Part shown: positions 1-64,000 of the stretch, in pieces | Layout of the letters: each line of letters starts with the position of its first letter | Numbering within the stretch: position 1 is the first letter of the stretch | Source of the DNA: Megalonaias nervosa | Taxonomy: Eukaryota > Mollusca > Bivalvia > Unionida > Unionidae | DNA: 64,000 nucleotides | Reading direction: 5' to 3' | Assembly (NCBI GenBank): GCA_016617855.1 | Contig: JAECUM010004332.1 | Location: 89,509 to 153,508 of the forward strand | Notes under the pieces: model-generated | Told to the model about the DNA's origin: nothing | The model's database searches: none | Seen by the model: the letters and a program-made list of their open reading frames with translations, nothing else | Position numbers and translations under genes: made by a program

Positions 1-154
1 TCAGCACTATGCAGGAAATCATTCCAGACATAAAATGTTGCGGTCATCAGTAGTTTTTAGTAACATCTTATCAATAATCTGATGCACAGACAAGTTGTAG
101 AAGCTCAGAGAGAAGGTTTACTTTTGACTTGCCTCAGTGTATAGTGAGATATGT

Positions 155-362
155 AGGTATCAATTTTTATTTGTATTGATGACATCAACAATGTCAGGTT
201 CATGTGTTAAAGTTTTTATCTCTAATGATGGAATCAACAATGTCACTTGCCCGTTTTCAGGTTTTTATTTGTAATGATGGCATCACTGTCAGGTTCCTTT
301 GTTCAAGTTCTTATTTGTTATGATGGCATCAACGATGTCAGGTTTCTGTGTTCAAGTTTTTG
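155..362. repeat. Degenerate tandem repeat, about 60-bp unit
   Basis: The phrase TTTTATTTGT-ATGATG-CATCAAC-ATGTCAGGTT recurs about four times at roughly 60-bp spacing, with indels. There is no coding potential. It is a decayed minisatellite not related to the other arrays in the window. Confidence 0.6.
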
Positions 363-410
363 AAAGGCACATAACTTACAAATTATTTGCTGTATTTGCC
401 TGACATTTTG

Positions 411-575
411 GTGGAGCATGGTGGCTCAGTGGTTAGTGTGCCATACTAGAAGGGGGATGGGGTTCTAATACTGTTTGGGTTGGCAACTGGGGTGTGTCCC
501 AGGGTAAGGCATTTAAACTCAATTCTTTCATTGCAAAATAACCTTTATTTATTGAAGTGCCATGAAATGCCAGTC
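411..575 (+). mobile_element. tRNA-derived SINE copy (family C), diverged
   Basis: The head GTGGCTCAGTGGTTAGTGTG resembles a pol III A box. A weak B-box-like segment follows (GGGGTTCTAATACTG). The body carries the AGGGTAAGGCATTTAA motif shared with other family C copies. It is old and degenerate. Family membership is inferred from the shared body words, not from an alignment. Confidence 0.5.
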
Positions 576-616
576 CACACCAAAGCAAACTTTGCTATTA
601 TATTACCATATACCCA

Positions 617-790
617 TGGGGAGCAGCAGTGGCTTAGTGGTTAGCATGCTAGACTTGTCATTGTAAGGATGCAGGTTCAATTCCTACCATTGGATGAGCC
701 CAGGATGGCTGCTGGTGTGTCTTGTGCAAGGACACTTAACTTTAATTGCCCTGGCATAAATTAGCTTAATTCTGTAATGAATATTGTTAC
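617..790 (+). mobile_element. tRNA-derived SINE copy (family C)
   Basis: An A-box-like TGGCTTAGTGGTTAGCATG and a B-box-like GCAGGTTCAATTCCTACC have tRNA-like spacing. The body shared with the copies near 27.7, 52.5 and 60.8 kb follows (TGTGCAAGGACACTTAACTT, ATTGCCCTGGCA). The tRNA head makes this a SINE; the source tRNA is not determinable by eye. Confidence 0.6.
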
Positions 791-1126
791 CTGTTACAGC
801 CATTTATAATTAATAAACTGAAATTAGATACCTTTCTATAGCAAACAAGTTCATGATTAATTAGCTTTCAGCCTTATCACAAGGCCTTCATCAGAGGATT
901 GAAGTCTAGACTGGAGTCACACAATTACCAATATGTTGATTATGTGACAAAACTCATCTGTAGGCTGGCAGAAGTTAATTTACTAATATGTAATATTGGA
1001 AACTGTCTTTAGTATGTGCTTTTAAAATCATTTTTGAAGACATTTTGAGTGCCATTACTGTTTTTGTATCAATTTTTCCAAAATTATGCTTGCTGCAGAA
1101 ATATCCCCTTCCCAATGGGTCAGTAC

Positions 1127-1342
1127 TATATATACTTGCATAAAATCAAATCTAACTGCAACCTACACATACCCAGATCTGCCATTGTATAATGTGCCAG
1201 TGGATCTGGTTCTGTGCAGATTGTTAGGAGTGATCAACAGAACAAATAACATATATCCTGATCTGCCTGCATATTATGTGATAGCATATCAGGGTCTTTG
1301 TTGTTTGCACTTGGACCTGACCTGTAAGCATGTATATACTGC
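1127..1342 (-). mobile_element. Palindromic MITE, copy 1
   Basis: Starts near TACTATATATACTTGC and ends near GTAAGCATGTATATACTG, forming inverted termini. Inside are two similar hairpins: CCCAGATCTG...GGATCTGGTTCTG and ATCCTGATCTG...TATCAGGGTC. They are separated by a spacer reading GGAGTGATCA, the reverse complement of TGATTACTCC, which sets the orientation as minus. The 105-codon open frame from 1086 runs through this element and is not a gene. Confidence 0.75.
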
Positions 1343-1487
1343 AGTTCACATTTTAGTAAAGAAACATTTGCTGATCATTAACTTAATATTAATGGACAGT
1401 TAGTGGTTGACTCTTGCTGCTTTCTGACAGATCTCAGATATGTGGCTCTTAAAATGTTGAGAGTCAATTCTACCATATGTATAGGGC

Positions 1488-1668
1488 CAGCCTTAGGCTG
1501 ATTGGACCAATAAAGTAATTTTAAAGCAGTGGAAGAAAATTTTAAGTTCATTGTCATTTAAAAGTTTATTTCCAAATGTTGTGCTCACAGGGGGCCCCCA
1601 CACTCATAAATCCTGGGAGCCCCACCAAAATGATCCAAATTGCGCCACACATTTGCTAAGGCCATTTC
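1488..1668 (+). mobile_element. Short GGCC-ended interspersed element, copy 1
   Basis: Begins GGGCCAGCCTTAGGCTGATT and ends ATTTGCTAAGGCCATT. The same start, middle (TTTATTTCCAAATG.TGTGC) and end recur at 28259-28407. The ends form a weak inverted repeat (GGCC.GCCTTAG against CTAAGGCC). It directly abuts the next palindromic MITE. The class is unknown; a small non-autonomous DNA element is my best guess. Confidence 0.5.
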
Positions 1669-1669
1669 T

Positions 1670-1880
1670 GCATATATACTTGCTTATGAGTTGAGTCAAA
1701 CTGTAAATGACAGTGATCCTGATCTGCTGTAGTATAATGTGCCAGCAGATCAGTCTGTTGTTTTACTGATTACTACTATCAAACTGCATAGACCCAGTTC
1801 TGCTGGCACATTGTGCAACAGCAGATCTGGGTCTGTGCAATTTGCTGTTGGACACGATCTATAAGCGAGCATAGACAGTA
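1670..1880 (+). mobile_element. Palindromic MITE, copy 2
   Basis: The left terminus CATATATACTTGCTTATGAG faces a right terminus ATAAGCGAGCATAGACAGTA. The first hairpin has the words CCTGATCTG and GCAGATCAG; the second has GACCCAGTTCTGCTGG and CAGCAGATCTGGGTC. The spacer is TGATTACTAC. Plus orientation by that spacer. Confidence 0.75.
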
Positions 1881-2411
1881 CTTGAAGAAGTTTCATTCAG
1901 TCATAAGAGTATTTCATTGTCATCTGTGATGAAATTAGATAAAAGTTTCATCATTTTCGCAAAGAACAATGACTTTGAATTTCTGGGAGTTTATATGCAT
2001 ACCATTGGCAGTAAACCAGTCATTGACTATCTTACTCCCATTTTGTAAACCAGATTTGAGATTTTTGGGATCTTTATGGGCATAAAACTGGTGTTGTCTT
2101 TGGTATAGTTATGCAGTGTTGATTGTTTGGTGAAGTAGAAAATGTCATTTAAAAAGATAATAAATAGAAGAGGTGGCAGTATTGAGCCTTGCAGTATTCC
2201 TTAGGAGATTTATCCCAATTACTAGGTGAGGATACCAATTTAGCAAGTTGTACCAGTTTCAACAGGTAGTTTTAAATTGATTTCACAGTGTTCTGATCAT
2301 TGTTGGAGTGATGAAGCTGTGTGCAGTTTTCATAATAAACTGAAAAAACATCAGCATAAATGTATGAAATGATAAAATTTTAAATAGAATATCCTTGGTT
2401 TTAAAGACAGT

Positions 2412-2622
2412 GCATATATGATTATAAATAGAGTCCCATTGTAGACAGCACTGACCCAAAATCTGCCATTGCATAATGCGCTGGCAGATTTGGGTCTGTG
2501 CAGTTTATAAGGAGTAATCAGAAAACAAGCAATATTGACCATGATTTGCCAGCACATTATGCAGCAGCAAATCAGGACCAATTTAGTTTATAGTCGGACT
2601 TGATTTATAAGCAGGTATAGAT
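2412..2622 (-). mobile_element. Palindromic MITE, copy 3
   Basis: Contains TGACCCAAAATCTGCC...GGCAGATTTGGGTCTGTGCA, the spacer GGAGTAATCAG and the second hairpin CATGATTTGCC...GCAAATCAGGACC. It ends with TTTATAAGCAGGTATAG. The termini are degraded relative to copies 9 and 10. Short open frames on the minus strand here are by-products of the palindromes. Confidence 0.75.
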
Positions 2623-3074
2623 GGTAACATGCAAATGGGTGGGTATATTACAAATTGTAAAACAAATATTTATGACCTCAGTTGCATTGAAGTTGTTCAT
2701 GCACTTCAGTAAATCATACAATTTTAGGGTTGAATCTTTTAATTCTAGCTATTTTAGCAAAGTAAAATTTTAGCATGTTCAGATTACTGAAAGTTGACAG
2801 TGAAGAATGTTCAAATAAAATAATTAAAGCGGCAATCATAGTGTTTCATTTAAAGAAAAATCCTTCGACCCATCTGAAATTTCACTCATCCATGATATGG
2901 TGGGTCGTATATGTAACCCTACTACAAATGTATAGTCATGTATCCAGTTTTTGTTACCTGTATTTTGTAGCATTTATATGTTCTTCATAAACTGTATAGG
3001 AGGTATTTTTTGGCAGGCTTCAGATTCATTTAAAAACAGGATTCTGATTTTGGTTAGTTAGATTTCAGTGATTA
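2623..3074. other. AT-rich sequence, no recognised feature
   Basis: No repeat, splice-flanked coding segment or element end was recognised. A 71-codon open frame at 2775-2990 has no recognisable motif and AT-driven composition, and I do not call it a gene. The stretch 1881-2411 is likewise anonymous. Confidence 0.5.
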
Positions 3075-3618
3075 TGGGCCTGGATCATCTTCGCATGCCA
3101 AGGTTTCAATGTGTTAACCCTATCTACACCTTGGTGGATTGTTCAGATGTTTAAGTGCTTTGTCCTAGTGACATCTGTTGGATTTCATCAGTTGTCTCCC
3201 TTAATAAGTCATGCCAACTAACCAATAGCATGTAACAGAAGTGCATTGTATGTCAGCCAAAAATGGTGGAGGCAAGTGACTTCAGAAGGATACTTTGTAA
3301 GTTTAACATCAAAAGTATGACTATATACCAGGGAGAAGTCATTACAAGTGTGTTTGAGGGAAAGTATGTATTTGTACAAACATGGACCAGCAGTGGAAAC
3401 TTGCTTATTTATGAGTTCATTCCATTTGTGTGCTCCCCTTGTCAAGATATTGTAGGAACAGGGTTCAAATTTGAACAGCTTGATTTTTTTACTGGATGCA
3501 GCTTGCTGTGCAGCAGATGAAATTCACAGTCTTGAAGCACCGAAATATCTGAACGATCTGCCAAGGTGTAGATGGGGTTAACACATCAGAACTTTGGCTA
3601 GCAAAGATGGGGCCTAGA
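3075..3618 (+). mobile_element. 545-bp element with about 90-120-bp terminal inverted repeats
   Basis: The left arm (GGGCCTGGATCATCTTCGC..., with GTGTTAACCCTATCTACACC at 3111-3130) is matched by the reverse complement of the right arm (3555-3618, with GGTGTAGATGGGGTTAACAC). Pairing continues inward through TTCAGATGTTT/AAATATCTGAA and, more weakly, GATTTCATCAG/CAGATGAAATTC. Between the arms lies a decayed helicase-like open frame, annotated separately. This fits a non-autonomous, internally deleted DNA transposon or foldback element. Confidence 0.65.
3263..3520 (+). pseudogene. RecQ-helicase-like fragment inside an inverted-repeat element
   Basis: An open frame of 85 codons. Residues 14-56 read like the start of a RecQ-type SF2 helicase core: FNIKSMTIYQGEVI corresponds to the Q-motif region, VFEGKYVFVQT leads into motif I, and LLIYEFIPFV corresponds to the helix after it. 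The Walker A stretch reads TSSGNL, so the family's invariant GK is lost and the fragment cannot bind ATP as a helicase would. It lies wholly within the inverted-repeat element, so it was probably transposon cargo or captured host sequence. The start codon is arbitrary. I infer RecQ-like from residue patterns only; no further helicase motifs are present. Confidence 0.5.
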
Positions 3619-3739
3619 TAGGTTATAACGTTTTAGGTGATACATTTTTACTGAATTCATTTTTTTAATTACACTTTGAGACCACAAAAATGCTAATTTT
3701 CTCCACCACTATAAATTAAAACAACCTATTCATATAAAT

Positions 3740-3945
3740 TTAGGTTGCAGGCACTCTGGCTAAATGGTTATCCTGCCGGAATCACAATCTAAAGTGTGGG
3801 TTTGAATTTTACCATCGGATCAGCCTGGGTCAGCTGCTGTAGTATATCCTTGGGCAAGGCACTGTACTCCAAATGGCTCCACACAAAATAACCCACTTAC
3901 GTTGTGGTGCATTAAAGTACCAAAATCAGCAACAACAATCCTATA
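3740..3945 (+). mobile_element. tRNA-derived SINE copy (family C)
   Basis: An A-box-like CTGGCTAAATGGTTATCCTG and a B-box-like GTGGGTTTGAATTTTACC precede the body words GGATCAGCCTGGGTCAGCTG, CCTTGGGCAAGGCACT and AAATAACCCACTTACGTTG. The copy ends near AGTACCAAAATCAGCAACAACA. A fairly full-length but diverged copy. Confidence 0.6.
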
Positions 3946-4304
3946 AATTTAGCATGAATAAAATTGTTGCGGATATTATTCCACTTGGTAAATTTGCTTA
4001 TATTTAATGCCTGCTGAGATTTTGTGATTGTGTGACATTTTTGGTCCCTTGCATTCCTTTACTGATACTAAGAACGTAAATGTTGATATTCTGTGTAAAA
4101 TGCATTGCAGTATGTTTATCAGTATTTTGTGAGATGGCTGGATTTGTATAAAATTAAAAAAAATGGGAAAGTGGGATTAAATCAACCAAGATCTGTTTCT
4201 ATAAAAAGCAAACAAAAAAGTTTCCTAATGTTTCTGTCTGCATGCATATTGAAAGATTAGCACCATATTGATGGAGGTCTAAATAAGATCCTTGTTGTTT
4301 GTAA

Positions 4305-4439
<135 letters not shown>

Positions 4440-4479
4440 TGAGTACCATTATCTTTCTACACTTTCAAACACAACTTGC

Positions 4480-4481
<2 letters not shown>

Positions 4482-4549
<68 letters not shown>

Positions 4550-4550
4550 A
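4482..4550. repeat. (AAT)n microsatellite
   Basis: About 22 AAT/TAA units with one AGT interruption, 45 bp downstream of the NT5C2 exon donor and therefore near the 5' end of the following intron. Confidence 0.95.
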
Positions 4551-4907
4551 GACTATTTTCAGAGGGTGACTTGATTACAAAAAGAAAACTAATCTACCTT
4601 GGTGCCCTCTGTTATGAACAGATATTATACAAGATAATAATATGTTTACACACATACACATAAACATCCATACAAGAAAATACATAAACAAACTATTTGC
4701 ATAAATGCTACATGGATTCATTTGTTTTGTCCTCTTGTTTAACATGGAGTCTTTGGATATTGTAAAACACTTCACCTGTTCCTCAGTACATATGGGTGGC
4801 ATATTCTCCAAATCCATTAAAGCTAGAAAATGAAACTGATATCATTGATAGACCAGTGAGTGTAGATGTTCTCTGGGTGTAAATTCTGCTGACATTTTAG
4901 GGAGGGA

Positions 4908-5023
4908 CCTCCGAGGGGCTGAGTGGTCTAAATCGCTCAACAGTATAGATCACTGCCATCGTGCCTCTGTATAGGTTTGAGTTTCAGGCTTGGCTAATGT
5001 GGGTAGATGAGATAGCTTGCCAG
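4908..5023 (+). mobile_element. SINE family B copy, 3'-truncated
   Basis: The head GGGGCTGAGTGGTCTAAATC matches the A box of the Leu/Ser-tRNA-like SINE B. The B-box region reads ATAGGTTTGAGTTTCAGGCT, followed by the family word GATAGCTTGCCAG. Similarity to complete copies stops there, and the CAA-rich 3' end is absent. Confidence 0.7.
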
Positions 5024-6743
5024 TTTTATTTTGAAATATCCCAGTCCCAAGTTACTTGAGTAGATCTTGTTTGACAGAACTTTTCCCTCATTCCTTCGTA
5101 CCTATTGCATATATTACTAGATCAAAACCATGATTTTACCTTACACCTTTCCAGAAGTCATCTTAATCATAATAAAATTGGCATTGCTTATAAGTGCATT
5201 TAATCATAATAATAGGTCAGGCTGGATCCTGATATCTGGACGAAATGACCTCTCCAGCCAGAATAAGTAAAGTTTGTAAAAAAAGTGCTAAGTGGGTGTA
5301 GAAAAGTTCAAAATATTGCCTTTAGACTAATGTTGTAGCATGTCTTCATGTCAGATTATCAAAATGATCATGAAATATTGTTGAAAATTTATAAAAATAA
5401 AATTTTGATTATTGTGATTTACTGCATTTGTTGTGTAACATAAAATGGCAGTATCGGAAAGAGTTTAGTTGAAGATCAGCATCTTCCATAAAAAAAGAAG
5501 TACTATTGACATATGTTTATATGAAGAAATATTGGATAAAATGAATCATTTTATCATTAGTGGGCCTGGATATGTCCTCTTTCATGCTTCGCTTCAGATT
5601 AGGAAGCAAATATTCAATTTTTGCAGTTTTGCCAGGTTTGTGTGTGAATTTCTGTTATTTATGATCATGAAATTACATGTAGCATGAAAACCAACTACAG
5701 AACAAACTTTTTTCTATCTCTCCACATTCACCCTTTGAAGGGAAAATTGACACAAAAGTCAATGTTTTACTTCAGTTGTTAGTGCTTTGTATTGAAAGAA
5801 AAGGGGGTGAGGGCACTGCCATGAAATCAATGTAAGGCAAAGTAAACTTTGCCTTTTGGATGTGTTTAGGTGTAACCACAAGCTCTGAGGTGACTATTTT
5901 GCATCAGTTGCCACCTCCACCTCCCAAGCATGGATTTTGTAAATATTGGGATTCTGCAACATATGTGCATTGTAGAAAAGCTGACAAGAAATCAGTTTGC
6001 TCCCATTTCCATAATGACAGATGTATATTCCTTCCATAATAGGACAACTTGACTTGCTGTTTGAATAGTTGACAGTTCAAATTGATTATGGTTGATACAC
6101 ACATTTTGTGCTTTGAATTGTTTATGTTCAACGCTTGGCTAGAGATTCATGTGACATTGTATGCCTGATCTAGTGTGAACTGCTAAATGACTTTCTGACT
6201 AATTAACCGAATCATGTTTTTGATGACATTCTATTTAATGCCCTTTTTTAGAAACTGGGTTATAGTTTTAAATAATGTTCAAAATTCAAGTTTGTTGACA
6301 TGTGTCTGTTTCATAAATATGCTGCAAAGATTCCTGTCCATTAGATGCAAAACTGTTTATGACATGATCGTAAGATGGTTTATTCCAATAACAAACACAA
6401 TTATTATATCACAGCCTTAATTTATATTTTGTTATGTGGATAAACATTTAAATTTAAGGATTTCTTGTAAGAAAAGAAACTTTTTATAAGAACACAACAG
6501 CAACTTCTGCCAACACTACTATTTAAAAAGGCAAGATCAAGAACAAAATTATATAAGTGCCTGTAATTTTGGTTTATACCCGGTAATATTAATTTTTTGT
6601 ACCTGCTGTAAATGGACATCTGAAAATAAATTTCCACAAAATTATGAGTGATGAAGTTTAGGAGGTTAGCAGAGCTTTCCTTATCATCTGGGTGATGGGT
6701 GACGTTCCTGGCTACTTCTACATTACACCCGGCTACTTTAAAA
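5024..6743. other. AT-rich unique sequence, no gene recognised
   Basis: Open frames of 60-75 codons occur by chance but none carries a recognisable motif, splice context or conserved domain. No tandem repeat or element terminus was seen. Confidence 0.5.
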
Positions 6744-7041
6744 GGACCACACCAGTGCCCTAGTGGTTAGAGTGTCCGCCTCGAATGCAGGAGGTCGTGG
6801 GTTTGATCCCCGGCCAAGTCATACCTAAATGGTACTAACAGCTGCCTCGCTTGGTGCTCAGCATTAAGAGGTTAGTGTTAGAACTGGTTGGCATGGTGTC
6901 AGGATAATGTGACTGGGTGAGACATCATGCTACATGTCTGTGGCATGATGCCCCTGTGCTAGACATCACTATAAACTGTCACACTACAGACATCATAGCG
7001 ATATAACTGAAAATTTTTTAAAGCTACGTTAAAAATCCAAA

Positions 7042-7042
<1 letters not shown>
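6744..7042 (+). mobile_element. tRNA-derived SINE family A, near full length
   Basis: An A-box-like GCCCTAGTGGTTAGAGTG and a B-box GTGGGTTTGATCCCCGG give a clear tRNA-derived pol III promoter. The conserved body contains GAGGTTAGTGTTAGAACTGG, TGGTGTCAGGATAATGTGAC, CATGTCTGTGGCATGATG and CATCATAGCGATATAACTG. It ends with AAAGCTACGTTAAAAATCC and a (CA)n tail. An inverted second copy lies at 7700-8030. Confidence 0.85.

Positions 7043-7133
<91 letters not shown>
7043..7133. repeat. (CA)n microsatellite, SINE A tail
   Basis: About 45 uninterrupted CA units directly after the 3' end of the SINE. The inverted copy at 7.7 kb also ends at a GT/CA-rich stretch, so this is the family's tail, expanded here. 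Confidence 0.95.
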
Positions 7134-7135
<2 letters not shown>

Positions 7136-7451
7136 CTTTATAAAAAAATATCCGTATTGGAGCTGCAGGACACTACTAATACATGCATGTACGAGGAGGT
7201 AGAATCAGGATCATATATTCCTAGTTATTTCTCTGAAAACATTGGGGATGATTGTATTTTCTAATTTAGTTGAAGGCTCAGTTTTAGAACTGACCAGTAG
7301 GGCTGGAAAGAGTAGTTACCATATATTAACATGAACTGTGATTTGTTTAGCCCATGCCTGGGAGGAAGTTGCATGTGTCTGGTTTAACATTTAAAACTTT
7401 GTTATCTACATTGTATCTGTTGGTACAAAGAGTTTTAGGCAGATAAGTCTT

Positions 7452-7643
7452 AACTTGTACATTCAGTTATCATTGTTAGGTGGTCAGGCTTCACCTGTCA
7501 ATCAAATTAGATGGTAACCTGTACATTCAGTTATCACTGTTAGGTGGTCAGACTTCACCTGTCAATCAAATTAGATGGTAACCTGTACATTCAGTTATCA
7601 TTGTTAGGTGGTCAGGCTTCACCTGTCAATCAAAGTAGATGGT
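7452..7643. repeat. Tandem repeat, 3 x 64 bp
   Basis: Three nearly identical units starting at 7452, 7516 and 7580. Each contains TGTACATTCAGTTATC, TTAGGTGGTCAGGCTTCACC and GTCAATCAAATTAGATGG. A few substitutions distinguish the copies. It lies between the two oppositely oriented SINE A copies. Confidence 0.95.
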
Positions 7644-7699
7644 AACCTAGGCAAGCAAGCCAACTTGGATACTGACAGTGAGCAACTTCCCTCACTGAC

Positions 7700-8030
7700 G
7701 TGTGTGTGTACGTGTGATTTAGATTTTTAATGTAGCTTTAAAATATTTTCAGTCATATCGCTATGATGTCTGCAGTGTGGCAGTTTATAGTGATGTTTAG
7801 CATTGGGGCGTCATGCTGCAGACATGTAGCATCTAGTCCTGTCCAGTCACAATATCCTGACACCAGACCAACCAGTCCTAACACTAACCTCATAATGCTG
7901 AGCTCCAAGTGAGGCAGCTGCAAGTACCAATTTTATAAGTCTTTGGTATGATTTAGGCCAAGATTGCAACCTGTGACCTCCCACAGCTGAGGCAGATGCT
8001 CTAACCACTTAGGCCCCTAGAGTGGCACCC
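7700..8030 (-). mobile_element. tRNA-derived SINE family A, inverted copy
   Basis: Reverse complement of the 6.7-kb copy: GT-rich tail, TTTTAATGTAGCTTTAAAAT, CATATCGCTATGATGTCTGC, CAGACATGTAGCATC, CACAATATCCTGACACCAG, then B- and A-box complements (TTGCAACCTGTGACCTCCC, GCTCTAACCACTTAGG). Near full length and moderately diverged. Confidence 0.85.
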
Positions 8031-8918
8031 CTAACTGGCAACTAAACTGAGCCCATTTATAAAGCGGTCTCAGATTTTAATGTACCCGGTATATAGGAAT
8101 ACAAATAGACATTTACAGATCACTTCAGTTCTGGATATTGTTTCAAACCAAATTCAAGATATCATATCCTCGTTTTACATCACAGTGTATTTTTTAAGTC
8201 GGAAATTTTTTATTTCACAGTATTTATGAAATATTTTTTTATATATCTCTGTAATGGTTTTATCGTTGGTGCGAGGAACACCACCCCAATGCCATTGTGC
8301 AATCAAAACATTTTGAGTTATCAGATAATCTGTGGACAATAAAATTGATTTACAGAAAGAAAGAATGAACACATGGTGCACAATTTAGATGTAGAAATTT
8401 GAGTATACAAAGTCTATCTAGGTGATATAGACGTTTATGATAATACAATGTTTTGTTCTTTTTTTTCTTCATGAAATCCAATCTAAATAAAAGAAAATAA
8501 ATAGCAAGAAAAATATTTCCTGTGCAAGTTATCTATTCATTATTGAGGCTCAGTTTTATATAACTTGCCCTCTTTTTTATTTTATGTTGTAGTTGATTTT
8601 TCATTGCTTTTATATCTTTGAACTATTCGTTTAAAAGCATAAATGGAAGGATTTTTAAAGTATAATATTGATTCAGAATAAACAAAAAAATTACATAAAA
8701 TATCCTTTTGTTATATTTCTAAATAGATATTTTTTTCTTGGACAGGTATGCAGTATTTGGTCAAAAGGTGTAAAATGTTCTATACAGCTGGCACAGTATT
8801 TTGAAAAAATGTCATAATCATAGAAGAGATGTTAAATACTTTCATTTTTACAAATTCTACAACTGTTGTCATCTCAGTCATATGTGATTTCTTTAAAAAA
8901 AAGTTATTATAACAATTA
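8031..8918. other. AT-rich sequence, no recognised feature
   Basis: Strongly AT-rich with long A and T runs. No repeat, exon or element ends were found; short open frames are uninformative. Confidence 0.5.
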
Positions 8919-9108
8919 CATACTCACTTATAAGTTAGATTCATGTACAAACAACATAGACCCTGATCTACCATCACTTATGGTGCAGGCCAGTCAGAGT
9001 CTGTGTTGTTTCTTCTACTGATTACTTCTAACAAACTATATTGACCCAGATGGCTGGTGCATCATGCAACAGCAGATCCAGGTCTAAGCTACAAGTTACA
9101 AGCCTGTG
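8919..9108 (+). mobile_element. Palindromic MITE, copy 4
   Basis: Words in order: ACTTATAAGT terminus, ACCCTGATCTACC with GCCAGTCAGAG as the first hairpin remnant, spacer TGATTACTTC, then TTGACCCAGATGGCTGG...CAACAGCAGATCCAGGTCT. The right terminus is decayed (ACAAGCCTG). An older, more diverged copy. Confidence 0.65.
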
Positions 9109-9149
9109 GAGGAAAATTACTACAACAGGTTTCTCATTTCACTCATTTG

Positions 9150-10004
9150 GTGCAAAAAGATCATGCAAAAATTGTTGCAAGTAATTATTAGAAAAATGGG
9201 AAGAAAGTTTGAGATTGGAAATAACAGTAGAAAGTGAAAGGAGTGTAAAGGAAGTTATTGGAAAGTTGAAGGACACAATGGATTCATTAGAATTTGAGAA
9301 TCACCAAACAAAGAGAAACTGGGCCTTGGGTGGCCGAGTGGTCTAAAGCACTCACCGTCTCACCTCTGTCCATGTTGGTTCGAGTGTCAGGCTCAGCCTG
9401 CGTGGGTATGTGAGAAAGCTTGCCAGTAGCTTCCTGTGGGTCGGTGGTTCTACCTGGGGATTTCCTGTGTTCTTTCTCCACCGGTTATACTGGCTGCCAT
9501 GTATGGTTGATCATGTGCTCAAAAATGGCGTTAAGCCCACAACGACAACAAATGAGAGAAACAATGCAGAGAGCAAAGAAGATAAAGGATAAACTAAAGG
9601 GTGACATAAATGACTCAGTTTGGAAGCAGGCAAGTGCAGCAGCAAATCAGAATGATCAAGAAAGATGATTGTTAAAATTTCATAACTGGTGGAGGACTGA
9701 AATAAATTTGTAATGGAGTAAATTCCCAGACTGGTGAAGGATGTCACAAAATTTGAACAAGAGGACAGGGACATAGCAGTTGTTTGCAGGATCTCTGTCC
9801 AGCAGGGACAACAGCAGCCATTTACTGTTAATTCCAAACGACTGCAAAATGTCAGTTATCAAAAATGCAAAGATTTTAAAGTAAGAAAAGGGAATCAGAA
9901 ATGTGGGGAGTATACGACCAGGATGAATGTGAGACTCGTTAGTAAGTTGACTTTAATGATTTTGTGCATTGAAAAACAAAATAGGGTAAAAAGTTGAAAT
10001 TTTA
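9150..10004 (+). pseudogene. LINE ORF1 remnant (L1/Tx1-like), split by a SINE
   Basis: Before the SINE, one frame reads as a coiled coil rich in E, K and L (for example LEITVESERSVKEVIGKL). After it, 9734-9997 gives a piece resembling the L1 ORF1 RNA-binding and C-terminal domains: the stretch around KRLQNVSYQKCKDFK and then EYTTRMNVRLVS fits the family pattern of a basic helix followed by a threonine-rich, asparagine-containing segment. Stops and frameshifts break it. ORF1 proteins of this type coat LINE RNA. The assignment rests on pattern resemblance and on the recognisable ORF2 downstream in the same orientation. Confidence 0.5.
9320..9554 (+). mobile_element. SINE family B, near full length, inserted in LINE ORF1
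   Basis: TGGCCGAGTGGTCTAAAGCA is a textbook A box of a Leu/Ser-type tRNA; the B box reads TTGGTTCGAGTGTCAGG. The body includes GAGAAAGCTTGCCAGTAGCT and ACTGGCTGCCATGTATGG. The end is AAAATGGCGTTAAGCCCAC plus a short CAA tail. The 8-bp direct repeat AGAGAAAC flanks it (9312-9319 and 9555-9562), consistent with target-primed insertion. Confidence 0.85.
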
Positions 10005-10502
10005 CATCTTTTAATATGTTGGCAAGGAAATTAAAAAATAAGGCTGATTTGCAATTTTGTCAGTTTAAGGAGTTGGCCTAATAGGTATGTGCAGCTTTTT
10101 CATTTTAATGTGTTCATTTATTAATTTGTTGATTAAGTTACTTGTTACATTGAATTCTTTGTTATTTTAGATGTTCATTTTCTAATGTCAGTAATTTAGT
10201 TTTCAATTTTTTTTCATGACTCTTTTGGGACAGTAATATTTGAATTTTGTTTTCTTGTATTTTTACATAAATAAATTACAAGCCTATTTTGCAATGAAAC
10301 TTATTCAGGACTGATGTAGTATATGTGTTGATATTGATGTTTAGCACATTGTTTCATATTACCTCATTTAATCCTCAGTAAATAGGATACTTCAGTTATT
10401 ATTTTAGATGCCCTTTGCATAAGATAAACTTATTCATTCAATCTTCATCTTCTTCATTACTCATTTAGTATCACTTTTTCCATCTTTCTTCCTCATTCAT
10501 TT

Positions 10503-11054
10503 ATACACATTTGTCTAATACTTAATTACTTCATATTTCTTATTAATTTTTAGCTATACTAGATATAAATGATACACATTTGTCTAATACTTAATTACTT
10601 CATATTTCTTATTAATTTTTAGCTATACTAGATATAAATGATACACATTTGTCTAATACTTAATTGCTTCATATTTCTTATTAATTTTTAGCTATACTAG
10701 ATATAAATGATACACATTTGTCTAATACTTAATTACTTCATATTTCTTATTAATTTTTAGTTATACTAGATATAAATGATACACATTTGTCTAATACTTA
10801 ATTACTTCATATTTCTTATTAATTTTTAGTTATACTAGATATAAATGATACACATTTGTCTAATACTTAATTACTTCATATTTCTTATTAATTTTTAGCT
10901 ATACTAGATATAAATGATACACATTTGTCTAATACTTAATTGCTTCATATTTCTTATTAATTTTTAGCTATACTAGATATAAATGATACACATTTGTCTA
11001 ATACTTAATTACTTCATATTTCTTATTAATTTTTAGCTATACTAGATATAAATG
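10503..11054. repeat. Minisatellite, 8 x 69 bp, nearly perfect
   Basis: Eight head-to-tail units starting every 69 bp from 10503 to 10986. Units contain ATACACATTTGTCTAATACT, TTACTTCATATTTCTTATT and AGCTATACTAGATATAAATG. Only a few single-base variants (AATTACT/AATTGCT, AGCTAT/AGTTAT) separate them, so the expansion is recent. The preceding stretch 10005-10502 is AT-rich without features. Confidence 0.97.
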
Positions 11055-11059
11055 AGGAC

Positions 11060-11600
11060 AGCTTATGGAATAATGTCTTGTCTGTTGTCCATCCATCAGC
11101 ACAAATGTATTATCACTACTCCTCCTAAACTACTTGGAGGATTGCCATGAAATCTTACACACACATTTATTCCATGGTCAGGTTGGTCTGGTCCTAAATA
11201 AAATTGGTGCCAATAGGACATCTAAAATGGCCACCACAGTGGCCATCTTGTAAAGCTAATCAATGCTCCTTATGAATGGATGGTCATATCAACATAGGTT
11301 TTGCGCTGAAAGAGTTCTTAGTATTAAATACAAATGGTACTAATCTGATGACCAACATGGACACCACTAGAGCCATCTCGAAAATCATGTTATCACTATT
11401 CCTTCACAAACAGAAGTAATATTACCATGGGGTTTTCACCAGAAGACATCTTATGATGTCTAGATGGATGTAAATGAAGATGGTATCGGTTTGATGTCCA
11501 ATATGGCCACAACTGTGGCAATCTTGAAAATATCGTTATCATTACTTCTCAGTGGATGGTCACATCAGCATGGGGTTTTTGCTGAACAACAGATACCTAG
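11060..11600. repeat. Degenerate repeat family D (about 140-bp unit), locus 1
   Basis: Begins with TGTCCATCCATCAGCAC and then cycles through the words ATCAACATGG-GTTTT-CACCAGAAGA, TTGGTCCTAAAT-AAAAT-GGTGCC, and ATGGCCACCACAGTGGCCATCTTG. At least three units are recognisable. The same family occurs at 39.25-39.8 kb and 47.6-48.45 kb. Non-coding and old. Confidence 0.7.
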
Positions 11601-11610
11601 TTGGTCCTGA

Positions 11611-11975
11611 ATGTTAGGAAAACATAAGAGGAATAGCAAAATCTAAAGGAGTTTGATTGTGAAATATTAGAAATTGACAAAGATATGTCTGCCAACAAAG
11701 ATCAGGAAAATTTATAAACTTCACAAAAAAGAAAAGAGGAAAAAAGCCAGAATTATCAGAATCTAGAAAAAAGTACATAGAACGTGTTTTATTAAGATCC
11801 ATTGCTAGATGGAATGGGTTTGGAGAAAAAAGTGACAAATACTTTTTTTAATCATGAAAAAAAGAAACTGTGTCAATAAAACAACAAAAGAGCTGATTTT
11901 AGATGATGGGACAATGTTTATATGGAATTGCAGTAAAACAGATTTCTTCAGCTTGATTTATAATACTTGAGAAGT
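11611..11975 (+). pseudogene. LINE ORF2 remnant upstream of the satellite (endonuclease-RT linker region)
   Basis: A translated stretch around 11766-11855 reads YIERVLLRSIARWNGFGEKSDKYF with a shifted start. This is the family-typical ARW..xGEK..KYF segment between the endonuclease and reverse transcriptase of L1/Tx1-type LINEs. A further part resembles the following DDG turn. It is broken by stops. The same reading context resumes after the satellite at 14.09 kb, so the two pieces belong to one element. I saw no endonuclease domain. Confidence 0.6.
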
Positions 11976-11979
11976 TCAA

Positions 11980-14065
11980 AATAGATTATAATCACAGTAT
12001 CAAGCTCAAATAGATTTCATAATCACAGTATTAAGCTCAAATAGATTTCATAATCACAGTATCAAGTTCAAATAGATTTCATAATCATATTATTAAGCTC
12101 AAATAGATTTCATAATCACAGCATTAAACTCAAATAGATTTCATAATCACAATATTAAGCTCAAATAGATTTCATAATTACAGTATCAAGCTCAGATAGA
12201 TTTCATAATCATATTATTAAGATCAAATAGATTTCACAGTCACAGCATTAAGCTCAAATAGATTTCATAATCACAATATTAAGCTCAAATAGATTTCATA
12301 ATAACAGTATCAAGCTCAAATAGATTTCATAATCACAGTATCAAGCTCAAATAGATTTCATAATCACATTATTAAGCTCAAATAGATTTCATAATCACAG
12401 CATTAAACTCAAATAGATTTCATAATCACAATATTAAGCTCAAATAGATTTCATAATCACAATATCAAGCTCAAATAGATTTCATAATCACATTATTAAA
12501 CTCAAATAGATTTCATAATCACTTTATTAAGCTCAAATAGATTCTATAATCACAGCATTAAACTCATATAGATTCTATAATCACATTATTAAGCTCAAAT
12601 AGATTTCATAATCACAATATTAAACTCAAATAGATTCTATAATCACATTATTAAGCTCAAATAGATTTCATAATCACATTATTAAGCTCAAATAGATTTC
12701 ATAATCACAGTATCAAGCTCAAATAGATTTCATAATCACAGCATTAAGCTCAGATTTCATAATCACAGCATTAAGCTCAAATAGATTTCATAATCACATT
12801 ATTAAGCTCAAATAGATTTCATAATCACATTATTAAGCTCAAATAGATTTCATAATCACAGTATTAAGCTCAAATAGATTTCATAATCACATTATTAAGC
12901 TCAAATAGATTTCATAATCACAGTATCAAGCTCAGATAGATTTCATAATCACATTACATGTATTAAGCTCAAATAGATTTCATAATCAGCATTAAGCTCA
13001 AATAGATTTCATAATCACAATATTAAGCTCAAATAGATTTCATAATAACAGTATCAAGTTCAAATAGATTTCATAATCACAGTATCAAGCTCAAATAGAT
13101 TTCATAATCATAGTATCAAGCTCAAATAGATTTCATAATCACATTATCAAGCTCAAATAGATTTATCAAGCTCAAATAGATTTCATAATCAGTATCAAGC
13201 TCAAATAGATTTCATAATCAGAGTATCAAGCTCAAATAGATTTCATAATCACAATATTAAGCTCAAATAGATTTCATAATCACAGCATTAAACTCAAATA
13301 AATTCTATAATCACATTATTAAGCCCAAATAGATTCATAATCACAGATTAAGCTCAAATAGATTTCATAATCACAGCATTAAGCTCAAATAGATTCTATA
13401 ATCACAATATTGAGCTCAAACAGATTTCATAATCACAGTATCATGCTCAAATAGATTTCATAATCACAATATTAAGCTCAAATAGATTTCATAATCACTT
13501 TATTAAGCTCAAATAGATTTCATAATCACAGTATCAAGCTCAAATAGATTTCATAATGACAATATTAAGCTCAAATAGATTTCATAATCACAATTATTAA
13601 ATCACAATCTCAAATAGATTCTATAATCACATTATTAAGCTCAAATAGATTTCATAATCACAATATTAAGCTCAAATAGATCTCTAATCACAGCATTAAA
13701 CTCAGATTACAGTATTAAACTCAAATAGATTTCATAATCACAGCATTAAACTCAAATAGATTTCATAATCACAGCATTAAGCTCAAATAGATGTTATTAA
13801 AATCACAGTATTAAACTCAGATTACAGTATTAAACTCAAATAGATTTCATAATCACAGCATTAAACTCAAATAGATTTCATAATCACAGCATTAAGCTCA
13901 AATAGATGTTATTATAATCACAGTATTAAACTCAAATATATTTCATAATCACAGATTAAGCTTAGAGTTTATAATCACAGTATTAAACTTAAATAGATTT
14001 TATGATCACAGTATTAAAAACAAATAGATTTTATAATCATAGTATTAATTTATCATCACAGTAGT
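11980..14065. repeat. Large minisatellite, 31-bp unit, about 65 copies, inside a LINE
   Basis: The unit consists of CTCAAATAGATTTCATAATC followed by a variable 11-bp segment: ACAGTATCAAG, ACATTATTAAG, ACAGCATTAAA or ACAATATTAAG. In the 5' third these variants follow each other in a recurring four-unit order, giving a higher-order repeat of about 124 bp. The 3' end is more degenerate, with deleted units. It sits between two halves of the LINE ORF2 remnant. The first unit grades into LINE-like sequence, so the seed may be LINE-derived. Confidence 0.95.
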
Positions 14066-14084
14066 AAGCTCAGTTACGAGGAAG

Positions 14085-15870
14085 GAGAATTATATGATAG
14101 TTCACTTGAAAGTCATAACAATATAGAAAGTATTTAAAAAGGATGGAAAATGGACAAAGTTCAGACTTGGATAGATTCACTGGCAAATTTTATTAAATGT
14201 TGGGGAAGGATTACAGGGGTGGGTGTTCTGTGCAGATTAGTAAACTGTGGATATTGCTGTAGGAAAACTCGAGGTGTCATCCCATGTTTAACACAGGAAG
14301 AAAATACATTACAAATTGGAGACCTTTGTCTTTTTTATTTGTTGACAATAAAATTACTTTGACAGCTATTGCAGTTAGGATTTAAAAGTTCTTCCATCAA
14401 TAATCAGTGATAATCAATAAGGATTTATGAAGGGTAGATTCACTAGTTAAAAATAACAGACTATTGCATCATATCATGCATCAGCTTGAGGACAAATATA
14501 GATATGGTTTTTATATGGTAACTAATAAACTGAAAAAATGTTTTTCATTCAGTTCAGTGGTACGTTTTGGAAAAGTATTACAGTCTTTTAACTTTGTTCA
14601 TTCTGTTTGTAAGAGGTTCTGATTGTTTTGTAACAAGTTGTTATAGATAATGGACATATGTTGTCTTTCTTTATACTTGAAAGAGTCTTTCATCAAGGAG
14701 ATTCCCTTGCAACTTGTATGTTTATCATTGGTGTTGATATTTTAGTGATAAATTTAAAGCCAAATGTTGGTGTACAGGGACTGGTCTTTTTCATGAAAGA
14801 GAACATATATTAGGTCGACATGCTGATGATGTTTTTATTTTTCTTGATGTATCTGAATGCTTTGTCACAGTAAGTATGAATACTATAAAAGATGTTCCTA
14901 ATACAGGTATCTAGACCTAAAGTAACAACTTAGTAACATAGCACAAACAAAGGCTTTTGGATTGGCAGCAATTAATATTTTGATGAAGAAATGCCCCAAG
15001 ATTGATTTATGTTGGTCTGTTCTTGACTTAAAACTCTAGGCATTGAATTTTCTTTTGATTCACAACAAATGTTGGAAATTATGTACAGGAAAAAAAATCA
15101 ACGACTTCAAAAAGAATAGTGGATAGATGGAGTCCAAGAAATCTGGTGATGTACTTTTTGTAATAATTTGTGTTTTGCACTTATTTTTACATCTTTTTTC
15201 AGGACTTCCAAATCCAACTGCTTATGCAGAAATAAAACTTTATTTAATTTTGTATGGGTGGTAAAGCTAAGAGAATTAAACATGATATCCCTTGTAGATC
15301 ATGTAATTGAGGGAGGGCTAGATATAATTCATTTGGCACGTTAAGATAACATGGGTTAAAAGATTGCATGAAAGTAGACTGAGGAAATATGTTGTCAATG
15401 CAACTATATTTAAAAATAAAAAGGATATTTGGAATTTAAGGAGAATGAAATTGAAGTAATCTGGCAATCTTATCAAAAGCAGTTTTGGAGGGATCTCATT
15501 TTGGTAGTAAAATATCTTATTGAAAAGAGGAACTGCAAAGTCAAAATGAATATTTATCCCATAGTATTTTAAATTTTGTCTCTCCCAGACAGTTTTATCA
15601 ATACAAGTCTTGGAAAAAAACCTGGCATTGAAATATATTATGATTTAGTTGACAGGCAGGGAAATTTAATATTATTAGAAGTGATAAATTGAAAAATTGG
15701 ATGTAATGAGTTTTGAAATACTTTCTTAATATACAAAATTCCAAAATAATAATAACTTTGATAAGCAGAAGGAGATGGAAATGATCTTGTAAAAACAAAA
15801 CTTTGAAATACATTTACAAAGATCTTTCAAAAAAGTAAAAACAGAAACTTTCTGCTGTATCATTTTGCCA
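14085..15870 (+). pseudogene. L1/Tx1-like LINE reverse transcriptase remnant
   Basis: Order of recognisable pieces: a decayed SPGSDG-like region near 14150; TNWRPLSF with downstream VDNKI at about 14310-14350 (RT motif 1, NWRPISLL class); the INxDxxGFxxGR-like region near 14400; a QGDSLATCMFIIGVDIL-like motif 4 near 14700; HADDVFIFLD near 14820-14850 (the catalytic ADD of the family's YADD box, with His for Tyr); then GGKAKRIKHDIPC near 15250 and a C-terminal WxxN-like region. Many stops and frameshifts make it non-functional. The family copies its RNA at a nicked target; no 3' tail was recognised. Confidence 0.75.
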
Positions 15871-15939
15871 TAACTTCAGCATTGGTTAAAGTTCAGATAT
15901 AAGTTCATTTTTCTGGGGTGACAAGTATGTGTGTGAAGG

Positions 15940-16172
15940 TCCTTCATGTGGAAGAGTTTTGCATTCAAGTTTTTCTGGTTGGTCTGTTGGTTGGTTTTTA
16001 ACAGCAGTGTCATCACTTTATTGGTTATATCATGCTGAGGAAATGGGAGCTGTGTGCCATTCCTGAGGTTATGTTGAGGAAACTGACCTGGACTTGCTCT
16101 GGCAGGTATCAAACCTGTTACTGTTGGATTGCAAGTTTGGCAGTATCAACTGAGCTACTACAGCTGTCAGAA
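15940..16172 (-). mobile_element. tRNA-derived SINE copy, inverted
   Basis: Contains the B-box complement CAGGTATCAAACCTG and the A-box complement TATCAACTGAGCTACTACAG. The body TTTTTAACAGCAGTGTCATC, ACTTTATTGGTTATATCATG resembles the inverted copy at 45.3 kb. Diverged. Confidence 0.55.
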
Positions 16173-17867
16173 TAGTTTGGGGCACATCATGTCATTGTGA
16201 AGCTCTTTGTTCAGTAGTATCTATCAAGTTAGGGGAAAAAAACCCCAAGCTACTCTTTTCTGGTTTCTTATGCAAATTACATCTCCTTTTCATGGAATAA
16301 TGCATATACATGTAATTCAATAGCACAGCAGCAGTTGACTAGTAGACAGCGAAGGAAGGGCCTCTTTATTTATAATCAGTCACACTCAGAACGGTGAAAC
16401 AGAAAAGTTTAACCTGTGTCAACGAGATTATCATTCAGCATCTTGCACAGAAGATTCACGAACCCTTGTTTATCAGAACTGCACGTATACTAAGAATATA
16501 AGTAGTAAAGAAAACCTGTTTGTGTCATTGGTACCCAGCATGTGGTATACTTTCAGTACAATATGACAGTAAAAATTTGATTTGGATGATCTTTCTGCCA
16601 GTAGTGTTATATCAAGATAAAATGCGTTTTTATTCATCGTAAGGTACAAAAAATAATCTTACAACTCACTGGAAATGGTGTGACCATTACATTATGACAT
16701 CACTGATATGGCATTACATTTTACCTTAGTGTGTCATGGCATTATTAATTCAGGGATTAAATAGAAAACAATGTTACTAATAACGAAAATGAAAAATTAT
16801 TATACAATTTGTTCATTCACAGTAACAATTTTGTGAGAGAAAATCATGAAGTCAAAAAAAAGTATTGCAGGAACGGGAAACCTAATTTTTTTGGACCTGC
16901 TGTAATCGTATGCACAGACTTTCTGTTGCAGAAACTGAAGTGATCTCCATAATCGTGTCATACTGAGAAATATTTTCTTACCGCTATGTACAGTTTATGT
17001 GTAAGAGAAGTCTTTGGTTTTCAGCCTGTGCAGACTGAATTAATTTTTAAATATTCATTCAATCTTTTTTATGTGTAAGAAAAGTCTATGGTTTTCGACC
17101 TGTGCAGATTGAATTAATTTTTAAATATTCATTCAGCCATTTGTATGTGCGATTAGTAATATAGAACTTTTTCCTCAAACTTTTCTATGTAATAATTTTT
17201 ACTTGGGGATAGATAATCAACTTAGAGCAGTGCAAGAGGTATTTATCTTTTTGGTGATTTTGGATTCCTTTGTCTTAGTTATGCAGAAATAACAAATTTA
17301 AAACAAATTTAAATACTCCATCATCTTCTGCAAGTTTTGTTCCTTTTTTTGAATTAACCAAAATTGCTTCTCTTTGTAATGTATTAGACCAATAAAACTG
17401 ACTTTTGTTTTTTGCTCATCTATATAAAATGTGAAATGAATCTCAACTAATCGACAATTAAGCTCTGTAAACAGCTCTCTGATAATTTTGTTTTCTTTAT
17501 GGAATCTTCTTTGTTTATCATTACATTATGACATCATTGATATGGCATCAAACCCCACCCATAACAACATAAACAGAATAAAAAATAATGTATTTTTTGT
17601 TAATGCAAATTTTCTACATCCTGGGGCTAAATGGAAGCTATTCTTCTCATTCTAATGTAAGGAGGTTATCAAGCTATAACAAACCACTTGTAGATAAAGA
17701 AACTTTGTAGTATGTTCACATCTTGTGAGCTTTCATTGCCCATGCATTTATGAGGAATCCAAATGCTTTTAGTTTGGAAACCACTCACATCTGAAGTGGA
17801 ACTCTTGCAAGAATCATATATTTCAAGTACTGCATATGAAGTTTTCCTTACCGTATGCAGGAACCAT
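16173..17867. other. AT-rich sequence with a short duplicated segment
   Basis: No gene recognised. A direct duplication of about 70 bp lies at 16999-17150 (AAGTCT.TGGTTTTC, CTGTGCAGA.TGAATTAATT). The phrase CATTACATTATGACATCA is repeated at about 16685 and 17518. Otherwise anonymous. Confidence 0.5.
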
Positions 17868-18042
17868 CCATACTTGTTTATAGCTCGAGTCAAACTGCAA
17901 ACAACAAAGATCCTGATCTGACATAGCCTAATGTGTCTTTCAGATTTATGGACCCAGATCTGCTGGCGCATTATGCAACAGCAGATCTGGGTTGGTATAG
18001 TTTGCAGTTGGACTTGACTTATTGACTTATAAGCAAGTATAC
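17868..18042 (+). mobile_element. Palindromic MITE, copy 5, internally shortened
   Basis: Left end TACTTGTTTATAGCTCGAGT and right end ACTTATAAGCAAGTATACAG are inverted. The first hairpin keeps GATCCTGATCTG; the spacer is deleted. The second hairpin is well preserved: GACCCAGATCTGCTGG and CAACAGCAGATCTGGG around GCGCATTATG. A 140-codon minus-strand frame crossing it is spurious. Confidence 0.75.
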
Positions 18043-19369
18043 AGTAATGTATATTGAGCCTGAACAACAAATTTCTTACAGGGTTTTCCAACCAGAATTT
18101 GTAGCTAATAGTGGTTAGAGGTCTGACCTATCAAAACAACCAGGCATTTGATTGACCTATCGAGTGCCTATTGATAGGTCTGTTTACTGCCACAGTGAGA
18201 GAAAATTACACAGCAGAGTTGATCATCCATTTACAAACTTCAAAAGTTCTGTGTTTCTCTAAACTGATCTCTTTCATTTAAGCTTTATGGATTGCAGACC
18301 ACATGTAAGAACTTCATTACGTCAAAACTTAAGAGCTTGACAGTTTGCAAGATCTTCTGACCTCAAAACTGAAGAGTTTGAAAACAGGAACATGGGTGAT
18401 TTTATTTTACAAAAAACACACAATAACATTTTTATGAAAAATTTTACATAGTTCAAATTACGTTAAAGACATAGGTTGACTTATCAGGTCGTAACAGCAT
18501 GAAAAGGATTTAAATCTGTGGAACTATTTTGATAGATGTATAACATATGTTGACAGAGCTGGACTTAATGATAATATGTAAAATTGTACAGTGAATCATC
18601 AGATAGTAGAGATGCTTACTTAGTGGCAATAGTGCAGAGTGCCTCCTTTTTATACCCCAACCCTGACCTATTTTTAAGTGTAAAGAAAACTACTGAAATA
18701 TATCTCACTATAAAATTCACGTGGCCATTGCTGGTGAAATAAGAACTTAATTAGTTATGATGTGTATGTACAGTTAAGTGTATATAGTAAATTTACTGCT
18801 TAAAAGTGGATGGTTTGAACAGATGCATTTTCTATTTTTGCATAACGTAGATTTAATGCTTACTGGGAAGTGAAAGTTAATTTGACCACTCCAAAAATGC
18901 TCATTAAAATTTTAGGGTGTAGCTTCAGTAGGTTAATGTAAAGTTTCCTTCCATTAAAAAATTCAAATAAAAACTACTATGAATTATACTATATTCTCAA
19001 CTGAAAAGAAGTTACTCTCTTTCATAATTATCTTCCACCCACTTAAGCTGGGGCAGGGGAATATAGATGGATTCAATCCATCCACTTGTTTTCCTTCTAA
19101 CCATCAGTCCATCCACCTGTCTGTCACACTTTTAGGGTACAACTCCAAACCTGCCCAAGAAACCTCTAATAACTTTAGTACACATACTAGATTGGTGGTC
19201 TAGGTGTGCAATTTACTATTCACATGTCTTCATTTGTAATATTTACAATGTTTTTCTCCATTTGTCTCTCCAGCCAACCGTTATCCACTCTTTGGTTTCC
19301 AGGGCAAAATCCCAACACCATTTATGGTATCTTTTTGAAATTGGCAGACACACATGCGTATATATATAT
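18043..19369. other. AT-rich sequence, no gene recognised
   Basis: A small imperfect hairpin (GACCTATCAA...TTGATAGGTC) lies near 18125-18180. From about 19080 the phrase TCCATCCACCTGTCTGTC and the following 200 bp resemble sequence on the other side of the LTR element (26040-26230). No exon was seen. Confidence 0.45.
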
Positions 19370-20269
19370 AGTTACGTGTAGGCTCGTACAAAAGTAACAA
19401 AAGAAAAGAGTGAAGTCAACAAGCTTTGTAAATTTAACAAAATAATTTATTTCCCTAGAAAACAAGGTAAAAATATGAAATAGGACTTACGGTTTGTGAA
19501 TCTAATCCAAAAATTAATCCTAGAATTCAAAAATATAAGTCCTATCACTAAAAAGCTCTAAGTTCGAATCTCGATGAAGTTCCAATATGGAAGGCGATGA
19601 CATCCTCAATAACCAGTTTGTGTTGATGTGTCAACAGTTCCTTGTTGAGTCACCAAGAATATAATTCCGGCTTTTGAATTCCAAATAATTTAGTAAATGT
19701 CTTTGTCCAAGAATTTCGATGAAAAAGAGTATTTTCCAGGGTGAATAAATTATTTTAAATAAAAAACTCAAATCAAATGGCAACAACAGGAATACCTTTT
19801 GGCCTGAAGGTATATTTTATGACTGATCAAATCCACTAGAAAATGTCTCTTTTAACCTGTGATTTTAGATCACATGATGGCTCACGTGGTCACTTAACTT
19901 GAACAGCGCAGTAAAAAAATGCCAATTTGCACATAGGCTAGGATGCCCTATCTAAGAATCAGATTCCCACACTGGAAATAAATTTAAAAATAAAACTGAT
20001 TACAACAAAGCTAACACGTAGGCTGAACATGACCTTGGTAATGACCAATCATTTTCACTCAATGTTTACAGAATTGGAACCAAGGTCAAGAACTAGGTCA
20101 GCTTAAAATATAATGTAGCAATCATTTTGCGTTCTAATCAGACTAAAAGAACTGAACTAAATTTACTTGGAAAAATGTCAAATCCAGTAAAATATTATCC
20201 TTACAATAAAATGTAATGAAACAAAAAAAAATATAAAACTAACACACAAATAATTTAAGTACATATACA
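19370..20269 (-). repeat. 3' LTR of the Gmr1-like element
   Basis: About 900 bp, colinear with 24825-25733. By eye the two LTRs differ at some 30-40 positions plus an 11-bp indel, implying an insertion that is not very recent. On the element strand it starts TGTATATGTA after the polypurine tract and ends CACGTAAC against (TA)n. Confidence 0.9.
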
Positions 20270-20277
20270 CTTCCCCC
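20270..20277 (-). other. Polypurine tract, GGGGGAAG
   Basis: On the element strand GGGGGAAG directly precedes the TG that begins the 3' LTR, the expected position of the plus-strand primer. It is preceded by another pyrimidine/purine-biased run (CTTTCTTTTTCTTTAT). Confidence 0.75.
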
Positions 20278-20405
20278 ATAAAGAAAAAGAAAGATTTATA
20301 TAATAAAGCTTTCTTTTTACCATATGTAAATTATACATGAGGTAAAACAAAATTACATAAGAAGAACTCTTATGAATTATACAAAGTATATATGAAATAA
20401 TATTT

Positions 20406-21092
20406 CTATACACGGGAAAGTGCATCTGGAATTAAATTATCTTTTCCCTTGATGTGCCTGATGGCAAGATTATATTCTTGTAAAAACAAACTCCACCTTA
20501 ATAATCTTTGATTTTTATTTTTCATCTTGTCAATGAAAGTAAGGGGGTTGTGATCACTAAACACAACAACTGGAGAAGGGACTGAACTAATGTAAACTTC
20601 AAAATGCTCTAATGCCAGTATTAAAGCCAAACATTCCTTCTTGATTGTTGAGTAATTTCTTTGGTGCTTATTTAATTTCTTAGAGAAATAGCACACTGGA
20701 TGATCAACACCATTTCTGTCTTCTTGAATCAATACTGCTCCAACCCCAACATCACTTGCATCAACAGATAGTTTAAAGATTGACTGAAATTTGGAGCTGT
20801 AAGAACCGGTGCACTTTTAAGTATGGCTTTTAACCTATCAAAAGCCTCCTGACATTTTTCAGTCCAAAGAAACTTGTTTTTCTTGCTCAACAAGTTTGTC
20901 AGGGGTTCAGCAATATTAGAAAAATTGGAACAAAATTTCCGTTAGTATCCAACTATACCTAAAAATCGCATCAGCTGCTTTTTACTGACAGGCACAGGGA
21001 AATCAGAGATAGCCTTGACCTTAGCATCTATAGGTTTAACTTGTCCATATTGCACAATATGTCCTAGAAAAGTTACACAAGCACGGCAGAAC
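20406..21092 (-). pseudogene. RT C-terminal (thumb/connection) and RNase H of the Gmr1-like element
   Basis: The RNase H piece (20406-20732) keeps the family landmarks: VDHPVCYFSKKLN, STIKKECLALILALEHF (catalytic Glu at residue 33 of the open segment), VVVFSDHNPLTF (Asp at 60) and the terminal NLIPDALSRV (Asp at 103). The first catalytic Asp lies upstream in 20733-21092, which holds the RT thumb/connection in shifted frames with at least two breaks. RNase H removes the RNA template during reverse transcription in the particle. Confidence 0.88.
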
Positions 21093-21815
21093 TCACTTGG
21101 ATAAATTGATTGTCAAACTTGCATCAGTGAGTCTGTCAAAGAATTTCTGAATTGTTGCTAGATGTTCTCTCCAGGTGTCGTTGTAGATGATGACATCATC
21201 GATGTAAGCATCACAATTATCTAGACCAGAGGTAATCATATTCATCAAACGTTGAAAGGTACTTGGGGAACCCTTCATCCCGAATGGCATTACTTTATAT
21301 TGATAGAGTCCATCTGGAGTCACAAATGCTGAAATTTCCTTTGCCCTTTCTGTTAGTGGAATTTGCCAAAATCCTTTCAGAAGGTCGAATTTGGTGATGT
21401 ACTTGGCATTTCCAATTTTATCAATACAGTCATCGATTCTTGGTAATGGAACTGAATCTGTTTTTGTCACACTGTTCACCTTCCAATAATCAGTGCACAT
21501 ACGGAAAGTTTTATCTGGTTTCAGAACAAGTATGCATGGTGAACTCCAGTCACTTTTACTGGGCTCGTTGAAATCACTCTCCAGCAAATACTGATTTTCC
21601 TTTTTCAGGTATTCCTGTTTGAGAGGGTTCATCCTGTATGGGTGTTGTTTCACAGGTTTAGAATTCACAATTTCACCGTCATGAAAAAATTTGTTTGTCC
21701 TTGTAGGAACATCTGGAAATAAGTGCTCAAATTCAAATAATAACTGTTTAAGTTCATTCTTTTCCTGTTGCTGTAAATGTAAAAGTTTCTGGTCCAGATT
21801 TTTCATAATTTCCAA
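21093..21815 (-). pseudogene. Reverse transcriptase of the Gmr1-like element
   Basis: An open segment of 240 codons covering most RT fingers and palm motifs: SDWSSPCILVLKPD (residues 88-101), motif A KFDLLKGFW (Asp144), VMPFGMKGSPSTFQ (175-188, gypsy type) and the catalytic box YIDDVIIY (204-211). Catalytic residues are intact in this piece. The N-terminal LFPDVPTRTN linker joins it to the integrase upstream, as in Gmr1-like polyproteins. The frame is lost before and after. The start methionine is internal, since the normal product is a polyprotein. Confidence 0.93.
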
Positions 21816-21961
21816 ATTCCAAAGATTTGTCGCTCCAAAATCAATAGTGTCCGATTGAATTCATTCACTTAAATCCACAGTGAGTGGGACAGGGACAACT
21901 AAATCAATTGCATGATTTACTTGGCTGTCTCTTTCTATATACTGGTACTCCATTAATTTAT

Positions 21962-22515
21962 TTAGATCAGAGTACTGTTATTATAATTTAACTCATTTGT
22001 TTTCTTCTTAACTTTGTAAGGGCCGTAAAATCTAATTTGAAGAAAATTTTGAAGAATGAGCAAGAGAAAATGAACTCTATTACAAGACTCAAAACTTCTC
22101 TCAAGTAAAGTTCTTTGAAACCATAGTTTCACTTTTGACTTGAATTGCTGAATGCCAAATTCAAGCATAACTAGCTGGAAATTTCCAGACATAAAATTTG
22201 ACCCTTGATCTGATTGGACAGATTTGGGAAGGCCAAATTGAGTAAAAACTTTATCAAAGCTTTTACTATAGTTTTGGTTTTAATGTTCCTCAAAGGAATT
22301 GCCTCTGGGAATCTTGTTGACGCACACATAATGGTTAACAAATATTGGTTGCCTGACTTGGTCTTAGGTAAGGGACCAACACAGTCTACCAAAATTCTGC
22401 TAAATGGTTCGTCAGATGCAGGAATAGGTTGCAGATGAGCCTTAGGTATCTTCTGATTGGGTTTTCCTACCATTTGACAAGTATGACAAGATCTGCAGTA
22501 TTTACAAAACATCAC
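21962..22515 (-). pseudogene. Integrase core and GPY module of the Gmr1-like element, internally deleted
   Basis: Contains the zinc-finger cysteines CRSCHTCQ, then ILVDCVGPLP (first catalytic Asp) and, after a frame change, an SDQGSNFM stretch (second Asp) and LEFGIQQFKS. Sequence then jumps directly to the C-terminal region ending FYGPYKVKKKTNELNY (GPY/F module). The segment that should carry the catalytic Glu (the ALERF-like helix) is missing, so this copy lacks a complete DDE site. Integrase lies upstream of RT in the element. Confidence 0.85.
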
Positions 22516-22909
22516 TTTTGATTTTTGGCCAACAAAAGTGAGTCAAGATCTTGTGATAAGTCTTATTAATCCCTAAATGACCAGCCAGAGGAGTTTCATG
22601 GGCCAAACTAAGTATTTCCTGTCTGTAAGACTTTGGAACTACAATTTGATAGTTCACCGACCGTTCATCACCAGCAGGTACCTTGGGAAGTCTCCATTTT
22701 CTCATAAGAATTCCATTTTTAATGAAATAACAGACAGGTACTTCAGTGGCTTCAGTTTCACTAATGGCCCTCTGAAACAAACAGGAGATCTCAGGATCTT
22801 TTTCCTGTTCGATGACAAGTGATTGTCGTTTAACACCCTGATTAGATAAAAGAGAATGAGTAGTTAAAAGAGGATCACTGTGATCGATACCTTTGATTGC
22901 TCCAAACAT
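22502..22909 (-). pseudogene. Protease-integrase linker and integrase HHCC zinc finger, N-terminal part
   Basis: The segment ends in LAHETPLAGHLGINKTYHKI and FCWPKIKSDVL. It supplies the His residues of the H2C2 finger, while the two Cys pairs lie across a frame break in the next piece. The upstream half, with ARG/LYS-poor VIEQEKDPEI and NGILMRKWRLPK words, matches the linker found before integrase in gypsy-type polyproteins. Confidence 0.85.
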
Positions 22910-23220
22910 GGAGTGAAAGTGACCTCATCAAAAGTCCGACCAATACATGTGTCAGCTAAAGGAATGTTTTCCTTATCGAAATCATTCTCAAGAGCTTTCT
23001 TTGCCATAGCTCGAGTAACTGCACAAGCTGGGTATAAATGAGGAAATTCTGTTTCAATTGGCTCAACTTTCTGATCCAAAGAAAGCTTGTCAGTTACAAG
23101 TGGATTAACCACAACCTTGTCTCCAGCTAGGTCGTTGCCTAGTAACAAATGAATGCCCTCAACAGGTAAAGAAGACACTATACTGACTGTCACAGGTCCT
23201 GAAACTAAGTCTGATGACAA
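22864..23220 (-). pseudogene. Protease C-terminal half of the Gmr1-like element
   Basis: The words SSLPVEGIHLLLGNDLAGDKV correspond to the flap-distal strand and the conserved LLLGNDLAG segment of retroelement aspartic proteases. PACAVTRAMAKK follows, a typical spacer before integrase. The active-site half is in another frame upstream (23318-23340). Confidence 0.8.
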
Positions 23221-23317
23221 ATTTACAGAATGGAGAGGAACATTAACAAAGCCGCACTCTACTCCCTGAATTAGAAGACTTCTCAGAAAAAGGCAAAGTA
23301 CCTGATAATAAAAGTCT

Positions 23318-23872
23318 CTAAGAAGTTCCTGTATCCCTTAAAATTTTAATAGGGATAGGATTGTCCAAATCACCCAAGAGTGATATAGAACCCTTCAAGA
23401 TGAATGGTTCATAATTCTCCATAATAAAATCAGACTGGGGTTTATTAGACCCAACAAATGTATTTCTTTCAATACATGACAGTGACCTTGACCTCTTAGA
23501 AATAAGAACATTTGGGATAGGTCTATCTTGATTCTGATGCCTATTTTTCAGTCTGAAGCAATCAGAAATAATGTGTCCTTTCTTCTTGCAATAGGTACAC
23601 ATAGGAAGAGACAAGGATTTTAAATCAAACTTATCTGAAGCTTGATTTTTAAAAGTTGTGCCAGACTGAGTTTTAGAAGGAGTCGTATTAGGCTGAAATA
23701 CCTTTCTACCAGTAGACTGCTGAGTGAAAGACTTGCCTACAACAGAAACTTTATGAGTTAAGGAATACTCATCAGCAGCACGAGCAGCATTTTCCAAGGC
23801 TTCGATCTGATGCTTGTAAAGATACATCCTAATGTTATTATGGACACAGTTCCTAAACTTTTCAACTAACAT
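23318..23872 (-). pseudogene. Gag C-terminal part with CCHC zinc knuckle, and protease active-site start
   Basis: An open segment of 184 codons. Residues 1-40 continue the capsid helix region (LVEKFRNC, ALENAARAADEY). A single zinc knuckle, CTYCKKKGHIISDC (92-105), fits CX2CX4HX4C of a nucleocapsid domain. The segment ends in ILRDTGTS, the DTG active-site loop of the aspartic protease, after which the frame breaks. Gag and protease are therefore read close together, perhaps as one polyprotein. Confidence 0.9.
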
Positions 23873-23982
23873 GAGTTGTCTGAGACTTTTGTAATCTTTG
23901 TTAACCTTTCTAGAAGAGCACCACCTATCAAATTGTTGTGCTTTTTCCCATGCAAGTTCGACATAGGTCTTGTCAGTTGATT

Positions 23983-24600
23983 TTATAGAATTCTGAACTT
24001 TTGCCGATAAGCCTTGGGGACTAACTCATAACCCTTCAAGATGCATTCCTCAACCAAATCATAGTCAGCACTCTGCTCTAGTGACAGTGAAAAATAAATA
24101 TCACTAGCTCTACCAGTAAGTACAGATTGTAATAACAGAGTCCAATGCTCCCTTGGCCACTTCAAATTTTCCGCAATTTCTTCAAAACGAGGAAAATATC
24201 TGTCTACTTCTTTTTCCAGAAAAGGGGGCACTAACTTGATATTTTTGAAACGTCAAAAGTAGGGGAGTGTTTTCCTTTTGCCAGCTCTAATTCTTTTAAC
24301 CGAATTTGAAATTCCCTTTCATCCTTCTCTTTTTGCATCTGGCTCTCTCTCTCTCTCTCTCTCTTCAAATTGTAACTGCATTTGTTTATCTTTCTCTCTT
24401 TCCTGTCTCTCTCTTTCTCCTCTTTCTCAAATTGTAACTGTATTTGTTTATCTTTCTCTCTTTCCTGTCTCTCTCTCTCTCCTCTTTCTCAAATTGCAAC
24501 TGCATTACTTCCATTTCTTTTTTCCATTTGTATCTTTTCTATCTGAAACTGAACCTGTCTAATCTCCAATTCCAACTTTTTTAGCTGGACTTCCATTTTC
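23983..24600 (-). pseudogene. Gag N-terminal part: coiled coil plus SCAN-related capsid
   Basis: The capsid part (23983-24231) reads EKEVDRYFPRFEEIAENLKW, PREHWTLLLQSVLTGRA, SLEQSADYDLVEECIL and YELVPKAYRQKFR. This alpha-helical pattern is the Gmr1-like capsid from which the vertebrate SCAN domain is reported to derive. Upstream, a (CT)-rich plus strand (24340-24560) encodes an Arg/Glu/Gln-rich coiled coil on the minus strand, broken by stops. Gag assembles the particle around the genomic RNA. Confidence 0.85.
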
Positions 24601-24797
24601 AAAATTTCCAAACACTCCTGGATAAAATTTTAAAAAGTCTCTACCTTTGATGATACTTTGAAAAAAAGCCTGTTGATTCCACTGAAAATTTCAAACAAAA
24701 TATGAAATAGTACTTGGGATTTAAAAAACTTCTGAAAACTAGGGGAATTTAAATTTCAAAAACAATTTTTTGGGAAATATTTAGCCAAAATTCATAT

Positions 24798-24815
24798 ATC
24801 CCGGATGAGCCCCCA
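24798..24815 (-). other. Primer-binding site, tRNA-Pro type
   Basis: On the element strand TGGGGGCTCATCCGGGAT follows the 5' LTR after a 9-nt AAAGAAAAC spacer. It differs at one position from the classical proline-tRNA PBS of gammaretroviruses, TGGGGGCTCGTCCGGGAT. Position and sequence together make this a confident minus-strand primer site. Confidence 0.88.
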
Positions 24816-24824
24816 GTTTTCTTT

Positions 24825-25735
24825 TGTTACGTATAGGCTCGTACAGAAGTAACAAAAGAAAAGAGTGACATCAACAAGCTTTGTAAATTTAACAAAATAA
24901 TTTATTTCCCTAGAAAACAAGGTAAAAATATGAAATAGGACTTACAGTTTGTGAATCTAATCCAAAAATTAATCCTAGAATTAAAAAATATAAGTCCTAT
25001 CACTAAAAAGTTCTAATTGAATCCAAGTTCGAATCTTGATGAAGTTCCAATATGGAAGGCGATGACGTCCTCTATAACCAGTTTGTGTTGATGTGTCAAC
25101 AGTTCCTTGTTGAGTCACCAAGAATATAATTCCGGCTTTTGAATTCCAAATAATTTAGTAAATGTCTTTGTCCAAGAACTTAAATGAAAAAGAGTATTTT
25201 CCAGGGTGAATAAATTATTTTAAATAAAAAACTCAATTCAAATGGCTACAACAGGAATACCTTTTGGCCTGAAGGTATATTTTACCACTGATCAAATCCA
25301 CTAGAAAATGTCTGTTTTAACCTGCGATTTTAGATCACAATGATGGCTCACGTGGTCACTTAACTTGAACAGCGCAGTAAAAAAAATGCCAATTTGCACG
25401 TAAGCTAGAATAGCCCTATCTAAGAATCAGATTCCCACACCGGAAATAAATTAAAAATAAAACTGTTTACAACAGAGCTAACACTTAGGCTGAACATGAC
25501 CTTGGTAATGACCAATCATTTTCACTCATGTTTACAAATTCAGAACCAAGGTCAAGAACTAGGTCAGCTTAAAATATAATGTAGCAATCATTTTGCGTTC
25601 TAATCAGACTAAAAGAACTGAACTAAATTTACTTGGAAAAATGTCAAATCCAGTAAAATATTATCCTTACAATAAAATGTAATGAAACAAAAAGAAATTT
25701 AAAACTACACACAAATAATTTAATTACATATACGT

Positions 25736-25739
<4 letters not shown>
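24825..25739 (-). repeat. 5' LTR of the Gmr1-like element
   Basis: Colinear with the left LTR. On the plus strand it runs from TGTTACGTATAGG to TACATATACGTAACA. The extreme ends TGTTACG and CGTAACA are perfect inverted repeats, but the outer GTAACA is absent at the matching inner edge of the 3' LTR, so the exact boundary is uncertain by about 6 bp. Confidence 0.88.

Positions 25740-25806
<67 letters not shown>
25740..25806. repeat. (TA)n microsatellite
   Basis: About 33 TA units between the LTR element and palindromic MITE copy 6. A shorter TA run abuts the other side of the LTR element (about 19360-19369). Confidence 0.97.
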
Positions 25807-25812
<6 letters not shown>

Positions 25813-25950
25813 TTATGAGTCCAACTGCAAAACTGCGCAGATCCAGATCTGCCATCACGTAATGCATCAGTAGATCTGGATCTGTGCATTTTGTCAGGAG
25901 TAATCATACACCATGATTTGCAGGCACATTATGCTAAGGCAGATCAAGAC

Positions 25951-25953
<3 letters not shown>
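25807..25953 (-). mobile_element. Palindromic MITE, copy 6, with (TA)n at both ends
   Basis: Contains GCGCAGATCCAGATCTGCC...AGTAGATCTGGATCTGTGCA, the spacer GGAGTAATCA and CATGATTTGCAGGC...GGCAGATCAAGACC. Both outer TIRs, which normally hold TATATA, are replaced by long (TA)n runs. Confidence 0.8.

Positions 25954-26023
<70 letters not shown>
25954..26023. repeat. (TA)n microsatellite
   Basis: About 34 TA units immediately after MITE copy 6, similar in length to the run on its other side. The following 26024-26465 resembles 19080-19330 in its first 200 bp (TTCATTT..AATAT, TTTGTCT.TCCA.CCA) and holds no gene. Confidence 0.95.
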
Positions 26024-26026
<3 letters not shown>

Positions 26027-26465
26027 TTACAATAAATCTTTACAATAATATAGTGGTCCAGCTGTACCATTTGCTATTCAGAATTCTTCATTTCCAATAT
26101 GTTTTATGCATTTGTCTGTCCATCCACCGTTCCATTTTTCCCACCGCTTCTCCATCCATCATACACTTCATTTCTGGAGTAAAAATCCCAAACAGTTCAA
26201 GATATTCATATGGGACATCATATCCAGTTGACGTAACAAGATAAAATTACGAAAATAAGTGTGCACACATATGATGCCTATTGCTACTCCTTATCCATTG
26301 TAAATTTGAACTCCCTATAAGTATAATCTCCAGCAAGTCCTTTTGCCTCCTAACACATTTTTGAAGGGCAGATAAATGTAGATGACTTTTTGTTGTTGTT
26401 GATACTGGTTTTCTGTGAGCAATTCCGAAGTGCTAGCACTTTAAATTTGTATATTAAGTCCATAC

Positions 26466-26668
26466 GTTACATACTTGCCTTATAAGTCAAGTCAAACTGC
26501 AGAGAACAAAGATCCCTATTTGCCATAGCATAATGCACCTGCAGATCAGGACGTATTTTGTTTTTCTTCTGATTATTCCTAACAAACTGCATATACCCAG
26601 ATCTGCTGCCACATTATGCAATGGCAGATCTGGGTCTTTGTAGTTCGCAGTTTAGCTCAAGTATGTAC
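26466..26668 (+). mobile_element. Palindromic MITE, copy 7
   Basis: Left end ATACTTGCCTTATAAGTCAA; first hairpin GATCCCTATTTGCC...GCAGATCAGGAC; spacer TGATTATTCC; second hairpin ACCCAGATCTGCTGCC...ATGGCAGATCTGGGTC; right end CTCAAGTATGTACAC. Close to full length. Confidence 0.8.
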
Positions 26669-26811
26669 ACATATATTTGTTCTTTTGAAACCTTCCTGCA
26701 TTTTTGCCCGAGTTGCAAAGATATTTGAGCTTATGGAATTTTCTTGAGCTTGACAATCCATTCCTTCTCTTTGCATATCTGACTTGCAACTGGTGGGTCA
26801 TGAGTTCAAGA

Positions 26812-27125
26812 CCTCAGTGCCAATGGGTTGCTTGGGTACCCTTAAGGAGGTAACTTGCCACAGTGCAAACCTCAGTGCCAGTGGGTTGATTGAGTACACT
26901 TAAGCAATGTATCTTGCCACAGTGCAAACCTCAGTGCCAATGGGTTGATTGAGTACCCTTGCAAGGTAGCTTGCCACAGAGCAAACATCAGTGCCAAATG
27001 GTTGATTGAGTACCCTTAAGCAATGTACCTTGCCACAGCTCAAACCTTAGTGTCACTGGGTTGATTGAGTATTTGTACTTCAGTGCCAATGGGTTGATTG
27101 AGTACACCTAAAGCAAGGTACCTGT
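26812..27125. repeat. Tandem repeat, about 58-bp unit, SINE-derived
   Basis: Units begin at 26812, 26870, 26929, 26986, 27045 and, after a deletion, 27078. The core words are CTCAGTGCCAATGGGTTGAT, TGAGTACCCTTAAGCAATG and CTTGCCACAGTGCAAA. The first unit follows a B-box-like GGGTCATGAGTTCAAGACC, so the array probably arose from a SINE body. Confidence 0.85.
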
Positions 27126-27222
27126 ACTTGCCTCATTTCAGTTTCTTAGGTCTGTTGTTCATGGCAAAATTAGCTTTTAAAATTTTTACTTGTTGAGAAT
27201 GGAAAGACATGTTAAATAAAAA

Positions 27223-27283
27223 TAATAATAATAGTTATTATTATTATTATTATTATTATTATTGTTATTGTTATTATTATTTT
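27223..27283. repeat. (AAT)n/(ATT)n microsatellite, palindromic
   Basis: A short AAT run switches to a longer ATT run, giving a perfect-hairpin potential. A second ATT/GTT run lies at 27853-27890. Confidence 0.9.
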
Positions 27284-27850
27284 AGCATGCTAGCCTTTTG
27301 ACCAGAATGGTGCAAGTTCAAATCCCAGTACGTGACTTTTTGGCGCCGCCGTTTTGGCACAGAGCCGTTTTGGCGCCAGCCATTTTGGCGTGCCAGTTAC
27401 CTACATGGTTTAAATACTGGGTAAGTGGGACTAATTACTTGTTACATTGTGCCAACATACAACAACATCGCACTAACCTACCGTATTGAAACCGATAGGG
27501 TATGTTATCACGACAATTATAACTCCAACATACAACAACATCGCACTAACCTACCATAAAAATAAATGTTTTTCGTGCAAACAATGTACTATTTTATTGA
27601 GAAATACATTCATGTTAATAAGCGCCAAAACGACTGGCGCCAAAACGGCCCTGTGCCAAAACATCCTGCGCCAAAATGGCGGCACCAAAACGGTCGCGCC
27701 AAAACGGCAGCGCCAAAACATCCTGCTTCGTTCAAATCCTACCATTGGATCAGTTTGGGTCCTTGGACAATTCACTTTACTCTGATTGCCTTGGCACTCA
27801 ATAACCTATTTGTGTTGCTGCCATAAAACACCAAATTATCAACAAGAAAT
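27284..27850 (+). mobile_element. SINE family C copy, split by a foldback element
   Basis: The left piece TTAGCATGCTAGCC...GTGCAAGTTCAAATCC matches the SINE C head through its B box. The right piece resumes at GTTCAAATCCTACCATTGG and runs through TTGGACAATTCACTTTACTC, ATTGCCTTGGCACTCAATAA to CATAAAACACCAAATTATC. The interruption is the next entry. Confidence 0.7.
27326..27729. mobile_element. 404-bp foldback element with iterated TTTTGGCGCC arms
   Basis: The left arm holds three to four TTTTGGC units (TTTTTGGCGCCGCCG, TTTTGGCACAGAGCCG, TTTTGGCGCCAGCC). The right arm has their complements in longer array (GCGCCAAAACG, TGTGCCAAAACATCC, GCGCCAAAATGG, GCGCCAAAACGG). The middle contains a 31-bp segment duplicated at 27452 and 27525 (CCAACATACAACAACATCGC). 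The 10-bp direct repeat GTTCAAATCC flanks it (27316-27325, 27730-27739), as expected for a target-site duplication. It is GC-rich against an AT-rich background. No coding capacity. Confidence 0.75.
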
Positions 27851-28199
27851 ATTGTTATTATTATTATTATTATTGTTGTTGTTGTTATTACCTGTTCAAG
27901 GAAATAATAAAAAGTGATGAAAACTTAACAAGACAGCCAAGGTGCACAGTATGGGAAACAAAACAGAAATGGCACAGGTTCTAATATTAAGTATTTTGAA
28001 TTGTGCGGTGTGAGATTATATTCTAGTTCCAGAATGAAATTGGGAAGAACTGGTAAAGTTCTAAAGTTCATTATTTGTGTTTGGCAAGTCCGTCAAGCTT
28101 GAATGTATATAATATAGTCTCAGGATGGTGAAAATGCTGCTGTTAAGAAACTTCCTGCCAATTAAATCTGTATGAGGTTAGTTTGAAATACTGTTTGTA

Positions 28200-29345
28200 C
28201 ATACATGTAACTGAAGAATCTAAATGCTATTTTTATACACATGTAACAGGGGAATCTGCAGGCCCAGCCTTAGGCTGATTGGACCAATTTGGCCCAATCG
28301 GGCCCCATTCTTGTTTAAATGTTTATTTCCAAATGCTGTGCATAAATCCATGGGGCCCTGCCAAGGAGATCCAAATCGGGCCCCACGTTTGCTAAGGCCA
28401 TTCTTGGGAATCTGAAAGCTTTTTACATATGTATAACTGGAGAATCTGAGTGCTGTTTCTACACACATGTAACTGGGAAATCGGATTTTTTTTACATATG
28501 TATAACTGGAGAATCTGAGTGCTGTTTCGACACACATGTAACTGGGAAATCTGAATGCTTTTTACATATGTATAACTAGAGAATCTGAATACTGTTTTTA
28601 TACACATGTAACTGGATAATCTGAATTCTATTGTACATACATATAACTGGAGAATCTGAATGCTTTTTTTTTTGACATAAGTGTAATGGGAGAATCTCAG
28701 CGCTGTTTTTACACACATGTAACTAGAGTATCTAAATGCTGTTTTTACACACATGTAACTAGAGTATCTAAATGCTGTTTTTACACACATGTATCTAGAG
28801 TATCTAAATGCTGTTTTTACACACATGTATCTAGAGTATCTAAATGCTGTTTTTATACACATGTAACTAGAGTATCTAAATGCTGTTTTTACACACATGT
28901 AACTAGAGTATCTAAATGCTGTTTTTACACACATGTAACTAGAGTATCTAAATGCTGTTTTTACACACATGTATCTAGAGTATCTAAATGCTGTTTTTAC
29001 ACACATGTATCTAGAGTATCTAAATGCTGTTTTTACACACATGTAACTAGAGTATCTAAATGCTGTTTTTACACACATGTAACTAGAGTATCTAAATGCT
29101 GTTTTTACATGTAACTGAAGAGTCTGAATGCTATATGTTAAAGTCAACAGCACTGATAACTGAAGAAAATGCTGTTTTTACACACATGTAACTAGATTAT
29201 CTAAATGCTGTTTTTACACACATGTAACTAGAGTATCTAAATGCTGTTTTTACACACATGTTACTAGAGTATCTAAATGCTGTTTTTACATGTAACTGAA
29301 GAGTCTGAATGCTATATGTTAAAGTCAACAGCACTGATAACTGAA
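28200..29345. repeat. Minisatellite, 36-bp unit
   Basis: Between 28711 and 29106 units repeat every 36 bp: CTAGAGTATCTAAATGCTG followed by TTTTTACACACATGTAA. Variants GTAACT and GTATCT alternate in a five-unit pattern repeated twice (180-bp higher-order period). Flanking units are more diverged (28200-28700, with GGAGAATCTGAATGCTG). A 75-bp block with GAAGAGTCTGAATGC and TTAAAGTCAACAGCACTG occurs twice at the 3' side (29107, 29287). The 36-bp period keeps long frames open on both strands (28686-29114 plus, 28392-29153 minus); neither is credible as a gene. Confidence 0.95.
28259..28407 (+). mobile_element. Short GGCC-ended interspersed element, copy 2
   Basis: GGCCCAGCCTTAGGCTGATT to TTTGCTAAGGCCATTC, matching the 1488-1668 copy in start, middle and end. 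It interrupts the diverged part of the 36-bp minisatellite, and GGGAATCTG occurs on both sides, either as a target duplication or as the array's own repeat. Confidence 0.55.
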
Positions 29346-29514
29346 GAAAATGCTGTTATGTAAATGTTATATGTTGGCTCAGTCATCTTGTGACAGTCTA
29401 GGTCTTCAATTACAAGTGCCAATTTAGTTAATAAAAATTATTTCTCTTTGTATTAATGAGCTTGACCTATTAAGGCTACTTGATTTGGATGTTAAATATT
29501 CTGAATATAGGGAA

Positions 29515-29712
29515 CTGCTGTGAAGTCTTTGAGTGGATGGTTTGGTGTTTTATGGTACATCAACACAAGTAGGCTATTTAGTGCCAGTGCAGTTGGAGTA
29601 AATTCCAGGAACACATCATGTGGCTGAGCCAAGCTGGCCTGATGGTAGAAACTAAACCTGTGTGATTTTGGTGGTGAGTCTGGCATACTAATCACGGGTC
29701 TACTGTGGCTTT
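29515..29712 (-). mobile_element. SINE family C copy, inverted
   Basis: Inverted order: TTTGGTGTTTTATGGTACAT, AGGCTATTTAGTGCCAGTGC, GAGTAAATTCCAGGAACAC, GATGGTAGAAACTAAACCTG (B-box complement), GGCATACTAATCACGGG (A-box complement). Diverged. Confidence 0.55.
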
Positions 29713-32029
29713 GAAAATTTTGAAATGGAAGGAGTTGGTTTACCATAATATACAATTAGAACCCTTATTTTTCATTTGTATGCGAGAATCCTCTTACTTT
29801 GACATGAAACAATAATGTCACCTATTTACTGGAAATTTTTAAAATCTTTTTCTTATTGAAATCAGCATGACCTCACAAAATCTTTGTTGGAAAGTGATAG
29901 CCATGTTTTCTCTTAAAAGTGTTTTTGTCCAAAATAACATCATATTTTACCATGACATCTTCGTTGACATTTTATATGAAAAAAAATTTATTTGGCTCAG
30001 CTGTTGCTTGAAATTTGTAGTGTTGCACATGGGATCCCAAGGGCAGGGGACACTGTGTTGCCCACCTCCAGAGTTGAGGGGGGGGAGAGGACATGCAACA
30101 TTTGAGAGGGACAAAGGAAAATAATAGTACATAATGCACTAATAATGCTATAAAACTGAGATCATTTCATTTGCTTCAACTGTTTTTGCAACCCTAACTT
30201 TATGGTCTGTATTGTACTGTCATATTTTCCTAAGACACTTAACATTTGTAATAAACTTTTTATCATGTGTTCAGATAAGTCATGAAAACATTAACACGTT
30301 TGAATATCTTGTTAACCTGAAATGAGCTGCACCTTGGATTTTATTATTCAAGGTCTTGCTCTCATTTATCTTTAGTGTACTTTCATTATCTACTAGCATT
30401 TCATTTAATAGATACCTGCTTTCTGAACTATTCTTCTTTCCAAAATCACAATTCATTAATTAAATGACAAATTGTGTATTTGCATAAATTTAGTCTCTTT
30501 TGTGATTAGTTTAACTCTGAAATAAATTGAATCTTCCCCACCATAGAGGTGACTTTAACCTTGAAAATGTGTTACACTAACGGCCATCAAACATTTAACA
30601 TTTCAACATGACCAACTACCACATACCTCAACTATTTTCACTGCCAGATGCGTTGTTATTCATTGCCATCTTACAGGTTTTATCACATTTAGCAACTTTG
30701 GCTATTGCTAGCAGAGACATGGATGGACATTCACTAACGAAAAGTTGTTGGCATATTTTTCGATTTTTTTTGTGATGACAACAGGGGCAAACATAGTTGA
30801 GATTTGGGGGACATAGGACAAAAAATGTAACCTGTGCTCAGTATGCAACACTTGTATCATGCTTGTAAGATTTGATTGGTTAGTTAGCACTTAAGGATGC
30901 AAATGATTATTTAATGCCGTGTCAGCAGGAGAAGAGCACTTTCAATAGAGATATGCTGTGCCAGCCAGCTTGGCTCAGTCTGGGCAGCAGTGAACCCATA
31001 AAGGTTTAGTTTTCTCAAGTTTTGGGAAGTGAAGTTTGCACAAAACTACCATTAAAAATATTTTGCTAAAAACATCCAGTTGGTTATTGGGTTTGTTAAA
31101 AAATAAAGTAGCTGTCTCATTATGATATTAAATAGCACCATCCTACCTCATGAAGAAAACACAACAGAGCATGTCATCATTGGTGCTAAACTTCATTCAG
31201 CACTAATCATTGTCTTTCTCAATCAGTAATAATGCCTTTGCTATCTGCTTATTTGCAGGACATCATATGCAAATAGGAGACTTCAGTTTTACATGCTTTC
31301 AGATATGGATACTTGTTCTGCTGATATCTTTAACTTCTGTTTAATAGGAGCAATGAATTACCCATCGCTGTTACGCAGCTTTTTACATTTTTGTGTTGAA
31401 TATATCTTGTCCATTCAATGTGAGTGGAGATTTGTAAATAAGACATGATCCATGTGTACATCCACCACTCCTACACATAAACAGTCATCTTTTTCAAGGA
31501 TGCCGTGTTATGGTGCTGTTGTTAAAATTGTGATAAGAGAAAAATTTCCTGCTGCATGTTATGGCCATAATTAGTTCTCCCTTCAGCAGTACATGTATTT
31601 CATCTAGTGTTAATTTCATCCACCTCATCTTCTGTTCTTATGTTGGTACCCCTGCCCCATCTCAGTAATTAGTTCTGGAAAGGTCTTCTTTGTTTACCAT
31701 ATTGTATTTCACCCTTTATGGGTTAGGTACACCTCTTATTTTTCAAATACAATTGGTTCACAGGTAGGTATTGTGTGTTAAGTTGTAACACACCATTGGG
31801 CCAACCACAACTAATAGGAATTTATAGTTTCTTATTAAATAATTGCTCAAACATTTCTGGTGTTTTTCTATTACACCATTGTATTTTAATCCATATGTGA
31901 CACATCACATTGTTTTTGCATTGCTCCTTGAGTACAATGAAGGTTAATCAAACATGTCTTTCTTTAGAAATGTAAAGGTGAATGAGAAGACAGGAAATTG
32001 TTCCTGTGTAATTCGTTGTTTATCTTTGT
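29713..32029. other. AT-rich sequence, no gene recognised
   Basis: Only a short GC-rich patch at about 30030-30115 stands out (CCACCTCCAGAGTTGAGG and a G run). No exon, repeat array or element end was identified on either strand. Confidence 0.45.
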
Positions 32030-32120
32030 GCATACACTGGTGTATATATAATATGCAATACAAACAGGTGAATTGCAAATACATTGGTGTGTATATAACA
32101 TGCAGTACCTATAAACAGGT
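32030..32120. repeat. Tandem duplication, about 57 bp
   Basis: Two copies of TACA.TGGTGT.TATATAA, ATGCA.TAC, AAACAGGTGA. Short and imperfect. Confidence 0.7.
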
Positions 32121-32211
32121 GAGTCTAACATGTGACAATAATACAACATTGTTCTTTTTATTAGTTCAATTTTTATTGTTCTCCTTCAAAAAACATTTGA
32201 ATAGTAGTGTG

Positions 32212-33125
32212 ATATTGCCTTCCATGAGGAAGGAAGTACATTGTTCATCTCAGCATAGCTTGTTGCTGCCTTCTGTGAGGAGGGAAGTGCACTGCTCATC
32301 TCAGGGTATTGTGTCACACCCTCCCAAGAGGGAGGAGCTGCAGCACACCAAAAACTTCCAGGGTAGTGTGCTGTGCCCTCCCGAATGAGAGGAGCAGCTC
32401 AGCGCTTTGATGAGTGATAAAGACGAACTTGGCTCTAACATATCTATGTCACCTGACTGACAACCATTCATTGTCCAATGACTGGTCAGGTCACTTGTCA
32501 GTGTCTGGTGCCCGCCATTGGGCACCAGTCTGTTCATATAAGTGACCAGTCATTGTATGCTGATCGGTCACGTCATGCTGGTCACTGTTCACTGACCACC
32601 AGTCACCGAATTTCCACCAGTTATCACTCAGAGGCCTCGTAATATGGGGATAAGGATAAGATCTCTCTCCACTCTATCGTCATATCCTGTACAGGAATAG
32701 GAGTTTGCCCAATGGGCCTAGACTAGGACAGGGGATTGAATTGATCTCCCCCTTTTCCTATTATTACAATGAATCTTGTGGGGTGTGATGCCCTCCACCT
32801 CAGGGTAATTGGTCCCTTATGCCTCCTTAGGACGCATAAGGACCTTGGATTCAGGACCTTGGATTCAGAGTAGAGAGGATGCCACAGCTCATGTTCCATG
32901 ATCACCTCCTTGTCAGATGGCATCCACCAGGAAGACTGGAGGCGTAGCATCATCCACAAAAGACAAGCAGTCTCATCTTCTAAACACACATCATGGAAAT
33001 TCTAAACACACAGATCCTCTAATCACCATGATGAACAAATGAGAAATGGCAGAATGCTCCTATGTCACTTCCTCCAAAGGATATAGTGATGCCCAGCCAC
33101 TCTCCAGCTGAGTGTTCTAGATGAT
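32212..33125. other. GC-richer segment with a degenerate 60-bp repeat, unassigned
   Basis: The first part (32212-32400) repeats GCCTTCC.TGAGGAAGGAAGT, CTCATCTCAG about four times. The remainder (32400-33125) has clearly higher GC than its surroundings and ACCAGTCA-type words that reappear, inverted, at 37.83-37.96 kb. It may be a decayed transposable element; frames are broken and I could not identify a domain. Confidence 0.35.
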
Positions 33126-33213
33126 GATGCATTATATATCATTGTTGTTTCAGATGAATTTGAGGTAGAAACAGCTCAATTAATGGCTGTACATTGAACC
33201 AACTTATACAAAA

Positions 33214-33660
33214 CCAATGACCAAACTTGACAGAATATATCTGGCACGAAGAACTTTAAAGTTTGTACAAAATCATGCTGAGTCACCATCAAATATGGCT
33301 GTCATTTTTAAAAATAGATATACCTTAAAACGATTTCTCGTAAAACTACACCTAGAATTTAACCTTGATAGCAAGCATCCTATCATAAATACCATTCAGA
33401 TTTATACAAATAATGTCGTTTTATTATCAAACATGGCAACTGTTGTTAAAAACAGAGAAATATTAAAATGACTTCCCAAAAACCGCTGAACCGACTTTGA
33501 CCAAATGTACGAGAGCATCCTTACATAAAGGGCTTTCGGACTTGTATGAATGATGCTAATCAACCGCTAAAAGCAGAAACAACATTTGCAAATTTATCTT
33601 AAACCAACCCACCCACCCCCAACTGCTGAACAGAATTTGACCAGCCCTGATACAGTGCAT
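33214..33660. repeat. Degenerate repeat with the GAACCGACTTTGACCAAA phrase
   Basis: Recurring words: CAAATATGGCTGTCATTTTTAA / CAAACATGGCAACTGTTGTTAA, and CGCTGAACCGACTTTGACCA / CTGCTGAACAGAATTTGACC. The spacing is roughly 130-150 bp. It resembles other intergenic degenerate repeats of this genome in style. Not coding. Confidence 0.5.
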
Positions 33661-34934
33661 CCTGGCATAGTGGCCTTTCAGTAGACAGATGATGCTGATA
33701 ATTCCATCAGATATAGTTGAAGATAGAAAGACTGAAGAAACCTTGAAACAATTGTTTTCATTACATATGTAATCAACAGCATTGGATGAAATTTCAAGAG
33801 AAAGCATCCTACTGATCCAGATTTCTTGACCAGCTGCTGTTTTATGTGGGGGTTATACAGATGCCAGCCAAGTGAATGATCTGATGCCCAGTTGGGCCTC
33901 TTGTTTCTTTCTTTTTTAAAAAAAGAACCCAGTCCTGTTTGAAAGTATGGCATGTTTTTGTTCTGATTTTTTTTAGTAGATAATTTGTCATTTGTTATGA
34001 ATAGAGGTCATAAAGTCTAAGGGCATGCGTTAGCAATGTTGTGGTTTACTTTCTTAGAATGATTTATTCTGTCAGTAATTCACTTGAACATATTAATAGT
34101 TGACAGCTTAAATCAAGCAGCATGCCAATTTTCTGCAAGATATCTTCATTCCCAAGTTCATTAATGCACACCATCTGTCCTTGCTAATAAGTCTGAACCA
34201 CATGCAGTGGGAAACTTAGACCTAGACTCCAGAAAAATAAAACTTGTTTTGACTGTAGTCTTTGTTAGCATGGAGAGACTTGAGAAAATATATCATCCAA
34301 TAAAATTAATAGATTTCAGTTAAAGTGTAGACAAAATCTTAACTGCATATGAGAGGCAACATTTAATAGACTAAAGTTTTCATGCCCAACTCCACCACCT
34401 CCAGCACACAACCATATAAAAAAAAATCTTGGTTTGGCATGCCCCCAGACACAAAAGTTTTACAAGTAGGTAAGTTGTGGTGTGTTAGTGGGAGTCTATT
34501 GAATGACTTATAAAAATTTTTAAATTGCAAATAGAATCCTCAGAATTATTGCAAAGGTTCAGTTACAGCAATTTTATATGTATTTGTTTTTTGGAAGACA
34601 GTAAAATAATATTTTAGAGGATGGGCTAATTGTCCCAAAGGTCTCATTACAGTTTTGATGCACTTTTCTTGAAGAAGATCCCCGTTACTGAGTTATTACT
34701 TTGTACTAAATTTTGTGGTTACTTGTTTTCTAGAATTTTAATTATTCCTGTAAAATTTTGTTCTAATAACTCTGGAAATGTGACCATTTCACTTGATTTC
34801 AAGGGACCCAACATTCATAACTTATGAATTACCAGTTTTAAAGCTTTTTGAAATTAATCTCATCAACATAATTCATTTCCTTTTACAGCTGATAGTTGTC
34901 AAGATTTGTATACCATGGCAGAGGATTTTAGTGG
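33661..34934. other. AT-rich sequence, no recognised feature
   Basis: No exon or repeat recognised apart from low-complexity A/T runs. Confidence 0.45.
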
Positions 34935-35112
34935 ATATGTATGTTATTTAATTAAATATAAGTTGTTAAACTTGTTTTGCAGTCTGTATTGGGATACATA
35001 TGGTATTAAATTAAATATAAGTTGTTAAACTTGGTTTGCAGTCTGTATTGGGATACATATGGTATTTAATTAAATATAAGTTGTTAAACTTGGATTGCAG
35101 TCTATATTCTCC
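34935..35112. repeat. Tandem repeat, 3 x 60 bp
   Basis: Three units with TTTAATTAAATATAAGTTGT, TAAACTTGGTTTGCAGTCTG, TATTGGGATACATATGG. Units differ by a few bases and one deletion. Confidence 0.9.
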
Positions 35113-35129
35113 TAGAACTGGATTAACAG

Positions 35130-35209
35130 TGGCAGTTTTTGGAGTCACATGAAGATGCAGAAGTCATCAGAATCCAACTGCAAGACCATCATGTGAAGGA
35201 AGTCAGCAG
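35130..35209 (+). other. Exon-like open segment, gene unknown
   Basis: 80 bp between an acceptor-like ATTAACAG and a donor-like CAG|GTGACC. One frame is open and has an amphipathic, non-AT-biased composition, including FLESHEDAEVIRIQLQDHH. The polypyrimidine tract is poor, and I recognise no family. It could be an exon of an unidentified gene or chance. Confidence 0.25.
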
Positions 35210-36322
35210 GTGACCTCCATGCCATTTTACCAAATGTATTCTCTGAATGTTTTACCAGCCATTTGCTACAAAATTTTTGGGCTGTTGAAGTTAGGCAAAC
35301 TTCATTAATTTAATTCCTTTCTGTGGAAATGGCATTTTGAATGCAACTTATTTAGACTGGATGGTCATGTTCCCATGGTTGAGTCACTGGACATCTGTGG
35401 GATGCATTGCATATTGAGATCTGTTTCCTACATGCCATATTCCCAGACAGTGTGTGCAAGTAGGTGCAGGGGGGGGGATTTGAGATTCAAAATATGTGTT
35501 TTTAGGTCCCATGTGGGGTCTGTGTGCATGTCTGCAAAGAAGTAATGGCATCTAGTTGAGAATAAGTTACCTTTTCATATAAGTCTGTTGAGAATGAAAT
35601 TTGAATCTAAATAAAACCAAAAATAATTGATAGATGTATCATTGTATCACCACATATATACACATGTATACAACACTTGCATAATCACACTGACATTAAA
35701 TTAAAAAAAATACTTGAAGTTTCAGTCTTCAAAATCCATAGGATGGTTGAATGTAGTCTTAATTAGATGCAGTCTTTGCTACTATCAATAGTTCAGTAGG
35801 GGATTTGAAGGTAATGCAAGTGTAATTAGTGTTCATCTTTGTAGACTGGATGGTAATGTTGTTCAAACTTCACTGTTGGATTCACTGGGTGAATCCTGGT
35901 TAGAACTGAGTTGTTCATACCAACTATAACATTGACATTGTCAGAAACTGTATTCAATGCATTTTGACCACAAAATATGCTTGTCTCCTTACAAAGAAAG
36001 AATGATGTACATCACAGTTAGGACATATCATTTCATGGGGGTGGGGTGAGATACATATTTGTTTTCAAACTTTATGGGGCCTTACATTAATACAGCATGT
36101 GTCTGTCCAGTATGGGTATTAATGTGTCTGTCCAGTATGGGTGTTAATGCAGTCTTTTTATAAACACAAATCAGCTGTGTAGATATGAGCATGTGCTTTT
36201 AATTATTGTCTTTCATTCAGTCAATTTCATGGTTATAATCATTTTGAAAGGCATGGATCAATTAAGAGTTGTTATGTTATCAGTATTAAGATAACAAATA
36301 GTAATAAAGTGAACTAATCTAA
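35210..36322. other. AT-rich sequence, minor duplications only
   Basis: A 27-bp direct duplication (GTGTCTGTCCAGTATGGGT) lies at about 36098-36150. No gene recognised. Confidence 0.45.
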
Positions 36323-36460
36323 ATGTTAAAATATGTCCAGGCTTGTCCTGATGTTAAAATATGTCCAGGCTTGTCCTGATGTTAAAATATGTCCAGGCTT
36401 GTCCTGATGTTACATACAGTTAAGCATGTTAAAATATGTCCAGGCTTGTCCTGATGTTAC
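36323..36460. repeat. Tandem repeat, 28-bp unit, 4 copies
   Basis: ATGTTAAAATATGTCCAGGC followed by TTGTCCTG. Three contiguous copies from 36323, then a fourth after a short interruption that contains TTACATACAG, itself repeated after the fourth unit. Confidence 0.9.
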
Positions 36461-37304
36461 ATACAAGTTGGTGCTACTATGTTGATGGATTTTATACACT
36501 CCAGAATGACTTATGTCGATATGGTGTTTGATGGATGTGTAAAGATTAAAATGCTCCACAATGCTGTGGTGCTTCACAAGATCAAACTCCAACAACCATG
36601 AGTTCTGAAATTTAGTTTTCCTGGACTTTCCTAGCTTTGTGGAGGATTCATTTTTTTCCAAATCACAGTTGCATTTTGACATTTTGGTTTTCAAAAATGA
36701 ATCATGCTTGAACACTATTCCGACTGCTGAAATAATCATGGTTTGCTTTTTATATATGGAGTAAATCTGACTTTAAAGGAACATTGCACTATTCACGAAC
36801 TTGCCAATAGTCTTTAATAAAGATTGTCTAAACATTCTCGTTCAAGGTAATGATGTATAATTACTTTTGTTCTTCAAAAACCCTCTGAGTTAGAACTCAC
36901 ATAATTTAATTGTAGAATCAGTCCCCATTTCCTTCTCATTTAACCTTCCCTCTGACCTGCAAGCAAAGTCAGGATCATTTATGAAAAAAAAGAAAAAGAT
37001 TATTTCTTAATCAGGGGAATAGGCCAGATGTAATTTTCTAAAATGTCTTGCTGTTGGAATAATTTATTGATTGTTTGTTTGAGGTGTTAGGCAATCAAGT
37101 ACCCTAGAAAGAAAACAAAAGCTATCATGGATGACACACCATTATATGACAGATACTTAAGAAAGAAGTGGTAGTCATCATCATTGCCTGCTAAAATTTG
37201 CCCCCAAAGTTACTGATGGAAAACCACAAAAAAATTTAAGACATATAAAAAGAAAAGGTGATACAGCAATAATATTTTCATGCCTTTTGTCTTACCTGCT
37301 GATT
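36461..37304. other. AT-rich sequence; weak minus-strand coding hint
   Basis: On the minus strand 36410-36739 is open for 109 codons. The KTKFQNSWLLEFDL stretch faintly recalls the W-containing start of TTF/BED-type zinc fingers in transposase-derived proteins, but no Cys/His pairs follow. I do not call a gene. Confidence 0.25.
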
Positions 37305-37463
37305 AAGCATGGCCAGATCTTAAGGTATCCCTTTTACAGGTGCAGGTAGCAAAAGCAGCATGGCCAGATCTTAAGGTATCCCTTTTACAGGTGCTGGTAG
37401 CAAAAGCAACATGGCCAGATATGAAGGTATCCCTTTTACAGGTGCTGGTAGCAAAAGCAGCAT
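37305..37463. repeat. Tandem repeat, 3 x 51 bp
   Basis: Units from 37308, 37359 and 37410 with CATGGCCAGATCTTAAGGTA, TCCCTTTTACAGGTGC.GGTA and GCAAAAGCA. Near-identical, so recent. Confidence 0.93.
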
Positions 37464-39250
37464 AAATGTATTTTAAAAAAAGTGGGGGATGGTAGAATTG
37501 GTTTTAATATGTAATGCTTACTTGCTGCTATTTCATCGCTACCCCAATCCAAGCTAAATATTCCTCCACCAACTGGTAATTGTAGGGTCAGAATAAAATA
37601 GAATACAATCCCAGTCTGATGCCTTAATTATATTCAACATATGGAACATTTTCTGCGTTGACTTCGATTACAGGATATCAGAATGGGATGGGGGATGGAA
37701 TATTTGCAATAAGAACAGGTACTGTTTAATCCCATCCCTAGTCAGGTGAGCAAAACCCAACCTACTAACCCCAAAGGGTCTGAACAGTAACATGATGTGC
37801 AACCCACATCTCGTCCCCAGACCATTGATGAAAGTCTGGTATCCAGTTTCTCAGAGAGCATTGCTCAGTGACTGGTGACTGGCACTCAAATCCAAGTGCC
37901 CAATGATAAGTGCCCATATTGGTAACTGGGAAGTGGTCAAAGACTGGTAATGATCTGATGGAAGATTCTCTGTTTTGAGAACTAAAGACAGCAATGATTT
38001 GTTAGAGAGTGAGAGTGCTGGTCTGACCTGCCTTCAGAAGGGCATGACTTACTCTGATCAGGCACCAACACTTTCCCTTCCTTGAGAGGGGCCAAAAATC
38101 TTTCTCAAACAGGAGCTGACAGCATCAGTTTGAGTCTTGAGACTGCAGTAGCTTTATGTAATTTGCAAACCATGGAAAGTACTTCCAGTCTTTATCTTCC
38201 TGGAACTGTTGACTTCCCTAAGACTGAAAGTGACCTAGAATGGAGGTGGTCATCATGAGATGAAGAGGAGGAAGCAGGACCCTTCTAACTTCCATGATAA
38301 GTGAGGCAACTTTAAGTTGAATCCCACACCAAGTCTTCAACACAGACAACAAATTGGATAAGTGTTGGTATATGTTCACTTAGTACATGATAAACAGGTG
38401 AGGTGAGTGACGTTGGACCCTCTTATGTCCGCATTTACCCATGCATTTTGACATAATATAATCTGAAAGAAAAAGAAACACAAAACAGTCTAACCTGATG
38501 GCCAGGAGATACTTACTTTTTCACCAGTCCTAAGAAGGGATAAAAATTTGCTGAGGCCAGATCCGGCCTGCTACCTTATTTTATTCAAGTATTTTTATCA
38601 TAAGTTGCAGCATTAAAAATTGCTTAACTGACCTACACTCTGAAGGAAGTTGCACATGCCCATTACAAAAGGTACTACCTTATACTGAGTACCTTATAGT
38701 GAGGGAGTACTGTATTTTGAAACCCCCACCCCACCCTACCCCTTCATCTTATTGAAATATAAATGCAGTTTGTGACAAGACATTATCCTTTGTCATGATA
38801 AATTATTTGTCAAAATGTTGATGGTATAACACACCCATTATAAATTTCTGACTGCCCTCTTTTTAAAATGAATTTACTATGTAGGTCTGGATGTATTCCA
38901 AAATTTGATCATGTGGTACAACCCACTGGTAGATCATTGACCAAGTGCCATATTTTTCCATCTTAATATGCTGTAACAACTGACAAATTAAGTCTGTGAT
39001 AGTGAGGGAGGGGGTACTTAATGTGTTCTGGAGAACCATTTAGCAGGACTCTAATGGGTTTGTTAGTTACAGAACCAATTCTTTGCAGTGGTGTGGAACC
39101 ACACACAATAACATTGAAATCTTGCCTTGATTTCAAGAGGCAGGCAGAATGGAGACCAGTATTCATCATCAGGCATGGTCTGGGTTTTTGATCTTGCATG
39201 GGAACCAAATTTTAGTAGCTCTACTGTCAAGAGCTTATGGGAATGGCCTT
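37464..39250. other. Mixed sequence with a GC-richer block at 37.74-38.35 kb
   Basis: The block has less AT and short open stretches, but stops break every frame. It shares inverted ACCAGTCA/TGGGCAC words with 32.5 kb. A short TACCTTATAGTGAGGGAGTA at about 38685 resembles the pogo/Tigger-like ends of the 55-kb cluster. Otherwise no feature. Confidence 0.35.
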
Positions 39251-39800
39251 TTTATTTTGTCCATCCATTCATCTAACCATTTATAAGCACATGTTTGTTA
39301 TTGCAGCTCATCTTTAACTAGGATGATTGACAGGAAACTTGACAAACAAATTCACTGCAAGGTTTAGTTGCTCCTAAATGAAAATGGTGCTGTTTGAACA
39401 TCCAGTATGGCTGTCACAGTGGCCTTCTTGAAATTCTTCTTGTAGGTACTGTCACTCCTTCAGGATCCAAAGCCATATTGAGACGGGGTTTACAGTACAA
39501 CTGTAATACACTTCTTATTCTGTTCTTTGGTTCTAAATGATAATGGTTTGGCATCGAATGTGGCTGCAAATTTGAAAGTCTTGCTACTCCTAAACAGAAA
39601 GTGATACAGTAAACATGGTATCTAGTGAATCCAAAATGGATAGCATATCAACATAAAATTTTCACCAAAAAATTTATTATGATGTTGTGTTAGTCCTTAA
39701 TGAAAATGGTGCTGGTCTTGCTCCAAATATGACCCAAACAAAAAATCTTGTTATTACTAAAGAATATCAGAGTTTCAATACTCAGCAGTTAAAAAGACAA
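39250..39800. repeat. Degenerate repeat family D (about 140-bp unit), locus 2
   Basis: Starts GTCCATCCATTCATC, then cycles through TTGCTCCTAAATGAAAATGG, ACATCCAGTATGGCTGTCAC, AGTGGCCTTCTTGAAATTC and a more decayed second to third unit. Same family as 11.1 and 47.6 kb. Confidence 0.65.
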
Positions 39801-42800
39801 AATGTCAAATCCTGGATTCCTTGAAATTTGTTTTGGCCATTAGTGTATCAGTCTGCATTGGTCCCTTTAAGGAACTCTTCTTGTATTTGAAAACATTAAG
39901 CTGGGGTTTAGAAAAACTAAATGATTTATTGCCAAGCCAGTGTTAGTGGAAAAGTGAGACATAGGTATTGTTTTTCCAGTGATGGCATCATGTTAAAAGA
40001 AAGAAATACATAAAATGATATTTTCAGATGGAAATGACTCAAATAAGTGGCTAAATTTGATTCAAGGAATTTTATCCTTTTTTGGCTAGAACACAAGTTT
40101 GATGCATTTTTTTAAAATCTTGACAAGTTTATAACTTTTACAACTGTCATTATAACTTTAATGCTGAGCAAATAACAAAAAATATACTTATGGAGCAAGT
40201 GCTGCAATCTCATATTTAATCTTGAATTTGGGTCAGTAAACAATTTCATGACATCAGATTTATTACAGAGCAAGGAAATGAATGTGTAATAGTAAATTTA
40301 ATCTCAGCATCAATTAGGCTAATTTTAGTTGAAGTTTACCTCTGGAAGAGGTTAGCAATGGTGAGTTTCAGAGCACTTTTTTTTTTTGCCAGACATGGCT
40401 TTATTTCCTGAATCATCTCTGATTTCAGCCTTGTGTTTTGTTAAATGTCTGTGCAATGAAAACACAAGCAGTTTAAAGACTTTTGAGGCCCTCCAGGGAT
40501 CAGATGACTGCCAATGTTTATGAGGAGGAGGGGGGACAGGAAATAATACAAGGGTCTTAATCCCTACATCAAAGTGGGTCATAAATATGGGTCAGATATT
40601 TCAGATTGGATCAAGGCAGCATGTGGTACACACAGCTGGCTTCCCAGCTCACAGATGCCTACATAAATAGAGCAGGACTGGAATTCATAAAACTTTAAGC
40701 TTTCAGCGGGAGTAAAAAAAAAGTACCCCCAAAACAACACTCAATAAAAAGAAAAAACCCTAAAAAACAAAATACCCAGTTCAAATCAAGCTAGAACCTT
40801 AGAAATATGAAAGAAATAGTTTCTTTGTAGTTTGCAAAAACCAGTATGCACAAAATTTCATGCAGGTATCCTCAGGGGTATTTCATATTTGATTGCAAAG
40901 TCCTAATTTTGGCTTCCAACTTCACATACAGAGACACAAAAAGTGGAGAATTGAATCAAGACAATGCTTACATTTACCTTATAAAAGTTACTTTTAATAT
41001 TATATTATGTTTATTGTTTGAATGTGTATGAATATATAACTTATTATAGGTTATATGTCTGATGCATATTAATACATTCAGTAGGTGTTTTATTTTACCT
41101 CTGTTACCTGTGCAGTTAGTTTTATTTTTTTGGAATGGTGTATTTTCTTAATCCCTTGCATGCCAACAATTTCAGTTAGTGTCTTCAGGAATTTAGTGAA
41201 AGAGATGCAAATTTAGTTTTTGCCTCTGTTTCTTTGATTTCCTTTTAACTGTTACTAGTGATGAATCATCTAGATTTTGTATTTCCTGAAACTGATCTTT
41301 GATGTAAAGGGCCATAAGATTGGTACATATGCTCTCTGCCTTGATTTTTACCAGTTAATTTGGAAAACAGTTTATTAAGACAGATGGGGCTTCCCATTAT
41401 TAAAACCAGACCTGAAGAAGATGTCATTGCTTTCAAAGCATTTTACTCAAGGATGTAAAGAGAAATTGTGTTCACTTTCTTATGCAATTACCTTTGGGCT
41501 GTTAAGAGCAGTAAGAAGCAGATGAAATGTTTGTGTGGTAGTGCTTCAGGGGGAAAGTGTGTAAAATTTTAAGATTTAAAGAATCTGGATAATTGCAAAA
41601 ACTCAATAGCTCTAAAGCAAAGTTAGTTACTTTAGCATCAGAATGCAAATGGAGATAAATACGTTGTTTTGACGTACACTATTTGAAATTTTATTAAAGT
41701 TGTGCACTTGCAACTATATTTATTGCAGGATCAGGTCTAATCAGTGTGGAAAATAATTTTCAGTTGGCACATGCATACATTTTTTTCTTGCATTATAATT
41801 AATCCAGGTTGTCCAATCATTCCATCATGCTTGCTTAATCATACCCACATGCTATAATTATTGCATTGTGCACATTGCTAACCTAGGAAATCTCCTTTTC
41901 TCTGGAATGAGCTTGTTGTATGGCTCATGCTGATGATTCTAGCAGAATTTAATGAAACTATAATTTTCTCACAGAATGTTAAGTTAAGTTTAAGATTACA
42001 CTGAATCAGTTAGTTGAATCAATTTTAATTTTACAATGCCTTCTTAAGTGGGGAGCTAATATTCACATTTCTGTCTGTCAGTCTGCTTTTCTGTCTGTCA
42101 ATCTATTTATTAATAAATTGTCATAAGGTGTGTCGCTTGCCACAATGAGGGCCCCTAGGGTTAAGAAATGTTTAGATTTTTATTAACATTTCTTTTCAAC
42201 ACTTTACAACTTTGGTTTAAGATGCAGCTATGAAATTTGGTTTACTCACGATATTATCAAGTAGAAAGTGCAAGTTTTTCATCATGTCTTCCTATCCTTC
42301 CTGAAGCTTTTGAACCATTTGAGATAATGAAACTTTGTACACAGTTGTCCCTCACTATAAATCAAGTCATATAGAAATGGTCATGGATCCCATTAATTTC
42401 TTTGAATTTTGTATTATCAATGCTACTTCAGATTGTTCACTTAAATTTTGTCTCTCCTTTTTGTAGAAAATGCAGAGCATAGCTGTTGTAAAGTTGTGAT
42501 CATAGACTATGGCACGGTCAACACAATATTAAATTTTTTCAGGGCCATGGCACTGAAACTACATATAGAAATTTAAATTTTATTTTTATGCACTATATAT
42601 GAAACAAGCTTGTTGGAACTTCCCTTAGTGTAAATCTCCCTCACTTAAAATGTGGGTTACTTAGGGGTCTCCTGAATACCATTATAAAGAACTAAATTTA
42701 TATCATGAACTGAAAGTGTGTGTGGGGTTCCATATTGAGGGATCCTTTCTTCAAGTTCAAGGTCTCAGGTCAATCTTGTTTACTTTGTAACATATTCTGT

Positions 42801-42845
42801 CCTGCTCTGTACTTCAAGAGCTGTTAGAGATAAATGGGTTAAATT
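39801..42845. other. AT-rich sequence, no gene recognised
   Basis: No repeat array or exon identified over 3 kb. ACAGTTGTCCCTCACTATAA near 42340 resembles a Tigger-type terminal repeat, but no partner end was found. TCTGTCTGTCAGTCTGC at 42070 is a short pyrimidine repeat. Confidence 0.4.
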
Positions 42846-43090
42846 TGGAATGGTGGCTGAGTGGACAAAAGAGCTGGCCTTTACCGATCACTGCTGTCTC
42901 ATCTCAGTCTGCTTGTTTTCAAGTCTCAGGCTTGGCCAATGTGGGTTTGTGAGAAGCTTGCCATTAGCTTCTCATGGGGCGGTGGTTCCTACCAGGGTTT
43001 GCCAGGGTTCTTCTTTCACCATTTACACTGGCTGTTATGTGTAACCTATCATGCACTGAAAAATGGTATTACACCCACAACAACAATAAA
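42846..43090 (+). mobile_element. SINE family B, near full length
   Basis: GTGGCTGAGTGGACAAAAG (A box), TTTTCAAGTCTCAGGCTTGG (decayed B box), GTGAGAAGCTTGCCATTAGC, TACACTGGCTGTTATGTGTA, ending AAAATGGTATTACACCCAC plus CAACAACAATAAA tail. Confidence 0.8.
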
Positions 43091-43184
43091 TTGGTATGCT
43101 TCTGTGTGGTCTCTAGGTGTGTTACATACCACTTTCAAAATCAGTCAGCAGAGTAAAGTTTGTCTTTTTTTCTGCTCTGTATCT

Positions 43185-43255
43185 CAAAGCTGTACAAGGT
43201 ACACATATGAGACTTAGTACAAAGCTGTACAAGGTACTGTACATATGAGACTTAG
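43185..43255. repeat. Tandem duplication, about 37 bp
   Basis: AGCTGTACAAGGTAC and ACATATGAGACTTAGTA occur twice in succession. Confidence 0.85.
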
Positions 43256-43394
43256 TATACCTATTTTTAACAATTTAAAGGCATGTCAAAATAGCACAGT
43301 CATATATTTAAGGTCAAGGTCACTGATAGATTTTTTTTTTAAAGCATGACCTTTCTGAAATTAAGTACTTTAATGCCCTATGAGACTGAGTGGT

Positions 43395-43685
43395 AAAACT
43401 TTGTTACTTTCCACTTGTACAGCAACTCTACAGCTTTGTTGTTGTTGTTGTTGTTGTTGTGGGGCTTAACGCCATTTTTCAGCACATGATAGGCTATACA
43501 TGGCGGCCAGTATTAATGGTGGAGGAAGAAACCAGGAAATCCGCGGAAAGAACCACCGACCCACGAGAAGCTACTGGCAAGCTTTCTCACATATCTACAG
43601 CTTTGTTACTTTCCACTTGTACAGCAACTCTACAGCTTTGTTACTTTCCACATGTACAGCAACTCTACAGTTTTGTTACAAAGGT
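43395..43685. repeat. Tandem repeat, about 35-bp unit, split by a SINE
   Basis: CTTTGTTACTTTCCACTTGT followed by ACAGCAACTCTACAG, one unit before and two to three after the inverted SINE B copy. The array shows where the SINE landed. Confidence 0.85.
43437..43593 (-). mobile_element. SINE family B, inverted, 5'-truncated
   Basis: Starts with (GTT)8, the complement of the CAA tail, then GGGGCTTAACGCCATTTTTC, ATGGCGGCCAGTATTAATGG, CCACGAGAAGCTACTGGCAA and GCTTTCTCACAT. The tRNA head is missing. CTACAGCTTTGTT flanks both sides, matching a target duplication, although the host repeat contains the same word. Confidence 0.85.
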
Positions 43686-43925
43686 TACAGACCGAGTTTA
43701 TCTTTGTACACTTTTGGAAACTTAATCGTGGTAGGCGATGGACAAAACTCAGTACATTTGCTTGTTAGTTAAATGGCACCTGGAGGTTGATTTCGAGTGA
43801 CCCTTTTCATCAGTGAAATATTATCAATTTTACATTGAGTATTTGTAAGATTTTGGACTATCTAATTATTTGTTCATCAGAAATTTGTACAAATCATCAT
43901 TATTGTGTTCCCTGAAATTGTTTGT

Positions 43926-44146
43926 GTGGCCATGAGTGATACCGATATCTCACCTCTGTCCAAGTGGATTTGAGTCTCAGGCTCAGCTAGTGTAGGTATT
44001 TGAAAAAGTTTGCTGGTAGTTTCCTGTGGGTTGGTAATACTTTCTGGAATTTTTTAGGGTTCTTCCTCCATCTAATATACTGGCAGCCATGTAAAAGCCT
44101 CTCATGTGCTGAAAAATGATGTTAAACCCAAAACAGCAACAAGAAC
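43926..44146 (+). mobile_element. SINE family B, diverged head
   Basis: GATATCTCACCTCTGTCCAA, GGATTTGAGTCTCAGGCTCA (B-box region), AGTTTGCTGGTAGTTTCCTG, TACTGGCAGCCATGT, GAAAAATGATGTTAAACCC and a CAACAAGAAC tail. The A box is eroded. Confidence 0.75.
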
Positions 44147-44344
44147 AAATTGTTTCTGTGTGGAACCATCTGATGTAAAATGTGTGAATTGTTGGTACTT
44201 TGGAAAATCAGTATTAATATGTATATCGATAAATATTTGTAAACCTGAATAAAAGTAATAAAATGTTTTTTGATTCTGCTTCATTGAAACAAGTACTGTG
44301 AAAGACTTCATTGAACCAAGTACAGTGGAAGACAGAGGTGGCTT

Positions 44345-44515
44345 GTTAGATTTGGTTGGTGTTATATGGCAAAGCAGCACATTAAGGTTATTTAGCACAG
44401 AGGCAGTTGGAGTAAAATTCCTTTCCTGATGACACACCATGGTTGTTGACCTTGGCTGATCAAATCATAGAATTCAAACCTGCATACATTTGGTTGCAAA
44501 TCTGTTGCCAAACAC
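44345..44515 (-). mobile_element. SINE family C, inverted, head truncated
   Basis: TTGGTGTTATATGGCAAAGC, TTATTTAGCACAGAGGCAGT, AGTAAAATTCCTTTCCTGAT, AATTCAAACCTGCATAC. Similar to the 29.5-kb copy. The A-box end is missing. The following 44516-45320 is AT-rich with no recognised feature. Confidence 0.5.
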
Positions 44516-45324
44516 CCAAACAACAGAAGTTTAGGATGAGCTCTCAGTTGAAGATAACTTTAAGACTTAAAATGGCTTGCCTTTAATTTTTTTTTAACCA
44601 CAGTGTTGCTGTTTTTCAAAGTAAAGCATTTTCAGTGCCATTGACAAGAAATTATGCTTTGTAAGTCGGCTAATCAGAACAATTATAAATGTTTAGATTC
44701 TGTGGCAGTTATTAATAATGTGTCAGTAAATTACACAAGCAAATTGAAATCTTCATGTGTTTGCTTGACACCAGTACATCTTGGTTTAATTACAAGAAAT
44801 GGGTATTCTCATGAACTGGATAAGGGGCAAGACCAAAGGATAACTAGAAACATGAATATGCCAACATATACAAATACTTTAATGAGAGATAGTTCTCTTG
44901 CCCTCCTTAAAAAAATGTACAGTTAATGTTGTATCTATGAATATGAGGGGTTAATTGACAGGTTTTATTCATTTTACAATATGGTGGAAGCAGTAGAATT
45001 TGCAATTGTATGCAGATGGGAAATGAATGATTGGCATTAACGACTTCAACTTAACATATACATTATCAGTGATAGTGTAAAATATTTCTTTTATTTGTAA
45101 ATAGTCCAGTTAAATTGCCACAAAATGTAGTTTTGACTAAAATACACAAGTAAAACACGATGGACATACATGGCCGTCTAATTCATTGTTGAAGTTAATA
45201 GGGACTCAGCAGAGGCGGGAATTTCTTGGGTTGCTGAGACCAGGGATGTCAGAAATCTCAGTGGAGTCTGACCCTTGGTTTTACACAAAAATTCTATATA
45301 CCAGACTTTCACAGAGAGAGGGAA

Positions 45325-45506
45325 AGTTTTGGGTTGGTTTTTAATGGCACATTCAGCACTTTATTGGCTATACCATACTGAGAGAATGTGAGCAAAGTGC
45401 CATTCTCAAGGACTAATACCATGGCAGTCAACCTGGCTGGTATTGAACCAATGATCTTTGTATTATGAATCAGACACTCTATCAGCTGAGCCACCATGAC
45501 TTCCAT
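45325..45506 (-). mobile_element. tRNA-derived SINE, inverted
   Basis: TTTTTAATGGCACATTCAGC, ACTTTATTGGCTATACCAT, CTGGTATTGAACCAATGATC (B-box complement) and CTATCAGCTGAGCCACCATG (A-box complement, AGCTGAGCC being tRNA-like). The body matches the 15.9-kb copy. Confidence 0.65.
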
Positions 45507-45692
45507 GAGGACCAGGGATTCTGGATTAAGATTTTGAAAATCTTAGGGAGAGAGCGAGAGAGCTGTTGTCATTTAATTGACCTTTGATAAGAAATAGTTC
45601 AGACTCGTGTATAATTCCAATTGCAATAATTTTTACTCCTGAACATTTACATTTGCAGTTGATCTGTATCTTTTTTAAAATGATTGGTGCAG

Positions 45693-45900
45693 TGAACCAC
45701 AGTAGCTCAGTTGGTAGAACATCATACTAGTAATCAAAGGGATGCTGATTCAATGCCTGCCCAGGTTGGCTGCCTCGGCATGTCCTTGGGAAAGGCATTT
45801 AGCTCTGATTTCGTTGGCATAATATACACTGTATTGGCATGATATACACTGTATTGGCATGATATACACTGTATTGGCATGGTGGACACTGTAGCCATTA
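45693..45900 (+). mobile_element. tRNA-derived SINE with internal 20-bp tandem expansion
   Basis: The head CAGTAGCTCAGTTGGTAGAA and TGCTGATTCAATGCCTGCCC are A- and B-box-like. GCTGCCTCGGCATGTCCTTG follows. At 45817-45893, TTGGCATGATATACACTGTA is tandemly repeated four times, with the last unit mutated. A likely tRNA-type head, but the DNA is not a functional tRNA because the acceptor stem does not pair. Confidence 0.65.
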
Positions 45901-46326
45901 ATGTGTTAAAAGTGCTTTGAAAATCAAAATCACTGATTGGTAAAGGTATCAATAACACAAAATTTCTCTGAAAATTATATGAATATGGTTTTAATAATTT
46001 ACTTGCTAAAATTTGGTAAATGTACCAGTTTGAAAAAGAACCATGGAGAAATTGTTGCCACATGATCTCGTCATTTTATAAATAGGTAAAGTAATTTAAC
46101 ACCAGGAACAAGATCTTACCATCTGTACGACCAATCAAATTATCTTCATTCCCCAGGTGATCTTCCCTTTGGAAACTATTATGGCACAGAAATAAAATAT
46201 TCCCTCTTTAAGTTTTTGTTATAAACTACTGGTAATACTAGTACAAAATGAAAAAAGACCTCTTCCCATGACTTGCCATATGTAGGATGTTGCATGAAAT
46301 TTGTAGTGTGGTTAATATAACTGATT

Positions 46327-46556
46327 GGTGCCCCAGGTGGCCGAGTGGTCTAGAGTACTTGCTTTTACTGATCACTGTCATCTCACCTCTGTCTGCATGG
46401 GTTTGAGTCTCAGGCTTGGCCTATATGTGTTTGTGTGAAAGCTTGCCAGTAGCTTCCAATGGGTCAGAGGTTCTTACCGGGATTTTCTTGAGTTCTTCCA
46501 CCACCATATATAGCCTGTTGTGTGCTAAAAAATGGCGTTTAACCCAAAACAACAAA
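46327..46556 (+). mobile_element. SINE family B, near full length
   Basis: AGGTGGCCGAGTGGTCTAGA (A box), ATGGGTTTGAGTCTCAGGCT (B box), GAAAGCTTGCCAGTAGCTTC, TCTTACCGGGATTTTCTTG and the end AAAAATGGCGTTTAACCC with a CAA tail. Among the best-preserved copies. Confidence 0.85.
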
Positions 46557-46789
46557 TGTAACGGATTAATAGCAAGGACACAACTTAAATGCACACTTTG
46601 CAAGTCCTGATCTGATCTTCTTTCTGAATTACAGAATCGTCATCTTTTGAGCTGCTACCATTTTATCTCATGCCTCAACCTTTCCTTCTCTTCTGTGTCT
46701 TGCTTATTTACCCATTCATTGCTGTCCTCATTGTTTCAGTTGTTGTTACATAACATAGCCATAGCCCTGCCCTCATGAAAGGTCAAGGC

Positions 46790-47210
46790 ATGGAAAATGT
46801 AATTGTGTGACTTGTATCCTTGTCCAATGTACATCTTTTGAACTACTAAAGATGTTATAATGAAACTTTAGCCATTTATATATCATCCATTATACATATG
46901 GTATCACATACCATAGTTATACACCTTCCTCAAGGTCATGATCACTGCAAGAGAAAATGTAATTCTGAGACTTGTATCCCTCTTTTCAGAGAATAGCATT
47001 TTGAACCACGGAAGATATTTTAATGAAACTTGCCTGGATGTATATAGATGGTGTGATGCATACCATAGTTGTATCCACTGTCTCAAGGTTAAGGTCACAA
47101 TAAAGGAAAATTTAATTTTGTATGTGGTTTGTATACTTGTTCACGCTTTAAGTTTTGAACCACAGACGATTAATCAACTTTAGCAAGTTATATATCAGAT
47201 ACAGCTGGTG
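46790..47210. repeat. Degenerate repeat family E (about 155-163-bp unit), locus 1
   Basis: Three units marked by TTTTGAACCAC.GAAGATAT at about 46836, 46999 and 47153. They share TTTAATGAAACTT, ATAC.ATAGTTGTA and CTCAAGGTCA..GTCACA. Family E recurs at 49.15 kb. Confidence 0.75.
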
Positions 47211-47599
47211 TGCTGCACACCAAGGTGAACCACAGCAACCATTTTTAGGGTTTCCACAGCCATGGAGAATCCTGGAAAAGATTTGTATTGGAATAGTCAC
47301 AGAAAAACTATTTGTCATGGAAAGTAATGAAAAGTAATGGAAAATGTCCAAACAATGAAAAATTGTTAAAGTTGGAGTATTAGAGGCCATCTTGGCAAAG
47401 TGCTGATTATGTGGTTATCTTTCCTATCATGTTAAGTAAAACTATTGTTATTTCCTATGTACAGATCTAACCTTCTAGCCTTTTCGTCATTAGCTTTAAT
47501 GAATTTGGTCATGGAAAATCAGAAATTTGTCATGGAGAAGCTGTGGAGGGGAAAAAAATAGATTTGTTTGGAAAACCTGCCTTTTTTGAAAATCTTATA

Positions 47600-48450
47600 T
47601 ATACTACACATAAATGGATGGGTTTTTCACTAAAACACTTCTTATGATGTTTTCTTGGTTCTGAACAAAAATGATGCCAATCTGACATTTAATGTGGCAG
47701 CCATTGCAGTCATTTTGACTATCATTATTACTGTTCTTACTGAACACATCATATTGACATGGAGTTTTCACTGAAAGACTTTGAATGATGTCTGGTTGGT
47801 CCTAAATAAAAATGGTGCTGATCTGACATCCAGTATGGCTACAGAGGTAGCCATGTTGGTGGTGTTGTTGTTGCCACTCTTCCTGAAGAGATGGTGATGT
47901 TGACATGGGTTTTACTAAAAGCATTTTGATGTCAGTTTGTACCTAAATGAAATTGGTACTGATTTGACTCTGGCAGCAGTCTTGAAATCTTTATTATTGA
48001 CACTTCTTCAGAATGGATGGTCATTATTGACATGGGGTCTTAAGCAAAGAACTGATTATGATGTCTAGTTGGTCCTAAATGAAAACTATGCCAGTCAAAC
48101 ATTCAATATAGCTGCCATAGTAGCCATCTTGCAAATCTTGTTTTGCTAATTCTCTGAAACAGAAAGTCATGAGGTTTTGACCAGAAGACTTCTTAAGATG
48201 TCTAGTTGGTTCTTAATGAGCATATTGTCAATCTGAGTTGCAGTATTGCCATCACAGTAGCCAAATTTAAAGTCTTGTTGTTTCTAACCCACCTGAACAG
48301 ATGCTCATATCAACATGGCTTTTACTAGAAGACTTCTTTTGATGTCTAGCTGGGCCTAAATGAAAGTGGTGCCATTCTTACAGACCTCTACCAGATGTCT
48401 TCAGCACTCAGAAAATGGTCTTGATTTGTGAAAATTCTTTTGCTCAGTAG
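47600..48450. repeat. Degenerate repeat family D (about 140-bp unit), locus 3
   Basis: Five to six units. Recurrent words are TTTTCACTAAAACACTTCTT, ATGATGTCTGGTTGGTCCTA, AATAAAAATGGTGC, TGACATCCAGTATGGCTAC and GTAGCCATCTTG. The largest of three loci of this family. Confidence 0.75.
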
Positions 48451-49149
48451 ATTGTCAGTCCCTTTCAGGGACTCTCTGTTTGTTTACAGTTTTATAAATG
48501 CATTCTGTTTTGGCATTTATTGCTTCCATTCATTGGTTCCATTTGTTTTATTTGTTTGGAAGAAAATGAAAATGCATTTACCAAAGTTGGATTTCTGTTT
48601 TTGAATGTATGTTTAAGGGAGAGAACTGTTGCTTGCATATTTTGTCTTGTTTAAAGTTTAAGAAAAGGCAAAATGTTATAAAATGCAAAAGACTGCATGG
48701 AATTTGTGATAAATGAAAATATAACTGCAACTACAATATAAGTAAAATGTAGAGAATTTGTCAGAAAATTTTATTTCTTGCTTCATTCAAATGAAACTTG
48801 TACAGATACAGTCATTGCTGATAATTCATCATATTAGTGGTGGTTGCTTTGTCAGCCTTGACAAAAACAATGTTATGACTTGAAAGGAGTGAAAAAGTGG
48901 CTCTCAGCATAAAGAATTTGACCTCATATTATCATGGGAAAATCTTTTCTACTGGAAATGTATCATTTTTCAAATTTATTAATAAATTTATTTGTGTTTT
49001 GTTCAATTTTTATTTATTATTCATCATTCTGTGTTCTATATTTGTGCCGTCTGTTTTCATCAGACTTAAATCATCGTTTGCGTTCATTCTGCATTTCATT
49101 TCATTTGCTTTCACTGTACATTCCATTTTCTTTTTGCTGATAAATTACC
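48451..49149. other. AT-rich sequence, no recognised feature
   Basis: A hydrophobic 89-codon frame at 48897-49166 is T-rich by composition and shows no motif or splice context; not called. Nothing else recognised. Confidence 0.45.
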
Positions 49150-49445
49150 TGTTTGAAGGTCTGTAACTTTTGAACCAGAGAAGATATTTTAATGAAACTT
49201 GAACCAGTTATATGTCATGACAATATGGTATGTCACATGCAATATACATGCTCTCTGCCACAAGGTCAAGGTCAAAATAAAGGAAAATACAAACCATTGG
49301 ACTTGTGTACATGTATAACATTAGAACCATTAAATAAAATTTTTAATGAAACTTTAACCTTTTATATATCTTGACATGATAGTTTCTCACACATGAACAC
49401 ACACTCTGCCCTCAAGGTCAAGGTCATGTCATTGCGCAAAACAAG
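49150..49445. repeat. Degenerate repeat family E, locus 2
   Basis: Two units about 155 bp apart: CTTTTGAACCAGAGAAGAT, TTTTAATGAAACTTGAACC, CTCTCTGCCACAAGGTCAAG, GTCAAAATAAAGGAAAAT. Each unit ends with one or more TCAAGGTCA words. Confidence 0.75.
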
Positions 49446-50487
49446 GTCATTAGTAGGAACAAGGTTTTGAGACAGGCATATTATGTGGTTTGCAGTATTC
49501 TTGTTCATTATGACCCCTTGGTGACTGTCTTTTGGGGTGGAGTGAGTTCTTGGAATTAAAGGTGCATGGGGGTTGTTTGGAATGAAAAAGCTTGGGGATT
49601 TTTTCTGATTTTCAATCTTTTTCTCTCAGTCTTTTCTTCTGTCTTTCTCTTTCTCTCAGTGTTTTTCGAAAGAGTTATCACTTTTCCTGTTCCTGTTAGT
49701 AATCATATCCAGCTATAATGTGTACCTCCCCCCATTCAGTAATAATGTAACTATTGTGTATGACTACATTAAGCACAACAGAATGCCTGTGTAAAAGATG
49801 GGGGCAGCTTGAAAACAATGTAGATAAAGATGGTCTATTGATAGTGTTCAGATATGCCAGGTTAAGTTTTACATGTTTCACATGATAATCAGTGGATGCT
49901 TTAATCCACAGCATTCCAACAGCAGAACTATTTTTAACTTCTGATCAGGTTGTGAATTATACAAAGAACTTCTGTGTTTGTTCATTTGGAGTTCATTGAT
50001 TTGAGTTAGGAGAAACAGTATTTCATATTATTTACAAATGATTGCTTATTTTTTTATTCACACCAGGCATTTGTCAAGATTTTATAATGTGACCAATGAA
50101 TAATGCAATCAACTTTTTGTATTCTCTCTTTCGAACAGCAAGCTTTGTCTTAGTTGTTGCAAAGATATATGTCTAATGTTATCAGCAACCTGAAAGACAT
50201 ACGTCTGTACTTTCAAGCAGTCCTAGTAGATCATAGCAATTTACAGAGATAGTAGGGGTGGTTTCATGGAATGGACAGGTGGTTTAACTATTTTGGGATA
50301 AATCCAGTAAAAGTTAATAAATGTTGTGCAGAAAAGTTGGTCTGATAGTTTTTCACTACAATTTCAAGAATATAAACCTATAATGACTTTATTTAAAGAG
50401 GATAACACAGTTAGCTAAGAACTAATCTACCTTGAGGCCCTCATACAATGGAATTTATTTTAGCTGCATCTCTGTCACAGGATATGG
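49446..50487. other. AT-rich sequence, no recognised feature
   Basis: A short pyrimidine-rich stretch (TCTTTTTCTCTCAGTC...) lies near 49610-49660. No gene or repeat recognised. Confidence 0.45.
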
Positions 50488-50665
50488 TAATATTGTCTTG
50501 AAATAAAGCTTTAATATTGTATTGAAATCAAAGTTTTATATTGTATTGAAGTGAAGGTTTTATGTTGTATGAGATGAAGCTTTAATAATGTACATGTATT
50601 GAAAAAAAGGTTTTATATTTTATTGAAATTTGGGTTTAATATTGTATTGAAAAGAAGGTTTAAGC
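50488..50665. repeat. Tandem repeat, about 25-bp unit, degenerate
   Basis: AATATTGTATTGAAAT followed by AAAGCTTT/GAAGGTTTT repeats about seven times with variable spacing. Confidence 0.8.
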
Positions 50666-51675
50666 AAAGGACTTGTAGCATCTGATCTTGTAAAATCATT
50701 CTTTTTCAGGAAATTCAAGGCAAATGGCAAAGCAAATAAAATAATTTTAAGAACAAGAAAAGTGTATAGAATAAGAATGTCTTTCCATCCCTCATTTACA
50801 ATACTTAACAGAAGTTACTGTCAGGTGAAATTTAGGTCACATTGACCTAGTTGCAGTGGAGGGATCATGCACTCCTAAAGAGGAATCTACTCGGTAGTCA
50901 GATGTGCATGAGAAACCTACTAAAATGCAAAATTGAACAAAAATCACTGAAGCATGATCCTGCAGCCAATGGTACTTTAGGAAACTTATCTGAGTACAAA
51001 GCTTAACCCAGTGTAATTGACAGCTGTCTACATTGACGAGTTAAGTGTACTATTTTACCATTGTCGGGAAAATTGAACCCAGTCCTCCTACTCGCTACTT
51101 GATTATATTATTTCTTCATGAAAATGTCTCTGCATGAAGTCCAGAATTATTTGGTTGAGTTTGGAATATGTATAGTCATATTCAATTAGCCTGAAACTGT
51201 CAATTTAGCTGAAGATGAACAATCTCGGATACAACTGGCCAATTTTTACATTTCTGTGCTAAGTAGACAGTTGGCAAATCATCAGCAGTTGTAGCATGGC
51301 AGAAATTTCTCTGGTTTGTAAGAATTTTGTCCATGCAGTTGGGGATTCAGCATAATAAGTTGGATGTTGTCTTAGGTTCCCACTTGAGTTTTCAAAAGCA
51401 GCAGTCAATATGCAAGGTATGCAAAGCATTATTGAGAATTGTTCTTTCTTTGTATGATGTATGTGTTTCAGGAATTCCGAACTCATTTTTGCTTTCTCCC
51501 ATTTACTCATGATTGGAGTCCATCTTTGTTTAATATGGTTTGATGTTTTTCTCCTCAGTAGATATATATTGTTATTTTTCATTTAGTCTTAATTGCTATA
51601 TTATATTTGGGATGATTTGATACCAGGTTGTCGATGCAGGATTTTAAGTAAATCATATATCGTGACCAGATGTAA
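50666..51675. other. AT-rich sequence, no recognised feature
   Basis: Open frames around 51259-51582 on both strands lack recognisable motifs. No repeat identified. Confidence 0.45.
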
Positions 51676-51882
51676 TACTGTATATACTCAAGTCAGATCC
51701 AACTGCAGACTGCGCAGACCCAGATCTGCCATTGCATAACATGCCAGCCGCTCTGGGTCTCTGCAGTTTGTCAGGACTAATCAGTAGGACAAGTAACATA
51801 GACTCTGATCTGTCCATGTATTATATAATGGCAGATCAAGGTCTCTTATTTGCAGTTGGACCAGACTTGTGAATATATACGA
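51676..51882 (-). mobile_element. Palindromic MITE, copy 8
   Basis: Left end TACTGTATATACTCAAGTCA; first hairpin GCAGACCCAGATCTGCC...CCGCTCTGGGTCTCTGCA; spacer GGACTAATCAG; second hairpin ACTCTGATCTG...GGCAGATCAAGGTC; right end TTGTGAATATATAC. Close to full length. Confidence 0.8.
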
Positions 51883-52409
51883 AACATTATACGCTGAAAA
51901 CTGTAAAGACCAAAATGTAACTATACCAAATTCTTCATGAAAATGAAACAGTCTTCTAGTCCCAAATGTTTTCTTTAATTTGATAAAAATTGTTCATTAG
52001 ACTGAAAACCCTCTACTCTGACAACCAAAACATATTGTTGGGCCCACATTTCATATTTTTACTGAAATGAATCTTGTAAAACCAGAACTTGCTCAAAATG
52101 TGGCCAGGTTCCTGCCAGATCCCAGCTATGATGTTGGCTAATGGTCTGGAAATAATATAGGGCTTGCATGCAGTAAAAAACAAAGTCTGGCACCCACACT
52201 GTTATAGACTACAGCCAGTGTAAACAGTAGGCTAAAGTGACAGCTTTCAAAGTTAATTGTTTATAATAGAGTGCCAGTGGTGTGCAAATCAAAGGAGATT
52301 ATGTTTATTTGTCATCATCTATGTCACCATACACCTAAATAATCCTTAATCCTGTGTCAACTGGCCTTTGAACTTAATGTATATCAGTATATTAATAAAA
52401 CAAAAAGTT

Positions 52410-52605
52410 GGTTTGATTGGTTTAGTGTTTTATGACATAGCAATACAAGTATGTTATTTCATGCCGATGCAATATGTGTAAAGTACCTTGCGCAAGAACA
52501 CGCCACACTGACCAACGTGGGTTGATCCGATTGTAGGATTAAAAACTGATCCCTTTTAATCACAAGTCTAGTACACTAACCACTATGCTACCATGACTCC
52601 TGTCT
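52410..52605 (-). mobile_element. SINE family C, inverted
   Basis: TTTAGTGTTTTATGACATAG, AGTATGTTATTTCATGCCG, AAGTACCTTGCGCAAGAACA, ATTGTAGGATTAAAAACTGA, TACACTAACCACTATGCTAC (A-box complement). The preceding 51883-52409 has no recognised feature. Confidence 0.65.
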
Positions 52606-54783
52606 CTATTAGTTCTTATGGTCTGCAGGGGAGTGTATTGGCCTATTCTACCTTCCTAGCCAGCAAGGTAAGCACTAATGAACATACAGATGTACACACT
52701 ATGTTAAAGCTAAGGGGACATAACTCATGGCATCTCATTAGGTGAAATCTGAGAACCTCAGTAACCCAAAACCCTTCAAAAGCTGAAACTTATATGCACT
52801 TAATCTTGTGGGATTTTGTCGTAGAGAGGTTTCACTGTATTTCTCTTATGAAAATTTGTTCAGATAACTTTTTGATGAAAGTTTTGTTGTATTTATGTCC
52901 TTATGCTTTTGGTTGGCATTGATTTTTAGTAACATTCTAAAAACTAGTTTTAATCTCTCATTATGATTTGCTGGTGGTACATCATCAAATGAGTACTGCT
53001 ACCTTAAAGTGAGTTAGGGAACTTGGGCAAAATACATTTTGTACAGTGGTCTGGTTTGTGATCACAGGGGGTAATATTTTGCATTGCTAAAAGCAATATG
53101 TATGTTGACCTCTATTTGTCATACATATTTTATAAACTATGTTTCCATGATATAAAATTATTACTTGTGTGGGATGAATAATTAGATACAGACAAACAAA
53201 CAGAAAGATTTACACTTAATCATTTTAATAGATGGTTTAACCCAGATGTAATGGGCCAAGTCAGACACTTTGATATCCAGTCTACCAATAGATTCAAATC
53301 ATTGCTTAAAGAAAGCTGTTTGCCCAGATTTACATGTAACTTAATAACAGATCTTTTTTATAGCATGTAGTTGTCCATTAAACATCAAAGTCATTTTAAG
53401 GGATATCTGTATCATATCATTAATGACTGTATTATCAAATTTTAGTTTCTCTGTTAAGCTGAGTTATATTAAATTATTTTTTAATCTTTCATGCAATGTG
53501 CATCAGTGATCTGGTGAAAAGGTCTATATTAAATTTCTCAACACAATCTGTTTGCCACCCGTAATGTTTTGAACTTGAAAGGGATGATATTGACATTTAC
53601 TATTAACACAGACATTTCAGCAGAAAGTACATATAAGGAAAGGCAAATGGTTGGGTATAGATTTTCCAATTTCTGTCTTGTTATTTGCATACAGATACAT
53701 GTATACTGTATTTAATGTAACATACACACATGCCTAATAAGAGTGTATTCTTCATTTTGGTAACATCTCAATGTCAACATGTCATGTGAGAGAAAAGTTC
53801 CTGCTGAAACCTTCCTATAACATTATTTTCATGGAACATACCACCATCTGTGTTTAATGTCTCCACTTAATTTTGATGGTTAAATCAGTCTCAAAATTCA
53901 ACCTTGCACAGTGTGACCATATTGGGAGAAAGAATGAATCTCCTCGGTGGTGAGCTCCCAAACTACATAAAGGGAGTTAATTCTTCTAGCATGTACATAT
54001 ATGTGATAGAGACATTGTTTATGACTTAGTTGATGTGTGCTTATTATGATGGCTGTCAACATTATGCGGTCTACCCCAGTAATGAGTTTTGAAGCACATG
54101 GCAAATATTAAGTTGAATATGGTATTGAGCTGCATTCTACTTTTTTCCAGTTGCCACAAAACATGTAATATTTATGTTAAAGTTTATAGTATTGATGCCT
54201 CAATGTGTCACTGATATCTTGTTAGCAGCAACTGAGTTGGGGAAATCCGGTGCATTGAGGTAGAGTTGCATGATTGTTGGAAAGTTTTAAGAGATTGTAA
54301 GGGTCCTTTTTATCTCTGACAATGTTATCTTAAATTACCTGTAGTGTGCTTGATACTATCTTAAAAACAACTAAGTTATATTTCTTCCCACCTGGGTAAT
54401 TGAACTACTTTAAAGTACAGAGTTTTACCTTAAAACAGATGTGCTTGTTATAAAGTACCCTTTGAAAATCTGTAACACCTGGATGGAAATCATCGTTCAG
54501 TAGCTGATCTTAAATTTTCAGAGAAAATAAAATAAAACTTAAGTCTTGTTCTTTTGAATGTGTGATTTATAATGAAAAAACTAAAAACAAATTGTTGATA
54601 TTAAAAGCTGTGGTAAAGTTGCATAGCCCATTGGAATGCCAAAACTATTAAAATAATAGAGATTTTCAAAGTTCTTTATCATGGGGATAAGTGCTAGAAG
54701 CCTATAGTTTCATTGAGGACAACATGGAAGAGAACCAATAGTAATTTTGTTTTCTTCTTTCTAATTATTATTTTTGCAGATGG
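52606..54783. other. AT-rich sequence, no gene recognised
   Basis: Over 2.1 kb I see only low-complexity AT-rich DNA; no exon, array or element end. Confidence 0.45.
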
Positions 54784-55005
54784 TACCATATATACTCAAA
54801 TATAAGTCGTGACAAATTGCAAACAACAAAGACCTTGATCTGCCATAGCATGATGTATCTGTAGACCAGGGTATATATTGTTTATTCTACTGGGTACTCC
54901 TAACAATCTGCACAGACCCAAATCTGCTGGCACATTATGCGATGGCAGATCTGGGTCTGTGCATTTTGCAGATGGACTTTGACATAGAGGTGAGTATATA
55001 TGGTA
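54784..55005 (+). mobile_element. Palindromic MITE, copy 9, best TIRs
   Basis: A perfect 15-bp terminal inverted repeat: TACCATATATACTCA at 54784-54798 and TGAGTATATATGGTA at 54991-55005. The first hairpin is ACCTTGATCTGCC...GTAGACCAGGGT. The spacer is GGGTACTCC. The second hairpin is CAGACCCAAATCTGCTGG...GATGGCAGATCTGGGTCTG. Full-length reference copy for the family. Confidence 0.88.
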
Positions 55006-55139
55006 GGTGAGACAAACTGCATTAAAATAAGTTTCATCCTCAGAATAATTACATGAACTTTAAGATTTTCATTGTACTGTAAGGTCCTACTGCAGAGGTT
55101 TAATATGGAGATTGAAAAGGGACTCATCTTATGAGCTCC

Positions 55140-55700
55140 ATTTTCTAAATGCTCAGTCTTTTCCATGTACATCACTCCCTCATTATAATGCTGTCAATAG
55201 GAGCCAGAGTATACTGTCTTATAGTGCAGTTACCTTATAATGAAGTACATGATACAGTACTCCTTCATTATAACACTCCTTTGGAGCCATCAGGTATAAT
55301 GCCTTATTGTGAGACTGCCTTATAGTGAAGCACATGATACAGTACTCTCTTATTATAACACTGTCCATGGTATAATGTCCTTAAAGTATACTGACTTCTT
55401 GTGAAATTGCCTTATAATGAATTACATGATATAGTACTCTCACTTTAACACTATCCATGGTATAATGTCCACACAACATATTGTCTTATTGTGAGCCTGC
55501 TGTAGAATAAAGTATATAATACAGTACTCCCTCATTATAACACTGTACATGGGAATTATGAATGTTAGTGAAACTGCCTTATAATAGGTACAAAATACAT
55601 ATATCACTCCTGTATATGATTAAATGGGATCAATGACCAAACTTGCCTTATAAAAGAAACCATGTTATAATGAAGGATACTGTAGTGAGGGAGTACTTTT
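55140..55700. repeat. Cluster of pogo/Tigger-like terminal-repeat fragments, about 95-bp period
   Basis: Repeated words GATACAGTACTCCCTCATTA, TAACACTGTCCATGGTATAA, GCCTTATAATGAAGTACAT, and at the right side the inverse TATAATGAAGGATACTGTAG, TGAGGGAGTAC. ACAGTACTCCCTCATTATAA resembles terminal repeats of TcMar-Tigger/pogo MITEs. Five to six units. The class is inferred from end similarity only. Confidence 0.5.
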
Positions 55701-56850
55701 TAATGAAGTTAATTGTAAATTATAATAGAGTACGATTGTTATATAACCACCTTACCTAACTTCTTGCTTGCCTATAAATTACATTATGAGACATCCATTT
55801 TTGTGCATGTTGGAGAATTTTGGCCATGTCTGTTTACACTTGTAAATTGACAGTTATTGTTTTAATTCTCTTGGATCAATATGCCATAAATTTTCATTGT
55901 TTTTTCAGATGGATGTGTGAATAATTTTTGGTAGATTTGAGTCAATAATACTTTCTTTAATGTAGTATAATGATACTAATTATTCAAGAATGAAGTATTT
56001 CTTTTGTTTGGCTCAAAGCTTTTGTGACAGTTATGACTTGTGATTGTATAGAGTGGATATTTTACATACATGTCTTTAAACATTGGACATAATAATGTCA
56101 TTGAGATCTTTGGTAAAACACCAGTTTAAACACTCGTTTTGTTTATGTCTTCCTGTTACTATTATGTAAACTGTTGCTTATTCATGGATGCAAATCTCGA
56201 GTTGCACTGTACCTCCCACCTGTTTGATTTAGATGAATGTCTTTGTGGCGTTTTTTAGTTCTGCTTTGTCACCACGCATAGGAATTTAGTCAGCTATGAT
56301 GGCATCTGTTTGACAGCTAATTTCTGAATAATAAATTCTGTGTTTTTCTTTCCTCCATTTGCAAAGATATGAGGCAGATCAGTCAGGAAACTGGAGGATG
56401 ATAGCATCTTGAGTGAGCGTGAGGATAAGGGAAACCTGAAGTAATCCTACCTAATTGACACATTTTTGGATGGAAGTAACTCAAGCATAATAGATGCTTA
56501 GCTGATTACTGTAAACTTTTGAAATTTGCACAGCATTACTTGACTTCATTAGCATGATAATATTTTCTTCTTTGTTTTATGAATTCTGAAGATGGATAAG
56601 TTGTTTTGCAAGATATTTACTTTATGAATGTCTCTAACCATAGAGTGAACAGAAATGTGTTCATTGGCTGTAGGAATTCTTATTGTTGGCAACTTTCTTG
56701 GTTGGCATCGATTCTTACAAAATCTGCAATGATTTGCAGTTAATATTAGCTATTAGTCTGTTTGTTATTGTTGATTTTTTGTTATAGCATCACTCAATGA
56801 AGTTGATGGGGTCCTGTAGTAATCAGAACCCGTCAGTCCATCTGTCCATC
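55701..56850. other. AT-rich sequence, no confirmed gene
   Basis: A segment at 56369-56408 after a T/C-rich tract and CAAAG could be read as a short terminal exon, but no family is recognisable. Otherwise empty. Confidence 0.35.
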
Positions 56851-56854
56851 AACA

Positions 56855-58012
56855 ATTTCATATTTACAATATAACTTAACTTATAATGTGTGGATTTTAA
56901 CCAAGTTTATGGTTAGACCTCAAAGGCATCAAATTTCCAGTGTCTTTGTAAGTTATGGCCCCTCTTAACTTTTGTTTCTGCAGCTTTCCCAATGATTGTC
57001 AGATTTCAAACAAATTTGGTATGCAGCTCTATATTGACGAGACCTTGAATGTTTAATATCTAGCATTCCATGGCATCGTTTACAGGAGTTATCCCCCATG
57101 CTTCCTTTCAACAGCATAACTTTAAACACATTCATAGGATTTCAACTAAATTCATTATTTTGTTGTATATTGATGAGACCTTGAATGAGTTCATCATACT
57201 ACAGTTACTTACAGGAATTATTCCTCCTCAAGGCCTGTCATCCAGATTTCTACAGTTTAACTTTACCAAGGTGTATTAGGTTTCAGTAAAATTTGGTATG
57301 GGGTTTTATATTGATTAGACCATGAAAGAATTATATTTCCAGCATTCCGTGACATAATTTACACGAGTCGGGCTCCGGGATTGCTCCTTGCTTTAGTTTC
57401 AGTTGCATAACTTTACCAGGATTTGTTGGATTTCAACCAGTTTTGTTATTAGTCATAAACCTTGAATGAGTTCACCTTTCAGCTTTCCACAATATTTATA
57501 GGAGTTATACATGTACCTCCTGATTGCTTGTCCTGCATACTTCTGCAGCATAACATTACTACATGAGGTATGTTACATTTCAATCCAAATTTGAAATGGA
57601 TCTTTATGCTGACAAGACCTTGAATTAGGTTAATTTTCAGCATTTGACAATACATTTACAGGAGTTATGCCCCTTGATCCTTATGACTTTGGTTTCCACA
57701 GCATTACTTCAACAAGGTGTGTAGGATTTGAATGATATTTTGTATGGGGCTTTATATTGGTGAGATCTTTATAGAGTTTGATTTCCAGTATACCATGACG
57801 ACATCATTTGCAAGAGTTATGCCCTCTGATTGGCTCTTATCATTAGTTTGGCATCTGCAGCAGTACTTTACGAAGGACTGTTGGATTTCAACCAGATTTT
57901 GGCATTCAGCATTATGTTGATGAGATCTTAATTTAATTTCTAGTGTTCCACAAGAGTTATGGCATTTTTTGCCTCGCTTCATTTAGTTTCCGCAGTAGCA
58001 TAATTTTAATAA
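56855..58012. repeat. Degenerate tandem repeat family F (about 145-150-bp unit), 7-8 copies
   Basis: Opens with GTCAGTCCATCTGTCCATC just upstream. Each unit cycles through CAGCATAACTTTACCAAGG, TTGGATTTCAACCAAATTTG, TATATTGATGAGACCTTGAA, TTCCAGCATTCCATGACAT and TTTACAGGAGTTATGCCCC. GCATAACTTT-like anchors lie near 57112, 57256, 57405, 57550, 57699, 57860 and 57988. Open frames within it are chance. Confidence 0.85.
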
Positions 58013-59084
58013 GGAACATTGGATTAAGATTTCATTCATTTTGAGGAGTAATATAATTGATTGCCAATTCTCCTAACTTTGTTTTTCACGAGCCAAGTGC
58101 CTTTGTTTAATGTACTGCTGAGCTAATTGTATTGAACTATGTGCCCATCTCTCATAGCTCCAGTTGCTTTTAATAATCAACTTTTGCATCCCAATCTATA
58201 AGATAAAGTGGAATCATTAAAGTTCATTCATTTATTACAGGATTATGCACAGTAAAACTTTGCCTAGTAACAACAACAACAACAACAACAACAACCCCAA
58301 GTACTTTAAACTAGCATAGTATTAACAGTGATCAAAATTTTAAAGTTCCATTTTTTTTGCTTCAATATTCCTATGCTTTACATCAAGGAACTAAAAGCAC
58401 CATGCCACGATTATGGATTCAGACCAGTATTTCAGTAAAAATCTTCCCAAGGCCATTCTGGTACTAAGAATGCCACAGTAGAATAAAAATTTTAAAGGAC
58501 CTAAATTTTCTTATGGTATATTCCAATGTTTATCACCTTGGAACTAAGACCACCTCACTATTATTTAGGGAGACTAGTAATTTCTGTGCCATTTGATAAT
58601 TTCAATGCATTTTCAAACCTACCAAATAGACCATCAAAGTCACTTGACTTGTCACAGATGCTACTTTTATAAAATATCTGTCTCACATACACAATAGCCT
58701 GCCGTGCCCTTTCTAGCAGAAAAATGAACATGCAAGTAATATTCAGTACAAAATTTGAACAATTGAAAAGAATTCTCCCCCCCTCAATAAGTAATCTACT
58801 AATCTTCCTTAAGTAGTGAGGCTAACACACACACGCATGCACGCACACACACCCATCCACCTACCCACCCCCACACACAACACACACACACACACACACT
58901 CACTCACTCACTCTGCAAATGTGACCACTTTCTCAAGTCCCAAATGATGTTTTCACTGGATTAAGGTGAATTATTTCTGTGCCATTCTTGTGAAGTAGTA
59001 GTACTGATAAATATAAAAAATACAGTTCTGTATACACTTAAAACATCAGCACCCATTTGAAAGAGGAGTTGTGGTAGCAGAGTT
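58013..59084. other. AT-rich sequence with two microsatellites
   Basis: (AAC)n at about 58269-58295 and a mixed (CA)n/(CACT)n tract at 58828-58914. No gene recognised. Confidence 0.6.
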
Positions 59085-59225
59085 GGTAGAGCATTGGACT
59101 CCTGATCCAAGGGTTGTATGTTTGATACCTGTTCAGGCTAGTCCTGGTTGGCTGCTTCCTTGGTGTGTCATTTGGAAAGGCACCTACTTCCCATTTGCTC
59201 AACATGATATGGCTGATATTATTGT
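59085..59225 (+). mobile_element. tRNA-derived SINE copy, head well kept
   Basis: GTAGCAGAGTTGGTAGAGCA and TTGTATGTTTGATACCTG are A- and B-box-like, with GGACTCCTGATCCAAGG in the anticodon-arm position. GGTTGGCTGCTTCCTTGGTG and ATTTGGAAAGGCACCTACTT follow, shared with the 45.7-kb copy. Not a tRNA gene because the acceptor stem fails. Confidence 0.65.
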
Positions 59226-60689
59226 TAAAAGTTAAAAGTTAAAACCAGGAAACAAAAACGTTTTGAGATACTTTGTATCAGGTAGCTTTTTGGAGATTGT
59301 CCTTTGTAGGACCTTGAAGCAATACAAATTACCAAGCTGCATCTGATACAGATTACCATTGGCTGAAGCTGTTGTAGTTGCTCGTGATAACTAGAGTAGA
59401 CCAGTGATTGTTGTTGTTATTTTAAGGCCAGCAGGAGTCACCTGTGATTTTAAACATTTCAGTTCTTTGCAGACCATTATATAAGCTGCACTTTGATTGG
59501 CTAATCACCTTGACTAAACATATAAGCTTGAGTACTTTCCAAAAAATAAAATATCACACATGAGCCTGTATATCTGCCAAGATTCAGTGATCAAATATAT
59601 ACCAATGCACTGGAGAGTAGATATTGTACAGTGTGTAATATAAGTGCACCATTATAAGTTCATGTTGTAGCCAAGTACATTCTATTTTGGGCTGTGTCTT
59701 AATGAGCAGACTGAAGATACATTTTTTTAAGTTCATGGTCATTTGATATTGAGAGTTTGTTTACAGTCAGTGTTCCTTTTCTTTGACTTGGAACAGTACC
59801 ATTTTCCTTGTTTTTGGCAGCAGTCCTTGTCAAGGTTTGGATGAAGCCAGTTTAGGCTGAGGCACTCTTGGTGTTGACACCCAAAGAAAATAAGAAAGCT
59901 AAAATTTGCAGATGTTGGAAATGTGGAAGGGGGATAATGGTCCATCACTTGTTCATATTGCAACCTTTATGTGTCTTTGAGACAGCAGACAGACAGACAG
60001 ACATTTTCTGGCTGGTCTAAAGCACTGTCATCGTAACTTAAATGAGCAAAACTTGCTAGTTGCTTGTCCAAATCTTTCCAGCATCTACATGTAATGAGTC
60101 ATATCATAAAACAAAGAAATTTAAAATGGGTCTAGCAGTGGCTTTATGGTGATTAGACTCTGGGGATCTAACTCAGAGGGCCTTATCGTGAGAAGCAAAC
60201 ATCTCTCCATTACTAATATCTCCTGCTTACCCTACCCCCACTCCCTTATTATTGTACTATCCAAAACAAAACAGCCAGAGTTATGGCAGTGCTCCAAAAC
60301 ATCAACTCTGAGTATGGATAAATGAAAAATAATGTAGAAATATTAATTATAGATGGAAGTAATGATCGTTCTTGTAAAATTAATAGCTTCTCTCCATGAA
60401 AACTTTTTGCAGTTTAGAATACATTCTAAAAGCTAATGGGACCATTGGTACAATAATAATGTATATTTGTGGTTATTGCTTTCCATATAGTTACTTTTTG
60501 GTGAAGTGCATTTTTGAATTTTCTCTAAAATTGTTCATATTATTTTATACAATTATTCTTTCTTTCAATGAATTTAATCATTTAGGTAAAAACTGACCTT
60601 AATAACCTTCTCCTACATTAGAAGTCTTTAGAGATAATTTATTGTTGTCCATCGGATATATACATGTTATTTGATATGGCCAGTATGTT
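59226..60689. other. AT-rich sequence, no gene recognised
   Basis: Only a short (CAGA)n at about 59983-60002 is notable. Confidence 0.45.
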
Positions 60690-60925
60690 TTTATTTGTTG
60701 TTTTGGGTTTTTTTTAAACACCTCAATCCACATATTTTGGAAACTCTTTTGAACACTAAAATCAGGCTAGCATATATACTTTATTTAATGATAAGGCAAT
60801 TGGAATAAAGGGCCTTGCCCAAAGAAAACACAATGGTAGCCAATCTGGGTTGAACGAATGGTAGGATTCAAACCTGTACATTACTGTAAGTCCAGCATTC
60901 TAACCACTGAGCTGACAATGTTCCT
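60690..60925 (-). mobile_element. SINE family C, inverted
   Basis: TTGTTGTTTTGGGTTTTTTT at the tail side, then AAGGCAATTGGAATAAAGGG, CCTTGCCCAAAGAAAACACA, GGTAGGATTCAAACCTGTAC (B-box complement) and CATTCTAACCACTGAGCTGA (A-box complement). Confidence 0.65.
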
Positions 60926-61524
60926 TCCTGCATTTGTTGCTTCTTTTGACATGCAGCTGTATGCATTGGGCCTATTCTAAATCCCCAAGTGTATGGATAG
61001 CCTAAATTCGAGTTTAGAGTTATATACAATACCTTTAGAGTGCAATTGTGTCATTGAAATTAAGAATATGCCAATATATGTAAGATTAGGAAAGAATTAT
61101 TAAAGTTCAGTACCACTCTAACTAGATTCTGAATAGAGATACAGAATGTTGGAATCTTAATTATGTTTGTACTTTGAACTCAAGTTCAGGTTGTATGCAG
61201 AGTTGGAGAAAAAGTAGCATGTTGTGATAATGACAACTGGAATTCTTGATTATACACTGCAGTGGCACTCAAAGAATGAATCTCTTCCTGATTTTTTGGC
61301 TTTCATTTGAGCTCTCTGTATAAACTGATCTCTGTTTTTATTTCCATTTTATACCCTATCATTATATTTATTCAAGAGTTATGGTGTAATTAACTTTTTG
61401 GCAAAGTGGAGGGGAGTTGATCCTCATTTAGAATAAAAAACATAAGAAAATTAATGTATCAGAGAGTATACCTTGTATTGTGAGGAAAGATGATTTTGAT
61501 GTCTTAATGGGAAGATAAGCTTTG
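60926..61524. other. AT-rich sequence, no recognised feature
   Basis: No exon, repeat or element end identified. Confidence 0.45.
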
Positions 61525-62000
61525 CTTTCAAGCCCTCGGCAACCATTTTGTTCTCAAGCCCCCAGCAACCATTTTGCTCTTAAGTTATAGGCAACAATTT
61601 TCCTCTCAAGCTGGCATCTGTTTTGTTCTCAGCTTAAAGCAATCCTTTTGCTCTCAAACCCTAGGCATCCATTTTGCTCTCAAGCTATAGGCAACCCTTT
61701 TGCTCTCAAGTCGTAGGCAATCATTTTGCTCTAAAGCTATAGGCAACCCTTTTTCTGTCAAGCCTTAGGCATCCATTTTGCTCACAAACTGGCATCCATT
61801 TTGCTCTCAAGCTGGCATCCATTTTGCTCTCAAGCTGTAGGCAACCCTTTTGCAGCTAGCATCCATTTTGCTCTCAAGTTATAGGCAACCATTTTGCTCC
61901 CAGGTTGACCACCATTTTGCTCTCAAGCTCTTGGCAACCATTTTGCTGTCCTGTTATAGGCAACCATTTTGCTCTTTAGTTGTAGACAATCATTTTGCTA
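61525..62000. repeat. Minisatellite, about 30-bp unit, about 16 copies
   Basis: CATTTTGCTCTCAAGCTATA followed by GGCAAC, with frequent deletion variants (CTGGCATCCATTTTGCTCTC). Degenerate but continuous. The 62-codon open frame at 61850-62041 is a repeat artefact. Confidence 0.92.
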
Positions 62001-62686
62001 AGAGAACTCATAAATTTGTTAAATATGCACTCTTACAGTGAATGAGCAAGTATGAGAACCAGACTTATAAATGCAAATATGCCCTGATAACATGGGGTGA
62101 TGGGGTTGGGGCAGCAGCACTAACAGTGCCCAGTTTTAAACTCATAAATCCATCACTGGATGATGACAGTAGTGAGGGAAATAAAATGCATTTCAGTATA
62201 TGCATCCTTCTTAGTACGTACTAAGATCAACAAAATGGTCTAGCAAGTTTGAAATAGTATGAAAAGTCAAGATTCAGAATAATTCTGTCAGCATTCTCTG
62301 ATATATACTTTCCAAATAAATCTTTGCAGCACAGTCAAGAGTCTAGGTTCATGACATTTCTTAAACACTTGAATATTTGAAATACTTAGATGTCTTAACT
62401 ATTTCCATTTTCCATAATCTTGCATATTATATAGATTATGATAATTGGGGCAGAGATAAAAATAGTTGGGTGGAAAGTAAACATTTCAAGTTGACATGAT
62501 GGTGTATTTTTATTCCCACCCAAAAGCATTGAGAAAATAATTCTTCAGATTTTAGGAAGTTCCCAGATTTTACTCAGAGGAATAAGTGAGGATCCAATTT
62601 AGAGGATCCACTTTCAGAAGGATCCAATTTAAAATGTGATCATTAGATACACACATGTGATCGATTCTGTCAACACTCCATTCATG
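62001..62686. other. AT-rich sequence, no recognised feature
   Basis: A small triplication GAGGATCCA/AAGGATCCAATTTA lies at about 62588-62632. No gene. Confidence 0.45.
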
Positions 62687-62901
62687 GGCCCTGGGTGGCC
62701 AAGTGGTCTAAAGCACTTGCCTTTCATATCACTGCCATCTCACTCCTGTCCACATGGGTTCGAGTCCCAGGCTCAGCCAGTGTTATGTAAGAAAGCTTGC
62801 CAGGACATTCCCATTGGTTGCTTGTTCTTACCGGGTTTTTCTTGGGTTCTTCATCTGTTATACTGGATGTCATGCATAGCTGTGTAAACCCTAAACAACA
62901 T
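62687..62901 (+). mobile_element. SINE family B with the best pol III boxes
   Basis: GGTGGCCAAGTGGTCTAAAG is the A box and GGGTTCGAGTCCCAGG contains a perfect B box. The body reads GAAAGCTTGCCAGGACATTC, TTCTTACCGGGTTTTTCTTG, TTATACTGGATGTCATGCAT. It ends GTAAACCCTAAACAACA, slightly 3'-shortened. The A-to-B spacing suits a long-variable-arm (Leu/Ser) tRNA ancestor. Confidence 0.85.
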
Positions 62902-63647
62902 TTACAGTCCTCGGTGTTCATTTCTTGTAATTTTTGCTTTTAGTTTTCATCACTGCAGATAAAGCATTAGGAAAGGTTTTTGAAAACCTCATTATGATGG
63001 AGAAACCTTTTCATTTTAGCAACCTTCAGTTAAATTTCTCACTTCACAATAAATTTCCAAAGATGTGAAGTTAAGAAATTTCCATCCAAAATATGATTCT
63101 GTGCAACAGCTAGCTGCATAGAGTTTAATGAAGTTGTACATGTGCTGGTATTTCAAAATGGAGGTAGCAATCAAGGAACTTCCACAATAGCTTCTGTATT
63201 CTATGGTTTTTAATTGCATATAAAGATTGTTTATATTTATTTTTCTTGCATGACATTTCTGAAATGTAATTTCAATGATGAATCATTTCCAGTAATAAAT
63301 ATTTGTGTGACAAACATCATTAACCTAGTTGTAATTGTAATTATGAACTTGCAAATCACATGCTATAAACTATGTTTGTATTGTCCTGCTCTTTCAACCA
63401 TTTTGACTGAAATATTTGAATTCTGTTATTTAATATTGATCCCCAGGTTACAACAAGTCCAATGTAATGTTTAAGACAATTATTTTTTTAAAAGTTATAA
63501 TCTTTTTGTTTGTTTTGTGGGTGGTGGTATACAAATAATTATAGGTAAATAAGACTAACCACAACTGATTTTTAAATACAGATGTTAACAAATCATTGAA
63601 AAGAGTAGGACGTTCTATATACCAAATATATACAGGACAAAATTCTG
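62902..63647. other. AT-rich sequence, no recognised feature
   Basis: No exon, repeat or mobile element identified. Confidence 0.45.
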
Positions 63648-63870
63648 TACCATATATACTTGCTTATAAGTCAAGTCAAACTGGTAACAACAAAGATCCT
63701 GATCTGCCATAGCATAATACACCTGAAGGTCAGGGTCTCTGATGTTTGTTCTACTGATTACTCCCAACAAACTGCACAGACCTAGATCTGCTGGTGCATT
63801 ATGTAACAGCAGATCTGGGTCTGTGCAGTTTGCAGTTGGACTCGTCTTATATAAGCAAATAAAGACAGTA
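63648..63870 (+). mobile_element. Palindromic MITE, copy 10, best hairpin
   Basis: Left end TACCATATATACTTGCTTAT; first hairpin GATCCTGATCTGCC...GAAGGTCAGGGTC; spacer CTACTGATTACTCC. The second hairpin at 63768-63832 has 26-bp arms with one mismatch around GTGCATTATGTAA. Right end TATAAGCAAATAAAGACAGTA. The remaining 63871-64000 shows no feature. Confidence 0.85.
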
Positions 63871-64000
63871 ATTTTCATGGATGGATGCTATCTGAAAAAT
63901 GTGAGTGTATGAAAATTTAGATACAGTACAGTGTATGCATTGTTCTTTGATTCCCTGACTAGCAGACCATCATTGCCTATCAACCTCATAAATTATTCAG

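What the first reader, a model, noticed from the sequence alone, without database searches (positions are those of the whole stretch)
1127..63870. Dense family of palindromic MITEs with two nested hairpins, ten copies in 64 kb
Copies at 1127, 1670, 2412, 8919, 17868, 25807, 26466, 51676, 54784 and 63648 share one architecture: AT-rich TIR (TACTGTATATACTTGC type), hairpin 1 (CCTGATCTG...CAGATCAGG), spacer TGATTACTCC, hairpin 2 (CCCAGATCTG...CAGATCTGGG), then the TIR. The two hairpins resemble each other, so the element looks like an internal duplication of a palindrome. The loop CATTATG is conserved in both hairpins, and the arms are better conserved than the TIRs in several copies. That suggests the hairpins matter, either as transposase-binding arrays or as RNA hairpins. 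I do not know a named family with this structure.
Basis: partly seen in the sequence, partly recalled or inferred. Interest (0 to 1): 0.75.

Follow-up and report, generated by a model that had tools for sequence, protein, structure and literature searches.

The report
Abundant palindromic mini-transposon in mussel
This is a very common, long-dead, non-coding jumping-DNA family in what is probably a freshwater mussel genome, built as a palindrome made of two smaller palindromes; it is mostly an ordinary member of a known class with an unusually tidy nested structure.

Summary
In detail: the ten copies are real and the profile search found no other in the window. The element is about 217 bp, mostly flanked by TA, and nearly its own reverse complement: TIR 34, hairpin 65, spacer 19, inverted hairpin 65, TIR 34. 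So it is one full-length inverted repeat whose halves each contain a palindrome. It lies in a 2.19-Gb assembly; 17 copies in 200 kb sampled elsewhere extrapolate to about 1.9x10^5 copies, 1.6% of the DNA. Chance reading frames over it match "hypothetical proteins" of the mussel Potamilus.

The inference that arms are specially conserved fails: in 67 copies arms differ from consensus by 8.7%, the spacer by 9.2%. Much of the extra variation in loops and TIRs sits in CpG-type columns. With CpGs restored, the H2 "loop" belongs to the palindrome (31 of 32 pairs).

Best reading: a MITE moved in trans by a TA-targeting Tc1/mariner-type, perhaps pogo/Tigger, transposase. No partner with this TIR and no empty site was obtained. 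One oddity remains: the two hairpins differ by matched changes on both arms, so each palindrome diverged as a unit in the source elements.

The parts
1126..1341 (-). MITE copy 1 (H2 1159-1223, spacer 1224-1242, H1 1243-1307)
   Evidence: profile match; coordinates
1670..1878 (+). MITE copy 2 (H1 1704-1763, spacer 1764-1779, H2 1780-1844); its left flank matches another repeat (28306-28402) up to the element edge
2410..2624 (-). MITE copy 3 (H2 2442-2507, H1 2526-2590)
8913..9122 (+). MITE copy 4, 3' TIR not recognisable
17864..18044 (+). MITE copy 5, inner half of hairpin 1 and spacer missing
25798..25969 (-). MITE copy 6, TIR ends replaced by (AT)n 25740-25806 and (TA)n 25954-26024
26460..26670 (+). 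MITE copy 7
51678..51894 (-). MITE copy 8
54786..55003 (+). MITE copy 9, TA on both sides (H1 54820-54884, H2 54904-54968)
63650..63868 (+). MITE copy 10, TA on both sides, nearest the consensus of the ten (9.7% different)
63684..63748 (+). hairpin 1 of copy 10
63749..63767 (+). spacer of copy 10
63768..63832 (+). hairpin 2 of copy 10, inverted relative to hairpin 1

Best explanation
A non-autonomous cut-and-paste DNA transposon family (MITE) of about 217 bp. Shown: a repeated unit mostly flanked by TA; one full-length inverted repeat whose halves each hold a 65-bp palindrome; of the order of 10^5 copies, each decayed independently from one consensus, with TG/CA variation of the CpG type concentrated in TIRs and loops. 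Inferred: the copies were moved in trans by a TA-targeting transposase of the Tc1/mariner superfamily, perhaps pogo/Tigger, acting on the outer 34-39 bp; amplification is long past; the inner palindromes were properties of the source elements, kept symmetrical there most likely by arm-to-arm template switching in a folded strand, and serve no host function.
For: TA outside the 5' edge in 49 of 67 copies and outside the 3' edge in 47 of 66, both in 35 of 66, against 11% TA (130 of 1179 dinucleotides) nearby. Consensus reads as its own reverse complement (with CpGs restored 89 of 108 pairs). 17 copies in 200 kb elsewhere. Star-like divergence, mean pairwise 0.220 against 2 x 0.1155. The inferred CpG-rich TIR word has 93 exact genome matches and 0 for its reversed control; 40 scored places match the inferred 62-bp half-element at 95-100%. 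Arms and spacer decay alike. DDE_1 (pogo/Tigger-type) transposases are abundant in the same genome: 150 matches over the cut-off among 150 scored of 1704 candidates.
Against: No autonomous element with this TIR was found: none of the 93 TIR places or 40 half-element places is within 5 kb of the 150 scored DDE_1 matches (lists compared by eye; one contig shared, 35 kb apart). The one Tigger remnant read, beside a copy in L064, has a different TIR. No empty site was obtained (genome-wide query did not complete). Only 2 of the 10 window copies keep TA on both sides. TIRs and loops stay somewhat more variable than arms even without CpG-type columns.
Confidence: 0.8

Rival explanations
1. The hairpins are functional structures (small-RNA precursors, ADAR substrates, cruciforms or transposase-binding arrays) kept by selection in the copies.
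For: Very stable fold of the inferred element (RNA -147.9 kcal/mol, z -20; copy 10 as DNA z -9.0). Arms vary less than TIRs and loops. Paired changes in excess in H2 (11 against 4.2, 0.4% of shuffles reach it; 8 against 3.5 without position 9). MADE1 hairpins gave rise to mir-548 in primates (PMC1784062, passages).
Against: Spacer is as conserved as the arms; much of the excess in loops and TIRs is CpG-type; no excess of paired changes in H1 (6 against 6.2), and a similar excess in the TIRs (43 against 31.3); no Rfam match at gathering score in the window.
Confidence: 0.07
2. It is a foldback-type element, or one of another superfamily, whose ends only look TA-flanked because TA is part of the element.
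For: Full-length inverted repeat; TA beside both ends could be element sequence; no empty site seen.
Against: No other flanking position is conserved above 52% in 67 copies, so no longer duplication is seen; size and homogeneity fit a MITE.
Confidence: 0.1
3. The copies are a dispersed satellite or products of segmental duplication, not transposition.
For: Three copies lie within 1.5 kb (1127, 1670, 2412); the sampled copies are clumped (17 copies in 9 of 20 stretches); one locus (L020) has a partial copy abutting a full one.
Against: Flanks of the ten window copies do not match one another apart from shared neighbourhood; copies lie in dozens of contigs in both orientations with the same edges.
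Confidence: 0.03

Closest known systems
MADE1, human MITE of the mariner Hsmar1 (PMC1784062, passages)
   Same: Near-perfect palindrome of two TIRs with a tiny middle, many copies, hairpin when transcribed; TA duplication (recalled)
   Different: 80 bp with 37-bp TIRs and no inner palindrome; parent known
Stowaway MITEs of grasses (PMC1925063, passages)
   Same: Short palindromic insertions at TA, mobilised by mariner-like elements
   Different: Different 10-bp TIR consensus (CTCCCTCCRT); plants; no palindrome within each half described in the passages
BogoMITE of the ciliate Blepharisma, pogo/Tigger-derived (PMC9942856, passages)
   Same: MITE swarm attributed to a pogo/Tigger-family transposon (HTH_Tnp_Tc5, DDE_1)
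   Different: Parent identified, TIR and TAA duplication differ, about 389 bp
Pearl-family and other MITEs of bivalves, e.g. DTC84, CvA (PMC5139131, passages)
   Same: Bivalve non-autonomous elements; a conserved palindrome is reported in DTC84
   Different: Modular with satellite-like tandem repeats inside
Ac-mMITEs of pineapple (PMC8449440, passages)
   Same: Insertion in (TA)n tracts, as for copy 6 here
   Different: There about 74% are flanked by TA microsatellites; here one of ten window copies; plants

Membership tests
MITE | Short (under about 600 bp), non-coding, with terminal inverted repeats | tested here: met
   217 bp; TIRs pair 29 of 34 in the 67-copy consensus; reading frames over it are interrupted in part of the copies and match only its own kind
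MITE | High copy number and dispersal | tested here: met
   17 copies in 200 kb, reversed control 0; 40 scored places on 40 contigs or positions
MITE | Target-site duplication at insertion | tested here: inconclusive
   TA at both ends in 35 of 66 copies, but no empty site obtained
MITE | Derivation from, and mobilisation by, an autonomous transposon | tested here: inconclusive
   No DDE_1 match within 5 kb of 93 TIR and 40 half-element places, but only 150 of 1704 candidates were scored and no flank could be read
Tc1/mariner superfamily (incl. pogo/Tigger) | TA target | tested here: met
   TA in 49 of 67 and 47 of 66 flanks against 11% nearby
Tc1/mariner superfamily (incl. pogo/Tigger) | DDE/D transposase carrying the same TIR | tested here: not met
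   None found in the scored part; DDE_3 (Tc1-type) search sent twice, never answered. Hence not filed as a pogo/Tigger member
Known Rfam structured RNA | Match to an Rfam model at gathering score | tested here: not met
   0 matches in the window
Named Repbase/Dfam family | Match to a library consensus | not testable with these tools
   Libraries not held; four sequence words searched together in papers (at least two required) gave none

The most novel reading that the evidence does not exclude
The inner hairpins are maintained by a recurrent process in the source elements: whenever the single strand folds, during replication or transposition, one hairpin arm is used to correct the other, so whole palindromes evolve as units (H1 and H2 have drifted apart by matched two-sided changes). 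The palindromes would then be part of how the family amplifies, and of the order of 10^5 relics would record arm-to-arm correction in an animal genome.
Probability: 0.2. Interest if true: 0.55.

Novelty: new member of a known kind. Interest (0 to 1): 0.3.

Why it matters
By the sample the family makes up about 1.6% of a 2.2-Gb assembly, and chance reading frames of its relatives stand in databases as mussel 'hypothetical proteins', so a curated consensus would improve mussel annotation. The nested palindromes and their matched divergence are a natural data set for asking how hairpin arms stay complementary. The case also shows how CpG decay can pass for selective conservation of stems.

Tried and rejected
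Constraint on arms: not supported, arms = spacer, and CpG-type columns explain much of the rest. Compensatory change in decayed copies: weak and not specific to the hairpins (H2 11 against 4.2, H1 6 against 6.2, TIRs 43 against 31.3). Cloverleaf against one long hairpin: not separable. The minimum-energy fold of the inferred ancestor is a TIR stem with two hairpins, but with fixed structures the long hairpin scores better for that ancestor (-145.0 against -129.7) and in 46 of 67 copies (there the cloverleaf was given no pairs in its loops, which handicaps it). Empty sites: joined flanks against 336 kb gave own-site, tandem or half matches only, plus one weak crossing row between different loci (L051 against L049, 73% over 79 bp, E 3e-6) not followed up. 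Copy 2's repeat flank supports its left edge only. The Tigger remnant beside a copy in L064 is a separate element with its own TIR. Viral and prokaryote collections: no match (14 pattern matches, none a relative). Window RNA families and tRNAs: none. Rows dropped: copies covering under 150 model positions were left out of the 67 (9 short fragments); the 39 copies picked by similarity to copy 10 are biased towards well-preserved ones, so the other 28 (10 window, 12 sampled, 6 chance neighbours) are reported apart. The 20 sampled stretches are not random draws: I set round coordinates in contigs already known to hold a copy.
Full report
WHAT IS THERE. The window is eukaryotic DNA full of old repeats. 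A profile of the ten finds those ten places and no other; each place also matches on the opposite strand because the element is nearly its own reverse complement. The consensus against its reverse complement gives 180 of 224 identical. The layout is TIR 34, arm 24, loop 17, arm 24, spacer 19, arm 24, loop 17, arm 24, TIR 34. Hairpin 2 is hairpin 1 turned round, so the element is a long inverted repeat with a 19-bp middle, and each half contains a palindrome of its own. Copy 17868 has lost half of hairpin 1 and the spacer, 25807 sits between two (TA)n tracts without TIR ends, and 8919 has no recognisable 3' TIR.

HOW COMMON. The window lies in an assembly of 2,190,679,487 bases in 54,709 contigs. 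A search with copy 10 named 4302 first-look candidates and scored 40 places, giving 80 rows. I fetched the 39 places outside the window with flanks and 20 stretches of 10 kb at round coordinates of contigs known to hold a copy, away from those copies. The 200 kb hold 17 copies, 12 of them spanning most of the element, in 9 of the 20 stretches; the reversed sequence holds none. This extrapolates to about 1.9x10^5 copies and 1.6% of the DNA; with 17 clumped counts the uncertainty is at least 1 to 3x10^5 (my arithmetic). The window, with 10 in 64 kb against 5.4, is about 1.8 times denser than that sample.

WHOSE GENOME. Chance reading frames over the element were used as probes. The first search gave 5 proteins, unnamed, four from Logan contigs and one from ENA ('Logan' for the label lgn is recalled). 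A wider profile, which includes those five, gave 9 (5 lgn, 2 ENA, 2 named): the two named are 'hypothetical protein' of Potamilus streckersoni, a unionid freshwater mussel (E 8.9e-11 and 5.6e-10). So relatives occur in a freshwater mussel and the window probably comes from one; this is inference, no host gene was identified. The Potamilus genome paper reports 51% repeats, half of them uncharacterised, and 13.7% DNA transposons (PMC7937423, passages); in Unio delphinus 21.9% of the genome is DNA elements, TcMar-Tigger 0.5% (PMC10235117, passages).

ENDS. In 67 copies covering at least 150 model positions, the two bases outside the 5' edge are TA in 49 of 67 and outside the 3' edge in 47 of 66; both in 35 of 66. 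TA makes up 11% of dinucleotides in the nearby flanks, and no other flanking position exceeds 52% for any base. Of the ten window copies two keep TA on both sides; others show TG, CT, TT, AA, AT or CA on one side or are decayed. TA is the target of Tc1/mariner, including pogo (PMC7325037, passages). An empty site could not be obtained: joined flanks found none in 336 kb, and the genome-wide query did not complete.

CONSERVATION. In the 67 copies, divergence from consensus is arms 543/6229 (8.7%), spacer 115/1244 (9.2%), loops 474/2214 (21.4%), TIRs 748/4387 (17.1%). In the 28 copies not chosen by similarity to copy 10 it is 13.8, 12.3, 26.2 and 23.0%. Spacer and arms do not differ. Twelve neighbouring column pairs in loops and TIRs, and none in arms or spacer, show a mixture of TG, CA and (0 to 33%) CG, the trace of CpG decay; in some of these pairs CG itself is nearly gone, so the ancestral CpG is inferred. 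Without these columns loops are at 11.4% and TIRs at 12.4% (18.3 and 18.6% in the 28). An excess over the arms remains in both sets, with bootstrap intervals above 0, and part of the drop follows from leaving out variable columns. The DNA is poor in CpG: observed/expected 0.19 in the window, 0.32 in the 200 kb. The inferred CpG-rich TIR word exists: 93 exact matches in the genome and none for its reversed control; 40 of 41 rows for the inferred 62-bp half-element are 95-100% identical (40 of 1428 candidates scored).

STRUCTURE. Hairpin 2 alone folds as DNA at -40.5 kcal/mol, z -15. The whole inferred element folds at -147.9 kcal/mol as RNA, z -20, with a TIR stem and two hairpins. Single copies go either way: copy 10 as DNA keeps hairpin 2, copy 9 as RNA forms one long hairpin, and with fixed structures the long hairpin is better in 46 of 67 copies.

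THE ODDITY. In the ten-copy consensus the arms of one hairpin fit each other (22 and 24 of 24 pairs) better than they fit the other hairpin's arms (19 and 20 of 24); the 67-copy consensus gives the same figures. Read in the same orientation, the hairpins differ at positions 5 (A-T in H1 in 57 of 67 copies, T-A in H2 in 58), 6 (A-T in 43, G-C in 53) and 16 (T-A in 57, A-T in 59), each changed on both arms; position 9 is changed on both arms without a pair in H1, position 13 on one arm. That all four arm-a differences coincide with arm-b differences has probability 5x10^-4 if placed at random (the test was framed after seeing the data). So each palindrome diverged as a unit in the source elements: by arm-to-arm correction in a folded strand, by compensating changes, or by origin of each palindrome after the ends had diverged. 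Within decayed copies paired changes exceed shuffles in H2 (11 against 4.2; 8 against 3.5 without position 9) and the TIRs (43 against 31.3; 24 against 11.8 without CpG columns), not in H1 (6 against 6.2); variants of the source elements explain this well enough.

AGE. Divergence is star-like (mean pairwise 0.220, twice the mean distance to consensus 0.231), with median K2P at non-CpG columns 0.164 in the window (10), 0.183 in the sampled stretches (12) and 0.067 in the 39 query-chosen copies. The copies look like independent relics of past bursts.

MECHANISM. Most likely a MITE moved in trans by a TA-targeting DDE transposase acting on the outer 34-39 bp. The pogo/Tigger choice is inference: the genome has at least 150 DDE_1 matches over the cut-off (150 scored of 1704 candidates), and the TIR core resembles pogo/Tigger ends as I recall them. 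Against it, none of the 93 TIR places or 40 half-element places lies within 5 kb of those 150 matches (lists compared by eye; one contig shared, 35 kb apart). The one Tigger remnant that I read, within 1 kb of a copy in L064, starts with a different TIR and carries an HTH_Tnp_Tc5 and a DDE_1 piece with stops between. A lone TIR end at L064:3806-3841 matches the outer 39-45 bp and then continues into other DNA; it is 1 of 133 TIR hits in the fetched DNA that lies outside a copy, and may be the end of a longer relative.

LITERATURE. Ten searches of the paper library showed, in the listings and in passages of eight papers, no element described as a palindrome of two palindromes. Repbase and Dfam could not be searched, so a catalogued name may exist.

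VERDICT. It is, as far as these searches show, a new member of a known kind.

Noticed in passing
window 19371-25321, minus strand: LTR retroelement with LTRs about 96% alike and broken frames; Pfam order SCAN-like gag piece (below Pfam's cut-off), integrase zinc binding, RVT_1, RNase H, i.e. integrase before reverse transcriptase. This fits a Gmr1-like Gypsy (name recalled). 25200-25803 repeats 19735-20338 at 91%, a second partial copy.
   Followed up: partly
L064 8480-9950: Degenerate Tigger-type transposon (HTH_Tnp_Tc5 and DDE_1 pieces) within 1 kb of a MITE copy, starting CAGAGTCTCCTCACTTAACGACC, a different TIR.
   Followed up: partly
L064 3806-3841: Lone TIR end of this family followed by unrelated DNA, no partner found in the 10 kb: possible longer relative.
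   Followed up: partly
window 10503-11055, 11979-14048, 28489-29290: Tandem arrays of 69-, 31- and 36-bp units.
   Followed up: no
proteins P0128, P0129: Two 'hypothetical proteins' of Potamilus streckersoni (CHS0354_038711, CHS0354_033258) contain translated pieces of this MITE, probably annotation artefacts in part.
   Followed up: partly
window against the 20 sampled stretches: CpG observed/expected 0.19 in the window and 0.32 in the sampled 200 kb.
   Followed up: no
L020 near 800-1136: A partial MITE copy directly abuts a full copy: tandem or nested insertion.
   Followed up: no
window 6816-7059 and 7700-7943: 244-bp inverted repeat pair, 85% complementary, whose sequence recurs next to MITE copies in L010 and L045.
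   Followed up: no
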